NCBI GenBank assembly: GCA_015179025.1
Contig: WHUX01000010.1
Location: forward strand, 1-64,000
Reading direction: 5' to 3'
Source: Terfezia claveryi
Taxonomy: Eukaryota > Ascomycota > Pezizomycetes > Pezizales > Pezizaceae
Length of the DNA: 64,000 bases
The stretch's first letter is position 1, and each line of letters opens with the position of its first letter. This document shows, piece after piece, positions 1-64,000 of the stretch. Under the pieces are notes generated by a model that did no database searches, was not told where the DNA came from, and saw nothing but the letters and a program-made list of their open reading frames with translations. The position numbers were made by a program, and so were the translations under genes.

Positions 1-660
1 TATCTCATATACCTGTATCTCAACAAATGCAAGAGTTAGTGCCACAATAGAACACTCCCCTTTCTTTACCAAGCTAGGATACCAGCCTAATTTGTCTGCA
101 CCTATCCTACCTCACCCTAAACCTACCTATTCAAATCCTACAACCAGATTTTACCAGGTTGCTGAAAACCTTACTAAGGCAAAAAAGAACCAAATTCAGC
201 AAGCCAATAAACACAGAAGAGCCTCTCCTGATTACCAAGTTAATGATCAAGTGATGCTATCAACAAAAACCTATCAGCAAGATACCACTCCTCCAAACTA
301 TTCCCTAAATCGATAGGCCCCTTCACCATTACCAAATATTCACCATAGAGTCAAAATGCTAAACTTGACTTCACTGACTTCCCTGACCTTAATAATATTA
401 ACAATTCCTTCCTCACCTCACTTCTGAAACCCTTCTTCCCTAATCCAATACAACTGTTCCCTTCTAGGACTCTGGAACAACCAGGACTAGTGAAGGAAGA
501 TAGGTATGAGGTAGAAAGAGTGTTGGAATTCAGGTCATAACCTGGAACAGGAAAGCTGCAATATAAGATGAAATGGAAGGGATAGCCTCATAAGTATAGT
601 GAGTGGGTATATACTAATGGTGTAGATGAATCATTGAAAAAACAATTCTAGTTAACTGAG
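1..660 (+). pseudogene. Ty3/Gypsy integrase C-terminus with chromodomain (decayed)
   Basis: The first stretch (92-316) reads as the C-terminal part of a Gypsy integrase, with the typical basic segment followed by a pattern like PDYQVNDQVMLSTK. A chromodomain follows at about 490-650: RYEVERVLEFR, then KMKWKG and SEWVY, with TAG or TAA stops where W or Q is expected. Chromodomains in this position are typical of chromoviruses (Gypsy clade), where they guide integration to heterochromatin. The 5' part of the element lies outside the window. The reading is broken by at least two stops and one shift, so it is a dead copy. Confidence 0.8.
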
Positions 661-696
661 AGTAAGTAAGCAACTTACAAAAAGAGAAAGGTTGGT

Positions 697-1029
697 ATGA
701 ATAAGCTTGGCAAAAATAAGACAAGGAAGGAAACCTTAGAGATGATTGACAATGAAAGAAAGAAAGTCCTTGCTCCCCCTATTTCATCTAATGCAGTTAA
801 GATTGACAAAGGCAAAGAGAAAGAGGTGGACTTACCCCAATTAATACTTATACATTTCTTTAAGGAAAGACAACTACAAAGGGTAATTAGTCAGTATTTT
901 AATGATATTCCTATTGTTAAGGATTTCAAGCAGGGGTATGATAATGTCAGGTATGATACAAGAGCAGAAGACAGTAGTTCCTACAAGAATAGGAACATTA
1001 GGTATTATAGATTGAATATTAACTACTAA
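697..1029 (+). pseudogene. Possible tail of the Gypsy pol polyprotein
   Basis: An open frame of 110 codons lies directly after the chromodomain and before a purine-rich tract (about 1078-1092) that looks like a polypurine tract. The product is Lys/Glu-rich and I recognise no domain. Its position suggests the extra C-terminal tail that some chromoviruses carry; it may equally be chance open frame in AT-rich DNA. Confidence 0.3.
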
Positions 1030-1092
1030 TATACATAAATCTAGACCCTGTTTATTTCCTAGGATGGAGTTTTTATCTAAACAGGGAGGCAT

Positions 1093-1782
1093 GTAAGGAA
1101 GTGGCTTACTCATACCCTATAACTAACCCTCTCCCTCACAAATGTATTTCTTATGTATTTTCTTACTTAGCAAGCATCTCAAAACACATAACATTCTGTG
1201 TGCTGTCTGCCTTACTAATAGTTTATATACTTTCACATGTTATCACATGCTTTTACATGTATAAGTCAAAGTTAAGACTTAACCTATTTTGTACTAGATA
1301 GTATTTGGAAGTACTATCTAAAGGATCAGATAATGCTGATCTTAATCATATATAAGGGTCAGATGATGGTGCACTGCCTCAGCACTGCCTCAGTACTGCC
1401 CCGTTGGAAATACATATAGTCCCCTGAATTTCCTTTTAGCTGGACAGATAGTTAGAATTTAGAACATAGTTAGAGTACAATCAATATAGAAGTTCCACTG
1501 GTTAATCATCTAAGTGCCTTTGGCACTTCTATACAACTTTACCTATTACAGTAATCTTATACTACTGGTAATAACTTTAATAGTAAGAATAAACAATATA
1601 CTATTAGTTATCTACTTTGTAGTATACATTACTAGCCTGAGATTATCTGATTAGATAAGATCCTTATCTTATCTAATCTGATCTCTCAGTCCCTTTAACA
1701 ACTCTTTACACTATATCTATATCTATTGATAAGTCTCGCCTGTTTGGCGAGGACTTTGTTATACTTATAACTATCAAATTCA
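1093..1782 (+). repeat. Putative 3' LTR of the Gypsy copy
   Basis: The segment follows a purine tract (AAACAGGGAGGCA), begins with TGTAAGGAAG and ends near ...ATTCA, so it has TG..CA-like borders. It contains a TATA-like TATATAAGG (about 1340), a perfect 13-bp inverted repeat with a 4-bp loop (1649-1661 and 1666-1678), and a short GC hairpin CTCGCC-TGTTT-GGCGAG (about 1736-1752) near its end. No second copy is in the window, so the borders are inferred from position and end sequence only. Immediately downstream the sequence is already inside the protease of another Gypsy copy. Confidence 0.45.
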
Positions 1783-4492
1783 ATTGTAAAATAGTGGTCA
1801 CATTAGCTCTCATAGATTGTGGTACTTTAGGAATTGCCTTCATTGATCAGGCCTTCATCAGTAAAAATTCCATCCCAACCTCTAAGCTCAATATTCCCCA
1901 CCTCCTCGATGTTATTGATGGCTATCCTATTTCCTCCAGAGCTATCACTGACCTTGCTTGTTTACTTAGTGCTGTGGGAGACCATTCCGAGAGTCTCCTA
2001 ATATTCGTAACCAAGCTCAAATACTCCATTCACATAGCTCCGGATGTATGATGTCTCTGTCAACTTCGGCTTCTACATCTTGAATTTCAATAGTAGGTAT
2101 TGCAAGAGACACTGTGGTGCCCCGTGGACTACCGTTAAGGAGTTATGTGCATTACCTCTCTTGATAGAGGACCCCACCTAGGTAGTACACCAGACCACAT
2201 ATATCAATGTTGGCAAACCCGCTCTCCCTGTTCCTATCTCTGTTCCCTTTAACCCTCTAGTTTCCCCGGCTTCTACTGAACCCCTGAATGTCAGCTTCAT
2301 TGGAGCTAGAGCCTTTGCTTACCTTACCAAATGACACAAACTAAAGGCCCATACCCTGTTAATCTGTGAAATTAACCTAGAGATTAATAAGATGAGACCT
2401 AAGGAGGAGTGAAAATCAATAGTCTGGGACGAATACCATGAATTTATCAACCTCTTCTTGAAAAACGCTGCAAAAAAGCTTGCCCCCCAATGACTATACA
2501 ACCACACAATCCCATTGATCCAAAGAAAAACTTTCCCTTACGGCCCTCTTTATGAAATATCCCAAGTGGAATTGAAGGCCCTGAAGAAGTACTTGGAGGA
2601 GAATTTGAGTAAGAGATTCATCCGGCATAGCTCCTCCCCAGTGGGTACTCCTATACTGTTCGTGAGGAATTCGGATAGCTCTCTCTGGCTGTGTATTGAT
2701 TATCATGGCCTGAATGAGATAACGGTCAAGAACAGGTACCTCTTGCCCCTGATCCACGAAACATTGGCCAGGCTGTTGAAGGCTAAATAGTTTACCAAAT
2801 TGGACTTAAGAGGGGCCTATAACCTAGTATGAATTATCAAGGGGAAGGAGTGGAAAACTGCCTGCTAGATACATTATGGTCACTTCGAGTACAACATGAT
2901 GCCCTTCGGCCTAACTAATGCACCAGCCTCCTTTCAGCACTTTATCAACGACACCCTGTAGGACTTCTTGGACATATTCTGCATAGCTTACCTTAATGAT
3001 ATCTTGATCTACTCAGACACTCTAGTAGAATACAAAGTCTATGTCTAGTAAGTATTGGAGAAGTTGAAGCAAGCCGGATTATACTATAAACTGGAAAGGT
3101 ATGAGTACAGGAGGTCAAGTATCTGGGAGAGATCATCACCACCAAGCCATCAGAATGGACCCTGCCAAGTTTGCAGCAATCTAGGAATAGGAGACTCTAG
3201 CTAACCTTAAGGATGTACAGGCCTTCCTAGGTTTTGCTAACTTCTATTGCCAGTTTATCCTAGGTTATTCAAAGATCATAGCTACATTGATAGCATTGAC
3301 AAAAACAAAGGGCCTAGAAAAGAATTAGCGATTTTGTTGGAATCCCGCAGCCCAATCAGCCTTCAAGAACCTTAAGGAAGCCTTCTATTCAGTACCCATC
3401 CTGGCCCACTTTGACCCCCACAGTGAGTGTATCATGGAAACGGATGCCTCCGACTATGTTTCTACTAGAATCCTGTCTCAGTATGTCAATGGAGTCCTCC
3501 ATCTAGTGGCCTATTTCTCCAAGAAACACTCACCGGTAGAGTATAACTATGAGATCTATAACAAAGAATTGATGGCTATTATAAGGGCATTTGAGGAATA
3601 GAGGCCCCACCTGGAATTTGCTAAGGGAGTTATTGAGGTCCTTTCTGACTACAAGAACCTGGAATACTTCATAACTACTAAGTTATTGAATTGATGGCAG
3701 GCTAGGTGGTCAGAATTCTTGTCTCATTTTAACTTTAAGATTAAATATCGGCCTGGAAAGGCTAGTGGGAAGCCTGATGTACTAACTAGGAGATCAGGAG
3801 ATCTCCCTAAAGGGGGGATGAAAGGCTGAAGTACCAGAATCAGGTGGTACTGAAGCTGGAAAATTTTGACCTAGCTGCCAATACTTTGGCCAAGGCTGAT
3901 ATTGGGGATGTCGAAGCCAATGCAGATGCAGGGAGTGATTTCTAACAATAGGTAAAAAAGGCATACAAAGACAACCCCTTAACTAAAGGTATTATTGCAG
4001 CAGTGGATTCCGGCCAGTATCACCATGCTGAGATCTCCTTGGTAGAGTGCACTATTCAGGATGGCCTTCTATACCACCTGGACTGGCTGTATGTACCAGA
4101 AGGGAATCTGCACCTCTGCCTGATTAGGGAACACCATGACACTTTAGCTACTGGCCATCCTGGAGTAGCTAAGACATTAGAACTACTTTCTTGGCAATAC
4201 ATATAGATTGACTAGTGGAAGAAGGTAGAACGGTAAATACAGAATTGCCATATTTGTAAGTATGTGAAGCCCATCCACCATGCTCCTTATAGTACCCTGA
4301 AGCCCCTGGAGATCCCAGATCGGCCCTGACACCACCTAACCATAGACTTCATAACTGGTTTGCTAGAGGACTTGGGATTCAATACTATCCTAATAGTGGT
4401 GGATTACCTGACGAAAATGAGGCATATGATAACTTGCCGAGATACTTGTTCCACCCCGAAGCTAGCCAATCTGTACCTAGTATGCACAATGG
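1775..4492 (+). pseudogene. Ty3/Gypsy pol remnant: protease, RT, RNase H, integrase
   Basis: Domains occur in the standard Gypsy order. The aspartic protease is at about 1775-2100 (VTLALIDCGTLG, then VIDGYPISS). Reverse transcriptase runs about 2300-3120, with [46 protein letters not shown] and the catalytic box as YLND. RNase H is at about 3340-3800, and the integrase HHCC zinc finger at about 4100-4260 (HHDTLATGHPG ... CHICK). The integrase core starts (TIDFITGL, VVDYLTKM) and is cut off at about 4490. Many TAG stops replace Q or W codons, and there is at least one frameshift near 3110. The copy is truncated at both ends, without gag or LTRs of its own. Confidence 0.9.
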
Positions 4493-4870
4493 GGTGAGTC
4501 AGTCCGAGTTTCTGGCCCTTACAACTCGTTCGGCTATCGACTCGCCTCGGTCTCTGCCTACTGCAACTCACCTCGGACCACTTTGCCGATTAACCAGTGA
4601 TCTACAGATTACTCGCCAAGATCCCTTACTAACCTCGTTCACACTTGTACATTTGCCAAGTCCAGGGTTTTCCCTTCTTTCCCCTATTCGTCCATGCATA
4701 TGACTTGTCACGGATTGCCCGTCTTGGTACGGATTGCCACTCTTGTCACAGATTGCCAGTCTTGTCACGGATCACTAGTTTCATCTTCCAGCATAGCACC
4801 GATCCCACCAAACCCCATTCCTGTCCCTTTGTATAGTTTTTGCCAATGTCACCATTCTTAGTCACAGATT
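4492..4870 (+). repeat. Repeat block A, with TGTCACGGATTGCC-type minisatellite
   Basis: This block truncates the Gypsy integrase. Its start resembles the block at 12165-12660: both hold an ACAACTCG..., then GTGATCTACAGATTACTCG followed by CCAAG. Further in, both carry tandem units of about 17-18 bp around TGTCACGGATTGC (here about 4702-4775, with a further unit at about 4860). The two blocks lie in the same orientation about 7.7 kb apart and bracket the hAT remnant and the terminal-inverted-repeat element. Confidence 0.6.
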
Positions 4871-5613
4871 GCTTCTGCTGTGACAATTTCTAGAACCATT
4901 CTTTCAAATTTCTCTCTTACATTCTCTATGCTCTGTTTGTGCTGCCATACGTCCACACATTCTATATCAAACGTCCTACCTACTCATCCTCATGTTATCC
5001 TTTTCCTTGCACCCAAATTTCTCATATTTGCTTCTAATCCCTAAACCCTCTATCTGCCCTATCTTAATAATAATTCATACATAAATGCTCTCAAGATTCC
5101 TACGTCTACCCAAGAAGTGCCCATAGTTCCACATCATGAATTATTCCCATTCTCCCCAAACTCAATTTACATCCCATAAGTAATCAATGACTAAAATAAA
5201 AAAAATAAAATAGAGTATCAACCGCAGATTCATCATGAGAACTAATTCACTCTGGTGTTGCTTGTCATAATAATCACAATTCAACTAAAAAAACAACACA
5301 TTAAGGAAACCCACACACAAAAAGAAACTTACCCATACAAGGGAAGCTAATAGGAAAAAGCAAAACTTAGGTACAAAGGACAAAGGAAAAAAACAATGAA
5401 CAAAGGATAATTGACTATACCTACCTCGGTTTGCGCCCTCTCAAGTATACAGGCTCACACTTTGTAATTCCTATACTGAGTGGGCCATAACTTTTTCTGG
5501 AGCCTCATTGCCATTCAAGGTGTCAGGTTGACGGATGGAGAGGCAGAGCACTTAGTCCCGCGATATAGAGTGCAGGGTGTTGGGGTCCCTCTTTCCTCCC
5601 TCAATAGGCTGCC
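4871..5613. other. AT-rich noncoding stretch
   Basis: I see no gene here. The sequence is pyrimidine-rich at first, then A-rich with short A runs. It may be the downstream flank of the hAT transposase on the minus strand. Part of it (5540-5610) is more GC-balanced without a recognisable feature. Confidence 0.4.
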
Positions 5614-8460
5614 TTAGAATAAGCCAATTCCTCCTGCTGACTGCGAACTAAAATTGTTGAATGGGCTAGAAATCTGAGATATTGTATCTCCCATATCAAT
5701 ATCATTTCCCTCAAACTCTTCCTCTCCCTCCACGCTACTCTCATACTCTGACACCGTATAACCATTTCCTGATGGTCCATCTAAAGTGACTGGCATTATG
5801 CAGCAGAGGAATTATGTATCATATCTGAGAGCCTGTCTCTCCTGGCTCATATCAATTTCATCATGATCAGCTAATACTTCTTCCACATGTACAGGAGTGT
5901 TCTCAGGATCTGGTTCTGTATATTTTGCATGTATCGAGTCCTAAGATTTCGTCAACATTAGCGCTGTAATTATCTGGTAACCCATTCGGTTCCAGCGGTA
6001 AGGCAAAATATCTCGAGCACTGCTGAATATAAGCTCAACAGCCACAGATGTCAGTGGAATACTCAATATGTCCCTTGCCATTCATGTTAGCGTCAGGTAT
6101 TCAATGGCATAAACCTTCTACCAGGATAGGGGACACTGCCCATCTAGTATGGCCAGACCATTGGTTAAGTATTTCTTGACCTCCAGAATATTCTCTGATT
6201 TGGTCACTGTCCGCTTTTGTAGTTGACGCATGATGTAGGAGTGCTCTGAATCATCAAGGTGACTCTTCTGAGCCTAGGGCTCTAGTGCATACCTAGCGTA
6301 GTTGATATTAAAATATTCCTCAATCTGTAATCTAAGTACCTAATAAGGTCAGATTCTCATTCATTTCATAATGTCACCGATACATCTATTGTCATGGAAT
6401 GTACTCTATAACGTTCGTAGAATTGATACTTACTGGTAATATTCTGTGTATGGTATGCAGTCAATAGCCTCCTGATTTATGGTAAGATCCTGTATCGAGA
6501 CATTTCCCCAATCCGCATACAAGGATAACTTCTTAGATGGATCTAGGATAGTCACTAGATTGTAGATGAGTGATTGTTTTTCTGTTCTCAAATAATACTT
6601 CTGCAATATAAGGTGACAGCCTTTCATTGCGTACAAAAATCTAGGTGCTCGCCTCGCGCTAGCTGGAAGTTTGCGTATACCTTTGCGTTGTTTTTCGATA
6701 TGGTAGAAAATGTCATTGTAGATAAATAACGCGTTTTGTATAGTCGCATGTTGGCCTATGGAAATAGCATGTATATTATTAGAGAGCAGTTTCAGAAAAA
6801 TTATAGCCTCCTGAACTTGGGCCCATTCTTCTTTACTTAGCCATAATAGGGAATACTTTCCTTCAGTTGTAGTCAGACTGATCCATTGTTCAATATATAA
6901 CTGTAGTCACAATGCTTGTGTAAGCATGTCAAAGGTGGAGTTCTACCAAGTTCTGATATCCTATATAAGGCCTATTGGCATGGGAGTGTCATTTTGGAGT
7001 TCTTTAAATTATGCCAACCATTGAGGACTAGCTACTATAGCTTTACACAGCTCCCGAACCTGGAAAACTATTAGCACATGAGATTGTGGGATAGAATTCC
7101 GTGACATTGCAGAATTCCATGACATGTGGAATTCCGAGATATTGTGTAATTCCGTGACATATGGAATTCTATGACGGGGTTATTGCAGAGCAAATATAAC
7201 TAACCTTGCATACTGATCACGCAAATGTACCTTGCGTATACCCTTGCAGTACTTTGATTGAAGTCTCTACTTAAGATAGTGTCATCATTATCTGGGCTTA
7301 ACTTAAGTTCTTTCATGAAATGGTTGCTCATCAACGCGATAATATGTGTGAGGTAGGGAAGTCTATATTGCTCCACATTCTACTTTGGACAGAATATATT
7401 TGCCTGTAAATGCTTGGCCAGTGCTATATTGATACTAGCATTGTCTCAGACAATAGCTAAGACCCAGCTAGTGATACCCAAGTCCCAGATTATTGGCTTA
7501 GCTTATTGGCCAGTTGTACTGCATTATAAGATTCCCCTCCAAGGAATTGGAATCTAATAGTATGTTGACGCACTTGCTATTCTTTGTCTATGTAGTGGAG
7601 TGTTGTACCCATAAATGCTAATTTATTAGGTAAGGTCAATAGTCAGTGGCGAGGTGAAGCAATGTATTGTCTGGAAGGCTTTTCTTGAGCTTCGCTTGAA
7701 TATCCGCTACATAATGATGTATACTATGCCGAAGTGTAGTTGCACTGGGGATATTTATTCGAGGCCTGAGAAGGTTTAGGAGGCAGTAGAATTGTGGATA
7801 CTCAATTGTCCGGAAAGGTAGGTTGGATATAATGACTATTTTCATCAGTTTATATTGAAATACATCATCACTAAATTGAGGAACTTGTATAGCAGTAGTA
7901 GTTGCAGCCTACGGATAATATCAGTCTGCATATTCTGCATTGGCACAGATTATATAAATACTCTCACAAACATGTTGGCAATATCCTCCTTCTTTCACCC
8001 AGTTATGGCGCGGTATCTTTAGAGCTCAGGTATGATTTCATATTGTCGTACCCAAGTTGAATGCACTTGGGTGCTGTAACGAACTGTTGCAACCCAAGCA
8101 ATATATGAAAGGTTCTCCACTACTGACCTTTGCACCTTGACCAAATTGAGCCTAGTGCATTGCCATTCACAGTTTGGAATCCCATTGTAGTGGGCTAATA
8201 TTGTTTCAATTTAGCATGTCCTTAGCAAGATTGTCATGGACTTTGCTGGCCCATTCGATCGTCTCCCACTATTCTATGAAACAGTCAGACTTCTCGGCCT
8301 CCCACTTGAATGCAGGACCCCTAGAATCCTGGTGAGGGACGAATCTATTGCAAATGAAGGGACCAGGACGTTTGGAGAGATAGACATATTGGTAAAAGGG
8401 GTTGGCGGTTGACACTTTTAGGCTGTTGTAGTTGGTGGACTGGTCAAGCAATATATCAGG
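5614..8460 (-). pseudogene. hAT-family transposase with BED zinc finger (decayed)
   Basis: Reading the minus strand from 8460 downwards, a BED-type zinc finger comes first (about 8130-8050; CLGC then a Gly-Thr/His/Cys part). Next is the N-terminal helical segment at 7845-7636 (NLPFRTIEYPQFYCLLN, then LLHLATDY, which includes the first catalytic Asp). The RNase H-like middle is at about 7400-6430 (KYYLRTEKQSLIYNLVTILD). The hAT dimerisation domain is at about 6060-5940 (FSSARDILPYRWNRMGYQ). An acidic tail ends at 5614. Order and length fit a hAT transposase of about 800 residues. Several stops and frameshifts make this copy inactive. I found no convincing terminal inverted repeats. Confidence 0.8.
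7085..7180. repeat. Short tandem repeat GAATTCCGTGACAT
   Basis: About four to five imperfect units of GAATTCCGTGACAT-like sequence lie inside the hAT remnant. The core TCCGTGAC is the reverse complement of the GTCACGGA core found in the other minisatellites of this compartment. Confidence 0.7.
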
Positions 8461-8499
8461 GAATTGAACATATTTATTAACTCTCTAGGACAGAGGGGA

Positions 8500-8622
8500 C
8501 AGTATCATGGACTTCTGTCACAGAAAACTACTTCTGTCATGGAAATCTGCTACTGTCACGGAAAACCACTTCTGTCACGGAAAACCACTTCTGTTATGGA
8601 AAACCATTTTGTTATGGAAAAG
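8500..8622. repeat. Minisatellite, about 20-bp unit CTTCTGTCACGGAAAACCA
   Basis: Five to six tandem units with small variations (CACGG/CATGG/TATGG) lie just upstream of the hAT coding remnant. The variants differ mainly by C/T changes at the CpG of the core. The core GTCACGGA is shared with repeats at 4.7, 7.1, 12.4 and 13.7 kb. Confidence 0.8.
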
Positions 8623-8850
8623 TGGGTAGCTTCAAGAGGTGCATATCCAATACCATAGGTACTTGCAGTGCCTCTTCAATTCAAAAACTCAATGTTGTAT
8701 ACAAGGTTACATAAGTAAGGATATAGTAGGAAAGAAATATCAGTTATTGGCCGACCCTTACGCATCTACTGTATACCAAACCTAATTCAATTCAAAGCCG
8801 CAATCCTCCGTGCAGGCCAATGCATATTCCAATCATTAATTTCCAATGCT

Positions 8851-8902
8851 TCTGAGGCTTCTGAGGCTTCTGACGCTTCTGATGCTTCTGAAGCTTGTAA
8901 GC
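8851..8902. repeat. 9-bp tandem repeat GCTTCTGAG
   Basis: Five to six copies of a 9-bp unit (GCTTCTGAG/GCTTCTGAC/GCTTCTGAT). On the minus strand one frame would encode a Ser-Glu-Ala repeat, but I cannot show that it is translated. Confidence 0.75.
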
Positions 8903-9106
8903 TTTCTAAACTAGAAGATGACCCCAGAGCTCGCTTGGAGAGCCAAAGCTTTCACTATTGGTTGAGCAGGATGCGCCTGAGGAACTACTATACTCCAAAT
9001 CCACTACACACTATTCAACATTATCCACAATCATATCCACTTCCTTGTCTATATTGCTCTTGCTAGATGTAGGATTGTTCCATTATAGTAAAGAGCATCT
9101 CTAAGT

Positions 9107-9790
9107 CTAGTCAGGTATAGCATAGAAGTTGATAATCTCTGTAGGTCTATATGGAGTTAGCCTGACATTGTAATTAGATGCAATATCAAGAACATGCCTT
9201 TGGAAAGGTAGAAGTGAGATGCACTCCCCATAACATTGTACTATTATTCTGAGCGATGGGTGCCATAGTTGGGGCACAAATACACGAAGTCGAGACACTA
9301 AGGCGTCTGGTATTCGATGGGTCTTGGAAAGTACCTAGAATAAGATAAGTTACGGCTCAGATGTTCTTCGGCCCAGTGTCAACTTACAGATAGAAATTGA
9401 CAATTTTCACATAAACCTCAGGATAACGCACCCATGCCATTGGTAGTTGGTCAGCAGAGAGTTAGGTAAAAGTTGAAAAGAGTAACCCACAATAAATCCT
9501 AAAGAGTGTAGTTCTCTAGGTAAAATAGATCCCACCTCAGTGCGTAAGTGGTAACGACCTATCCAGATCAGCTCAAGGAGTACTTGGGCTGCTACTGGAG
9601 ACTCAATCCTGCTTGGGTCGAATCATTCCATAACTAATAGCGTAGCCTTAAATTTTACTAATTCACTACTACCCAGGCTTAGGAAATATTGTAGTCCATT
9701 GTCCTGCTCCCACAACACTCTAAAGTGTTCAAACGACTCTTCATCATCCGGGTTGTAATAGTTCTCCATCATATTGTTAGGCTAATATGA
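9107..9790 (-). pseudogene. Unrecognised decayed gene with one intron-like gap
   Basis: On the minus strand an ATG at about 9787 opens a frame (MMENYYNPDDEESFEHFRVL...) of about 120 codons with one TGA. A gap with a good donor (GTAAGT, about 9390) and acceptor (TTCTAG, about 9333) follows. The frame then continues as LSKTHRIPDALVSRLRVFVP up to a stop at 9107. I recognise no domain. Splice-like signals and length argue for a real but mutated gene; the exon junction does not keep frame perfectly. It may be a passenger gene of the neighbouring hAT element or an independent gene. Confidence 0.4.
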
Positions 9791-9810
9791 AATGGCAATA
9801 CCTATATGCT

Positions 9811-11580
9811 ATATATATATATTCTGGTCCGTTCCGGAATCCAGACCATACCGGTATAGCCCGGTCTATACTGGTATGGACTGGATATCGTAACGGACCA
9901 GGCCGTTACGGGATTAAATTGTTCTATGTTATGGATAGCAACAAGGATTTACCACAACACCACAGCGGCCACAGCGACATTAAAAGTACTAAATAGGGAC
10001 ATATCCGATTTGAAGGTAATTTTGTAGCAACATTTGGTCAAAGAACATCAGAGATAATATAAGTAACCTATCAAAGAAAATACTCAGTAGAGGTATACCT
10101 GAAATAAAGGTTATTATGTAGAGAAATATTAGGTCAAAGAACAAGAGGTTGTAGCATGCGCAATAGTAGCCTTTAAAGATCACAATACCATAACTTCTTT
10201 GCAACAAACACAAGTGTTTTAACCATTGCTTTGCTTAATTACACTCTTACCGATCTCTACAATATTACACTCTTACCACCAGCGGTAGCATGCAAAACAC
10301 CATTATCTAGAGCCAGCGGAAGCATGAATTGCATGCATATATAGAGGCCGAAAAGCCATTATTTCTATATGTTTGTGTTCTCATTCGTTTCCCATATATA
10401 TGTATTTCCTCCTTTGTACTAGGTTTTGCCAATTGCAGGAGGAGCCCCAACCGACGCGGCGGGATGATTGTAGGTAAGACATATAATCTGGTTTTAAGAC
10501 AGCGCCAGTCGATCCAATGGCTGGCGGCAAAATACGGCAAGTCCCTATTTCCAAGGTGTGCCTGGCTGGGACTTAGAGCTTTTCTCCTGTTCATTTCTTT
10601 CAAATAATTTTGATCGCTCAATTCTACCTGGTTTGCTCGCTCATTTTCTCGCTCATTTGCTCGCTCATTTTCTCGCTGATTTGCTTGCTCGATTCTAGGC
10701 TGATTTGCTCGCTCAATTGTATGATGATTTGCTTGCTTGATTCTAGGCTGATTTGCTCGCTCGATTATATGCTGATTTGCTCGCTCGATTATATGCTGAT
10801 TTGCTCACTCGATTATATGCTGATTTGCTCGCTCGATTCTAGGCTGATTTCCTCGCTCGATTATATGCTGATTTGCTCGCTCGATTATATGCTAATTTGC
10901 TCGCTCGATTATATGCTGATTTGCTCACTCGATTCTAGGCTGATTTCCTAGCTCGATTCGGTGATATCCTTGCTCAATTCTCTACTGATTTCCTCGCTTA
11001 ATTCTAGGCTGATTTTCTCGCTCGATTCTAGGCTGAGTTGCTTGCTCAATTCTAGCGGATATCTAGGTTAATATGGACTGTGAATTGCAGGCTCATATGG
11101 ACAGCGAATCTAGGATTCTAGGGACACAGATATGAAGGCTGGTACAGATGGGGGTTTTGGGGCGCAGCGTGTTAAATAGCCTTATTAGATAATCATGAGA
11201 ATTAAATGGATTATTTCAAAATGCATATAATACAGGTGAACTACAAGAACAAGTGCGGTAGCGTGGGCGTGGATATGCTGGGAGACCATTTGCATTGGAG
11301 TTTGGAATGGAATGGTGACTGCATAAAGGGTAGAGGTTAAGGTAGACATGAATCTAGGAATATGGCATCAAATGATTTACATTGGTTAGGCCAAATAAGT
11401 TAGGTGTGCGTAAGGAAATATAAGAAGATATGAAAATTTATGCCATCCTGGAACGGCCTGGGTAATCTCGCAATCTCACAACGGCCCAGTCCATACTGGT
11501 ATGGCCCGGGCAATCTTGGAACGGCCCGGTCCATACCGGTATAGCCTGGAATCCCGGAACGGACCAGAACATATATATAG
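9811..11580. mobile_element. Nonautonomous element with long terminal inverted repeats
   Basis: The ends are inverted repeats of about 120 bp: 9811-9935 and 11455-11580. Both start, after a TATATA stretch, with TTCTGGTCCGTTCCGG and contain shuffled subrepeats of the type CCATACCGGTATGGCC and GGCCGTTCC. The interior (about 1.5 kb) holds no transposase that I can recognise. It has a GC-richer island with splice-like signals (10430-10610) and a large 24-bp minisatellite (10620-11060). Long composite inverted repeats suggest a MULE-like or foldback-like element; family and target-site duplication cannot be fixed because the flanks are simple AT repeats. Confidence 0.75.
10620..11060. repeat. 24-bp minisatellite inside the inverted-repeat element
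   Basis: About 17 tandem units alternate between GCTCGCTCGATTATATGCTG and GCTCGCTCGATTCTAGGCTG types plus ATTT. Unit length 24 is a multiple of three, so a long open frame results (Leu-Ile-Cys-Ser-Leu-Asp repeats), but this is most likely a consequence of the repeat and not a gene. Confidence 0.9.
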
Positions 11581-12164
11581 TTTTATTCATTTATTTTATT
11601 TTTTATTTTTCATTTTTAAAAAAGAAAAAACTTGTTGCTCATATTCAATAACTATTGCCTATTCTAGGAATTATCAGGATATTGTAATACCGCATCTACT
11701 GGTGAATAACAATCCTTGTCAGTTCTCTGACTTTCGCTGCAGACATCATTATTAGCAAGTCAGTGAGCATGTTACCACCACCTATTTCACACTCAGACAT
11801 CAACTTTACTGCATAAGCTCGGCCTATATTATTAAACTGACAAAGATTATTGTTTGCCATTGGATGCAGTATCCTGTTTACATATCTCTTTATTCTACTT
11901 TAGATCGGTACATACTAGTTACTCGGTAGCCTTATTTCAATCTGGCCTATATACCCAGTAGTGTGCTAACATCTGATGGCTAATGCTGCTTAGCTTGTGA
12001 AATCTATACCTGTTGGGTAAAGTTGCTTAGATAAGCCTCAACAGAAATACTACTTAAGTATGCCGCCCAATTTGAAATTACGCTACTGAATAACTAAAGC
12101 TTTATGGTATGTAGTGTGTACTACGGGGCGAGTATAACTTAGACCTGGTTGCCAAGACCTGCCT
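11581..12164. other. AT-rich noncoding stretch
   Basis: T- and A-rich DNA without a recognisable gene or repeat. A weak match to the TAGTCTGGTTG family (ACCTGGTTGCC, about 12147) is probably coincidental. Confidence 0.4.
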
Positions 12165-12660
12165 CGGTAAGTGAGTTTTAGAGTTTCAACAACTCACCGA
12201 GTCGGCTTTCCTGTCCTACAACTCGACTCGCGATTAATCGGTGATCTACAGATTACTCGCCAAGCCTATCTTGTTTCTTATTTTTTTTTATTGTTTTGTC
12301 CTAACACTTCTATAATCTTATCACGTTTAACACTCTCATTCCGTTCTCCTATATCTTGGTTGTCTTTGTATAACCGATTCTTTCTACCTTCACGGGTTGC
12401 TTGTACGGTGCCAGATTGCTTGTCTTATATACCTTGCATTATTATGGATTGTATGCACTATGCCCGATTGCCTGTCATGGATTCCTTGCACAGTCACGGA
12501 TTCCTGGCTTCTTTCACTATACCAGATTGCCTGTCAGGGATTGCTTGCACTGTCATGGAGTGCTTGCACTATCACGGATTGCTTGCACTGTCACAGATTG
12601 CTTACACTATCATGGATTGCTTGCACTGCTACGGATTGCTCCCACCTACTGACGAACAAT
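12165..12660 (+). repeat. Repeat block B, with TGTCACGGATTGCTTG minisatellite
   Basis: The start is related to block A at 4492 (ACAACTCG..., GTGATCTACAGATTACTCG followed by CCAAG). From about 12395 to 12645 it holds about 14 tandem units of 17-18 bp with consensus CACTGTCACGGATTGCTTG. All three forward frames stay open across the array, which is typical of a minisatellite and does not indicate protein coding. The array is longer than in block A, as expected if units expand after duplication. Confidence 0.75.
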
Positions 12661-13000
12661 ACTAGCAATCTGTACTACACAGCCAAACAAAATCCTTACT
12701 CAAATATTGGTTAAGAAATATATTAATATACCTTAAATAAATCACAAGACCCATCACCATGACTATAACAAAAATCCTTCCTATATCCTACAAAACCTGA
12801 AAAATCCTTTCTAACCTCACTTGAGTTTACCAATAATTACCAGTAAATCAATTCATACAACTATACAATATAGAAAGAAAAAAAAAAAACCCTTCAAAGC
12901 AAAACCAAATGCCCTAAATGTCCCCTAAAAAAAGTACTTAGCTGGTGGGATGGTGTTCAACTGGTAGGAAGTCGGGTACCGGAACCTAATTCGCCAAAGA
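12661..13000. other. A-rich noncoding flank of block B
   Basis: A-rich sequence without gene signals, comparable in composition to the flank of block A at about 5100-5400, but I cannot align the two with confidence. Confidence 0.35.
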
Positions 13001-13229
13001 TTCCAATATTTACCTTGGCTGTTAGGCATTCGGGTATCTGTGTTCCTTGGTAATTGACATCTAAACCAGAATCGTATAACATCAAGGCAGTCCCTCTTCG
13101 ACTGTTGATGTAAACCTCCCTACGTTATGGTCATTCTTGTAACTATATATTTCATTCTCAGTAACAGTGAACCTTCTGCTAGGTGATGTACAGTATGCTA
13201 ACATAAGAGAATAATTATTGGGTACCTGC

Positions 13230-13450
13230 ACCTACTCCTCCTGTTGCCCCTCCACTTGCTACTGCCCCCACCGTAGCTGCTACTTCTCCTCCTCCTCCTG
13301 CCTCTGGTCCTGCTCCGGCTGCTGCTGCTGCTGCTACTACTGCCTCTGGTCCTCCCCCTGCCCCTGGTCCTGCTTTTGCTGCTGCTGCTGCTACTGCTCC
13401 TCCTTCTTCTGCCCCTGCTACTGCTGCTGGCCCTCCTCCGCCGGCTGGTC
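13230..13450. repeat. GC-rich trinucleotide-like low-complexity tract
   Basis: Clustered CTG/CTC/CCT triplets (GCTGCTGCTGCTGCTACTAC and the like) are unusual in this AT-rich compartment. Every frame stays open or nearly so: Pro/Ala-rich on plus, Ser/Arg-rich or Gln/Glu-rich on minus. The Gln/Glu-rich minus frame is the one consistent with the H3-like remnant upstream. Confidence 0.7.
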
Positions 13451-13974
13451 ATGGTACTGCACGGTGTCCTCTTTTTGCTTTTTTGGGCATTCGTCAGCTC
13501 ACAAGAGGTACATGTAGAAATGCCTCCAGCACATTATCCCTAGCCAATATATTCGCCTGAATTTTATGCTATAGTCTAACATCCTGCTGTAGGATTGTTT
13601 GTCTATTGTATGTTTCACCACCTTGTATTGCAATCAGGTTTACTGCTTTTTCTGTATTCATGATTAGTCATATTTGTCCGTGACAGCATCTATGACAGCA
13701 TCCATGACATATTTTGACTTACTGGTGAAATACTCATGTATATATACTTCTGCCACCTCCTGTATGGCATTTGTTGCCCTCACTTGGATATGCTCTACAT
13801 TATTCCGATTTATAAACTACGAGTATTTGTCATTATTATCCCTATTCACGTCTTATACAATCTCCCTACACAGCCTGTGGAATGTAATCTTCGGAATTAT
13901 TAGGTCAATGCTTCTCTATTTATTCCTAATCTGACATACGAGGCTGACTGATAATACAGTTAGATTAGTCCTTT

Positions 13975-14046
13975 TTACTTCATGGAATGGAATGCTTCAT
14001 GGAATGGAATGCTTCATAGAATAGAATGCTTTATGGAATGGAATGC
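13975..14046. repeat. 18-bp tandem repeat CTTCATGGAATGGAATG
   Basis: About four units (GCTTCATGGAATGGAATG) within the presumed N-terminal tail region of the H3-like remnant. Confidence 0.75.
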
Positions 14047-14320
14047 AAACATCCTTGTGACCACTTTCTTATAGTTTTTGGTGCCACTGCTTTTTGGGGG
14101 GGCATGACTGATTTTATATTCCTAAGGACTTGTGACCTCACTGGTTGCCCGGGGTTTTTCTTTGGAACCTGCTTTGTTCTTGCTATTTTTATATATTAGC
14201 TGGTTAAAGGAGGCGATGAACTTGGTGACCCAGGGGTGATAGTGATGATTTTATACGAGACGAAGCAATACAGAGTGTTGTGGGGATCCAAACCTAAATA
14301 TTAAATAATGAATCCAAGTT

Positions 14321-16165
14321 TGCCTGCACGTTCCTTCAAGTTAGCTTAGATACCTTAGTGTAATACATCGATAAAGGAAACCCAATAAAGGAAATGCAAC
14401 AAACGAAACTCGCTAAAGGATATTGACAACTAGCTGTTAGGCTGTTAGTCGTGTACACATTTAAGCTGAACAAGCATCATCATAGCAGATTAACTCGCCT
14501 TTTGCCAAATTTCCCCTGGGGACTGACTTATTTTGGCCCCCTTAACAGGGCCACATATGGGTTACTTTTGCCTGCAGGTTGGCTAGGATTACTGGAGGAG
14601 ACCAGACAAGCTGGGAGGCGATATATACTAGAGTAAATATATATACCTATCTGTCTCATATGCAACCTTAGTGTCACGGGGTGACATCCAGCCCTACCAA
14701 AGGTACTTGGGCCCTTATAAAATGACCCTAGAATCTACATGAACTCTAGGTACACTCTTAGCAGTGTGGTGCAAACGTTTCTAATACTTATCTATAAGTG
14801 TTAAGTATATGTAACGGGTATGAACCTCGGAGTAATTTATAATCATCCTAGATAGTTAAGACACTTATGAAACGTCCATAGACCCTTGAGGGAGCTACGG
14901 TTCAAGTTTCATAAGAATCCGATTAACGGTTCAATAGTTATACTCAGATTAATATGCCGACTATATGTATATATATGCTAGCTATATATTAGCTGTTACC
15001 CTAAAGTCTTAGCGTTACCCTGAATATTGAATTATTACCCTGAACTGCAGGAAAATAATTCGGTAACAATAAATAAAAAAATGAAGCCATGAGGGCGCAC
15101 TTTAGACCAAAGTGCATCTGGTGACACTATAAGGGAGTGCACTTAGGACAGAGGCCAAAGGTAGGGCTAAAACATAAAGTTCTCTGAATTGAATGTTTCA
15201 AGATTCTATCTAGGCCTACTGTTCGTCCTGATTCCATTTCTGCAATCCCTTTTATGATCAGAGTTAAACTTATGGAGATATAAGACTTTTAATATGGTCA
15301 TATAGGTCCACTAGGAGGTTTACTTATTATTAGTAATAACTCCATGAATAATTTGGGTATTGAGATAAACTAAGATTCGATAATCTTCTATGCATTGATA
15401 CCTTTCCAATGGTAATCTACTTGTGACCCACGGTTCTCTATTTATAGAGTTATATGCAGTTGAAAATTATTTTCAAAGGACACTAGACACTATTAAGTGA
15501 ATATTGCCGGAAACATAATTAGATGTCTTTGGATATTGTCGGATGGTAATTAGATAGTATCGGGGATTGGTAACGTATCTAAAATTGAATTTAGTTGTCT
15601 CAGATAAGAATTCTTTAATGGGATAAGCGAGCTATAAATGAAGTACGTATAAAATGCAGACATGGGAATATTCTCTACATTCGGGTTAGTAACCTGTGAC
15701 AACGAGTGCAGATAGCAACTGCATTAACAAAGGTGTGGATGGCATAACACTTAGGAAGAAATTCCAAGGTAACAGGTAGGCCCGCATTTTATAAAATATT
15801 ATTATCATAAGAATATCTACAAACATCGCGGGATATAAATAGTGCAAGTAGTTCCAGTTGAATTTATTCTACTACCAGTGAGTATTCAAAAGCAAGAGCA
15901 CCTTGAGTACATGAAGCCTACAAAGTTCTAAGTCTTGAGTTAACTTTACGTTTAAGTGACATAGGATTTATTTTGTATTGCGAAATAAGATCTGTCATGA
16001 GAAACTACTGTTGGACTAAACTTTACTGCTATAGGATTGATATTCTGTGTTGCGGAATAGATATTGTTGCGGCAGGAAATTATGACCATCCTAATAGTTG
16101 CAAGAGTGCTATCAGTCAATAGGGCTCCTATGACATTACTTTGTAGCTAGTGATTCTCGTTTCAT
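14321..16165. other. Noncoding stretch, possible 5' LTR or leader of the gag remnant
   Basis: No gene seen. A TGTCACGGGGTGACA palindrome at about 14675 is a plausible LTR start, and imperfect 60-bp duplications lie at about 15960-16075 (ATAGGATT...TTGCGGAATA). TTACCCTGA occurs repeatedly at 14995-15045. Because gag starts at about 16184 on the same strand, this may be LTR plus leader, but no second LTR copy or primer-binding site is visible, so the call is weak. Confidence 0.3.
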
Positions 16166-16183
16166 TTGCTATATACTCAAATC

Positions 16184-18271
16184 ATGTCTAGTACACAGAC
16201 ACCAAGAGGGCATCGCCAGCCCTACCAACCCCTTACATTCCCAGATGTTATACCCCGTGCCATCACACAAAGACCACACAATCTTTCTCAATCTGATACA
16301 GATACGGAAGATGACCTTATTGATATCCCAATGGAGGATATTCTATCTCGAGGGATGGAATCCTCAAGATACTCTATATACTCTCCAGATGAGTTAACCA
16401 CATTCAGACCTGGTTTATTAGAACGATTTAGACAACCTTCCAGAAGGCCTCCCCATCGAACAGCCAGTAACACATCATTACGACGTCCTACCTAGCCACC
16501 ACCACATCCCACACAACTGTCTCGACCAAGTTTAAGCCAAGAAGAATATGACCAATTATTGGCTCCAATTGTTAGAGATGGATCTATCGAGTTTGACCGG
16601 CAATGAGTGGAGATTGCAGACCTTACAAGAGGTCTAAATGCCCAAGCAAGCCTCCTAAAAGAAGCCTAAGATGTACATAGGATTATTTTTGAAGGAGCAA
16701 TAGCTACATATGAAGACCTAAAGTTATTACGACAGCAGGTCACCGAAGAAGTAGCAGCTTTAAAAGGTCAAATGGAAGGACAACAGGATGCAGTTAAACG
16801 TTTAACTGTATCTATCAGTGAGGCCTTAGAAAAACAATGAGAGGAACTAAGCAAGAAGCTTAAGCTGGACATGGAGGCAATAGTTGATACGGCTAAAGTA
16901 GAGTTTGATAGTATCAAAGCAGATATTGTCAAACTCCATAAATGGATACAAAAGGCGATCAAGCAAGAGCAAGATGATCGCATTCGCAGTTGTAAGACTA
17001 ATAAAGAATCCATAGAAGAACTCTCTCATTGGATCCAGACTCACAAAAGGAAGCTCAAAGACCTATAAGAGCAACCACTCAGCCAACAACATTCACCGAA
17101 ATGCACTCGATTAATTGATGATGATATAGAAGATTTCATCATACGTGGTACTCGGACTGGTCCGGTACCACCCCCTCCGCCTCCACCATTACCTCCTCCA
17201 CAAAAGAAAACTCGAGTTCTTTCTGAGAAAAAAGAACCCCGAAACCTCCCCCTACCTCTGAAGTTCGATGGAACTTCAAGCAAACTTAAGGAATTCCTAA
17301 TGAAGGTAGACCACACCTTTGAATGCATGCCGCTAACATACTCTACTCATAGTGAAAAAATCCTGTTCGTAGCGGATCTACTTATAGGAGGTGCGAGTAC
17401 TTGGTTTCACACAAACCAACACAAGTGTACACCAGATACCAACTTCGGATGGGTTGAATGGGACACGTTTAATGTCTTTAAATGTGAATTCATAAATGCA
17501 CACTAGAACTAGCATAAGAAGCGGGATGCAAAGGTCTCCCTTCAGAAGAAGTTCTAAAAAAAAGGTGAGTTGATGAAAGATTTCATCGCTCGTGTTAGGG
17601 TTCATCAGTTGGTAGCGGAACTACCATAGGAACAGCTCTGGGAGCACCTGATTAGTGCAATTCAGCCTGAGACTCGAGCCCATATGGTCCGAATCAGTAC
17701 TAACAAAGACATTCTAGATAAGGTACCTGCTAGTACAGAAATGTGTTTCCAGGCTATCGCAAATGCTGGGTCTCGGGTTGAGTATGAGAAGGTTAGGGAG
17801 ATACATACACAGAGCCAGTTCCGTTAAAAAGAACAGGCTACTGGTGCGAAAAAGGAGGTACCCAATACCCCCAAGACTACTGAGAAAAAATTCGAGAACC
17901 TTAAAGATCAGATTACTAAACCAAAGCAGAAGGCGAAAACTAAGCCCGAAGCCAAATCCAAGCCCAAATCCAATACTTCCTCCAAGAAGGAAAAAGAGCC
18001 TGGTCAAAATAAAGTTACATATGCAATGCGACAGGCTCGGAAAAAGGATGGACAGTAAATCAAGTGTGGGGACAAAACTCACATGATGGGTGACTGTACG
18101 AATGGTTGGAAATCTATGGTTGAGTCAAAGGGAAAGGGAAAGGGAAAGGAGGAAGCAAAGAAAGTGGCAACAGTGTCTGCAGGAGCGGCTATAGCAATGC
18201 CACTTGAGGTTCAGTTTGGGCATATTGTGAGTGAGGATGAGTTGGATTATGGGGAAAATTCAGACTATTAG
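16184..18271 (+). pseudogene. Ty3/Gypsy gag remnant
   Basis: The frame starts MSSTQTPRGHRQPYQPL and continues with several stops to 18271. A coiled-coil region (about 16550-17070) is followed by an acidic patch and a Pro-rich linker. The capsid-like core at about 17230-17700 has FDGTSSKLKEFLMKVD, then GGASTWFHTN and ARVRVHQL. A Lys-rich linker and a damaged zinc knuckle follow (CGDKTHMMGDC, about 18064, first Cys lost to a stop). This is the layout of chromovirus gag. Stops again fall mainly as TAG/TAA at Q/W-like positions. No pol follows it: a pogo transposon starts about 115 bp after the gag stop. Confidence 0.8.
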
Positions 18272-18384
18272 GCATGTAGGCTATCTAGTATGTCGGGTCG
18301 GATAGTCTCGCAGGATTGGTTTTCTATTTGTGTTATAAGGAATGGCATCTCTATTGGCTATTGGAAGGAGGAACATGAAGGAGA

Positions 18385-21045
18385 ACCTATACCCTTGGCA
18401 CACTAGAAGCGACCAATCACCGAGCAGCGACCACTGTCTAAGACATACAGCTTGACTGACCTCGTCAGCCTCTCCGCAGGCCCAATACCCCCGCCTTATC
18501 AGTATAATGGTCTTACCTAGTATCAATCGAATCACCAAGTCTCCGGCAATATTAACAATACTCCGCGATTACAAGCATGCCAAAATATACGAAGCAGCAG
18601 CTGCAGGAAGCAATTAAGCATGCAAAACAAGAGCCAGATGCACCTATGCTACGGATTGCAGATTTATATGGGGTAGACCGCCAGACATTACGCCGGAGGG
18701 TGCTAGGGACACAGCAGGAGCGGTCTATAGCATATCAGGACCAGCAACTGTTCTCTACAGGTGATGAAAAAGCAATCGCAGGCTATGCCGGTATCATGGC
18801 AGATGCGGGATTTCCACTTGGGCCTGAGCCTTTGCGGCAAATTGCCCAAGGAATTGTTAATGAGAGGCAAATAACCCAGCATGGCCCCTCACGTGCACCC
18901 TCTGCCAGCAGCCCTTCTACTAGCAACCCTTCTACCTCTAGTGGCTCTTCCGCCACCTTTGGTAACCCTTCCAGCTCTATGAATACCCCTATCCATATCG
19001 TTGGTGTCAGTTGGGTAGATAGATTTCTTAATCGCAATCCAGGCTTCAAAAAGATCTATATTCGCTACCAGGAAAGGGCAAGGGCAGCAGCAACGAATGA
19101 TATAGAACTACAAGCTGATTTCCTACGAAAGCTAGCAAATCTTATATGACGGAAAAAAATAGCTCAGGACGATATCTGGAATTGTGATGAGAAAGGAATC
19201 ACAATGGGAAGAAATAGTAGGCGTACTATGGCTATTGTACGTGTTGGAGGTAGAAGTACAGCCATGACTGAGGGGTCTCGAGAGTTTTGCAGTGTGTTGG
19301 AGACTGTAAATGCTGGGGGAGAAATCATCCCCCCATTTATTGTATGGCAGGGGAAAACTCATCGGGAATCTTATTATCGGGAAGGAGGGGTAGAACACGA
19401 AGCAACATTTGCTGTATCTCCTAGTGGATATATGGATGATGAGCTTGGGTTTGAATATATAGGCCAACATTTTGAGCCTTATACTCGCTGGGGTGTAGGG
19501 GGGGCGCATGTGAGTATGATGGTGATCCACCACCACGATGTTTAATTGTGGATGGTCATTCCTCTCATGTGGCATGGAGAGTAGTTAAATACGCTCTTGA
19601 TCACAATATTCATATGATCTCTCTTCCGTCCAAATCTACTCACCTTCTTCAACCTCTTGATGTTGGCTGCTTCTCCTTACTGCAGCGTACATATGAGCGC
19701 AACCTCAGCACATGGCTCTGTCGCAATCCTCTATTAGGAATATCGAAGCTCGAGTTCCTCGATATCCTTCAGCAAACTCGTAGGGAGGTCTTTACTAATG
19801 AGATTATCCGGAGCGCATGGAGAGCATCCCGTTGCTGGCCTATTGATCGCACTATCCTACCTCCTCAGCCGCCAGCTGCTAGTTTTTCGGTTACAAGCGC
19901 TATAGCTGCAAGTGCAGGGGTGTCAGCTGCAGGCTTAGATTCCCCTGCTCGTCTCCGTCAGCTTTCTCGAATAGTTATAGAGCAGGCACGGCGGAAGCTC
20001 AATTAGGATGATGAACTTAAGGGCATGATATATGAGCTTATTGACTTTGCAGAAGAGAAGGTGACTAAGTATAGGGATATTGCGCCTCATGCAGAAACTC
20101 TAAATAAGCTTCGAGATGGAAAGATACGCAAAACAAGAAAGAGATCTAGACATGTTGGAGAAGCTCGTGTACTAACCTACCAATATGTTAATAAAGGGAT
20201 TAAGAAGCTTGCAGATACAAAGGCAGCAAAGGCTAGAGGCGGCGGATTGCAGAAGAGAAGAAGAAGGTTGCAGAGGAAAAAAGGGTTACTAAAGAAGCGC
20301 TTGATAAGCAGTGGAGGTATGATCTACAGCAATATCAAGCAGTTGAAATACCAGCATGGCAGGCGGAGTGCGCAGAGATTGACCAGGCTTGGGCTGCCTC
20401 AAAGGCCATTGCCGTGGCAAATGGGGGATCTAAGCGTATCGGCAAGAAACCTTCCTACCCTACTCGGCTAAAACGACCTCTAAAACCTAAAGGGGGAGGG
20501 GCTATTACAAGTAGTGATCTCACTATAATAGCGGAGGATATATTAGAGGAGGGGGTAATAGTGGGATTGAAGGAGGAGCTGAGGAAGGTGAAGATGAAGA
20601 AGATTTAGTGGATTCAATGCGAACTCTTGATATTGCTTATTTTGCGGAGGTTAGTGCTCTTATTTATTGGCTTGCCGTTTTACTATTTAGCAATCTTTAC
20701 TAGTTATATTTATCTAACATAGATATAGATGCATGGATGAGGCTTTCTAGCAGTTGTGAGCATATTGGTGTGATATTCGATATACAGGAGAGGGCAAAGG
20801 GGGGTAGGGAGGGTTATCAAGGAAGGCTTACTAGCAAGGAGGATCTCGAGTTCTAGGCTGATTTTGATGGAGTATGAAGGTAACCATGTTGTAGAGCATA
20901 GTTATTTCTATAGATATATATTTACTTAGTTATAGTCCTCTCTAGCTGTCGTTTGATTGTCTATTGCAGGAGAGCCTGCAGGAGGGTTTCAGAGGTGGTC
21001 GCTTCTCAGTGATTGGTCGCTTCTAGTGCGCCAAGGGTACAGGTT
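18385..21045 (+). mobile_element. pogo-type (Tc1/mariner superfamily) DNA transposon
   Basis: Terminal inverted repeats are visible. The left end at about 18389-18437 reads TACCCTTGGCACACTAGAAG then GCGACCAATCAC. The right end at about 20990-21040 is its reverse complement with few changes. Both ends contain the internal GCGACCA subrepeat. The element is about 2.65 kb, and the transposase occupies most of it in the plus orientation. The left flank has the TA expected for this superfamily; the right flank reads CA, so one base seems to have changed. This is the least decayed mobile element in the window. Confidence 0.85.
18577..20690 (+). pseudogene. pogo/Fot-type transposase, broken by few lesions
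   Basis: The N-terminus has a psq-type helix-turn-helix (MPKYTKQQLQEAIKHAK ... LYGVDRQTLRRRV). A CENP-B/Tc5-type DNA-binding region follows (VSWVDRFLNRNPGF), then the DDE domain with the triad visible at NCDEKG, LIVDGHSSH and QPLDVGCF. Lys/Glu-rich helices follow, with tail motifs about 20370-20560. Lesions are a TGA at 19147, a frameshift at a run of seven G (19498-19504), a TAG at 20004 and a frameshift near 20245. All three catalytic Asp are retained. Pogo transposases insert at TA; this copy looks recently inactivated. Confidence 0.85.
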
Positions 21046-22754
21046 TGGGGTACATTGCGCATTGCGGCTGGTGTCGCGGGAACTTGTTTAAGATATGATT
21101 GATGGCCCCGAGGGTTTCTTTCGTGCCTTGGGGAGGGGTATCTATTTCTGGGAATGTTGAGGGAGTACTACTGTGAGATCCAAGCTCAGGGTGAGGGGGT
21201 GTCGTCACGTAGGTACGGTCATAATCGGAGATTTGTTTCCCTGGAACAATTTTTGATTTGCTTTTTTACACTTCAGCGACTGTACCGTAGTTTACAGCGA
21301 TGTACGGAGTACAAAGGTATGTATCTCCTGGGTAAAAAGGAGGTACGGAGCTTTGACTAGAAGCTACCTAGCGCCGCACAGCACCCAACGGCTGTAAGGA
21401 CAACAAGCAGTCGACTTGGGAAGCATCAACGGGTTTCGACTGCACGACAACTACCGTAAGAAGTACTGTAGGTACTGTACCTATGTAGGACTCTACCGGT
21501 AGGAAGCCATCGCTATTCCAGATCTTCTATTCTGGGGTCATCTGCAAAACTTGCCCTCTTCTTGCATCAATTGCCGGGGCCTACCGGCCCCTCCGTACTC
21601 TACACTACCTATGTACATACACCTACCTACATGCTCATGCATTCGACTATAGCACCTAGCACTCTAGACTCGGAGAACCCTGGGCTGCAATCGCTCTGCT
21701 TTGCTTCAAGGGTGAACTAGTTGGACTGTAGAGTACTTAGGTACCGGTACCGCTGTTCTCTTGTGGTCTGTGCTTAAGCGAGAGAACGATTCCCCTGCGG
21801 GTTATTGGATATTGGAGGGTGTACTGGATCATAAGTGGTGAAAACTGCTACTGTACTGGTCGGTGCCTCTTGCGTGGATTGCCTTGAGACACGTTTGCAC
21901 GGGAGCTTTCATAAACTCGACTACAATACTTACCTACAGTTGCAGGAACCCGCCTTTTGTCAATTTGGGACTTGACAAGCACACAGGACTCAGTTTTGCT
22001 TCGTACGTACCTAAATCTCCTATTGCGTTTTCGAGGTTTGAGATGGATTTGAGGTGCGCCTGTCCAATTATCAGCACCTTCACTCAATACCCTCGCATTC
22101 AGCCCGGCGGGTGCCCCACTTATCACAGTTTCTTTACCCCAACCCCCTTACCACTTCAATAGAATATACCCCAGACCCACGAGCGTGGGTGCTTATGACC
22201 GGCCTAGCTATGTGATCAAAAAAAAGGAAAGGGCAATAAATTGTCTATTAGACCTCCTTCTCGTATCGCCACGTACGTTCCGTTCCGTCTTGTCGTTCGC
22301 TCGTTCGTTCGCTCGCGCGTGGGCGTGGATGTGCGTGTATGTCAAGCTAGGATGTTACAAAGATCGTATCGTAGTTGGCTGTTTTTTTTCTTCATTGATT
22401 TTGTGTTTTTATTTGGCTTGTTTGTGTTCATAGGGTAGCTGCCTGGAGTGGAAACTAACACTCGGCAGAATATTGATTTCGCAGAGGATTCCTGATTTTC
22501 TGACCGTGATCGGATATTGAGGGATATTCTTTAAGGCGCGCTGAAAACATATCCCGCTCCAAGCGCACACTTTTACCATCTCAAAACAACTCAAGACACC
22601 TACAGTTGATACCCCATCTCATCTGACAATAACGCTACAGTATTGGATACTCGGGGCATCCAGCAGCAGAAGAAGGCTAGGGCAATCGATAATCATCGAC
22701 ATCAAATAGGACTACGTATCCGTCACGAGCTAGTTACTAGGGCCCTTTGTCACG
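21046..22754. other. Intergenic boundary between repeat and gene compartments
   Basis: No gene recognised. Base composition becomes balanced here. Two TACCGGTA palindromes occur (21494, 21742). At 22290-22320 there is a short CGTTCGCTCG array. The last few hundred bases probably contain promoter and 5' leader of the gene starting at 22755. Confidence 0.4.
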
Positions 22755-25700
22755 ATGCAGCACGAGGTGGACAAGCCTTCGGCAATGTTCCCTGTGCTGC
22801 AGAACCCGAAGGATGGAAGGCCTCCGTCATCGGGGACAGGCGCTGCAGCTCCAGCTCCATGTGTTCGTCCTTCGACATCAGGGTCATCGGGAGGATCGCC
22901 CCAGGGGGTACAGCGGGGTAATGTTCCCCCTCAATTTCAGCAGCAGCAGACAAGAACCCCGTCAAATATCCGAACAATTACCAATTCAACACAACCTGCA
23001 CAATCGTCCCCATTACAGCAATCACAAATCCAAACTCGACCACGCACGGCATCAGCCTCACAGCAACAGAACAATCCCGCTGCGGCGGTCCTCCAGCAAC
23101 TAGCTCGCTCTGGGACACAGAACTCTTTGCATACAGTTCCCCCGCAAACGCCCACACAGCCTAAAGCCACGCCGGTAATAGCAGCAACGACTCCGTCTGG
23201 AGGCGCTCTACCTGCGCTACCACCTTCCCCACCGCTCACTCGGTCTGCAACCCGCTCAAGGTCGTCTGTGATTACAGCAACGCAGAGCCATCAATATGTG
23301 GACTACCTCCTTGCGAACGGTGGTCTGCCACGGCCAATATCCATCACCTTCTCCCCGCAGGGAGACCCCCATGAGATCGATTACATCCTTGCCAAAGGTG
23401 GGGAGATACCAGAGGTGTCATATGCACCTATAAATACAGGGCATGAGGAAGCCGGTGGTCAAGGGAGGGAATTACTCACGGTTTTCGCACCGCTGCATGA
23501 GAGCCTTGATGCATATACCCAGATCCTCGCGAACGGCGGGAGCGTCGCAGTTGGTACCGGGTATCGGTCCGTTGCCAGACGATTGTTAGAGCGGGTGGAG
23601 GCATTGTTTGCGAGGGACATTGGGCTTCCATGGGGTGAGACGCTAGAGTGGTTGCGAGGCAAGCGCCGAAGGGAGAGATTACCTGTTCTCCCGGTTCTGC
23701 CAGTTCGAGGATTTCTAAAGAAGGGTACCTCGGGGGTGGGCGAAGGGGAAACCCCAACTGTTCTAGGGAATAACCATGGTGGAGATGAACCATCGCGGTA
23801 TCAACCACCTCCACCACCGGCAGCACCACTCCTACAACCGCCGGCAGATGGTCAGGGTGTCCATCAAATGCTTGCAGAAGGGGAAAAGATCCGCACAAAG
23901 ACAAAGGTTGAGGAATGGTTAGATGAAACGGAGACGGTACTCAGCACAACAATCAATGCTAATGGCGGAGGACCTGTACCTAACAGCATACCCACCGTAC
24001 CGAGCGGGAAAGCTAACGACCTCGCGGAGAACTTTTTCGTCACCCTCGCAAATCAATTCAATGTGCCACAGCAAAACTCTGGAGCCCTCGTCATCCAGCA
24101 AGATGTGGCAAGCACAGCAAGCCAAGAGGAGGAAGAGGAGAAATTAGTATCTGGTATTGTCATGGAGTTGTTGAACGAGGATCGTGAGCAGAAAGAGCGG
24201 TATGCACATTATCTGAATGACAATGCTCTTCTTGAACGAACTATGATCGCTCTACGGCGGCTTTATCCCTCATTCCCGGTGCATACCATTACCCGCTCTA
24301 TTGCTGCGCTTTATCTACTTCTCCATCCGGACCTTCATGCTGTACTAGAGGCAATCTCTAGAATAACAAAGGGCGAGCTCGACCTCCTCAACAGCGGAAG
24401 ATTTGATGGCTTCCTCGACGAGAAGGACGTGATCCCCGCGGATGAAGAGAAGGAACTAGAAGCACTAGAGGTTCTTGACGGGAATATCTTCCGGACCATG
24501 GAGAAACTCGAAGACGAGATTGAGGCGCTGCACGTGCGCGCGGAGGAAGTCCGACGAAAGCTCCGTGTGCGCAAGGAGGCGATTGCGCGGAAGATGGTTC
24601 TCGCAGGGAAGGACAAGGACGCTGGCGGTGGGGTTGTAGTTTCCGGGTCTATGGATCAATTTGGGGGGGCGCTCACCCGGCAGAATACCGCGGCGTCTAA
24701 GGCGCTGGTGAAACATGTTCAGCTGCCCCCACCCCCGCCGAAATCGGATTATTTTGAGGGGCTGGATAAGGAGAGTACACTCAACCCAATCATGCCAGAC
24801 GATAGCGCAAGTAACTATGGCTCTCGCCACCGCAGGCGCACAACTAGAAAAGCAACCAGCTCTGCTCTCGCAGGGGAGGAGGGCGAGCTTGCCCGAAGGG
24901 GTAGCACTGGGAGCGGTGCTGGACGTGGTGGCCCAGCTGGTGGCGCCGGGACCGCAGCACAACATTTGATGAAGAAGCAGCTTGAGCGGGACAGGGAGAA
25001 GCGGGACAAAGAGCGTAATCGGGAGAAATTCGAAAAGGAGCGGGAGAGGAGGGAGAAGGAGGAGAGGAAAAAGGCGAAGATGGAAAACGCAGCGGCAAGT
25101 ACCTATCATCATAGGGGAGCAGTTGTGGATGGATTGGGCCCCCCCCGCCGTATAACACCATCTCGGAGATGCCGGAAAAGGGGCTGCTCCCAGGGTCACC
25201 GCTGGTGCCGAAGAGGAAGAAGAGTAAGGAGGATCAGAAAGAAAAACGGGAGAGGCAAAGGTCCCAGAACGACCAACAACGTCGGGAAAGAAGGGCCAGG
25301 AGAAATCTCCATCGCGGGAGTTTGACATGACAGGTGGAGGAACGACAATGGTTGCAACCTCCCCTCCTACTCTCCTCGAAGACACCTTCGCGGCCACATC
25401 ATCCGGAAAAGAGAGGACATCCAAGGAAAAGGACAAAGATAGCAAGAAGAAGGACAAGAGCAAAGAGGACAAGAAAGAAGACAAGCCCCGGAAGGAGATT
25501 GACGACGAGCAACCCCCCATCCCGGCCAACGAGCAAAAAGAGCCCCAAGACTCAAAGCGTAGGTTCAGCTTGATGAAGTTTCCAAAATTCCGCAGCTTAG
25601 ACCACGAGAATGACGATGCTCCACGGCCTGGCACGTCTGGTTCGCTCCGCCCCACCACTGCACAGAGCGCGGCCACTGGATTGAGCAATGCAACGTGTAT

Positions 25701-26841
25701 TACGACAGGCACGGGTATTGGGCCTACAGATATTCCTCCCTCCTCTGGCAAGCATCGCAAGGAACGAAGACACCAATCTCACCATAAGGTGATCCCAGAA
25801 GCGGACGACGAGGGCGATGACGGTGATGAGAAGATCATGCGGCAGCATCATACGACCCGACGGCGGCCCTCCCGACGCACGGGAACATCCGGAGGGGCAA
25901 AGTCTACCTCAGTACCCCGCGCGGCAATGGAGATCCTTAGCGAACCGGAGGACATGTTTGGCCGTGAAGAGCGACCAAGTTACAACCACACCGGAATCTT
26001 CAGCGAGGACGAAGGTGCCGGCGGTGGCGTCGGCGGAACAAGTGGAATCAAGCAGCAGCTAATGACTCGGAAACCCCTCAGGCGCAGCAGCGAAAGCAGA
26101 AAAATGGGTGACATAGAGAACGCATCCCCTCCCCGAGACAAAGACAAAGAAAAAGACCGCGAGAAGGACCGCAAAACACGCGAGCAGCGCGAGGGGCGCC
26201 GTGAGCGGAAACGCATCGAGCGGGAAGAAGAAGAGGAGAAACTGCGAGAACAAGAACGACTTCGTGCATCCCTGGGGATGTCCCACTCTACCTTAGCAGG
26301 TGCGCCAATTTTCTCTCTCCCCCATTCTGGACCACCCTCGGCGGTGGGCTCCCATCAGGGGGATATCCTCCCCTCGAGCGTAGCGCTCCCATCGCAAACC
26401 CCCCGCATGAGCCTCGTCGAAGACCCACGACCGCAAACAGCAACCTCGGACACGAACCACGATCGGGAAAGGAAGGGCTCCTCCAGGAAGGGGAAGGAGA
26501 AGGAGAAGGAGCGGAAGCCGGAATATAAGCCGTCGTTTTCGTCCTCTGCCGGGGGAGCGAGTGCGCAAGGTGGGGGAGGCGGCGGCGGAGGGGTGAGTTT
26601 GCTTGGCCTCGGAGATGCAAATGTTGACTATACCCGTGGGGGAGATGGATTGCTGACGTTCCGAGGGGCCGTGAAGGACATGGATGCAGAGGTCATGACG
26701 CTAGGAGGGGGTACCACGATGGTCGGGGATGGGGTCATGGAGGAAGGGGGGAGAAGTACCCCTGTTGCAGGGAGGTTGGCGGTGCCGGTCGGACCAGGCG
26801 ATAGGCTGAGCGCGGATTTCTTCGGTGGGGGCGTCGATTAA
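22755..26841 (+). CDS. Large low-complexity fungal protein, apparently split by two one-base losses
   Basis: The first frame (22755-25325) starts at an ATG. It has a Gln/Pro/Thr-rich N-terminus, then three similar motifs (VDYLLANGGLP, IDYILAKGGEIPE, YTQILANGGSV) at about residues 180, 210 and 255. A helical region follows (about 460-610: ERTMIALRRLYPSFPVHTIT ... LEDEIEALHVRAEEVRRKL), then a charged Lys/Arg/Glu coil. A second frame to 26841 continues the same charged style (KERTSKEKDKDSKKKDKSK; SLMKFPKFRSLDH). Restoring one base in the C8 run at 25139-25146 and one in the A5 run at about 25242 would join both into about 1,360 residues. I do not recognise the family. Alternatively two separate genes or an unusual intron lie here. 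Confidence 0.6.
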
Positions 26842-27977
26842 GCCTCTCAAGAGGTTGTCGAAAGATGGTTTTTTTGGGGTTGGATGGATATACGGAGGGC
26901 GTGTTGGGGGAGGACATGGAGGGGGGAACTGTAAATGTATGTGTCTTGGTTATTTCCCCTTCTTCAATGGTTGCATTCTGGTACGTGTGAGTGGGATCTA
27001 TTGGGAGGTAATCTCTGTCTGGAGGCATGGTGGGCTTTTTTTTTTTTTTTTTTTTTTGGTAGGCGGATTTATGGAAACATAAAGCATAATGTTTTGTCTT
27101 TTTTTCTTTATTTTTTTTATTTTTTTTTATTTTTTTGTATATCTCTCCCACTTCTTGTCGTTACTATTTATTTTTGGAAAGCTTTTGATAGTTCTGTATA
27201 TGTTTTGCAAGGTGGGGGCGGGGAAATGCATGGAAGTTCCGTGAGCTCTCTCTCACCTAGATTCCTGGTAGAGAAAAGGATGCTATATGAAGGCCAAATA
27301 TAAAAAAATATTCATTCAAGCTTAATTGAAAAAGAAACATGAATCATGGAATCTGATATGTATACTGTATATAAAGTAGTACCGGTAATTTATATACGTA
27401 TATTTAATCGAAACCCCTTGTTAATTCATCTTTCGTTGGACAGACATATTACAATATGACGCTCATGTTGATCTATCACCAACTTCTAATTAGTGAGCCT
27501 TTATAATGTATCGTAGTGTTGAAAACCAAACCAAATGCACCATATTTGCAAATGTACATACAGTACATATTTTTTCTACCAATACAATAACTACTAGGTA
27601 CCTATAACCCCCTCCCCCTCCCCCCAACTAACAGCTCGTATATTTTCAGACTAAGTACCTGTACCCTTATCAGATTCTTTTCGTATGAGTTAATGTTGGG
27701 ATTAACTAGAACTAGTCTGGTTGCAGGCTAGAAAGCCATGCATAAACCAAATATAGTAACCGAATAATGTGCAAACTAGTAGTTAGTCTGGTTGGCACAA
27801 CACCCTCTACAGAACATTCAGTCGAACAACTAAAAGAATCAGATAACTAAAAGGGGCACGACAACGTGACTTGAAACCCCACTACTTATAGGCGAAGATC
27901 TCAAAGAAGCATGTGATGCAGTACAGTAGGGGCATTCTTTTCCTAACTATACTACATAATATGGCTTGGGATAAGAC

Positions 27978-28012
<35 letters not shown>

Positions 28013-28430
28013 CCTTCTTTCTTGCAGATGATTTTGCTCTTTTGCTTTCTTTCAAGCTAGCTTTCATTCTCTGTATAACTAGTACACATCCACGGGGTTT
28101 GACCAACACTGTTTTCTTTCTGCCGAATATTGGGCCCCCCATCGAGATCCGAACCACATCAAAGGCTTTTTTTTTTTTTGATCTGGATCTGCCTGCTGGG
28201 TTGTTATGGGTTATATATTTTCTTCTCTAGTAACATATATATGCACAATCCTAAGATGAGTTGTGCAGTTTTTGTTCCTCCCTTCCATGTGTACACTATC
28301 AGAATGATTATGCAGTTTATTAAAAAACCCGAGGCCCGTATGTCTAGCTTCTGATCCCATTCTAGCATCCTGCTCACTTCCTCATCCCACCCACTCACTC
28401 TTCCCACCTCCTCACAACCTCGTCAAAATA
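26842..28430. other. Intergenic, poly-T tracts and micro-insertions
   Basis: The 3' flank of the long gene. Long T runs at about 27038-27058 and 27983-28011, a C-rich tract at about 27610, and one TACCGGTA (27380). Two copies of the TAGTCTGGTTG motif sit 70 bp apart (27714, 27784). No gene seen. Confidence 0.5.
27714..27798 (+). repeat. Two TAGTCTGGTTG micro-insertion copies
   Basis: Copy one, TAGTCTGGTTGCA (27714-27726), is flanked by imperfect repeats (AACTAGAAC and GGCTAGAAA, 6 of 9 matching). Copy two, TAGTCTGGTTGGCAC (27784-27798), has the full core but no visible flanking duplication. Both are in the same orientation. Confidence 0.5.
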
Positions 28431-28436
28431 TCCTAT

Positions 28437-28900
28437 ACAACCTCCTCCGTCTTCGCCTTTCCCCTCCCCAGATCCGGGCTAAGGGTCTTACCCTCCTCGA
28501 GATTAGCATCCACAGCCTTATCAGATAAATCCTTACCGCATGCTCCCCCAAGCCCATTAAACTCCAACAACGTCCCTACATTCCTAATCGCCGCAATCCG
28601 ATTCGTGATGCCCAACCTCTCAATATCTGGCACACAGGTCCCTAATGACAAACTCACGCCCAAATTCGCCGAGGGAACAAGCCCCAATGACACCCACCAG
28701 CGGCGACAGCTCCATTAGATAGAATATTTCCCGTAGAGATTCAGCACCATAACAACTTCGTAGTACTCCGAGTTCTAGAATAACTTGTAATACCATACTA
28801 TCCACAATCTGCTCTACTAAATTCACTTTGGAGTAGAGGCCCTTGCCTGCCAGGCGGCATCGGTGGTAGTGAGGGCCCACCACTCCTCCAACTCCTCCGG
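28437..28900 (-). pseudogene. Relic of a homoisocitrate/isopropylmalate-type dehydrogenase
   Basis: Minus-strand frames read VNLVEQIVDSMV, then NLYG, SNGAVAAGG, SLGLVPSANLG, ITNRIAAIRNVGTLLEF, and DANLEEGKTLSPDLG ending in KAKTEEVV and a stop at about 28436. This is the C-terminal half of the beta-decarboxylating dehydrogenase family (isocitrate, isopropylmalate, homoisocitrate). The ending (EGK..SPDLG..KTEEVV) favours homoisocitrate dehydrogenase of fungal lysine synthesis (LYS12-like), but this is a judgement from motifs. At least two frameshifts and one stop break it, and the N-terminal half is absent. A micro-insertion lies at its upstream edge. Confidence 0.65.
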
Positions 28901-28925
28901 CGTGCCAACCAGACTACCTCCGGCG
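28894..28925 (-). repeat. Micro-insertion with perfect 9-bp duplication CCTCCGGCG
   Basis: TGCCAACCAGACTA (28903-28916, reverse complement of TAGTCTGGTTGGCA) is bracketed by CCTCCGGCG at 28894-28902 and 28917-28925. The exact 9-bp direct repeat is what a transposition target-site duplication looks like. Confidence 0.75.
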
Positions 28926-29172
28926 GCGGCGGGGATATCCCATGTATAGAGGGGGAGGAGGTGGTGATGCACCGGTCTTGTGTTATTTGGATTAATCTAC
29001 GCTCCATTCTATTCCAACGTATCCCTTGTTACCAAGCCCATGAAATCTGTAACCACCCAAACCATTATAAGGAGAATTTAGAAGCATCCATCAAGAGAAG
29101 TAACCTCCGCTGTAGCCGACGTCACTTTCCCCGAGACCTATCACACCCATCCACCATCGCCAAACAGCTCTC

Positions 29173-29936
29173 CTAAGCCATCGCCAGCGGTGCCGGCACC
29201 CCCTTCTCTCCCACAACCTCCTCCGAGGCCTCCGGACCTATGGTCGGCCTCACACTCCTCGACTTACTCCTATAGTCCTTGATCGCAGACTTGATCGCAT
29301 CTTCTGCAAGCATACTACAATGCACTACCCCTCCCCCAGCCAACATTAGCTCCCACACCTCCTTCCAACAGCTAGAGTGATATATCTTACATTTCACCGG
29401 CGGTAAGCACAATTCCCTTGCAATCTCCGTATTCCTAATCTTCTCCGCCTCCTCAATCCTCATCCCCCTCACCATCTCCGTCAAGTAGCTACTACTTGCA
29501 ATCGCAGACCCGCACCCAAACGTCTTGAATCTCACATCAATGATTTCATTTGTGTTTGGGTCGACGCGGATTTGGAGTTTCATTACATCCCCGCCTGCAC
29601 AGAACTATTTAGTCAAGGTTCCATACACATATCTATTAGGTAAAACAGTTGCGGATTGAACTTACAAGCCGGCGCACCAACTAACCCCGTTCCAACGTCG
29701 ACATCTGTCTTTGGCAGAGACCCGACATTGCGAGGGTTCGAGTAGTGATCGAGAAGTGCTGCTAGAGGGAAACATGTTAGCTGTTTTTAAAAATATATAA
29801 CTTCATGCTCTATTTCATCCCTCTGCAGGAAATACTACGTATCTTTCTCATGGTAATTTCTCCTCAAAACGGGCTGCGTCGCTCTAGAGACAACATTCTT
29901 GATCAGGAGGCCTGTGGTGATGAAACGTCCGAACAT
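29173..29936 (-). CDS. ISU1: Mitochondrial iron-sulfur cluster scaffold ISU1/IscU
   Basis: IscU-type scaffold on which Nfs1-supplied sulfur and iron assemble [2Fe-2S] clusters in mitochondria. Proposed exons, 5' to 3' on the minus strand: 29936 to about 29845, about 29757-29666, 29594-29391 and 29324-29173. Exon 1 gives an Arg-rich presequence (MFGRFITTGLLIKNVV ... RRNYHEK). The core follows: LDHYSNPRNVGSLPKTDVDV, GAPACGDV, FKTFGCGSAIASSS, ELCLPPVKLHCSMLAEDA. All three cluster Cys and the Asp of ACGD are present. The last intron (66 nt, no stop, multiple of three) hides in an open frame, but splicing restores PPVKLHCS. The exon 1/2 junction lacks a normal donor (see findings). The C-terminus is slightly longer than usual. 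Confidence 0.92.
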
Positions 29937-30397
29937 TTGTTTTGACTGTATGGGAAGGTAAGGGCGAGAAGTTATCAGATCCGTGATTGATAAATGAGAT
30001 AAGGATATCAGGATTATTAGCCTGGCGGGATTTCTCAGCGGTAGGGACTTGGCATGGGATATCAGGATAATGCAGATGACTACAACCTTATGTAAGGTTT
30101 CACAGGGCGACCGGAAGTGTATTCGACAAGACGGTGCTATATTAGTCTGGTTGCCAACCAGACTAGTGCTATATGTGAGCGTACGATATATACTATCGGT
30201 GTTTGGGCAAACCTAGCACCCAGTGATCACGTTTTGTCCTAGCGGTTACACTCTCCAACACTATATTGCTGTCTGTACAGTATCGTGCCTTAACAAGTCT
30301 ATGGTATAAATAACAGAACCCTGACGCTTTAGTGAACTCCTTCCTGACAGAAACTCTAGTAAGGAAAACGAAATCACAATATATTTCAATACCCTAC
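29937..30397. other. Intergenic between asparaginase 3' end and ISU1 5' end
   Basis: Contains presumed promoter of ISU1 and 3' flank of the asparaginase gene, plus the palindromic micro-insertion at 30134-30174. No further gene seen. Confidence 0.5.
30134..30174. repeat. Palindromic micro-insertion with perfect 9-bp duplication GTGCTATAT
   Basis: A 23-bp insert (30143-30165) is an 11-bp inverted repeat, TAGTCTGGTTG and CAACCAGACTA, around a single C. GTGCTATAT stands directly on both sides (30134-30142 and 30166-30174). It looks like the two ends of an inverted-repeat element joined with everything between lost. Confidence 0.8.
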
Positions 30398-32510
30398 TTA
30401 CGCCCCTGCCAGCTCCCAGCAAATTGCCTTCCTCCTCCTCCTCTCCTCCATAAGTCCACTAGCTCCTGATCCCGAGCTCCCTGGGCGTGATAGACTAACT
30501 TTGACTCCATTTCCTCCCACTTCGCCCTCTGCCGGCGTGACACACCCACTTCCTGCCTCTAGTCTTCCCCTTAAGATAGTAGCCAACTCAATCTCTTCCG
30601 TATGTAAATGCGCTCCAGATTCCCTGAGCAACTTGACATTGTCGAGCTTGCCTGCGTCTGCAGCAAGATAGAGTGGTGTATGGCCGTCATGGTTTCGTAA
30701 ATGGACGGAGGCACCCTGGGAGAGAAACTCCCTCAGGATTGCAAGAGACGGAGAGGTCGCCGCAATGTGCTGTTTGAGGGGTGTAAATGTTAATATAATG
30801 TCACCCTAATAAATTTACAGAGAAGGAATAGTATATGAAGAGCACGGGTATCAGGTGAGGCGCTAAGAATGCTCCTCTATGAAAGCGAAGACCACGCGGA
30901 AAAGAGAAAATTTGATCTCACCAGTGGCGTAAACCCCGCATAATCAAACTCGTTCAAAAGCCACCCCTCTCCTTCGGCCTTTGCCTGTTTCAATGCCTCC
31001 CTCACGCCTATTTCATCTCCTTTCTTGATTGCATAAGCGAGTACACTGAGGGCGGCTTGTTTCGGTCCCAAGGCCTGCTGCTGGGAGAATTTCAGAAGCT
31101 GAGGTGGATGTGCGAAAGACATGAGCGTTTGTTCTGTTATCTCGCCTCTAAGGGAGCGGGACATCATGGACCGGATCTCCTCGACACTAAGGTTCGGGTC
31201 GGCTAGGAGGCAGGAGAGCTTCGTTAAAGCCGCTGGAGATTTTGTCAGTAACATTTAATCCTACACATGTCGTTAGAGTGAAGATGTTACCCTCAGTCGT
31301 CATATCCATTCCAAATACCACTCCAGTCCTCGCCAATGCAGTCCCCGCAGCGTACAACGGACACACACTCCCGGTCATGCATTGAGTCACATTTACGATC
31401 ACAATCCCGTCTTCTACTCCCTGTCTGAGCACCTCCAACAACCTACCATCTTCCGGTGCATTTCCGCTCCCAAATGTCTCCAACACCAACCCTCGTAGGC
31501 CCTCCAGCTTCAAGACTCCCTCAATCATCTCCGGCAATATTCCAGGGAATATTCTCAAACACGCTACATGTGCCGTTCCCGGAGGGTATTTCGAGACATG
31601 GAACGGTGTCAGGGTAGAAGGGCGGGTGATCAAGTTCCAATTTATGGTGATATTAATCCCCACAGTCGCCAATGGAGGATGATTTGGTGAGCTGAACGCA
31701 TTGAATGCCACAGAATTACTCTTCGTAACACGATTCCCACGGAACAATTTAAAGCCGAAATATAAGCAAACCTCTGGTATCATAAAATGACCTGCAATAA
31801 TCAAACTTCCGAGTAAATTATCCGTGGCATCGCTTTGCAGCTCCGTCATTGGGGCCTGGCTTCCAGTAAATATAATTGCCTTCCCTAATGAATCAATCAT
31901 AAAGCCAAGCGCGGATGCAGTATAGGCAAGCGAATCCGTGCCGTGAAGCACCACAAATGCATCAAACAGCTGATAGTTCCGTTCTATGGAGCGAGCAATC
32001 TCACCCCAACCTTTGGCATTGATAGAGGAGGAATCCAAGAGTGGATCGAATTCAAGCACGGAGAAACGTACGTGCCGGTTATATGTGGAGAGTGGCGTCC
32101 GCAAAGATGGGAGATAGGTAAGGGCTTCGGCGTCTAGGGCATCAGCGTAACATGGCATTGGGGGTTGGTTGGAGTGGTCATTGAAGGATGGGCGTGGCGA
32201 GAGAAGATTCATGAAGTTCCGCTCCTATCACACGTTAGCTATGGATTAAAAGGCTGGCCGTTGCATAATGGGGGATACCGGAACGTATCCATTCACCCCT
32301 CGCTTCATACATATTGTCCCTCCTGATGCGCACCAGAACAATCAGTCGATTGCACTCTGACAGATACACGTCTCCATACATACCTGTAGCAATGACCAAC
32401 ACCCGCGACTCTGGAGCACCTAGCGTGACTGCATCTGGGACCAAACCTAGCTCCGGTACATTGGAGGGAGCTGGTGAAGGTGGAGAATCTGGCGTCGTCG
32501 CGCCTGGCAT
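30398..32510 (-). CDS. Cytosolic-type L-asparaginase with C-terminal ankyrin repeats
   Basis: Hydrolyses asparagine to aspartate and ammonia. Proposed exons on the minus strand: 32510-32384, 32322-32279, 32278-32225 as intron, 32224-31291, 31232-30922 and 30769-30398. Splicing restores the N-terminal catalytic motif ATGGTICM (only half is in exon 1). The second motif is LHGTDSLAYTASALGF, then FTGSQAPM and GSGNAP. After the catalytic domain come ankyrin-like helices (DYAGFTPLHIAATSPSL; GASVHLRNHDGHTPLYLAAD). This layout matches the type I asparaginase/60 kDa lysophospholipase-like family. The start could instead be an ATG at 32543. The last intron (152 nt) is longer than the others. Confidence 0.9.
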
Positions 32511-34693
32511 CTTGAATTTGTTGTTTAGCACAAGACTGTACAATCGTGAGTAGTCTGGTTGATTCGAGTAAAGTGGCCTATGACCTCAAGAAAACGCCCT
32601 GAATTTAACCACACTATCCTGAATTGTCCGGATTGACGACCGCCGAAGAGCAATTATCAGAACCGTGCTGGTATCCAGATCTGCAAAATCACCGATGCGG
32701 AATGTGTCGGAGTTAGTCTGGTTATGTCGGAGTCACAACAGCCGAGATAAGCTTTATAACGGCCGAACCTAATAAGTATAGAACGAGAATACAGCGGACG
32801 GGCGCTGGAAGGAAAGCCAGCGTAAGGAAATCTGGATCTCCCAATCATATAGCTGATCTCAAACCAGAGTATCCGATCCTCAGATTTTGCAGTTTCGTCC
32901 TTCTAACTCCACGGCTTTTGAGTCCGCCCTCGAGCAGGCTTTTTCGATTTGTCACAGTCATATCCTGTCGCTTGAAGACTATGCTTGCCGTTGCAGGAAT
33001 CCTGTCAGGAGCTCAGTGATTCAGGCTTTCCTAAGGAGCCCAGTGATAGAGTTAGGTTTCAACGAATGAAAAACAGGTGTCTCACTGGGATGAGGAGATC
33101 AACCTGCATCACCAACCTGCGAAGAGATGCATCGCATGCATCGGGACGGAGCGATGGGGTAATGGAAACGAGGAAGCGCATCTAGATTCCTTTCACGCTC
33201 TCCGATGTGCAACGGCGTGGAGATCAGATAGCAGGGCTACCGGTAGTCTCGTTGACCGGTACCTAACACGGAAAAGTGTGTGGCCAACTTCCTGTTGCAG
33301 CAACCATGCAGACTGGTACCTGCATCCAACTATCCACTCGAATCACAAACACCACCCAAGAGTAATGATCGCAGATTTCTGGAAAAATCTCGCGGATACA
33401 TGTAAGTTAATTATACAGTTACCGGTAATTAACTTACCCCGGGCTGCGGCTGACCTACATTACATAGCCTCTGAACGGACCAGACTACCGGTACCTCGGT
33501 AGAACGTGTTGCACAACCTTGGGCTCCTGCAGTCTCGAAAACCTACTGTGCAGCCAAATTTGGTGTGCCAGCTTGTCCTCGATGGGTAAGTGGTCTCGGA
33601 CCAGTTATGCTAGAGGCAGCAAAAACTGAGGGTAACTCCAAACTCGATATGACATGCACACTTTTAATGGTCACCAACAAAGGAGGATGCCCTTGTGGAG
33701 CTTCTCGAAGTCCTCCCATCAGACTGGGTTTGATTACCCAAAAAGCAAACATTAATAGCAGGGATCTTCTGAAGTTGAATCCTACTAGCGCTTTGCATGA
33801 ACTTTGGATCTAACGTTACAGAACTGTTTACACCTGTACATAGGCGCGCGGGGGAGGCGGACTAATCTGCCTCACCCTTCAACCCACTCGGGCTTCCGGG
33901 TGGTGCTCTGAAGGGCGGTTCATACGCGTACAGAGTCTTTTTTAATATTTTCTTTTCTTAAAAAAAAAAAATTTGGGATGATAGCAGAAGGTAGGCGACT
34001 GTAAAGGCTTTGTTGAGATGAATTCCGTTACTATAGACCCTTTCCCCGTTAGTATAGTATCGTGATAGCCATGGTCTTGTTCTTCGGCAATGTCTCGGTA
34101 ATGAGCTTGGGCTCAGAATACTTTGCAATGGATGAGTCCACTTGTTGATGGCCTGGCCTAAGAGGTTAATGGTCTCCAAGCTGGTCGCGTCTCAGGCCAA
34201 GTGTCTCATTCCAGAGAAAACACGTTATGTATACTGGCCAACTTTAGTATACCTTAACCTATGCTTTGTAAATTGTCTTGTTAGGACTGTACTTTTCATG
34301 GCTGTCCTGTTGATCTTTTGGGAGCGTGGGCTCTGGGACAAATAACTCAGAACTGTTAAACACGTCTTGATCTCAATGCATAGTTTGGCCAAAAATTAAG
34401 TTAGTGGAGCTGAGAACTGAGTATGAAGTAGCGAAAAGCTTTGGTAGTTCCTTAGTGGTGGGCTATAACATCTGGAATTGTTGACAGCAATGGATTTGGC
34501 CCTGCTTGATAATATAGATGACCATACTTACATTGGGAAAAAAAAAAAAATGTCGCTATATGGAAGGCAAATGCACTTGGCCACAGAGTCCGGATATTAT
34601 TACAGTGAGATTTGCAGCTACTTGCCTTGTTAAGACACTTATCCCAGATTTTACCAGAATAAAAACATTTCCACCCTCACAAAGTCACAAAAT
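32511..34693. other. Intergenic, no gene recognised
   Basis: Holds the asparaginase promoter side, a micro-insertion with duplication at 32705-32733 and a TAGTCTGGTT copy without clear duplication at 32551. Three TACCGGTA palindromes (33238, 33420, 33486) and an A-run (about 33960) are also present. Short open frames between 33077 and 34345 show no codon or domain signal that I would trust. Confidence 0.45.
32705..32733 (+). repeat. Micro-insertion with perfect 9-bp duplication TGTCGGAGT
   Basis: TAGTCTGGTTA (32714-32724) is bracketed by TGTCGGAGT at 32705-32713 and 32725-32733. The insert is only 11 bp, the shortest of the family with a perfect duplication. Confidence 0.75.
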
Positions 34694-35323
34694 ATGTCTG
34701 AAAAAGGCAAAATCCCAGCCGTACAGTCTATACCACTTCCTATGATTCGCGAATCAGTAGGGGAGAAAGAGGGTGTAGAGCCTACCCCCCACCGCCCTCC
34801 AGCTCCAGACAATACAGCCGAGAGTAATGATTTTCAACGGACTGGAAGTCTTACTGTAGCATCAGTTGGGAGGAATACTCTCGTAGAGACTACTGGCCTA
34901 GAAAGAGAGGTATCATCAGCAGAGATAGAAACAAATCGAGACTCTAAACAGGCTCATCCAGTAATTCTAGGTCGGGCAGCTGATGATGAAAAGGAAACAG
35001 CAGTACCCACCTGGCCTAGCCCGCCGCTACGTCCACGGGCACCCATTAATACTTACATTAATACACAATCCATGCAGGGATCACAAGTCGTTAGGGCTAA
35101 AGAAGTGGTTCAAGCTCACTCCTTGACAATTACTGGTGTTGACAAGTCAAAAAAGGAGGACGGTGTGTTCGTAAACATCCCACTTGATCTAGGTGAGATA
35201 AAAAAAGAAGGAGGACAGGAGACAGGGGGGAAAGACCACGACAAGGAGCGATGGAGGTTTGCATGTGGCTTCGAGTTGCTTGAGAGATGGTGGAAAAGGA
35301 TGTTTGCGTTTGATTCTAGATGA
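34694..35323 (+). CDS. Hypothetical 209-residue protein
   Basis: A single open frame from an ATG (MSEKGKIPAVQSIPLPM) to a stop. The first two thirds are polar, Ser/Thr/Pro/Glu-rich and probably disordered. The C-terminal 50 residues are denser (VNIPLDLGEIKKE ... RWRFACGFELLERWWKRMF). It starts after a long noncoding stretch. I recognise no family. Length and composition favour a real gene, but it could be a long chance frame or the terminal exon of something larger. Confidence 0.45.
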   Translation: MSEKGKIPAVQSIPLPMIRESVGEKEGVEPTPHRPPAPDNTAESNDFQRTGSLTVASVGRNTLVETTGLEREVSSAEIETNRDSKQAHPVILGRAADDEKETAVPTWPSPPLRPRAPINTYINTQSMQGSQVVRAKEVVQAHSLTITGVDKSKKEDGVFVNIPLDLGEIKKEGGQETGGKDHDKERWRFACGFELLERWWKRMFAFDSR

Positions 35324-36253
35324 TATTACCAGGCAGCAAGGTTCTTAGTGGAGTAGCTTGGCATTTGCCTCCTCATATGTACTTGAAAGCATCTTAAGAT
35401 AAATGAAATCCATAAACTCACCGGGGCTAGGGACTCACCCAATTTCATGGGACTGGTAAGCTCTAGCCTTCTTGGGAAGTCAGATCCAAATTTGACCAAC
35501 GTTGCCTTTTACAGTATTTACCAAAGTGTTGTAATGGCCGCTTCGGCCCGCTCCTTCGGCATCCCCGAGGGGGTTCAGATAGGGCTATCGGGCATACGGC
35601 CATTTGGGATAAACTCCTATGATTGGACATTTAATTTGTGCAGTGGTGTCCCAAGAGGCATTTGTATTTGATCAAGTGACCCTCAGTTTCTGAATTGCTT
35701 TTATTCAACGAAAGAGCTTCTGCCCAGCGCCACAATACTCATCACAATTGTTGTCTCACTGCAGATGGCGACATGTTACGAAATCGCAGCTCCACCCCCA
35801 CGTGCCCAGCCGTCGTCCTACCCCTCATGGCATTGAGACAACGTCTTTAGACCCCTGCTTCGCTTCTTTTTACCAACCACCGAACCTCGTCCCCACCTGC
35901 CATGTGGAACCGTGGCGTAGAAAAACGCACGGGTTTCACAAGATGCTAACCACCCAGCAGAAAAGTTGCTTTCACTATCCCTACCTCTGCAGCGATCTTT
36001 GCTGGTTAGGTACAGGGAGAACAGCCTTTGCGGGTCGCTAGTGCAAGAGAGATGATGAAAGAACTAAGAACTCGGGAGGCATTGTGGGGCCGAATGAAAA
36101 GTAAATAAACTCAGGATGCCGCTTCGTGTTATTGGAGAGACTTGACGAACTTTATTTTAACCCTCACGGCAACACGTTCTCCTGAAACCTCACGCAGAGT
36201 CTAATTCTGGGAGCCTGTCACTGCCCAAGTAACGCAGTTGCAGATCGTCTACG
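35324..36253. other. Intergenic, promoter side of the transporter
   Basis: No gene or repeat recognised. The last 100-150 bp before 36254 are the likely promoter and 5' leader of the SLC35F-type gene. Confidence 0.45.
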
Positions 36254-37602
36254 ATGGCACCCAGCAGCGATATTACTACAAATCATGAGATCCCGCCGCC
36301 AGAGAGGGGAATGTTCTCCTTCTTCCAAACGAAGCGCTTCTGGCTCGTCCTTTTCATAGGGTTCGAGAACCAATTCTCCACATATACCCTCGTAAAGCTT
36401 ATCTTATTCCCGTGAACATAGGCAGATCCTCGCTCTGTGCAACACAGGAAGCAGCACCTTCTCAACCCTTCTATCGATCAACGGAACGTCAATTCCAGCT
36501 TTCCAGAATATATTCGTCTATATTTTGCTGTGCCTGGTGTTCACATCCTACACATTGTACGAGTATGGGCCTCGAAAGTATGGGCAGATGTTGTTCAAGG
36601 AGGGGTGGAAATGTAGGTCTATAATTGTTCTCGAAAGCTAGAAAGCTCAAGAAATGCTAATTCTTAATCGGGCGCAAGACTTTATACTGGCGTTCTTTGA
36701 TGTTGAGGGGGTGAGTTGCTTTCTTACTCTATACCTTAGTTTGAAATAAATTGACTGTCCCTCGAATAGAACTACTTTGTCGTGCTAGCGTTTCGATACA
36801 CCACAATTCTCTCTGCCCAGCTTATCAACTTCTGGGCGATTGTCGTTGTGGTGATAATCTCGTTCTTCGTCCTAAAGGTCCGATATCACTGGGCTCAGGT
36901 CTTTGGTATCCTTGTGGCCTGTGGTGGTATGGGACTTTTGATGTTCTCAGACCACATCCATCTTGGATCCTCTGTCACCAATGGTGGCAGTAATGAGCTT
37001 AAGGGAGATCTTTTCATGCTGCTTGGTGCTACTTTCTACGGTTTCAGCAACGTCACTGAGGAATTCCTTGTCTCTAAACGGCCACTTTACGAGGTCGTCG
37101 GTCAACTCGGACTCTGGGGGATAGTCATTAACGGTGTTCAAGCCGCCATTTTCGACCGTGACCAGTTCCAGAGTGCCGTATGGAACGGGAAAATTGGAGG
37201 TTATATTGCTGGATTCACCCTCTGCCTATTCACCTTCTACACCATTGCCCCAATCTTCTTTCGGATGTCATCTGCTGCTTTCTTCAACATTTCCCTATTG
37301 ACTGGGAACTTCTGGGGATTGTTGATTGGAATCGAGGTGTTTCATTACACGATCATGTGGCTATATGGAGTCGCCTTTACATGTATTGTTGTGGGATTGG
37401 TTATTTACTATGTTCTCACTGATGTGCTTGGAGAGAGCAAGAAGCCGTGGTTGGGCGGTAAGTCCGGGTTTTACTCTTGTTTCTTGTGGTTGACACTTGC
37501 TAATCTCACCCTGAGGTAACAGAAAATCAGGAGAAAGGCGTTGAGGGAGTGGGTACTGCGAAGAGGGAGATTAGCAAAAAAGTCCAAGATGTGGAGGCTT
37601 GA
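36254..37602 (+). CDS. SLC35F-type (DUF914) drug/metabolite-superfamily transporter
   Basis: Multi-pass membrane protein of the drug/metabolite transporter superfamily; the substrate of fungal members is not established. Proposed exons: 36254-36360, 36422-36612, 36679-36710, 36770-37457 and 37523-37602, giving 365 codons plus stop with all phases consistent. It starts MAPSSDITTNHEIPPPERGM, a short cytosolic N-terminus. About ten hydrophobic segments follow, including the family block FFDVEGNYFVVLAFRYTTIL and LFMLLGATFYGFSNVTEEF. The tail (EKGVEGVGTAKREISKKVQD) is charged. A long internal frame starts only at exon 4 and lacks the first membrane segments, so the spliced model is preferred. Confidence 0.88.
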
Positions 37603-38102
37603 TACCCCGTTGGGCCACACCAAGGGTCTATATAATAATTGATTTATTCTGTAACGTAATAATGATGCTGGGGTAATAGTACCAATTGACATATAATGGC
37701 TTAAAATTCTTTGCTGTTGTTTGGACCGGGTATGAGCTCAGTACTTGGAATTGTTATCCTTCTCTGTTATTAGGACTATGGGCCTGCATAGAATTCAACA
37801 ATTCTTCTATAGATCCGAGTAAGGAGCTTGCACGGCCGCACGCCATATTCAAATATATCCGAGTCCACTTCGGTAATCTCCATTCCCATGTAGCTATAGG
37901 CGACCGCTTTCCTATAGGTTGACGCTGCTTTATGGCTCAAAGTACCTGCCCTAGCAACAATTAACTTCTGATGATTGCTCCTCTCATGTGCTTCCTGGAA
38001 GCCCAAAATTTTACCGCGGAAAAACTCCCTTGGATCACGAGTACATGATATCTTACATAAGCATCACTCTTCAAAATATAACTGTTCGTTTCAATTCTCA
38101 CC
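37603..38102. other. Intergenic
   Basis: 3' flank of the transporter. No supported gene or repeat. Confidence 0.4.
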
Positions 38103-38202
38103 TTTTTTTTAAATGACTTCTAATCATTGCCCTCCAGTATAGCAATACTCCTCAGCCTCACAATTCTCTCCTTAATCGAAACACTTCATCCAGCAAACAG
38201 TT

Positions 38203-38757
38203 CTAAATGCAGTAAGGATAAAATTCCTGCGGCGACCTTAGTGCAGTGTCTACCTTCTCTCCCTCCCTGTTTTCCCTTTTATCAATTTTCACTTCTAGCT
38301 TACCCTTGCACTTACCCTTAGCCTTAGACTCATGGCGTTGAGAACTCTTAGAGTGTATTTTTGGATTCTTACTATCATCACCTTTGTTGCCTGGGTTAGC
38401 CACGTATTGATCCCAAATGACCATCTCATGAAGCTGATTGAATAACTCATTATTCTCGTTTTCCTGCATGGCCAGAACCTTACCTACTGGATTCTGCTCC
38501 TTCTTCTTCTTCTTACTAAGCCTAGACCTTTTTCTCTCTGTTTTACATTGTTGAATGTCGGCGAGCATTTCATTGATAGTTTCATGCATAATTGCTAGGT
38601 GCTTCTGGCCTTCGGCGGATAGGGCTGGGTCGGAGCTGCGGGGTGTTGGTTGGAGAGTCGTTGATTTAGGGGCGGCGTTTTGGGTCTTTGGTGCATCTGG
38701 ACTCGCAGGCATTGTTTTCTTGTTGCACATTCTGTCGGATTTTCTAAATGAGTCCAT
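38203..38757 (-). CDS. Hypothetical basic low-complexity protein (unit A)
   Basis: Open frame of 184 codons, starting MDSFRKSDRMCNKKTMPASP. A possible helix (HLAIMHETINEMLADIQQCK) is followed by a very basic stretch (SRLSKKKKKEQ) and a Lys/Ser-rich C-terminal half. No family recognised. The duplicated neighbour keeps the helix but is frameshifted, which suggests that at least the ancestral sequence was a gene. Confidence 0.5.
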   Translation of the reverse strand: MDSFRKSDRMCNKKTMPASPDAPKTQNAAPKSTTLQPTPRSSDPALSAEGQKHLAIMHETINEMLADIQQCKTERKRSRLSKKKKKEQNPVGKVLAMQENENNELFNQLHEMVIWDQYVANPGNKGDDSKNPKIHSKSSQRHESKAKGKCKGKLEVKIDKRENREGEKVDTALRSPQEFYPYCI

Positions 38758-39134
38758 TTTTAATAGCGCTAGGTGTCAGTTGGTTGGAATAAAGCTTTGT
38801 GTATATTTAAAGTGGGTTTGACGTCTCCTTATGTACTTTTGGGCGGCCTCGTTGTGGTCCAAGTAGGGTAGGTACTTTAAGGGCCAAGGTGACAGCAAGG
38901 GAAACCAGACTACCAAGGAAAGCAAGATGTGAGTTCCAAGTAACAGTTCGCTAAGTGAAACTTTTCACGCAGCACCTGATGGTTACCCTGAACTTATTAG
39001 TCCGTAGACTGTTCGTCCTCATCTCACTTTTTTTTTTTTTTTTTGACTTCTAATCATTTGCCTTAAGTACAGCAATACTCACAAACCTACTTCATTCGAA
39101 ACAGTTCTTCGAGCAACAGTTCTAAAATGCAAAA

Positions 39135-39575
39135 CGATAAAATTCCTGTGGCGACCTTGGTGCAGAGTCTCTACCTCCTCTCCCTCCCCTTCTTCCTTTT
39201 TATCAATTTCCACTCCAGCTTACCCTTACCCTTACCCTTAGACTGTGTTTCTGGATTCTTACTATCATCACCCACGAGCATCTCTTGAAGCTGAGTGAAT
39301 TACTCATCCTCGTCTTCTTGTATGGCCGGCATCTTACCCACTAGATTTTGCATCTTCTTCTTCCCCCTGCTAAGTCTAGACCTTTTTTCCTCCATTTTAC
39401 AAAGGTCAGCGAGTATTTCATCGATAGTTTCATGCATAATTGCTAGGTGCTTCTGGCCTTCGGTGGACAGGGCTGGGTCGGAGCTGGGGGTATTGGTTCG
39501 AGAGTCGTTGATTTAGGGGCGTTTTGAGTCTCTGGTGAATCTGGACTCGCGAGCACTGTGATATTGCTGCTCATT
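39135..39575 (-). pseudogene. Broken copy of the unit A gene (unit B)
   Basis: Minus-strand frames read PDSPETQNAPKSTTLEPIPP, then pieces matching the helix and the basic stretch of unit A, with a deletion around 39400 and several stops. It is the duplicated counterpart of the gene at 38203-38757 and has lost the open frame. Confidence 0.7.
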
Positions 39576-40016
39576 CTGTCGGATTTTCTGGTTGGTGCGG
39601 TGCAGACGTGTGGCAGTTTAATAGCGATAGATGTCAGTTGGTTGGAATAAAGCTGTGTGTTGGGTTTGACGTCTCCTTATGTACTTCTGGGCATCACTGG
39701 CATGGCCTCGTTGTGGTCCAAGTTAACAACGAAGTGTAGGTACTTTAAGGGCCATGGAAACTTTTCTCATGGCCTATCTTACATGGCCTGGTGTGCAGGC
39801 CAAGTTAAAAGCAAGGAAACCAAACTATCAAGGAAGGCAATGCAATGAGAGGTGAGTCAATTCCAAGTGAATAGAAAATTGCTTCTCTGCCAACTTACGA
39901 CACAATTACTTTCACACTATGAAACTTCTCATGCAGCAACTGATTGTTACCCTGAACTAATCTGTAGGTAGCATGAAGTCGACAAAATCCAGATGCACGT
40001 CCTCACAACAACAGTA

Positions 40017-40249
40017 TACAGTTAGGTGGCAATGAATTTGGTACCCCCTTCAGAGTCCTGCATTAGCATACATTAGCACACATATTATAGGTTTAAAGTG
40101 TGCTGCATACTCGCCCTCTGTTATGGGTACCTCCCTTATATCAGAGTCCTGCATTAGCACATATTTAGTATATATATTATAGGTTTAAAGCATGCTGCAT
40201 ACTCGCCTCCTATTATGCGGGGTACCAAATTCATTGCCACCTAACTGTA
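40017..40249. mobile_element. Tc1/mariner-type MITE with internal tandem duplication
   Basis: Element 40019-40247 (229 bp) is flanked by TA on both sides (40017-40018, 40248-40249). The terminal inverted repeats of about 29 bp start CAGTTAGGTGGCAATGAATT and continue to a GGTACCCC, identical on both ends. The interior is a tandem pair of about 91-bp units (40051-40141 and 40142-40225) with AGAGTCCTGCATTAGCA and TATTATAGGTTTAAAG in common. TA duplication and CAGT ends are typical of the Tc1/mariner superfamily. No coding capacity. Confidence 0.88.
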
Positions 40250-40491
40250 TCTATAATCAAAATTTTCCTATTGAATAGCCCGGTCTCAATCTATTGCTAA
40301 CTTGTTTCTTAAATAACTGCTAATGATTGCCAAAAGAATATCAGGAAAGGGCAATCATCTTCTCAACAACCTTGCACAACTATACTTCCCCAGTACTCCG
40401 CTTGCGTACCACTCCCACAACCCATATCCTCTGATCCAATTAGAGATAGGTGAAGTACCATCTCGGTTCCAAAGTAGGCCCATACTCTCTT

Positions 40492-41403
40492 TCAATCCTG
40501 CTCCCAGCGACGGCAGCGACAGCGAAGGGGGTCGCCGCGGGGCTTTACTGTGATAATAGACAACGGTTGTACATCCATTACAATCTGTGACCATTTCAAT
40601 GGCAACGGAGGTAATGGGGTGCCGAGTTCTAATAAGGATAAGGCACATCCATCTCCCTCCTCATAATCTGATTCTGAGTTATCGGAGTCGCTGTGAAAGA
40701 ATGGTTCATCTACCCCCTCCTCGGGCTCCCAGAGGGTTTTCGGCAGACTGTTTGTTTCAAAAGAGAAGGTTACTCTCGAAGCGTGGCGTATGGGGAGGTG
40801 AGGTTGGGGATGAGTATAGCGATGTCGTCGCAGGGGGTCATTGTACGGATTTGCACCACGGTCGATGAGCTTAGCTGGGTGGCCTTGGTATAGGCCGTGG
40901 TTCTGAATCTCGTCAAGAAACTCATCGATCCTGACTAGGAGCTCAATAATTATTGGTGAGTTTTTGCCCTGGGGGTGTTGGTGTCTAGATTCTTCAAGCT
41001 TGGGAAAGTTGAATAATCCACCTACGAGTGGTGTGATGGATGCACCGAACCAGGTTAGTGCTTCGTTTAGGAGGACTTCAATTTTGGTCTGCTCCTCCTC
41101 CACCTCCTTTCCCTCCTCGAAATTTTCCCCTCGTAGGGGCATCTTCTGATCTAGGTGAGCCGAGGGCATACCTTCTCCAACAACCTTCTCCTCCAATGAC
41201 TTCGCAACAGGTATCCGTTGATTATACCCGCCAGATACCCAGAGTGGACTCCTATTAGTATCTAGTGGGCTTAATGGCTCTCGGTCGCTATATCTTCTGA
41301 ACCGTGGAGATTTTGTGGGAGCCTGGAACTGCAGCTCTGAATAATCTTTGAACGAGGCGACGCCGTTGCGCCGGTGCTTGATGATGGTGCTGCTGCGCTT
41401 CAT
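40492..41403 (-). CDS. Hypothetical 303-residue protein
   Basis: A single open frame. I prefer the ATG at 41403 (MKRSSTIIKHRRNGVASFKD) over the upstream one at 41442 because the protein-like composition starts there. It contains a Ser/Pro-rich N-terminal third, a middle helical stretch (QTKIEVLLNEALTWFGASI; IIIELLVRIDEFLDEI) and an acidic patch (DSDNSESDYEEGD) before a basic end. Family not recognised. No introns needed. Confidence 0.55.
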   Translation of the reverse strand: MKRSSTIIKHRRNGVASFKDYSELQFQAPTKSPRFRRYSDREPLSPLDTNRSPLWVSGGYNQRIPVAKSLEEKVVGEGMPSAHLDQKMPLRGENFEEGKEVEEEQTKIEVLLNEALTWFGASITPLVGGLFNFPKLEESRHQHPQGKNSPIIIELLVRIDEFLDEIQNHGLYQGHPAKLIDRGANPYNDPLRRHRYTHPQPHLPIRHASRVTFSFETNSLPKTLWEPEEGVDEPFFHSDSDNSESDYEEGDGCALSLLELGTPLPPLPLKWSQIVMDVQPLSIITVKPRGDPLRCRCRRWEQD

Positions 41404-42183
41404 GTTTGACGTTCTGAACCAACGGTTTTCTCGTTTACACACTCACGTGGGAGATTTAGAGCCCAGAGCTGAGCTGCAAATGGCGTTTGTAAGGTATGTT
41501 TGATGGATATCGGACATTTGTACACATAGTTATATTGTTTATTTTGGCCTCGCCGTTGCGGTCCATACCTATATGCCTAGGGCCATATCTACATTAACCC
41601 ATAGCTAGAGTTGGCAGAGAGTAGAATCAGTTTGAGGGAATGAATTATCTTGTGTATAATACTTTTTCCTTGGCAACTCCCAACAGTTGAGATGTTTCTT
41701 TGTTCCTTTGTTCCTTTGTTTTCCCAAAGCTTGTTTGAGTGTTGTGTTTTATATAATCAGAGAGCTACCGAGATAGCGGGCCGGTAAGGTTTAACTTTTT
41801 TTTTTTTTGGTGGGGTAGGGAGAGAGAAGAGGTTACCCTCAAGTAGAACTTTCCTTTTCTTTTTTCCTTTTTCTTTTTCCTTTTCTCTTTTTTCTTTTTA
41901 CTTGTTTTCCTTTTTTAATTTTAACTCAGTGTTTGCAGATTATACAGGTGTTGAGATTACAACAAAAGCCCTTGCATTCTTTTTTTTTTTTTTCCTACAC
42001 AACCATAACACAATTCACATATTTCAAGAGCAAATGCCAAAAGTCGAGTCGAGTTGAATTGTGAGATCTTTCATTTATTAATCTCCCTATTCACACTGCC
42101 ATTGTTCTTGTCGCCATTATATCCCCAATCTCTTGTCCTGCATATATATACAACTCCCCCAATGCATCACACCACAACGACAA
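41404..42183. other. Intergenic, T-rich
   Basis: Promoter side of the hypothetical gene and 3' flank of HIS6. Contains CCTTTGTT and CTTTTTC arrays and long T runs (about 41798, 41980). No gene seen. Confidence 0.5.
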
Positions 42184-43147
42184 CTACTTCTTCTCCTCCT
42201 CCTCATCCACCCTCCTATTCCACTCCACACAGTCCTCAAACAACACCTGACTCCCCCCAAATATATCCAACGCACTCCCAAACGTCAAATCGACTTTTCC
42301 CCCACTCAATTCCTTCACCCACTTTAAATCCTCAATCTGATACGCCCCCCCCGCATATGTAGTTGGGATGGATACCCACTCTCCTAGTGCGCGGACTAGG
42401 TCCTCGTCGATCCCTTTGCAGAGACCCTCGACGTCGGCGGCGTGGATGAGGAATTCGGAGCAGTAGTTTGACAAGAGGGAGATTGATTCTGTATGCATAG
42501 AATATCTAGGTTAGGATCGGTATAGGTGGGGTTGTTTTTTATTTTATTTTTTTTTGGGGAGGGTGCGTTACCCTGGTTTACTTCCATATCAGTAAGCGTC
42601 TGCCACCGATTCATAGCGACAATCCACTTGTCTCCGCGCCGGCGGCAGGAGAGATCAATTACGAGCTTGGATGTGTCTCCGCCGAGGGAGGCTAAGACGG
42701 CCTGAAGTCGTTCCATGGAGAATTTCGCGTCAGGGAAGAGGTAGGACGTTAATATGACCTGTCTGTAAGTCATTAGCCCAGCCCTCCTAGCCGGCACATC
42801 TACAATCACATGCAAAATAACCACAGAAAATTATCACAATGCAAAGATCGTACCTTGTCTGCCCCTTGCTTAATCCACTTCATTGCAGTCATAGCCGTCA
42901 CTCCCCCGCCGACTTGTAACCGGTTTGGCCATGCAACCAATGCTTCTGCTGCTGCCTCGACGCAGCCGGGCCCAAGGAGTATGACATGGCACCCCGTAAC
43001 TTGGTGGTCGCGGTATAGCCTAGCGAAGTGCGAAGCAGGGAGGGGGGAGGCGAAGTTTGTTTTGAAGGCGGTGGTGTCGAGGGTTCCGCCGACAATCTGT
43101 TTCACCTGGCCAGCGTGGATGTCGATACAGCCACGGAATTTTGTCAT
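42184..43147 (-). CDS. HIS6: ProFAR isomerase HIS6 (HisA), histidine biosynthesis
   Basis: Fungal HisA-type (beta/alpha)8 isomerase that converts ProFAR to PRFAR, the fourth step of histidine synthesis. Proposed exons: 43147-42854, 42758-42572, 42488-42184. They encode 261 residues, matching the usual length. Motifs: [20 protein letters not shown] (start chosen here, not the ATG at 43231), [73 protein letters not shown] and [12 protein letters not shown]. The catalytic Asp of IDIHAG and the Asp of HAADVEG are present. It diverges from FAF1, about 460 bp between starts. Confidence 0.95.
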
Positions 43148-43610
43148 GTTGAATGGCTGTGGAGGGTATAGTGATGGGGCAGGTAGGACTGGCAGGCTCG
43201 TACAACGCCTTGTGGTGATGAGAATGGGCAAGGTGAAGATGAGGTTATTATGATACTTAAGTAAGTATGAACAAAGGTGGGGTTAATTACAGAGGTGGGG
43301 GGCTATGTGCTTTTGTTTTCTCTGGTAATCAAGATCCACACGGCCAATCTGAGATCTCGCCCATGCATATAAAGAGAATACGATAGCTGTCCAAGGGCTA
43401 TCGCGCGCGATTAACGTAAGTGTACCCAATTCACAAATGTCATGATGCTGCCGGTGAAGTAATTTCGCGACTTTCTACTGCTGCGGATTTATTTCCGCAG
43501 ACAATGGGGAATTGTGCGGGGTGGGCAGTTTCAGGGGTTGGCGCCAAGAGTTACTGGTACCTAACACCTAGAAATTGTTACCCGTTGCACAAGAAGAAGC
43601 GGCAGCGAGA
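43148..43610. promoter_or_regulatory. Shared divergent promoter region HIS6 / FAF1
   Basis: 463 bp between the two start codons. No clear Gcn4-type TGACTCA site is visible. A palindromic CTGCTGCGG...CCGCAG segment lies at about 43478-43500. An ATG at 43575, in frame with the FAF1 start, is a less likely alternative start. Confidence 0.45.
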
Positions 43611-44809
43611 ATGTCTCCAGCGGTCAAGATAAAACGAACGGCGTCAGTCGCAAAGATGAGGCAGGAGGATGTGGGGGTGCCACGGGCCCTGGTGAAGGCA
43701 GCCGTGGGGCAAGAGGGTGGCGAGAGTGACAGTGGGAGTGCAAGTGAGGGCGATGGGCTACGGCTTACTCCCGAGGAGATCCTCCGAAGACACTTTGAGA
43801 GACAATTCGCCCCGCTGGAAGAGTCGCAATCCGAGGAGCCACGCAAAGGGAGCAAGAGGCCCAGAGAGGACGACACGGAGGAGGAAAGCGAGGAGCAGGA
43901 TGGTGAGGGGGACGGCCTGAGTTACGACGAAGAGTCTGGTGACGAGGAGGCCAACTCTGATGAGGATAAATATGATGGCTTCTCGGATATCTCAGAGGAG
44001 GACGCACTACTCCACCAGGCAGACGAGGAAGAGGACGAAAGTGGCCCACAAGTCGTTGACTACACCGGCACCCGATTCAAGCCCACAGCTATCCTCCGCA
44101 AAGCTCCCAAATCCGAGCTCAAGGCATTCATGGTACGTCTCTTTCCGACATACACAATCCCAGCTACTAACAGTCCAATCCGCCACAGTCCCACAAAGTC
44201 CCCACTCTAATCCCCACCACCGCTCCCGCCCTCACCCCCAACCAATCAACCTCCTCTAAGAAACGCTCCACCAAATCCATCCCAAGCGAATCCGACGACG
44301 AAGACGCTGCCACCTCTCTCAAAAATGACCTCGCCCTCCAACGTCTCCTCCGCGAATCCCACCTCCTTGAACCCCTCAACTCCACCACCTCCACCCACCC
44401 CTCTCTCGCCCCCACCGGCAAAAACCGCCACAGAGCAATTAACACCCGGATCCAAGCCCTCGGAGGGGTGGACACCACGAAACACAAAATGCCTGTGCCG
44501 ATGAAATACGGCAAGGCTATAGCTAAGGAAGCTCGAGAGAAGAAGAGGGTGAAGGTCGCTAAGGACGGAGGGATTATTCTCGAGAAAAAGACGGTTAGTG
44601 AAGAGGAGAGGAGGAAAAGGGAGAAGGAGGAGAGGAAAAGAAGGGAGAATAGGGGGTTTAAGCCTGCCGTGGGCAAGTTTAGGAATGGGTCCTTGATGTT
44701 GAGTAAGAAAGATATTAGGGAAATTGAGGGCCCAAAGGAAAGGAGCGGCGGGAAGGGTGGAAAGGGGAGGAGTAGTGGGGGGAAAGGTAGAAAAGGGAAG
44801 CGCAGGTAG
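43611..44809 (+). CDS. FAF1: FAF1/C1orf131-type ribosome assembly factor
   Basis: Small-subunit processome component needed for 18S rRNA maturation in yeast (Faf1). Exons 43611-44132 and 44189-44809, joined in phase 0 (AFM|SHKVPTL), giving 380 residues. The N-terminal half is acidic and disordered. The conserved C-terminal part reads LQRLLRESHLL, then RHRAINTRIQALGG, IAKEAREKKRVKVAKDGGII, and finally VGKFRNGSLMLSKKDIREI, the family signature, before a Gly/Lys-rich tail. An upstream in-frame ATG at 43575 is a less likely start. It converges on APN1. Confidence 0.85.
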
Positions 44810-45028
44810 CAGCGGGCTAGCAGGTTGGGATTAATTATAGATGTACTATTTCTCGCAAAGGCGTCTCGGTTTACTGGATTTTGAGGGGAAAAAAAAAAGT
44901 GAAGCGATTTCATAGAGAAAACCAACCATTAATTTTCATTCTATTTCCCTGCAGTCTAATCTGGCATCGCCATATTCTCTATGGATACATAGTGTAAAAT
45001 ATACAGAGTTCTTACCAAAGGGGGGGGC

Positions 45029-45050
45029 TCAGTGCTTACACCCCTCGCCT

Positions 45051-45082
<32 letters not shown>

Positions 45083-46972
45083 GCTCTCGCTCTCGCTCTC
45101 ATTCTCACTCTCACTCTCGCTCTCACTCTCGCTCTCACTCAACTCACTATCACTTTGTGTTTTCTTCTTCACCGCCCTCCTTTTTCTGATTTTTACTACC
45201 TCCTCCTCCTCCTCCTCCTCCTCCTCCTCACTCTTCTCTACTTCCAACTTCGCCTTCCTCCTCTTTTTCACCTTGACTGCCTTCCTATCGCTGGACTTTT
45301 CCACATCTTCCTTCGGCTTGCGTACCCTTTTTACCTTGATCTTGACCTCCTCTTCCCCTTTCACCTTCTTCTCCCTCTTCAGCTTCAGCTCTCCCTGCCT
45401 TTTTACCTTCTCTTCCCTCCTCTTAACCAAGTCCCCCACCCTCTCCATCTCCGCCCTCCCTAACTCCTGTAACTCCTTCGACTTTTCCAAAACCCACTCT
45501 TCATCCTCCTTTATCCCAATCAAGCTTTCTAGCAACTTAATCTCCTCCGCCCAGCTCTTGCCTTCTCCTACCATCGGCGTCTCCAAAATCAATGGGATCC
45601 CCTTCATCTTTTCGGAATTCATCATTAGCCTAAATGCTTCCAGTCCTAAATACCCCTGCCCAATATGCTGATGCAAATCCTTCCTTCCTCCAAGAGGGGC
45701 TTTCGAGTCGTTTAAATGCATCGCTTTGAGATACTTTGCCCCAACAACCATATCAAACTCTTCCCAGAATTTACTAAAGGTGTCGTGGGTCCGGAGGTCG
45801 TAGCCTGCTGCGAAGGCGTGGCAGGTATCGATACATACTCCCACGCGGGATTTATCCTTGACAGATGCGATAATATCCCGTAGATCCTCGAGCTTGCTCC
45901 CGATTATAGGTGGGGATCCGTGGCCGGCCATATTCTCCAATAACGTGATTACATTCGAGGTTTCCCCATGCGCGCGGTTCAACGACTCCGCGATCCTCTC
46001 CATCGCCTCCACCTTTGTCTGCAGTGGCCCCGTATGGCCGGGGTGAAAATTATATAACCCAATCTCGAGCTTCTCGCAGCGTTTAAGGTCGTCGACAAAG
46101 GCATCATAAGCTTGCTTATGTTTCTCAGGTTTCTTTTGCGCCAAGTTGATGAGATAGCTCCCATGTGGGAGAATGTGCTTTCGGTTATACCGATTTTGGA
46201 CAGCGAGGTCTTTGAATTCCGTGATGGTGGTGGAGGTTAGTTCTGGAGCTGCCCATCTTCGTTGGGATTTGAGGAAGAGTGCGAGGGAATTGCCGCCGAT
46301 GAGTAGGGTGTTGTGGATGGCATTTTGCAGGCCTTTGGCCATGGAGACGTGCGCACCGAGATAGTAGGGGAGGGAGGGGGTTCGAGGGGCGAAGGGAAGC
46401 ATGGGGGCTTTGGATTTGCGTGGTTTGCGGTTTTTTTTTGGTTTCTCGCCGCCTGAGAGGACTTCCTCTCCGCCCGATAGGCCTTCTGGCTTGACCTTTC
46501 CCTTGACCACTGTCTTCTTCTTGGATATCGCCCCCGTCTTTACCTTCACCCCTCCTGCCCCCACGACTTCCTCCTTGATCGCAGTAACCTCCTCCTCCTT
46601 AACCCACTTTACCGACCTCGCCTTCCTTCCCGCAGTGACTCGCACGTCACTATAAATCCCTTCTTCCCGTGTACTTCCTACGCCAAGTGTTCCCTTAACT
46701 CCCTGCTCCCCTTTCCCCTTCTTTTCTCCACTCTGCTCCCCACGTATCTCGCCGCTCCTCTTCCTCTTTCTCGCCGACCTTCTAAGACCCTCTCCCCCCA
46801 CTTTCTCAACCTGTGCTTGAACGAGCGTATCCGATTCCGATTTCGCCACCACAACACTTTGACTACCACCGCGGTATGAGAACTTCTTTAGATCCTCCTC
46901 CACACTGTCGGAGATTGCGGACTTGGCTGGTGCTGTGGTTGGCGGTACAATAGCCTTTCTCTTGGGAGTCAT
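45029..46972 (-). CDS. APN1: AP endonuclease APN1 (endonuclease IV) with long extensions
   Basis: Zinc-dependent AP endonuclease of base excision repair, nuclear and probably mitochondrial. Intronless, 647 residues, much longer than bacterial Nfo (about 285) because of a basic N-terminal extension (about 1-200) and a charged C-terminal one (about 500-647). Core: YYLGAHVSMAKGLQNAI, LPHGSYLINLA, YNFHPG, LLENMAG, VCIDTCHAFAAGYD, MHLNDSKAPLGGRKDLHQHIG, LETPM. All metal ligands are in place. The tail ends in a Ser-Glu repeat encoded by a hexanucleotide array (about 45050-45150). The C-terminal Lys-rich parts may hold nuclear import signals. Confidence 0.95.
45045..45150. repeat. Hexanucleotide microsatellite in the APN1 tail
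   Basis: (CTCTCA/CTCTCG)n on plus, reading as Ser-Glu on the minus strand. As the unit is six bases, length changes keep the APN1 frame. Confidence 0.9.
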
Positions 46973-48182
46973 TGAATTTCCATTCTTGAGGCTGTGGGAA
47001 TTCGGATTTCGCAGCGAGGGGCGGTGGATTGGGGCCGAAACGAAAATAGAGTTCAGGGATTCGCGCAGTCGTGTTGCTGCTCACGTGCTTGAAATTGGGT
47101 GCAGCTTGGTTTCAGGGTAAGCGAACAGAAATAGTTTCAACCTTCTATCTACAGTAAGAAAAACAATTTGACTGGGTATCCTTACTTTCTCGGTCTGTTA
47201 TCGCAGGATTCAGGTTCAAGACACTGGCTGTCAGTATTTCTATGAAATTTATATCTGTGATATGTACCAGTCTGGTTGGTTGGCACAAAAAGATTAAAAC
47301 TTCCTTCACCAACATAATAATACTACAACATTGGTATTAAATTATATACCACTAATCTTACATCCGCATCACCTATCAAGAGAAGTAAATCTCAGTCCAG
47401 ACCTTGCTATCTCCCAAATGCCACCGTAAATCCACGACTTACATTCTCAATCGCAACTAGCATTACTTGGAAGGGCGGTATATGGGGGTTCCCCCCCCCC
47501 ACCCCGCCCCCGGAGCAGTATTACAAGGATTTAGTAGCTTTGTTTATGTATGACATCTACTACGTTCATCATCCACCGTAGGATGTCGGGCACTTAGTAG
47601 CTGATCGAGGCAGGTCATTATGTCAAAACACATCTACAATATATTTTAGATTATATAACATGCGCAGCAGGCATTGAAAAACAACCTTCCACTTTGTCGT
47701 ATTAGTAGATCTTATTTGCCGCCGCCGATATTATATATAACCTATGGGTATTCAGGATATCATAAGTTAACCCTCACTTGCCTCAGGGTAACTTCTTAAT
47801 CGACTTTGCTCAGGGTAACCGTGAATCAAAAAACTATTTTAATTAAGCGAGTGCAGACCTACGTGTGGGGAATGGTAGATGCTTAATTGGGCTCATCGAA
47901 AGATACAACAAAGGAAGTCGGCCCGCCTAGTCGGCCAAGCTATCGGTTACACTCACCTCGGAGTGTCACGTTAATAAATAGAAAGTCAACCTATGATAGA
48001 GCAGGTTCAGGGTGAAGGGTAGGATAATTACGAGCACAGAGTAATTCCAACCAGACTAAATAGCTCCACCATCTGGCCTCCTACCTCGTCGAGAGGAAAA
48101 ATTTTTTCTTCTCATTCGCAAGACAGAAAACTATCGAAAACCACATAAAACGCCCCCCTTCACTAACCCACCCAACCAATAT
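46973..48182. other. Intergenic with two micro-insertion-like motifs
   Basis: Promoter side of APN1 and 3' flank of the DUF726 gene. CAGTCTGGTTGGTTGGCAC (about 47269) and CCAACCAGACTA (about 48048) lie here without clear flanking duplications. A C10 run is at about 47491-47500, and two TCAGGGTAAC motifs at 47783 and 47810. No gene seen. Confidence 0.5.
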
Positions 48183-50891
48183 TTACTTCTGCACCCTCCT
48201 CCTCCTCCTCTCCATCAACTCCCTCTCAATCCGCTCAACAACTTCGTCAATCCCTTCCTCTGTCTCCGTCCAATCACCGATCTTCTTCGGGCCCCTGGTA
48301 CTCTCACTTCCCTCGGGCTGTGCCGGAATTCTCTCATCCCAGTCCATAAGCGGATGGCAATCAACAATCCTCAATGATTTCTCATCGTCAACCACCAAAT
48401 CCCTCAAACTATCCTCAGTCCTCTTCCGATCCTCCGCAGTTCGCTGTTCTGTCTCCCGCTGCATCGCTTTCCGCATAGCTCTATACGTATCTTCTCTATC
48501 TATATCTTGTTTAGCCTTCTTAGCTGTATTTCGCTCCTCATTCTCTATTTCCTCGCGCTCAACAGCTTCCATATCCTTCCTCGTCTTCTCCCTTAACTTC
48601 TCTAATATTACTCCTTCCTTGACCACCTCTTCATCCTCCAAACCTCCTAGCCTACCCAACCCACACTCCCTCAACACCACTCCCATAACCTCCCCATACC
48701 TCGAATGCCCCTCCACAATCGCCTCCTTCTTCATAGCCTTATCCTCCCCCAGCTGTACATTCTCAATCCCCCACACACCTTCCACCCCCTGTAACCCAGC
48801 AATGCCCATATTGAGCGTACTCCCCCTCTCCAAAAATCCCAGCACCCAATCGCTCCCACTATATCCATTAACCACCCTCCCACTCGCCGCCGCACGGATC
48901 ATAACCCACTCGCTTCTATTCCCACTCTGCACCGGCGCACCCAAGAAGTACACATCCTGTACTACCCCCCATGCACCCCTCTGTGCCAGGCCCCGCATAG
49001 CATAATACACTACTCTCGCGCCTAAGCCGAACCCAATTAAATTTACTGGCCGCTCGCCCTGGACGCGGTTACATAGCACATCAGCTAGCACCCTTCCCGC
49101 CTTCTCTGCCCTGTGTCTAGCGACGGAATACGGGTTATCGATGACCCTAGCTGCTTTGACGAGTACGAGGGGCCAGAGGGCGAGGTACAGCGTAGCGAGA
49201 ACAGTGCGTTTGACAATCTCGTATTGCACATAGCGCCAAGTATACGATTCGAGCAAGGTATCCAAGCTCGTACCAATATCTATAAGCGCAGACGGATCGA
49301 ACCGTAAGGCATATAGAGATGAGGATCTAGGTGAAAGACACCGCCAAGGGAGGGTAATATCTTCTGGCTTCGTAAGCCACCCGGAGATTCCAATCGTCAC
49401 AAGCAATTTTTTATCCGGTTCCGCATTATTATTCGTTGCAATCTGGTCAAATGTAGTCGCCGGTGCTCGATGCGGATTCGGCCTCTGCTTCTGTGAGTTG
49501 ATTGTCGATTCTGACTGCAATGGGATAAACGCAAAATCCTCCACTTCACTCGCATACCTCCCCACCATCTCCCCCGTCATCTTCCCCCCATATGCACCAA
49601 ACAGCGCTCCTACAATCGCTCCACTCCCAGCTACAGCACCAAGATACCCCGCCGCTACTGTTGCCCCAAGTCCAATTCCTGACAGTAACCCACCTATGCC
49701 AGCCGCGACGAATGGCGCGGCTAGACCCCCAGTGAGGCCTATCACTGCTGCTCCAGCGACAGATGCTAGTCCTACTTTCCAACGTTTAGCAATCTTGTTT
49801 GCTTCGATTGCTTTTTGGGATTCGGCTGTGGCGGAGACGTGCGCGGCGTTGATGAGGGTGGCTGCGGTGGTGGATTCTAGTGCGAGGAGGGAAGATGGGG
49901 GGAGGGAGAGAGAGCTGGAAAGGAAGTGGAGGAGGACTCTGGAACGGGCGTCGTAATGTTCTAGGGATATGAGGAGGAGCAGGAGGGAATGTAGTATCTT
50001 CTCTCTGGTTTCGAATGGGAGGTTGAGGAGTAGGGTAGGTGGGTCAATAGGGGGGTATAGCGACTGCAGGAGTTTAAGATCTGCTGCCTCGAATTTATTG
50101 AGTCTTACCTCCCCATCTTCTGGAACTGCTAGTGCTGGTGCTGTTGTAGGCAGTGGGCTCCTGTTTGCCCCTCTGGAGGAAGTGGAGGAGTCCCTGGAAT
50201 TCACAACCTCAAAAACCCTCCTCTGCAACCGCTCCGCCCATTTATCAAAATCCTCAAACGCCGAGGCCCGTAGCCGCTTCTGCGAACGTTTGCGGTATTC
50301 CGTCGCTGCGGTTTTGCTTGTTCGTAGTTTCTGCTTTGTGGAGGCCACACTTCCGCTAGCTTGGAATGTATTTAATTGTCTTGTATCTCTCTGCTTAACA
50401 CCCCCTGGCGCTGGAGGTGGAGGGGAGTCTCTGGGTCTCTCGGCTATTGAATCGCCCTTGTCCCAGACGATCAGGTCGTCTTCTTCTTCTGTGGGGGATG
50501 GAGATGCAACAAATTCCCCAGTCTTACTTGGTACTAGTGTTTCTTCAGCGGAATTGGGTATAGAAGTAGACCCTCTCTTCTCGCTCAAGCTCAAGCTCGC
50601 CTGCTTCTGCGCCTGTGCCGGCACCGGGGCAGGGGGAATAACACAGTTAGGCATACAATCCCATGTCTTCCTGAAATTCCCCCTCATGACCTCACATATT
50701 GTGGACACCAACAGCGCTAGATCTGCGCGGTGGGAAGGGTTCGGCAGAAGGACATTGAGTGGGGGAATATCTGAGATGGAAGGGGATTCTAGAGGAGGTT
50801 GGGGGGGTTGAGCGTATGGACTTGCGGTGGTGGTGGCTCCGTGAAATGATGCTGGTGGGTCGTTTAAGATGTCGAAGGGGCTGTGGGACAT
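48183..50891 (-). CDS. DUF726/Mil1-TMCO4-type membrane alpha/beta-hydrolase
   Basis: Single exon, 902 residues. A disordered N-terminus (1-230) is followed by a helical domain. A Gly/Ala-rich hydrophobic stretch (about 395-460: GAAVIGLTGGLAAPFVAAGI ...) probably forms two or more membrane helices. The hydrolase-like domain follows: LLVTIGISGWLTKPEDITLP, WRYVQYEIVKRTVLATLYLA, NLIGFGLGARVVYYAM, YFLGAPVQ and NGYSGSDWVLGFL. The family (yeast Mil1, human TMCO4) usually has a Ser at the nucleophile elbow, where this protein has Gly. A Glu/Lys/Arg-rich C-terminal coil ends it. Biochemical role is unproven. Confidence 0.88.
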   Translation of the reverse strand: MSHSPFDILNDPPASFHGATTTASPYAQPPQPPLESPSISDIPPLNVLLPNPSHRADLALLVSTICEVMRGNFRKTWDCMPNCVIPPAPVPAQAQKQASLSLSEKRGSTSIPNSAEETLVPSKTGEFVASPSPTEEEDDLIVWDKGDSIAERPRDSPPPPAPGGVKQRDTRQLNTFQASGSVASTKQKLRTSKTAATEYRKRSQKRLRASAFEDFDKWAERLQRRVFEVVNSRDSSTSSRGANRSPLPTTAPALAVPEDGEVRLNKFEAADLKLLQSLYPPIDPPTLLLNLPFETREKILHSLLLLLISLEHYDARSRVLLHFLSSSLSLPPSSLLALESTTAATLINAAHVSATAESQKAIEANKIAKRWKVGLASVAGAAVIGLTGGLAAPFVAAGIGGLLSGIGLGATVAAGYLGAVAGSGAIVGALFGAYGGKMTGEMVGRYASEVEDFAFIPLQSESTINSQKQRPNPHRAPATTFDQIATNNNAEPDKKLLVTIGISGWLTKPEDITLPWRCLSPRSSSLYALRFDPSALIDIGTSLDTLLESYTWRYVQYEIVKRTVLATLYLALWPLVLVKAARVIDNPYSVARHRAEKAGRVLADVLCNRVQGERPVNLIGFGLGARVVYYAMRGLAQRGAWGVVQDVYFLGAPVQSGNRSEWVMIRAAASGRVVNGYSGSDWVLGFLERGSTLNMGIAGLQGVEGVWGIENVQLGEDKAMKKEAIVEGHSRYGEVMGVVLRECGLGRLGGLEDEEVVKEGVILEKLREKTRKDMEAVEREEIENEERNTAKKAKQDIDREDTYRAMRKAMQRETEQRTAEDRKRTEDSLRDLVVDDEKSLRIVDCHPLMDWDERIPAQPEGSESTRGPKKIGDWTETEEGIDEVVERIERELMERRRRRVQK

Positions 50892-51664
50892 TTTCGTGGG
50901 ATTGTAGATGTAGCTATTGCGTTAAGGATATTCGCACGAAGTGAAGCCTACTGGGGTGCTTATGCCTACGGCTGCGGGCCTGTGGCTCGCTCCGGAACAC
51001 TGTATTCAGGGACTTGAGCAGCGCCAGGCAAGGGTATATCCTCCACATAGAGCTGTAGCGTTGCCAGTGCACGAATCTGAGTCTCTACTCCGCATGCGTG
51101 CTGTAATATTAGCCACCTAAGCTTACCTCCTCACATCGCACCCCATACCCGCTCATGTGCTCAGGCATCCTTGTGATAAGCGGGCTCATGCATGGATATC
51201 ATGAGCCTCATGTCCATGTCTGTGGTGCCGGGGATCGGGACCAATGCATGAGATCAGAAGGTTTGTCATCGAGGGATGTAATGTACAGTGCTTGCCTGGA
51301 GTTGTGGCGTGGAGAATTCCGTACCAACAATATATGTAGTATCTGTAGGCGAGAATACAACAAGCCACCATCGTCCTCGTGGCTTCATAAACTTACATGG
51401 AAAAGGAGATAAACGAAATAAGAGTTAAGTATACATTAAAAGGCATTTGATGATAAATCAGTCCCCACAGGTATGAAGCACTAGGGATCGGGGGTTGGCA
51501 AAGCACCGAAAACAAATCCAAAGTGAAACGCCGTATCCCAAGTCTCGCCCATGAGGCTCCTCAGCCAAAAGGACCAAGGTAAATAATCTTTTTGCTGCCG
51601 TTCCCCCAACCGGAGGTAATATACCACACAATAGACCACCACACTCAGTGCATGGTCGATATTA
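50892..51664. other. Intergenic
   Basis: Promoter side of the DUF726 gene and 3' flank of the BLOC1S1 homologue. Short frames on both strands show no conserved signal. Confidence 0.45.
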
Positions 51665-52279
51665 TTAAGCAGTCGAAGGCACTGGCTGTGTGTCTTCTTG
51701 CATGAGCCGCTCCTCATCATATACGATGTTCATGGTCTCCTCCATGACGAGGAGTTCGTGCTCAATCATTTCTGCCCAGTTTTGGATGTCTCCAATTTCC
51801 TAAATTGGGGTTAGCACATGTTCCACAGCGTTATGCGAACATACAGTTCCAAATGTGCGTAGGGGGCTTAGTGTGATCCCGGGGTGACTCTGGAAAGGGG
51901 GTTTCCTACCTTGAGTTTACTCCTTGCCCCCTCCGCCATGCCACTCCACTGTCTGGTAGTCTTACTCAACGCTGCGGTTCTATTCTTCAGCGTGCGCGTC
52001 TGCGTTTCCAGGCTTTGTGCGTTCTGGTGGATTGTGGTGATGCGGTCGCGCAGGTCTGCGTCGATTTGAGAGCCGAAAGTGGTCAGGCTTGTGTGCAGCT
52101 GCTTGCGGGATTCCTCTGTGGGAGGGTGTGGTTTAGTTTGTCATCCAATGGAAAACAATCCCTCCCAATATCTTGCGAGATAAAGTTTAGAGAGAAAAGA
52201 CAGGGAGGGGGTGCGAACCTGCACGCTTAAGTCTCTCGTTCCTGGCAACGCGGTCTTCCTTAATTAGCCTCGATGCCAT
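51665..52279 (-). CDS. BLOC1S1: BLOC1S1/GCN5L1 homologue (BLOC-1 subunit 1)
   Basis: Small coiled-coil subunit of the BLOC-1 complex of endosomal trafficking. Exons 52279-52219, 52115-51910, 51799-51665; 133 residues, close to the 120-150 of the family. It starts MASRLIKEDRVARNERLKRA. The coil reads SLTTFGSQIDADLRDRI, then TLKNRTAALSKTTRQWSGMA and LKEIGDIQNWAEMIEHELL, matching the family end LKEIGDVENWAK.IE. All junctions are GT..AG and in phase. The exons are too short to stand out individually as open frames, so the gene is easily missed. Ends in MQEDTQPVPSTA. Confidence 0.88.
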
Positions 52280-55049
52280 GTCTGCTGGTGCTTCCGCTGC
52301 GAGTGCTGTCGTGTGATGATTTGTATGGATGGATTGTGGAGGTGTGGGGGTACGTGGTGAGCAGCTATAAGCCAGATGCACCGTTGTAACTCAGGATGAG
52401 AGATGAGCTTGTAATGGATGCTTTCTGATGGGCGAACAACTCAGAGGGAACGGATATCGACCCCAGTTAAATAAGTTAAGCAATTAGTCCCTTTCACTAT
52501 CCATAAATCCACCTATGCTCCCACCCTTCTGCTCAATTGCTCTCGCGGGAAAAACGAGGGGACAGAGCTCGATTTCGAGCTCAAGCTCAATTCTGTCTGA
52601 TACTTTGTCTGCACACCCTCCTCCTCCCCGTTCGACCAAAGAGCAATTGACACGACTCTCGCCCGCCCGCCTCGCCCTAATCTATCCCTCAGAGATCAAC
52701 AGACCCACCCAGTGCAGCTTCCAGTTTGCCTTTCTCCAAAGAGCAAGGATGAAATAGAGCGAGCAAGCGCAATTGCAAACCGGGGCGCTCAAAAGGAGAG
52801 AGCGATTGGCCAGCTACTGAAGGGAATTGGCTTTAGCGGGAGCTGCGTGAGTTGAAGGTGGTGATGCGTTGGCAACTACTTCCTGTACTCGGAACATTTT
52901 AGTTTTAATATCTCGTGTCGTGTTTGGTTTTGGGGGTAAAATTTTTGGGGAGGGGGGGGGTGAGATATGTGCTAGGCTAAGGTACCAAGTACCGATGATG
53001 CACCAGGATATGCTGTGGCGGTACTTACTTACACCACGCCTATGACGTGCAGGGAGGAATGAGCCCGGGAAAATGCACAGCAAAGCTCGCAGGGGCAGAG
53101 GGATATTACTGAAGTCGCGGGGTATGCCGTGCTGGGGGGATATTGGTGGTGGTGGTGGTGGAAAGAGGGGGGGGGTGCTATGCTTGGAGCTCTGAGCTGA
53201 CGTTCTCCGCCTCCAGTGCTTAGCTTCATCACCGGAGATAGCTCCAAGCTAAGTAGAGAGAGTCATCAGGTCCAGCGTGACGTCCAGGTGTCCCCACTGC
53301 CATCGTGACGGCGGTTCCAGCGGATTTGACTTTTTTTTTTTTTTTTTTTCAATTTTCCTCCATTTCCCGGCGCCTCTCTCTCTCAAAATAGGCCCGGATG
53401 CGACAAATTTTCAAGCGCTCTAGAGTTTCCCGAAACAGAGAGCACGGCAGCTTCGACTCACGAACCATGTGTCTGGCAGCTGCGGCATTCGATAGTTTGC
53501 AGGACGTAAGTATGAAGGAACAGATAAGATATCTCAGGCAGTGCGTGGATGGATATCATTCGACGGAGGACGACCGAAGTGCAAGGAAGAACATGAGCAG
53601 CAGCGCCAGCGCAACGTTTGTTCTCCGCATGGAACAAACATGAAGATTGCCTCAGCCAACGCCACAGAAGCGGTAAGCCACAGCGATTGGAGATCACATG
53701 TATCCACGTGAGTGCCCTGCACATGTTGTAAATTTTTTTTTGCTTTTTTCTTTTCCTTTTTAATTTAGAGAATACTCTTCCTGTAAGTAATTCGTGAAAA
53801 CATTCGTAACGCCGGCTAAGTATGTCTGTACTACGGCATGGGAAAAACCTGCAATCTTAATTGTGCTACTAGCAAAGATCCGGGCCCGCCCCAGTAAGTT
53901 GTGATGGCAGTACAAATCAAGATACAGACCCAGTTAGCCGTAGGAAGTGGAGAAGCATATGGACATTGAGTGGTATCCCGAGGTGAGTGGGGTGAGTTGA
54001 GGGTACAGTACTTCTTCTAAGTACTGGGTAAAATAAATAGTAAATAGAAGTAAGTCATACCAATGGCATAGGACCAATGGCATAGGTACAACTTCTTTTT
54101 CCAGACCAATCCACTTACAGCTGATGCACACGGGCACCTGCAGCCCTGCGGTAGTAGATGAACAGTCTCTCTGTTTAGATCTCCATGACCGGTAGTTTCA
54201 GACGCCTGCACGTTTTCACTTTTTCTTTAGGTATGTATGTACCGGTATATATATATTAAGGGAGCCTGCATGGCCTGATTCTCAACGCAAACAGCGGCCG
54301 GGCGAGCAGGTGAGGGGCCCGGTACCGTGGTCCAAAGTGTTGCCCATCTCCCAGATGTTGCAGAAAAGAGCCTCTATATTTGCATCCACGTATAAATGCA
54401 TAACCTCCTGGCATGCATAGGTCGTGCTGGAAACTGGTGATAGTATTATACCTCTGGCCGGTCCCAAACGATTAGACCTACATAGTTGGATGGGCCTGCC
54501 TAGTCTGGGCCTTCCAGAGTGCTTGGGTTTTGTCCCCGGATCTCAGTCGTGTCAACAACGTCCGTAGGGTTTGCTATGTAGAAGGCCCTTCAGTAGGTGT
54601 ACGTAGTATAGCTTCATAGCTTCCCAGTGCAGCGTCCATATCTGTGGCCAAATGTGGCCAACCGTGTTTCTCCCACCCAATACTACTTAGTCATTGCACT
54701 TGGGCAGCCTCGGCATCGTCATCATCGAAGTACTTCTCATCGCTTATCCCACTTTATCGCAAGACTTCAACCACGCAAAAAAATCTAACTAGGCAGTATC
54801 AGAGCATAAACAGTGTAACCTTACATTTACCGTACAGCTTTGTGTTCGTGCCCCGAAAACATGTAGCTAGGCCGCCTACCTAGAAAAAGCGCAGCAGTCG
54901 AAACTCAACCCTCTCGGCCTGTAGTCTGGTTGGCACCTCGGCCTGCCCAAACCTATACAACTACAACGCAGCATACCGCTTCGCCAAATTCACAACAGCA
55001 CACCGGCCGGCTCTTCACCTCGAGGCCTTACAAGCAATCAACTCAAAAA
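52280..55049. other. Long intergenic region without recognised genes
   Basis: 2.8 kb without a frame that I would support. Features: GGTGGTGGTGG tract (about 53145), T run (about 53332-53350), a TACCGGTA (54240), a probable micro-insertion TAGTCT with 8/9-matching flanks (54492-54515) and one with a perfect duplication (54913-54945). An 81-codon frame at 53398 and an 89-codon one on the minus strand at 53083 are unconvincing. Confidence 0.4.
54913..54945 (+). repeat. Micro-insertion with perfect 9-bp duplication CTCGGCCTG
   Basis: TAGTCTGGTTGGCAC (54922-54936) is bracketed by CTCGGCCTG at 54913-54921 and 54937-54945. It lies about 110 bp upstream of the start codon at 55050, probably in the promoter or 5' leader. 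Confidence 0.8.
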
Positions 55050-55772
55050 ATGGCTGATTCAATCCTTATCATTCTTCTTGACAGAACTGCCGATGAAGAC
55101 GCCGAAGCTCTCATAGAGCTTTACAGCCGCCTGATCAAGTACCTCAGCAGAGCGTGCCGTGTTCACGACGTCCGGAGCTACAAGCAAACTCTCGAAGCGC
55201 TATCATACGAAAGTTTATGGCGAGCAGTCATCGTCATGGAGCCCATAGTCGTCGGAACCCGATACCAACTCATATCAGACCGACTCATCCACTATGCCAG
55301 AAGCGGTGGAACTGTCATTTTCGAAGGACGATTTGGCCGTCTCCTCAGACCGCAAGACCTCAATGCATACTTTCGAGATGTCTGGTGTATCGGGTGGAGA
55401 TATGGTGCTGTGAGTGAAGCGTGGGAATATACACTCAATCCAGCCAGCGATTTGAGGAGGACAATTCCAGACCAGCACCCAGACATGCCACGGTATTTCC
55501 AATTTTCAGGTCTACAGCTGGCGAATGTGGCAATCCAAGAGTCAGTTTATCTTCCCAAGTGGCCCCTGACCACTGAAATAGAGCGGAGGGGACCGAAAAT
55601 GGTGGGTGTGGAGTGCATGATAATGGAGCACGACTCGGAAAGGTGGCAGAAACTGAGTCCTATTGCGTTTGCAAAATATGAACGGGGATGGATAGGCTGG
55701 TCAGGGGATATTGCCCCGTGTGGCTATAAGCCTTGGACGATTGAGGTCCTTGGGGCGATGTGTGGATTGTGA
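55050..55772 (+). CDS. Hypothetical 240-residue fungal protein
   Basis: Single exon. The frame is open upstream to a TTG, but I take the first good ATG (AACTCAAAAAATGGCTGAT context). It has a beta-strand start (MADSILIILLDRTADEDAEA), then LSYESLWRAVIVMEPIVV, ARSGGTVIFEGRFGRLL and a Trp-rich middle (VWCIGWRYG). The pattern of hydrophobic strands ending in small residues resembles a Rossmann-like (ThuA or glutamine-amidotransferase-like) fold, but no catalytic signature is visible, so function is left open. Confidence 0.65.
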   Translation: MADSILIILLDRTADEDAEALIELYSRLIKYLSRACRVHDVRSYKQTLEALSYESLWRAVIVMEPIVVGTRYQLISDRLIHYARSGGTVIFEGRFGRLLRPQDLNAYFRDVWCIGWRYGAVSEAWEYTLNPASDLRRTIPDQHPDMPRYFQFSGLQLANVAIQESVYLPKWPLTTEIERRGPKMVGVECMIMEHDSERWQKLSPIAFAKYERGWIGWSGDIAPCGYKPWTIEVLGAMCGL

Positions 55773-57009
55773 AGCCCCGTCCCATTGGTGGTCTTTCCGC
55801 TTTGTTATGTTAGCGGCTTGTATCAAGATAGAACAGTATTGTAGCAGCATTGAGGTTGGAGGCGTTAATTGGATCTGATTCACGACGTTTGTGATTGTGA
55901 TGGATACCTGTTTGTTTTTCTCTAATGGATATATATCAGGATGGAATGTCAGCAAAAGACAATCAAACAGGGGGTATCCAGGGCTGCAGTGTGCTTGCGG
56001 GGCAAGCTTATAATATCCTACTTGATTGAAGCTGTGAAAATCTATTGTCGCAAAACCAAAACGCTTTCAGGAGTTACTCGCTGCGTGTAGGCGTGTTGAA
56101 CACCCGCAAAGGAAATCTGAGCACCGACGCGAGAGAGACAATCTGAAGCACGGATAGATTGAGCGTCCATCCCTCCACAGTCCATGATCTCGAATAAAAT
56201 AACAATAATAATAAAAGTGACTGGAAGAATCAACCTCCGGTCATTGCCGTAGAGCAGACTACCGGTCATTAGATTTTTCTCTTTGAAAAAATAAAAAAAG
56301 AAGTGTGCCTGCAACCCCAGTCTCACTCCACACATTTCAACCACCAGCAAAAGCCAACATAGATGCTTCTATATATTAAACCAAGGATCCCTAACAGCAT
56401 CCGCAGCAGAGAGGCCGCTCCCTATTATATGTAACGTACAAGGTACAAAATCCAACGCCTCCTGGTCACCGCTAAAAAGGTTTAGGTAAGAAGTAACTGT
56501 AAGAAGCATCTCTGCACTAGCAAACATGTCCATCTCATTTTGTGTATCATCCCAACTGTGAAGGGTAAAATCCAACCTTCCCCTCCGTCCCAGCGTGTCT
56601 CAAGGTCTATAATCCCAACATTCCCGTAATTGTGTTTCCTTCAGCAAGTACGTTTCTGGAGTGGCTGAGGTTCCGAGAGGAGTGTGGTGCAGCATCGTCC
56701 TACTTTTTCACAAAACGAGAGATTGAAGATTGATTACATTCCAAGGCTTGTGCTTCTAAATCGTCGGCGAATGGAAGAATGAGTTGATTACATATGTACA
56801 GGTAACATTGTGTAGTTTAACGAGTGTTTGTGTGTGGTGAAGAATGGAAATTATAAATAGGAATAGATATTTATTTGTGGTGCTGAGGCTGTAAGGATAT
56901 AGGAATTCGACCTAACTTCAAGTGGTTTAAATTACCTGGTACAATCATACAGGGACTAGACTGCTGGTCATACCGGTACTGTACTTCAGCTGTCACAGCA
57001 ACCCACCCA
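55773..57009. other. Intergenic, promoter of GatA
   Basis: Contains the variant micro-insertion at 56237-56270 and a TACCGGTA at 56971, 39 bp before the GatA start. A 68-codon minus-strand frame (56369-56575) has no recognised family. Confidence 0.4.
56237..56270 (-). repeat. Variant micro-insertion with perfect 9-bp duplication CCGGTCATT
   Basis: GCCGTAGAGCAGACTA (56246-56261) is bracketed by CCGGTCATT at 56237-56245 and 56262-56270. Only the outer end, TAGTCTG on the opposite strand, matches the main family; the inner part differs. Confidence 0.65.
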
Positions 57010-58969
57010 ATGCCCATAGTCCGCGAAGTCGAGCGATGTCTCGCGGGCATCCGCACCCACAATGGTTTTCTCAATGCCTTTACAAACCTCCGCCCTGCCG
57101 AGACTCTGCTGAAAGAAGCTGCGGAAGCGAATCAGCGCATACTGTCAAGTTAAGATGTTCTCAATTGCACCATGGAAGCTTAAAGATCTGTTTTACTGAT
57201 TGTTTCTGGTTTGTGTAGATCAGCCTCTGTCGAGGATTGATGGCAAGATAATAGCTGTCAAGGATAACATTTGCACGAATGACGTCCCTACGACTTGCGC
57301 ATCGGAGGTTCTTCGAGGTACGCTCAGAGGAAATTGGCAGTAATGTACATTTCGATCTCTGCAAGAGCTCATGAGTGGATACTCTACTATAGAATACCGA
57401 TCACCGTTCCAGGCGACTGCCGTAACGATGTTGAATACCTCTGGCGCAATCGTGGTGGGGAAGACGAATATGGACGAGTTTGGGATGGGGTAGGTTATGT
57501 TCTACGGTTGGTGTGATACACGTTGACGAGTGTGTGTAGTTCTCACTCAATATACTCCACCTTCGGAATGGTTAAGCGACCCCAACCAGCTGGGCAAGAG
57601 GGCGCACCATTCCGGTCTGCTGGGGGGAGTTCAGGAGGGAGTGCTGCTGCTGTAGCGGCGGAGCTATGTGATGGGTATCTATATAACCCCCTTCCAAATC
57701 CCTCCTACCGACTGACTATGCAAGGGAGATGGTTGTTGATATAAGTATTAAAACTATAGAGCTCTAGGAACAGACACCGGTGGCTCCGTGCGCCTCCCCG
57801 CAGCATATTGTGGAATATATGGATTAAAACCGTCATACGGGATGGTTTCCCGGTGGGGGGTTGTTGCTTACTCGAATTCCTTGGATACAGTGGGGGTGCT
57901 GGCGAGGGATAGGAAGGGGATGGAGGATATATTCAGTATGTCAACCCCGTTATCTAATCACACACTCGCATTGCATAGGCGTCTATTTGGGTGGGAGTGA
58001 AACTGACGGATGGTAACTGGTGGGGGGTAGATGCAATATCGGGATATGATGCGATGGATCCTACTAGTTTATCAGATACCACCCGAGATCGCATCAAAGA
58101 GGCTATAGCCAAGAGAAGAGGGCGGAATAAAAGCCCTCTACGGATAGGTATACCTTTGGCACGTTAAGACCCACCCCCTTGATTCTCGCAAATACCCTTT
58201 CATCCTCAAAATAACCCAACTAATCTCCCCCTCCCCCCCATAGGAATACAATCTCGCTGAACTAACCTCCCCAATCCTCGCCACCTGGAAACATACCCTC
58301 ACGCAGCTCTCGCGCCTAGGCCACCCCATCGTCCCCATCTCCCTCCCCACGACCAAGCATGCCCTCTCCACATACTACATCCTCGCCGCCTCCGAAGCCT
58401 CCTCCAACCTATCCAAATTCGACGGCCTCCGCTTCGGGACGCGCTCCCCGCACGACTGGGACCAAGAGACACAGACCCTCTTTGCGCCGACGAGGAAAAG
58501 CTATTTTGGGGATGAGGTGCGGAGGAGGATTTTGCTTGGCACATACAGCCTTAGTGCCGAGGCGATGGGGAATTATTTTGTGAAGGCGCAGAGGGTGAGG
58601 AGGGTGATTAGGGGAGATTTCGATGCGGTGTTTAGGCTGCAGAATATGCTATATAATAAAGCAGAGGAAGCGGAGGAGGAAGAGAAGCAAGAGGAGGCGG
58701 GGAAGGTGGATGTCCTGATTACGCCGACTTCGTTGTCCATGAGTCCCAGGCTGAAGGATGTGTTGGCGCAAAGGAGCCCTCTGGATAGTTATGTGAATGA
58801 TGTGTTGACTGTGCCGGCGAGTTTGGCGGGAATTCCGGCCATGAGTGTGCCTGTGGGGGTGGTTGGTGAGGATGGGGAGGAGGGGGAGAAGGTAGGGATG
58901 CAGTTGCTGGCGCAGTTTGGGGATGAGGAGGCGTTGTTTGAGGTTGCGGAGGCGTTGGAAGGGCTGTGA
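57010..58969 (+). CDS. HER2: Mitochondrial glutamyl-tRNA(Gln) amidotransferase subunit A (GatA/HER2)
   Basis: Amidase subunit that makes Gln-tRNA(Gln) from misacylated Glu-tRNA(Gln) in mitochondria. Proposed seven exons: 57010-57148, 57219-57317, 57393-57489, 57540-57674, 57760-57935, 58031-58158, 58244-58969; 499 residues, all phases agree. The amidase triad is visible: Lys in IIAVKDNI, Ser in [13 protein letters not shown] and Ser in [14 protein letters not shown]. Other blocks are [35 protein letters not shown] and the family tail [19 protein letters not shown]. Exon 6 to 7 seems to use a GC donor. Subunits B and F are not in the window. Confidence 0.93.
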
Positions 58970-59186
58970 GTTGTGTGAATATATTATGGAAATTTTTTTT
59001 GGAAAGAAAAATTAAATTTGGTAGGTGGAACATGTAATGTTATGATATCGCAAAGAAAGAAAAAAAAGAAAAAAAAAAAAAAGCCTAGAAAGAACAAACT
59101 CATATGAACATATTCAAAAACCCTCCCCAGTACTTGTAAACTCCCCAAAAATGCATTCCTTAGTCTCAAATCCCCAGTATGCCCGT
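58970..59186. other. Convergent 3' region GatA / HIUase
   Basis: 217 bp between two stop codons, with an A-rich tract (59059-59085 on plus) that could serve both 3' ends. Confidence 0.45.
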
Positions 59187-59897
59187 CTAACTTCCCCTAT
59201 AAGTACTGTACCCAAACCTACTCAACAACACCGGCACATGATAATGCTTTCTCTCACCCTCGTCCCTCCCATCCTCCCCCAGGATATCCCCCCCACCCAT
59301 CTTAAACACCACATCCACCCAGGGATAGAAACCCCCCGCCTCACCATACCACCTCTGAAAGTACCCCTCCGTCTCGAGCCTTAGCATATAAATCGTCCCC
59401 CTCTCTGTGCTGATACTGTACCGACTACCTTCCTCGTCTTGGCCCGGGACGGGGGCGAAGTCCCAAGTGGAGACACGGCCGTCAGAGTCGGTGAGTCCCG
59501 TAGCGATGATTGTGGGGGCAGAGGTGGTGAAAGGTGTTGTGAAGGAGGAAAGGGACGGTAGGGTCATGAGGGTTACGGGGATGGAGGAGCCGGGGCGGCC
59601 GAGCGTCGTGTCGAGGACGTGGCAGGTTATTGCGGGGCGGGTTGGCGCGGCCATGGTGCTTGTGGAGGCTGGTGAGGTGGTGCTTGCGGCGGCGGGGGAG
59701 GAGGACGGGTTGTGTGTTGAGACGGCGGGTTTGAAATTGGGTGAGGCGTGGCGGGAGAGGGGCGTCCCAATAAAGGTGTAGGATGGGTCTGGAGGCGAGG
59801 TGGAGGAGGAGGGGTTGTGGGTGGTTGTGGTTTTGGTGTAGGTGAGGTGGTTGGAGAGGTGTTTGAGTCGTTTGGGTGGGGCCGAGGGGGGGGACAT
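59187..59897 (-). CDS. 5-hydroxyisourate hydrolase (transthyretin-like) with PTS2
   Basis: HIUase hydrolyses 5-hydroxyisourate in urate degradation. Single exon. The start is chosen at the ATG 59897 because it puts a perfect PTS2 near the N-terminus (MSPPSAPPKRLKHLSNHL; RL-x2-LS-x-HL), consistent with a peroxisomal enzyme. A Ser/Thr/Pro-rich spacer follows. The domain then reads ITCHVLDTTLGRPGSSIPVT, TDSDGRV, GYFQRWYGEAGGFYPWVDVV, and ends HYHVPVLLSRFGYSTYRGS, the family C-terminal signature. A longer frame from 60014 has no extra conserved sequence. Confidence 0.93.
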   Translation of the reverse strand: MSPPSAPPKRLKHLSNHLTYTKTTTTHNPSSSTSPPDPSYTFIGTPLSRHASPNFKPAVSTHNPSSSPAAASTTSPASTSTMAAPTRPAITCHVLDTTLGRPGSSIPVTLMTLPSLSSFTTPFTTSAPTIIATGLTDSDGRVSTWDFAPVPGQDEEGSRYSISTERGTIYMLRLETEGYFQRWYGEAGGFYPWVDVVFKMGGGDILGEDGRDEGERKHYHVPVLLSRFGYSTYRGS

Positions 59898-60311
59898 ATG
59901 AGCTTGAGAAGATAGGGGAGTAGTTGTAGTCAGATCCCCGAATCCCCCTGGGGAGGGTTTGGTCTCGAGATAGCAGTGTTTGGTGTTTTGGGTGCCGGGT
60001 ATCGATAACAGCACAGCAGGATGTATCTAGCCCAGCAGCTGGGAGGAGGGGTGCGAGGGGAGCTCAAGGGGCCGTGGGGCTTTTATTGAGGCGGTGCCGT
60101 ACCTGACTGAGCCCGCCAGATGCCACCTCACATACAAGAGAGCAGCCCGCCAAGATGTCCCGGGAGCCCCCGCCATTCGCCATCAACTGTCAATTCATTT
60201 CGGAGCCTCCCGATCTCCCCCCACATCTCTACGGTGACTGCTACGGTTCCTGCTTCAACTCCATTTCCACCATCTCCACCATCTCCACCAACTCCAGAAA
60301 CCTACCCCATC
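59898..60311. promoter_or_regulatory. Divergent promoter region HIUase / ALG13
   Basis: 414 bp between start codons of the divergent pair. GC-rich, with (CCATCTCCA)n-like triplet repeats at about 60262-60290. The ALG13 frame is open upstream to 60120, but this part is Pro/Ser-rich without conservation that I know. Confidence 0.45.
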
Positions 60312-60951
60312 ATGTCCCTTCCCCCGAAAACCGCGCTCATCACCGTCGGCGCCACCGCGCCCTTCCCCGCCCTCATCAGTGCGTGCCTCACCCCCGCCTT
60401 CCTTAGCACCCTTTCCTCCCTCGGCTACACCCACCTCCTCATCCAGCACGGCCTCACGCCCACAAACTTTGGCGGGACCCCTTCCGGCCAATCCCTCCTC
60501 TCCAGCCTCGCACACCTCTCCACCACCTCCCCACTCAAAATCACCGCATTCGATTTCACCCCCAACCTGTCCGCCGAAATAGCCACCTCAGATCTCATCA
60601 TCAGCCACGCCGGGTCGGGCTGCATCCTCGACTCCCTACGGCACGTAAAACGGCTAGTAGTAGTACCGAACGAGGACCTAATGGACAACCACCAGAAGGA
60701 GCTAGCTGGAGAGTTAGAAGCGCAGGGGTACCTTATTGAAGGGAGGGTAGAGTACGACTGCCATACTCCAAACCTCCTTCTCTATCCGCCTGAGTTGAAT
60801 TGGGACTAATTTCTATGTTGCATGGTTCAGTAATCTCCCCGAAGCAATCAAGAAGGCTGAAGGGGCGACGTTCAAGCACTTCCCGAGGTCGGGAAGTGAG
60901 GTATTTGGGAGGATTGTGGAGGAGGAGATGGGGTTTGAAGCCGAGGGCTGA
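60312..60951 (+). CDS. ALG13: ALG13, UDP-GlcNAc transferase catalytic subunit
   Basis: With Alg14, adds the second GlcNAc to dolichol-PP-GlcNAc at the ER face. Exons 60312-60751 and 60831-60951, joined GRV|DNLPEAIKKAEG, 186 residues as usual for fungal Alg13. It starts MSLPPKTALITVGATAPFPA. The nucleotide-binding C-terminal signature reads SDLIISHAGSGCILDSLRH, then VVVPNEDLMDNHQKELAGEL. Without splicing the frame runs on into a stop after VEYDCHTPN..., which is intronic. It lacks membrane segments, as expected because Alg14 supplies the anchor. Confidence 0.94.
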
Positions 60952-61552
60952 AAATAGATATGATATGGTGTTTTCTTTTTTTTTAAATTCCCCTTGCTTA
61001 TGTATGAGTTTTGTGTGTGTTTTTTATCTATATAACAAAAAATTGGGGTTGGGAGTTTTTTTTTTCAAGGATATGATATGGGAAATTGGGTATTCTTTTT
61101 TCTCTTTTTCTTTTTCTTTTTATTTTATTTTTTTATTTTATTTCGTTGTTGTTTCTAAAAGGGAATATACAACGTTATGGGTTTGTAGAGCTTGCGTCGA
61201 TTTTGGTTTTCCCTTTTCTTTTCTTTTTTTTTTTTTTGCGGTTTAGGGAGGGGGATTTTTTTGGGGGGGGTGGAGCAAGAGCAATGTGATCTAGCGGAAG
61301 TTCAGGGTAATGAGTCTGACCGGCCTCCAGAATGGGTTTGAAGAATGCATAAATATAATGAATTACTGCTTCGTACAAACAATTATCCGAAATACCTAAT
61401 AGAATTTTGCTATCTGCTATCTGCTATCTGCTCCACTATTGTAGGGACTAATTTTTCTTCTTTCCTTCTCACGGTCCATACTCGGGTATCTATATCACTT
61501 TCTATCTAAATACTATACTCCTCGGGTATCAATGTCACTTTCTAAATACCCT
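60952..61552. other. Convergent 3' region ALG13 / SWP1, T-rich
   Basis: T runs on plus at about 60975, 61056, 61105-61140 and 61228. They fit downstream elements of ALG13. No gene seen. Confidence 0.5.
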
Positions 61553-62677
61553 TTAGCGCTCCCCATTAAGTCTCCTTGCCCTAACCTCTCTCAATGTCCT
61601 ACTCCCGCTGTAGAACGCAACTGGACCAACAATAATCGCCGCAGTCAAAGTCTGGAACAAATTCCACTTCAAGTAGTACATCACGAAGATCCCCTCCAGC
61701 GCCAGCACACTCGCAAGGAAAGTCGGATGAGACAATGGCGCTGCGCTAAGCGCTTTCGGCAGGGCGGAGAGATTCGCTCCGAGGCTGGCCCACTGGGTAT
61801 AATAGTAGTAATTAGCATATACCCATCTACGTACGAGACGTAGGATAACTCACAGCACCAAACAACCCCACCAACGCCGCACCTATAGCTCCGAGAAAAA
61901 TAAGGGTGAGGATCTTTGGCGGGTTCTTTGGATCCGGACGGAATGTGTGTCGGAGTTCGGGAAGGGGTGCATAGATGACGGGAGACTCTCCAAGAGACCT
62001 CTTTGCAGCGGAGATGATCATGCTGTCAAAGTTGAGCTGGACTTGGGCGACGAGAATGAAGATGGATTTGATGTTTTCGGTGAAGTCGCCGATGGCCATG
62101 GTAAGTGTTAGGGGGGAGGAGGAGGCAATGAAGGATGGGGGGAGGTCCTTATGGGTCTGTAGGGGGTTAGCTGGTTCCCTGAATATTGAGCAGGGCTGAA
62201 AGAGGCATTGGGGAGGGACATACGATTTCAAGCTTAGCCTTAGCAGTTGTTGGGGCGACGTCGAAGGGGAAGAACGTCTCGATGCCGGTATCGGCTTGTT
62301 GCACAAAGAGGTATGCTTGGTGAGGAACACCGACTTCATTACCAGCTTGGAATGTCATTGACAATCGGAGGACTTCCCCGGAAGAGAGAGTTATTGGGGT
62401 TGAAACGGGTTTGTCGACGGTGAATCTGTGGGACAAGAGCGGTGGTTAGCCAGCGTCGTCATCTCCGGGAATTGACAACGCATGTATAAAACGAGGGAGA
62501 AAGTGTATGAATAACATACTCTTCAGACACACTTGGAGCCGTATCCCCCTTCTTTGCCGTCACCAGTTTGGCCCCAGAGATATTCCACTTCAGCCTCTCC
62601 TGCTTCTCCCCAGCATCCTGAGCTGCAACAACCGCTGCCAAACCGGCAACCGCCGTAGCTATTATTCCCCACCGCAT
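61553..62677 (-). CDS. SWP1: Oligosaccharyltransferase subunit SWP1 / ribophorin II
   Basis: Membrane subunit of the ER oligosaccharyltransferase. Exons 62677-62520, 62425-62224, 62156-61854, 61792-61553; 300 residues with all phases consistent. Signal peptide MRWGIIATAVAGLAAVVAAQ. Lumenal beta domain: FTVDKPVSTPITLSSGEVLR, HQAYLFVQQADTGIETFFPF. A conserved juxtamembrane part reads PLPELRHTFRPDPKNPPKIL. Three membrane segments follow: LTLIFLGAIGAALVGLFGA, FLASVLALEGIFVMYYL and LFQTLTAAIIVGPVAFYSG. Functionally it belongs to the same N-glycosylation pathway as ALG13 next to it. Confidence 0.93.
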
Positions 62678-62935
62678 CCTGAAAAGCCACGGAGTATAGG
62701 TTCTTTACCGGTAAGCTTCCTGGGGTGATGTTACGATGGACAATTGCAATTTCGTGCACTGAATTCCGGAACCCGCGATGCTCAAAGCTCTAAAGGCAAC
62801 GTGGTGTCGTACGCCCGCCAAGACATTGAGTCTTGGCGCGGCAGGTCAAGCTATTATGTGAGACCAGAGGTGCCTTCAATCGTCAGGTAAACAAACGACT
62901 GTCACAAATTCTACAAACCGACAAGGAGAGCAGAG
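62678..62935. promoter_or_regulatory. Divergent promoter region SWP1 / ORC6
   Basis: 258 bp between start codons. A TACCGGTA palindrome (62706-62713) lies 29 bp upstream of the SWP1 ATG. No other motif recognised. Confidence 0.5.
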
Positions 62936-64000
62936 ATGAACAGATCCCTTGAAACGACTCTGACGGGGCTCATCCCGACGCTTACGGGGCCCATCCCACC
63001 CGAGCTGGTGAATATGGCTGCTTCCCTACTCGCGCTCTCGCGGCAGAGAGTGGGTGCACTGAAGCCGGAGGAGGAGAGTGCCAGGGCGTATCTATGCGCG
63101 CATATCGCTTGTGAGCGGTGCGCTATTGTCCCCTCCTTCCACTCATACTTCGCATGGTCGCTGATTTTCTTGGTGCAGACTACGTGTCCCTCTCGACCTT
63201 CCCCCGTCGAACCCCGACCGCCCCTCCCAAAACGCCAATACAACCTCCTCCACACCCAATTCTCCAACGCTCTCCCCTCCTCCGGCCCCCGCCCACCAAG
63301 CCCCACCAAAAAGCCTCCTCCTGCAGCTCCCCGTACCCCCCGTACCGCCCAGCGCGGCCCCACGTTAAAACAAGCCCCCGTCCCCCCTCTTCAGACCCAA
63401 TCTCCGACCTGGTCGTCCGGGTTTGCACCCACCAGATCCTTGCACCTGCCTCGAATACCGTTTCCCCCCCAGCAGCTACCGTGTACAAACATGTCCTTGC
63501 CGCTTCAAAAGCCATTGAGCTATCACCCCCAACGACCCCACTAGACACAATCAACACAATGGCGACCCTCTCCGCGATATACATCCTCACGGCATCGAAG
63601 CTCTCGGGGAAAGAAATCACGGGGGAAGTATATACCCGGCAGCGGGCCCAATTGTGTATTGCCCTTGAAGAAGTCAGTTCCGACTGGGGATGTGCTACCG
63701 GGCTGGCAGTATCTTTACCATTCAGCACTCTAGCTAAATCCAAGACTTTTTCAAGGAAAGACTTATCTACAGTCCCCCGCGATGGACCCGTAAGAGTTAA
63801 AATCGTTTCCAACGACGTAGACGAAGCCCTCAACGCCCTCATGGCAGACACAAAAGCCCTAGCCTGGCTCGGCACCGTACCGGTCTGGTCTCCCCCTCAT
63901 CCATCAAATGATCTCCCCCCAGTACAGACAGCCGATGAAGCGACAGAATTCGAGCCCTGGGTTGATCCAGATGAAGTACAACTGGGCCGACAGAGGGCTA
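62936..64000 (+). CDS. ORC6: Origin recognition complex subunit 6 (ORC6), partial at window end
   Basis: Binds origins as part of ORC. Exon 1 (62936-63117) gives LVNMAASLLALSRQRVGALK followed by EEESARAYLCAHIACER, the TFIIB-like N-terminal fold of Orc6. An intron (63118-63178) follows, then RLRVPLDLPP. The next family blocks, PRPPLPKRQYNLLHTQFSNA and, after a Pro-rich linker, VYKHVLAASKAIELSP and MATLSAIYILTASKLSGKEI, lie in two further frames. Two one-base losses in C runs (63201-63205 and about 63382-63387) would explain both shifts. The frame is still open at 64000, so the C-terminus is outside. Confidence 0.82.

Follow-up and report, generated by a model that had tools for sequence, protein, structure and literature searches.

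Short, Mostly One-Ended Insertions between 9-bp Duplications Form a Large Family in the Terfezia claveryi Genome

Insertions in the Window and across the Genome

The window, a 64,000-nucleotide stretch of Terfezia claveryi DNA, carries copies of an end motif, five of them enclosed by exact 9-bp direct repeats, at the following positions:

27713–27723, plus strand: end motif TAGTCTGGTTG, without a 9-bp duplication at 0 or 1 mismatch
27784–27810, plus strand: long arm TAGTCTGGTTGGCACAACACCCTC followed by TAC, without a 9-bp duplication at 0 or 1 mismatch
28894–28925, minus strand: one-ended insert TAGTCTGGTTGGCA, 14 bp (28903–28916), with exact 9-bp duplications CCTCCGGCG on both sides
30134–30174, no strand assigned: two-ended palindromic insert TAGTCTGGTTGCCAACCAGACTA, 23 bp (30143–30165), with exact 9-bp duplications GTGCTATAT
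32551–32561, plus strand: end motif TAGTCTGGTTG, without a 9-bp duplication at 0 or 1 mismatch
32705–32733, plus strand: one-ended insert TAGTCTGGTTA, 11 bp (32714–32724), flanked by exact copies of TGTCGGAGT
38903–38912, minus strand: end motif TAGTCTGGTT, without a 9-bp duplication at 0 or 1 mismatch
47269–47278, plus strand: AGTCTGGTTG, in which the TAGTCTGG end is changed to CAGTCTGG (sequence match)
48048–48058, minus strand: end motif TAGTCTGGTTG, without a 9-bp duplication at 0 or 1 mismatch
54913–54945, plus strand: one-ended insert TAGTCTGGTTGGCAC, 15 bp (54922–54936), flanked by exact copies of CTCGGCCTG
56237–56270, minus strand: variant insert TAGTCTGCTCTACGGC, 16 bp (56246–56261), flanked by exact copies of CCGGTCATT

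The original prediction placed five members (28903, 30143, 32714, 54922, and 56246) between perfect 9-bp repeats, and all five are exact as written; its range of insert lengths, 11–23 bp, was too narrow, as the 45 elements that we catalogued span 10–58 bp. We note that 16 of these 45 come from loci L050–L069, which were picked for a 24-mer, and that the catalogue is thus biased to long inserts. The window contains four exact copies of the 14-mer TAGTCTGGTTGGCA (at 27784, 28903 minus, 30152 minus, and 54922) and 11 matches when up to three mismatches are allowed, against a shuffle mean of 5.57, with 3 of 100 shuffles reaching 11; taken by themselves, the inexact matches are thus weak evidence, and it is the exact ones that bear the case. 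No tRNA- or Rfam-derived inserts were found in the window.

Across the 72.6-Mb genome, there are 3,431 exact copies of the 13-mer TAGTCTGGTTGGC (1,692 and 1,739 on the two strands), compared to none on either strand for the reversed control. The motif family is therefore real, and the observation is confirmed on a larger scale than was first seen; together with the excess of duplications over the null (below), these counts rule out a chance origin of motif plus duplications. One 29-mer insert has 34 exact copies across the genome, with flanks read for a minority of them, and in the contiguous 264 kb formed by the window and a further 200 kb (C2:1–264000), identical inserts recur between different duplications (TAGTCTGGCTTGCACTAGCCCCTCCTTAA twice and TAGTCTGGCTTG twice). 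No family copies lie in long ORFs of these 264 kb. The repeat compartment had been described as free of copies, and indeed none of the 62 TAGTCTGGTT sites falls within window positions 1–24000, but three later 12-kb blocks are empty as well, such that this absence is suggestive only.

Duplications and Insert Structure

In the 264 kb, 28 of 77 TAGTCTGG sites adjoin an exact 9-bp duplication with its second copy 10–83 bp on, against a null of 0.58% per site. Considering inserts of 9–60 bp, exact duplications are found at 26 of the 77 sites (null expectation 0.43) and one-mismatch duplications at 6 (null 1.34), while on contig C1, sampled as loci L001–L008, 4 of 15 sites have an exact duplication and 3 have one with a single mismatch. 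The excess of 9-bp flanking repeats, on whose absence the original prediction would have fallen, thus holds in the 264 kb and on other contigs. It also emerges when the motif is not specified in advance: among 1,561 exact 9-bp repeat pairs lying 8–100 bp apart in the 264 kb, the most frequent insert start is TAGTCT (31 times, the next 18).

The longest duplication at the 62 TAGTCTGGTT sites is shorter than 5 bp in 21 cases, 5 bp in 9, 6 bp in 3, 7 bp in 4, 8 bp in 2, 9 bp in 15, 10 bp in 4, and at least 16 bp in 4; the length peak at 9 and the differing sequences of the duplications rule out a tandem-repeat artefact. No duplication within two mismatches is present at 22 of the 62. Among 57 TAGTCTGGTT sites without an exact duplication, 10 retain 7–8 bases on the tail side (0.35 expected) and 5 do so on the opposite side, which is the level of point mutation. 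These shortened copies argue against duplications being all-or-none, and the tail-side excess makes some nibbling of that copy, as in excision repair, likely. The 45 catalogued duplications give no clear target-site motif, and there is no microhomology at the tail junction, where the next base matches in 13 of 45.

The TAGTCTGG end is fixed at one duplication, and the opposite end of the insert is variable. In the 264 kb, 24 of the 26 elements with exact duplications are one-ended and only 2 are two-ended. Insert lengths fall into two classes: of inserts with the TAGT... prefix, 13 measure 10–16 bp, none 17–22 bp, and 8 measure 28–36 bp, and the catalogue, with its bias to long inserts, repeats this pattern (17 at 10–16 bp, 0 at 17–21 bp, and 22 at 28–37 bp). 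No insert of 4–9 bp in the 264 kb starts with this prefix, and its frequency is near chance among 2-bp (1 of 15) and 3-bp (4 of 65) inserts. Tandem 9-bp duplications with 9–11 matching bases number 9 in the same sequence, with background not subtracted.

Part of the long class ends in a hairpin. A terminal stem of at least 4 bp is present in 6 of 22 inserts of 27–40 bp (shuffle mean 0.86; none of 5,000 shuffles reaches 6). The test is weaker for stems of at least 3 bp, which are present in 9 of 22 (null mean 4.7; 65 of 2,000 simulations reach 9), and in 6 of 22 when neighbouring genomic bases are used as tails. In the 17 sampled sequences that carry it, not every one of which has a duplication, the 24-mer TAGTCTGGTTGGCACAACACCCTC continues as CACA (5), CTGT (3), GTAG (2), TACA (1), CATA (2), or otherwise (4); the same loops are read both ways, as expected from one palindrome viewed from either end.

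Fusions of two ends, whose arms vary in length and whose inner gap is 0–30, occur at 131 places (control 0), and among the 50 of them listed, some consist of two single insertions lying side by side and oppositely oriented (e.g., C1:16783–16827). Complete palindromes are nearly absent: one subfamily has 3 centers (control 4), the other has a single one (control 0), and the perfect 32-bp palindrome TAGTCTCATGCCAAGATCTTGGCATGAGACTA has one copy only. Counting palindrome centers was accordingly rejected as a route to intact donors, being at control level in one subfamily and yielding a single copy in the other.

Empty sites, which the original prediction sought in sister strains, were looked for and found within this genome. 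A precise 22-bp insert and its 9-bp duplication are present in locus L069 and both missing from its paralogue L068, which carries a separate 10–11-bp insert that L069 lacks. Judged from match coordinates, a diverged paralogue on contig C357 is without the 30143 insert stretch and the adjoining 87-bp repeat.

Search for a Driver Element

The genome contains 21 MULE matches. Exact 9-bp duplications flank two related MULEs, and the two whose ends were read start with CGGACTGACTC, not TAGTCTGG. Within the 3 kb taken at each of the 21 loci, none is bounded by TAGTCTGG, most element ends lying outside those stretches. Loci L034 and L045 were considered as a source and set aside: both of their TIR arms contain TAGTCTGGTTGGAGAG, though it lies within the TIR and points outward, and in view of how densely the motif is scattered in the background it is a lead only.

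In the sequence examined, pairs of TAGTCT and AGACTA up to 20 kb apart span 23, 70, or 83 bp where the 9-bp duplication is exact, and 32, 34, or 235 bp where it has one mismatch. No long element bounded by both ends and an exact duplication turned up there within that distance, nor did a transposase gene between TAGTCTGG ends; for the single end at 33487 (minus), a repeat lies 223 bp further on, probably by chance. Of the origin first proposed, a family derived from a mobile element and marked by a 9-bp duplication is supported, and a MULE is a candidate for its source.

Origin of the Insertions

Taking these observations into account, we tentatively favor, at somewhat less than even confidence, a reading in which the inserts are scars of single-end integration, whereby a transposase acting in trans with a 9-bp stagger inserts one TIR tip. 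The transposase, with MULE-type chemistry, would cut the target, and one TIR would be joined to it at the exact tip TAGTCT. The donor would probably be a TIR-only unit, with two 22–25-bp arms back to back and about 3 bases between them, capable of forming a hairpin. Its second end would usually be left unjoined, and it would be trimmed or opened either near the hairpin apex, leaving 28–37 bp, or to the last 10–16 bp, before being end-joined to the opposite side of the staggered cut after fill-in. The predicted product is a single TIR arm of variable length between two target-site duplications (TSDs), with both arms rarely retained, giving the two-ended forms; the transposase class, the hairpin donor, and the end-joining step are parts that we infer. 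Of the earlier suggestions, a minimal unit mobilized in trans is the one nearer to this reading, which adds that the majority of copies have one end only. Points against it are that no transposase gene with TAGTCTGG ends was found in the sequence examined, the near absence of the proposed donor palindromes, the shortened tail-side duplications, the TAGTCTGGTT sites without a duplication, the weaker hairpin test, and those apparent two-ended forms that are pairs of neighbouring single insertions. A broader version, in which a eukaryotic transposition system normally yields one-ended insertions, with a TIR-only hairpin that has one transposable end, integrates with a 9-bp stagger, and opens near its apex, leaving 10–37-bp scars in thousands that can attract more insertions into the same 9-bp target, is rather unlikely.

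A close rival, and a real though uncertain possibility, is staggered excision, in which a low-copy, highly mobile cut-and-paste transposon would leave a scar when its transposase cleaves the second strand deep within the TIR: one side would keep its long 3′ overhang, and the other would be trimmed flush to the duplication. In the Drosophila P element, the second-strand cut lies about 17 nt inside the TIR. Excision would account for the mostly intact duplications, the dominance of one end, the 16-bp upper limit of the short class, and the shortened tail-side duplications; as each jump leaves one scar, scars would far outnumber resident elements, which also accounts for the many scars without a resident long element in the sequence examined. 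When the MULE Muta1 was tested in yeast from a donor without duplications, as much as 13 bp of TIR was sometimes left behind, but with donor-site duplications excision was precise in ~90% of revertants (PMC5225508), and in rice exactly two duplications were left in only 8 of 94 excisions (PMC4423477). Free trimming of the overhang should, moreover, also yield remnants of 4–9 bp, of which there are none, and the 28–37-bp class with hairpin tails is left unaccounted for. If the two ends were retained independently, the 2:24 ratio of two- to one-ended elements would predict ~70 bare duplications in the 264 kb, where 9 were counted. The scarcity of bare duplications and the missing 4–9-bp inserts argue against ordinary footprints, which fit poorly if trimming is independent; the footprints of an excised element suggested earlier may still be the right reading if excision had a long inner stagger.

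The recurrence of identical inserts between different duplications, and the 34 copies of the 29-mer, would also be expected if the 10–16-bp and 28–37-bp sequences were themselves copied in trans as micro-units with an ill-defined second end. However, recurrence is likewise expected if cutting halts at a preferred place, tails differ among copies with the same 24 bp, and a 10-bp unit would need recognition at both ends, making such micro-units improbable. Least probable, in our estimation, are remnants of intact, two-ended 51–54-bp palindromic MITEs, cleaved later by host hairpin nucleases with loss of one arm: while the hairpin tails, both loop readings, and the two-ended variants with shortened arms agree with this, later breakage has no reason to stop exactly at the border of the 9-bp duplication, and complete palindromes are almost absent.

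Comparison with Known Systems

MULE target-site duplications are 8–10 bp and usually 9 bp long, and MITEs are non-autonomous, high-copy elements of fixed length with TIRs at both ends. The inserts resemble MULEs and their MITEs in having a 9-bp target duplication and in not occurring within long ORFs of the 264 kb, MULE genes are present in the genome, and the inserts share the high copy number of MITEs. They differ in lacking paired long TIRs, a transposase gene, and internal sequence, being mostly 10–37 bp, one-ended, and of no fixed length. One-ended transposition of the Tn3 family likewise combines one fixed inverted-repeat end and one variable end with a target duplication, but it is bacterial and replicative, with kilobases of donor DNA and a 5-bp duplication. 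Footprints that P elements, MULEs, and other cut-and-paste transposons leave on excision are similar in being short TIR remnants between two duplication copies; P-type remnants, however, range up to the stagger and include short ones, whereas here there are no 4–9-bp remnants, few bare duplications, and a second class, at 28–37 bp, ending in a hairpin.

The Foldback-like element Galileo of Drosophila is reported to have 170 copies ranging from nearly complete elements to solo TIRs (PMC3573991). Single and paired TIR copies likewise both occur in our sampled sequence, and Galileo copies are also cut down to TIRs alone, including single ones (PMC3573991); in contrast, the present inserts are mostly one-ended, 10–37 bp long, and bordered by 9-bp duplications, and no complete element was seen. 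A literature search, with most subscription papers outside its reach, found no comparable family or close precedent, and a search for the end sequence itself returned papers from unrelated fields.

Conclusions

Transposon products below the usual repeat length cut-offs can be numerous, which calls for caution. Even if the inserts were excision scars, they would form an exceptionally rich archive of a transposon for which scars, but as yet not a single resident copy, have been seen. If single-end integration is true, one genome would hold a base-resolution record of thousands of transposase–target joinings, mostly in the one-ended state, which can seldom be seen. As each scar preserves its tip, the point of cut-back, and the two target copies, the coupling of strand transfer, second-end capture, and end joining could then be asked about in a eukaryote.

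Genomic Setting and Copy Number

The window lies at the start of contig C2 in a genome of 72.6 Mb and 794 contigs, and we read its 64 kb together with approximately 300 kb more of this one genome. Five window members had been described in the original prediction as flanked by 9-bp repeats, and all five match that description exactly; an exact 14-mer occurs four times in the window. Across the whole genome, TAGTCTGGTTGGC is present in 1,692 + 1,739 copies (reversed control 0), the longer arm (one side of the terminal inverted repeat, TIR) TAGTCTGGTTGGCACAACACCCTC in 334 copies (control 0), and the arm of a second subfamily, TAGTCTGGCTTGCACTAGCCCCTC, in 161 copies (control 0). Scaling the ratio in C2:1–264000 (26 exact elements per 25 13-mers) to 3,431 copies, we estimate ~3,500 scars with intact duplications genome-wide. 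The variants TAGTCTCATGCCAA, TAGTCTCGTGC and TAGTCTGCTCTACGGC share their first bases alone with the family, their inner sequence being different, and each shows an exact duplication at one place.

Further features of the window are as follows:
10580–11056: tandem array in a low-GC part, 24-bp period, 13 registered copies
30174–30260: 87-bp repeat, possibly a MITE, adjoining a 23-bp palindromic insert
31187–32212, minus strand: asparaginase gene

The best named protein relative of the asparaginase is from Kalaharituber pfeilii (85% identity, 92% query coverage), which four metagenome proteins outscore (85–94% identity), with other named relatives including Rhizina, Trichophaea, Tuber and Morchella. 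These relatives make a pezizalean host close to the desert truffles probable. The 87-bp repeat has at least 39 similar copies elsewhere in the genome (90–97%).

Target Duplications

Of the 77 TAGTCTGG sites in C2:1–264000 (the window plus L009–L028), 28 carry a perfect 9-bp repeat immediately at the T, with its second copy 10–83 bp further on (two palindromic elements entering twice, as oriented matches are counted), compared to 0.58% of random places by the same criterion. When the minimum number of mismatches is taken over insert lengths of 9–60 bp at these 77 sites, 26 have none (0.43 expected), 6 have one (1.34 expected), and 9 have two (7.98 expected). The signal also emerges without reference to the motif: among 1,561 exact 9-bp repeat pairs 8–100 bp apart, the most frequent insert start is TAGTCT (31 cases; runner-up 18). 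At the 62 TAGTCTGGTT sites, the longest match is exactly 9 bp in 15, 10 bp in 4, 8 bp in 2, 7 bp in 4, 6 bp in 3, 5 bp in 9 and at least 16 bp in 4, with no match of 5 bp or more in 21; 22 of the 62 lack any duplication even at two mismatches. Loci on contig C1 (L001–L008) agree with the 264 kb (exact duplication in 4/15), and the stretches selected for carrying a 24-mer (L050–L069) give 18/36.

Insert Lengths and Hairpin Tails

All 45 catalogued elements with exact duplications start with TAGTCTGG by search design, such that the informative result is their variable other end. Their lengths fall at 10–16 bp (17), 22–23 bp (2), 28–37 bp (22) and above (4), with none at 17–21 or 24–27 bp, although 16 of the 45 come from the 24-mer-selected stretches, which biases the catalogue toward long inserts. 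The 25 elements of the unselected 264 kb comprise 13 at 10–16 bp, 1 at 23 bp, 8 at 28–36 bp and 3 at 49–58 bp. Only 2 of 26 copies in the 264 kb are two-ended, including a nested one of 83 bp. Joined arms with an inner gap of 0–30 bp occur at 131 places genome-wide (control 0). The 50 of these that were listed differ in arm length, and in some the joined arms are two distinct insertions lying next to each other.

In several longer inserts, the tail past the common arm pairs back on itself:
ACA loop: CCTCC-ACA-GGAGG; CTCC-ACA-GGAG
GTA loop: CCTC-GTA-GAGG; CTCC-GTA-GGAG; TCTC-GTA-GAGA
TGTT loop: CCTCC-TGTT-GGAGG

A terminal stem of at least 4 bp with a loop of 3–4 bases is found in 6 of 22 inserts of 27–40 bp, against a mean of 0.86 for shuffled tails (6 reached in 0/5,000). 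A looser test (stem of at least 3 bp) is weaker, giving 9/22, reached in 65/2,000, with 6/22 when adjoining genomic bases serve as tails. The 17 24-mers, some of which lack a duplication, continue with both readings of one loop, namely CACA (5) and CTGT (3), and likewise GTAG (2) and TACA (1), the remainder being CATA (2) and others (4). We infer that the source was a palindrome whose two arms enclose about three bases; in palindrome-centre counts, complete palindromes are nearly absent as resident copies. A perfect 32-bp palindrome, TAGTCTCATGCCAAGATCTTGGCATGAGACTA, occurs as a single copy at C2:198066–198097 with a duplication of 8/9, and a 14-bp part of one of its arms lies at C2:80348 with an exact duplication.

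Footprints or Insertions

Were the scars plain footprints of an excised element, independent keeping of the two ends at the observed 2:24 ratio would predict ~70 bare 9-bp tandem duplications in the 264 kb, whereas we find only 9 (9–11 matching bases, 6 of them exactly 9), with 12 for a unit of 8 (8–10 matching bases) and 2 for a unit of 10 (10–12). Also against plain footprints, inserts of 4–9 bp with a TAGT... prefix were not found in the 264 kb. Other counts favour some repair-like nibbling: among 57 distinct TAGTCTGGTT sites without an exact duplication (window, L001–L028 and L050–L069), 7–8 bases are kept at the tail side in 10 (0.35 expected), and at the opposite side in 5. Published footprints are messier, with exactly two duplications after 8 of 94 rice excisions in passages of PMC4423477; passages of PMC5225508 describe Muta1 excision as mostly precise with flanking duplications and as sometimes leaving up to 13 bp of TIR without them. 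The strongest rival to insertion is excision with a P-like long inner stagger.

Sites with and without the insert are also seen. Of two paralogous stretches, C2:739830–740050 (L069) carries TAGTCTGGTTGCACTACCCCTC and a second GGTATACTA that are absent from C2:289730–289950 (L068), which in turn carries TAGTCTGGTT(G) and a near-9-bp duplication absent from the former. By match coordinates alone, a diverged copy on contig C357 is without the stretch holding the window's 23-bp palindrome and adjoining 87-bp repeat. Separately, C90:7387–7558 and C103:100757–100928 have identical inserts and identical near flanks, so these contigs may overlap or be haplotypes.

Candidate Driver

Among 21 MULE-domain matches in the genome, two related MULEs (L029 on C61, L030 on C89) have TIRs starting CGGACTGACTC, outside which exact 9-bp duplications, TTGTTGAGG and TGCTACCTA, were read directly; thus, MULEs that duplicate 9 bp of their target have been mobile in this genome. 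A further locus, L034, has an open 541-aa frame for a MULE + SWIM protein. TAGTCTGGTTGGAGAG occurs in both long TIR arms of one MULE family (L034:612 and 3018; L045:135 and 2671), internal to the TIR and outward-facing. As none of the 21 loci as read, most element ends falling outside the stretches, is bounded by TAGTCTGG, the tie of the scar family to MULEs is by duplication length only.

Placement and Target Reuse

None of 62 TAGTCTGGTT lies inside an ORF of at least 200 codons, though 19.7% of the 264 kb is covered by such ORFs. Of the gaps between successive TAGTCTGGTT, 46% are <300 bp, compared to 6.8% under uniform spacing. At three loci, one 9-bp target recurs 3–4 times, its copies separated by differing inserts: on C46 (L054), two inserts of opposite orientation lie among three copies of AAGATTCCC; L061 has AACAAAAAT with exact repeats after 28 and 90 bp and a one-mismatch repeat at 66; and C2:196174–196285 holds three copies of CGTCAGATC. 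One exact site has thus received insertions repeatedly. At C2:207411, a 34-bp insert is interrupted by one of 15 bp that has a duplication of its own, and this nesting shows that activity was spread over time.
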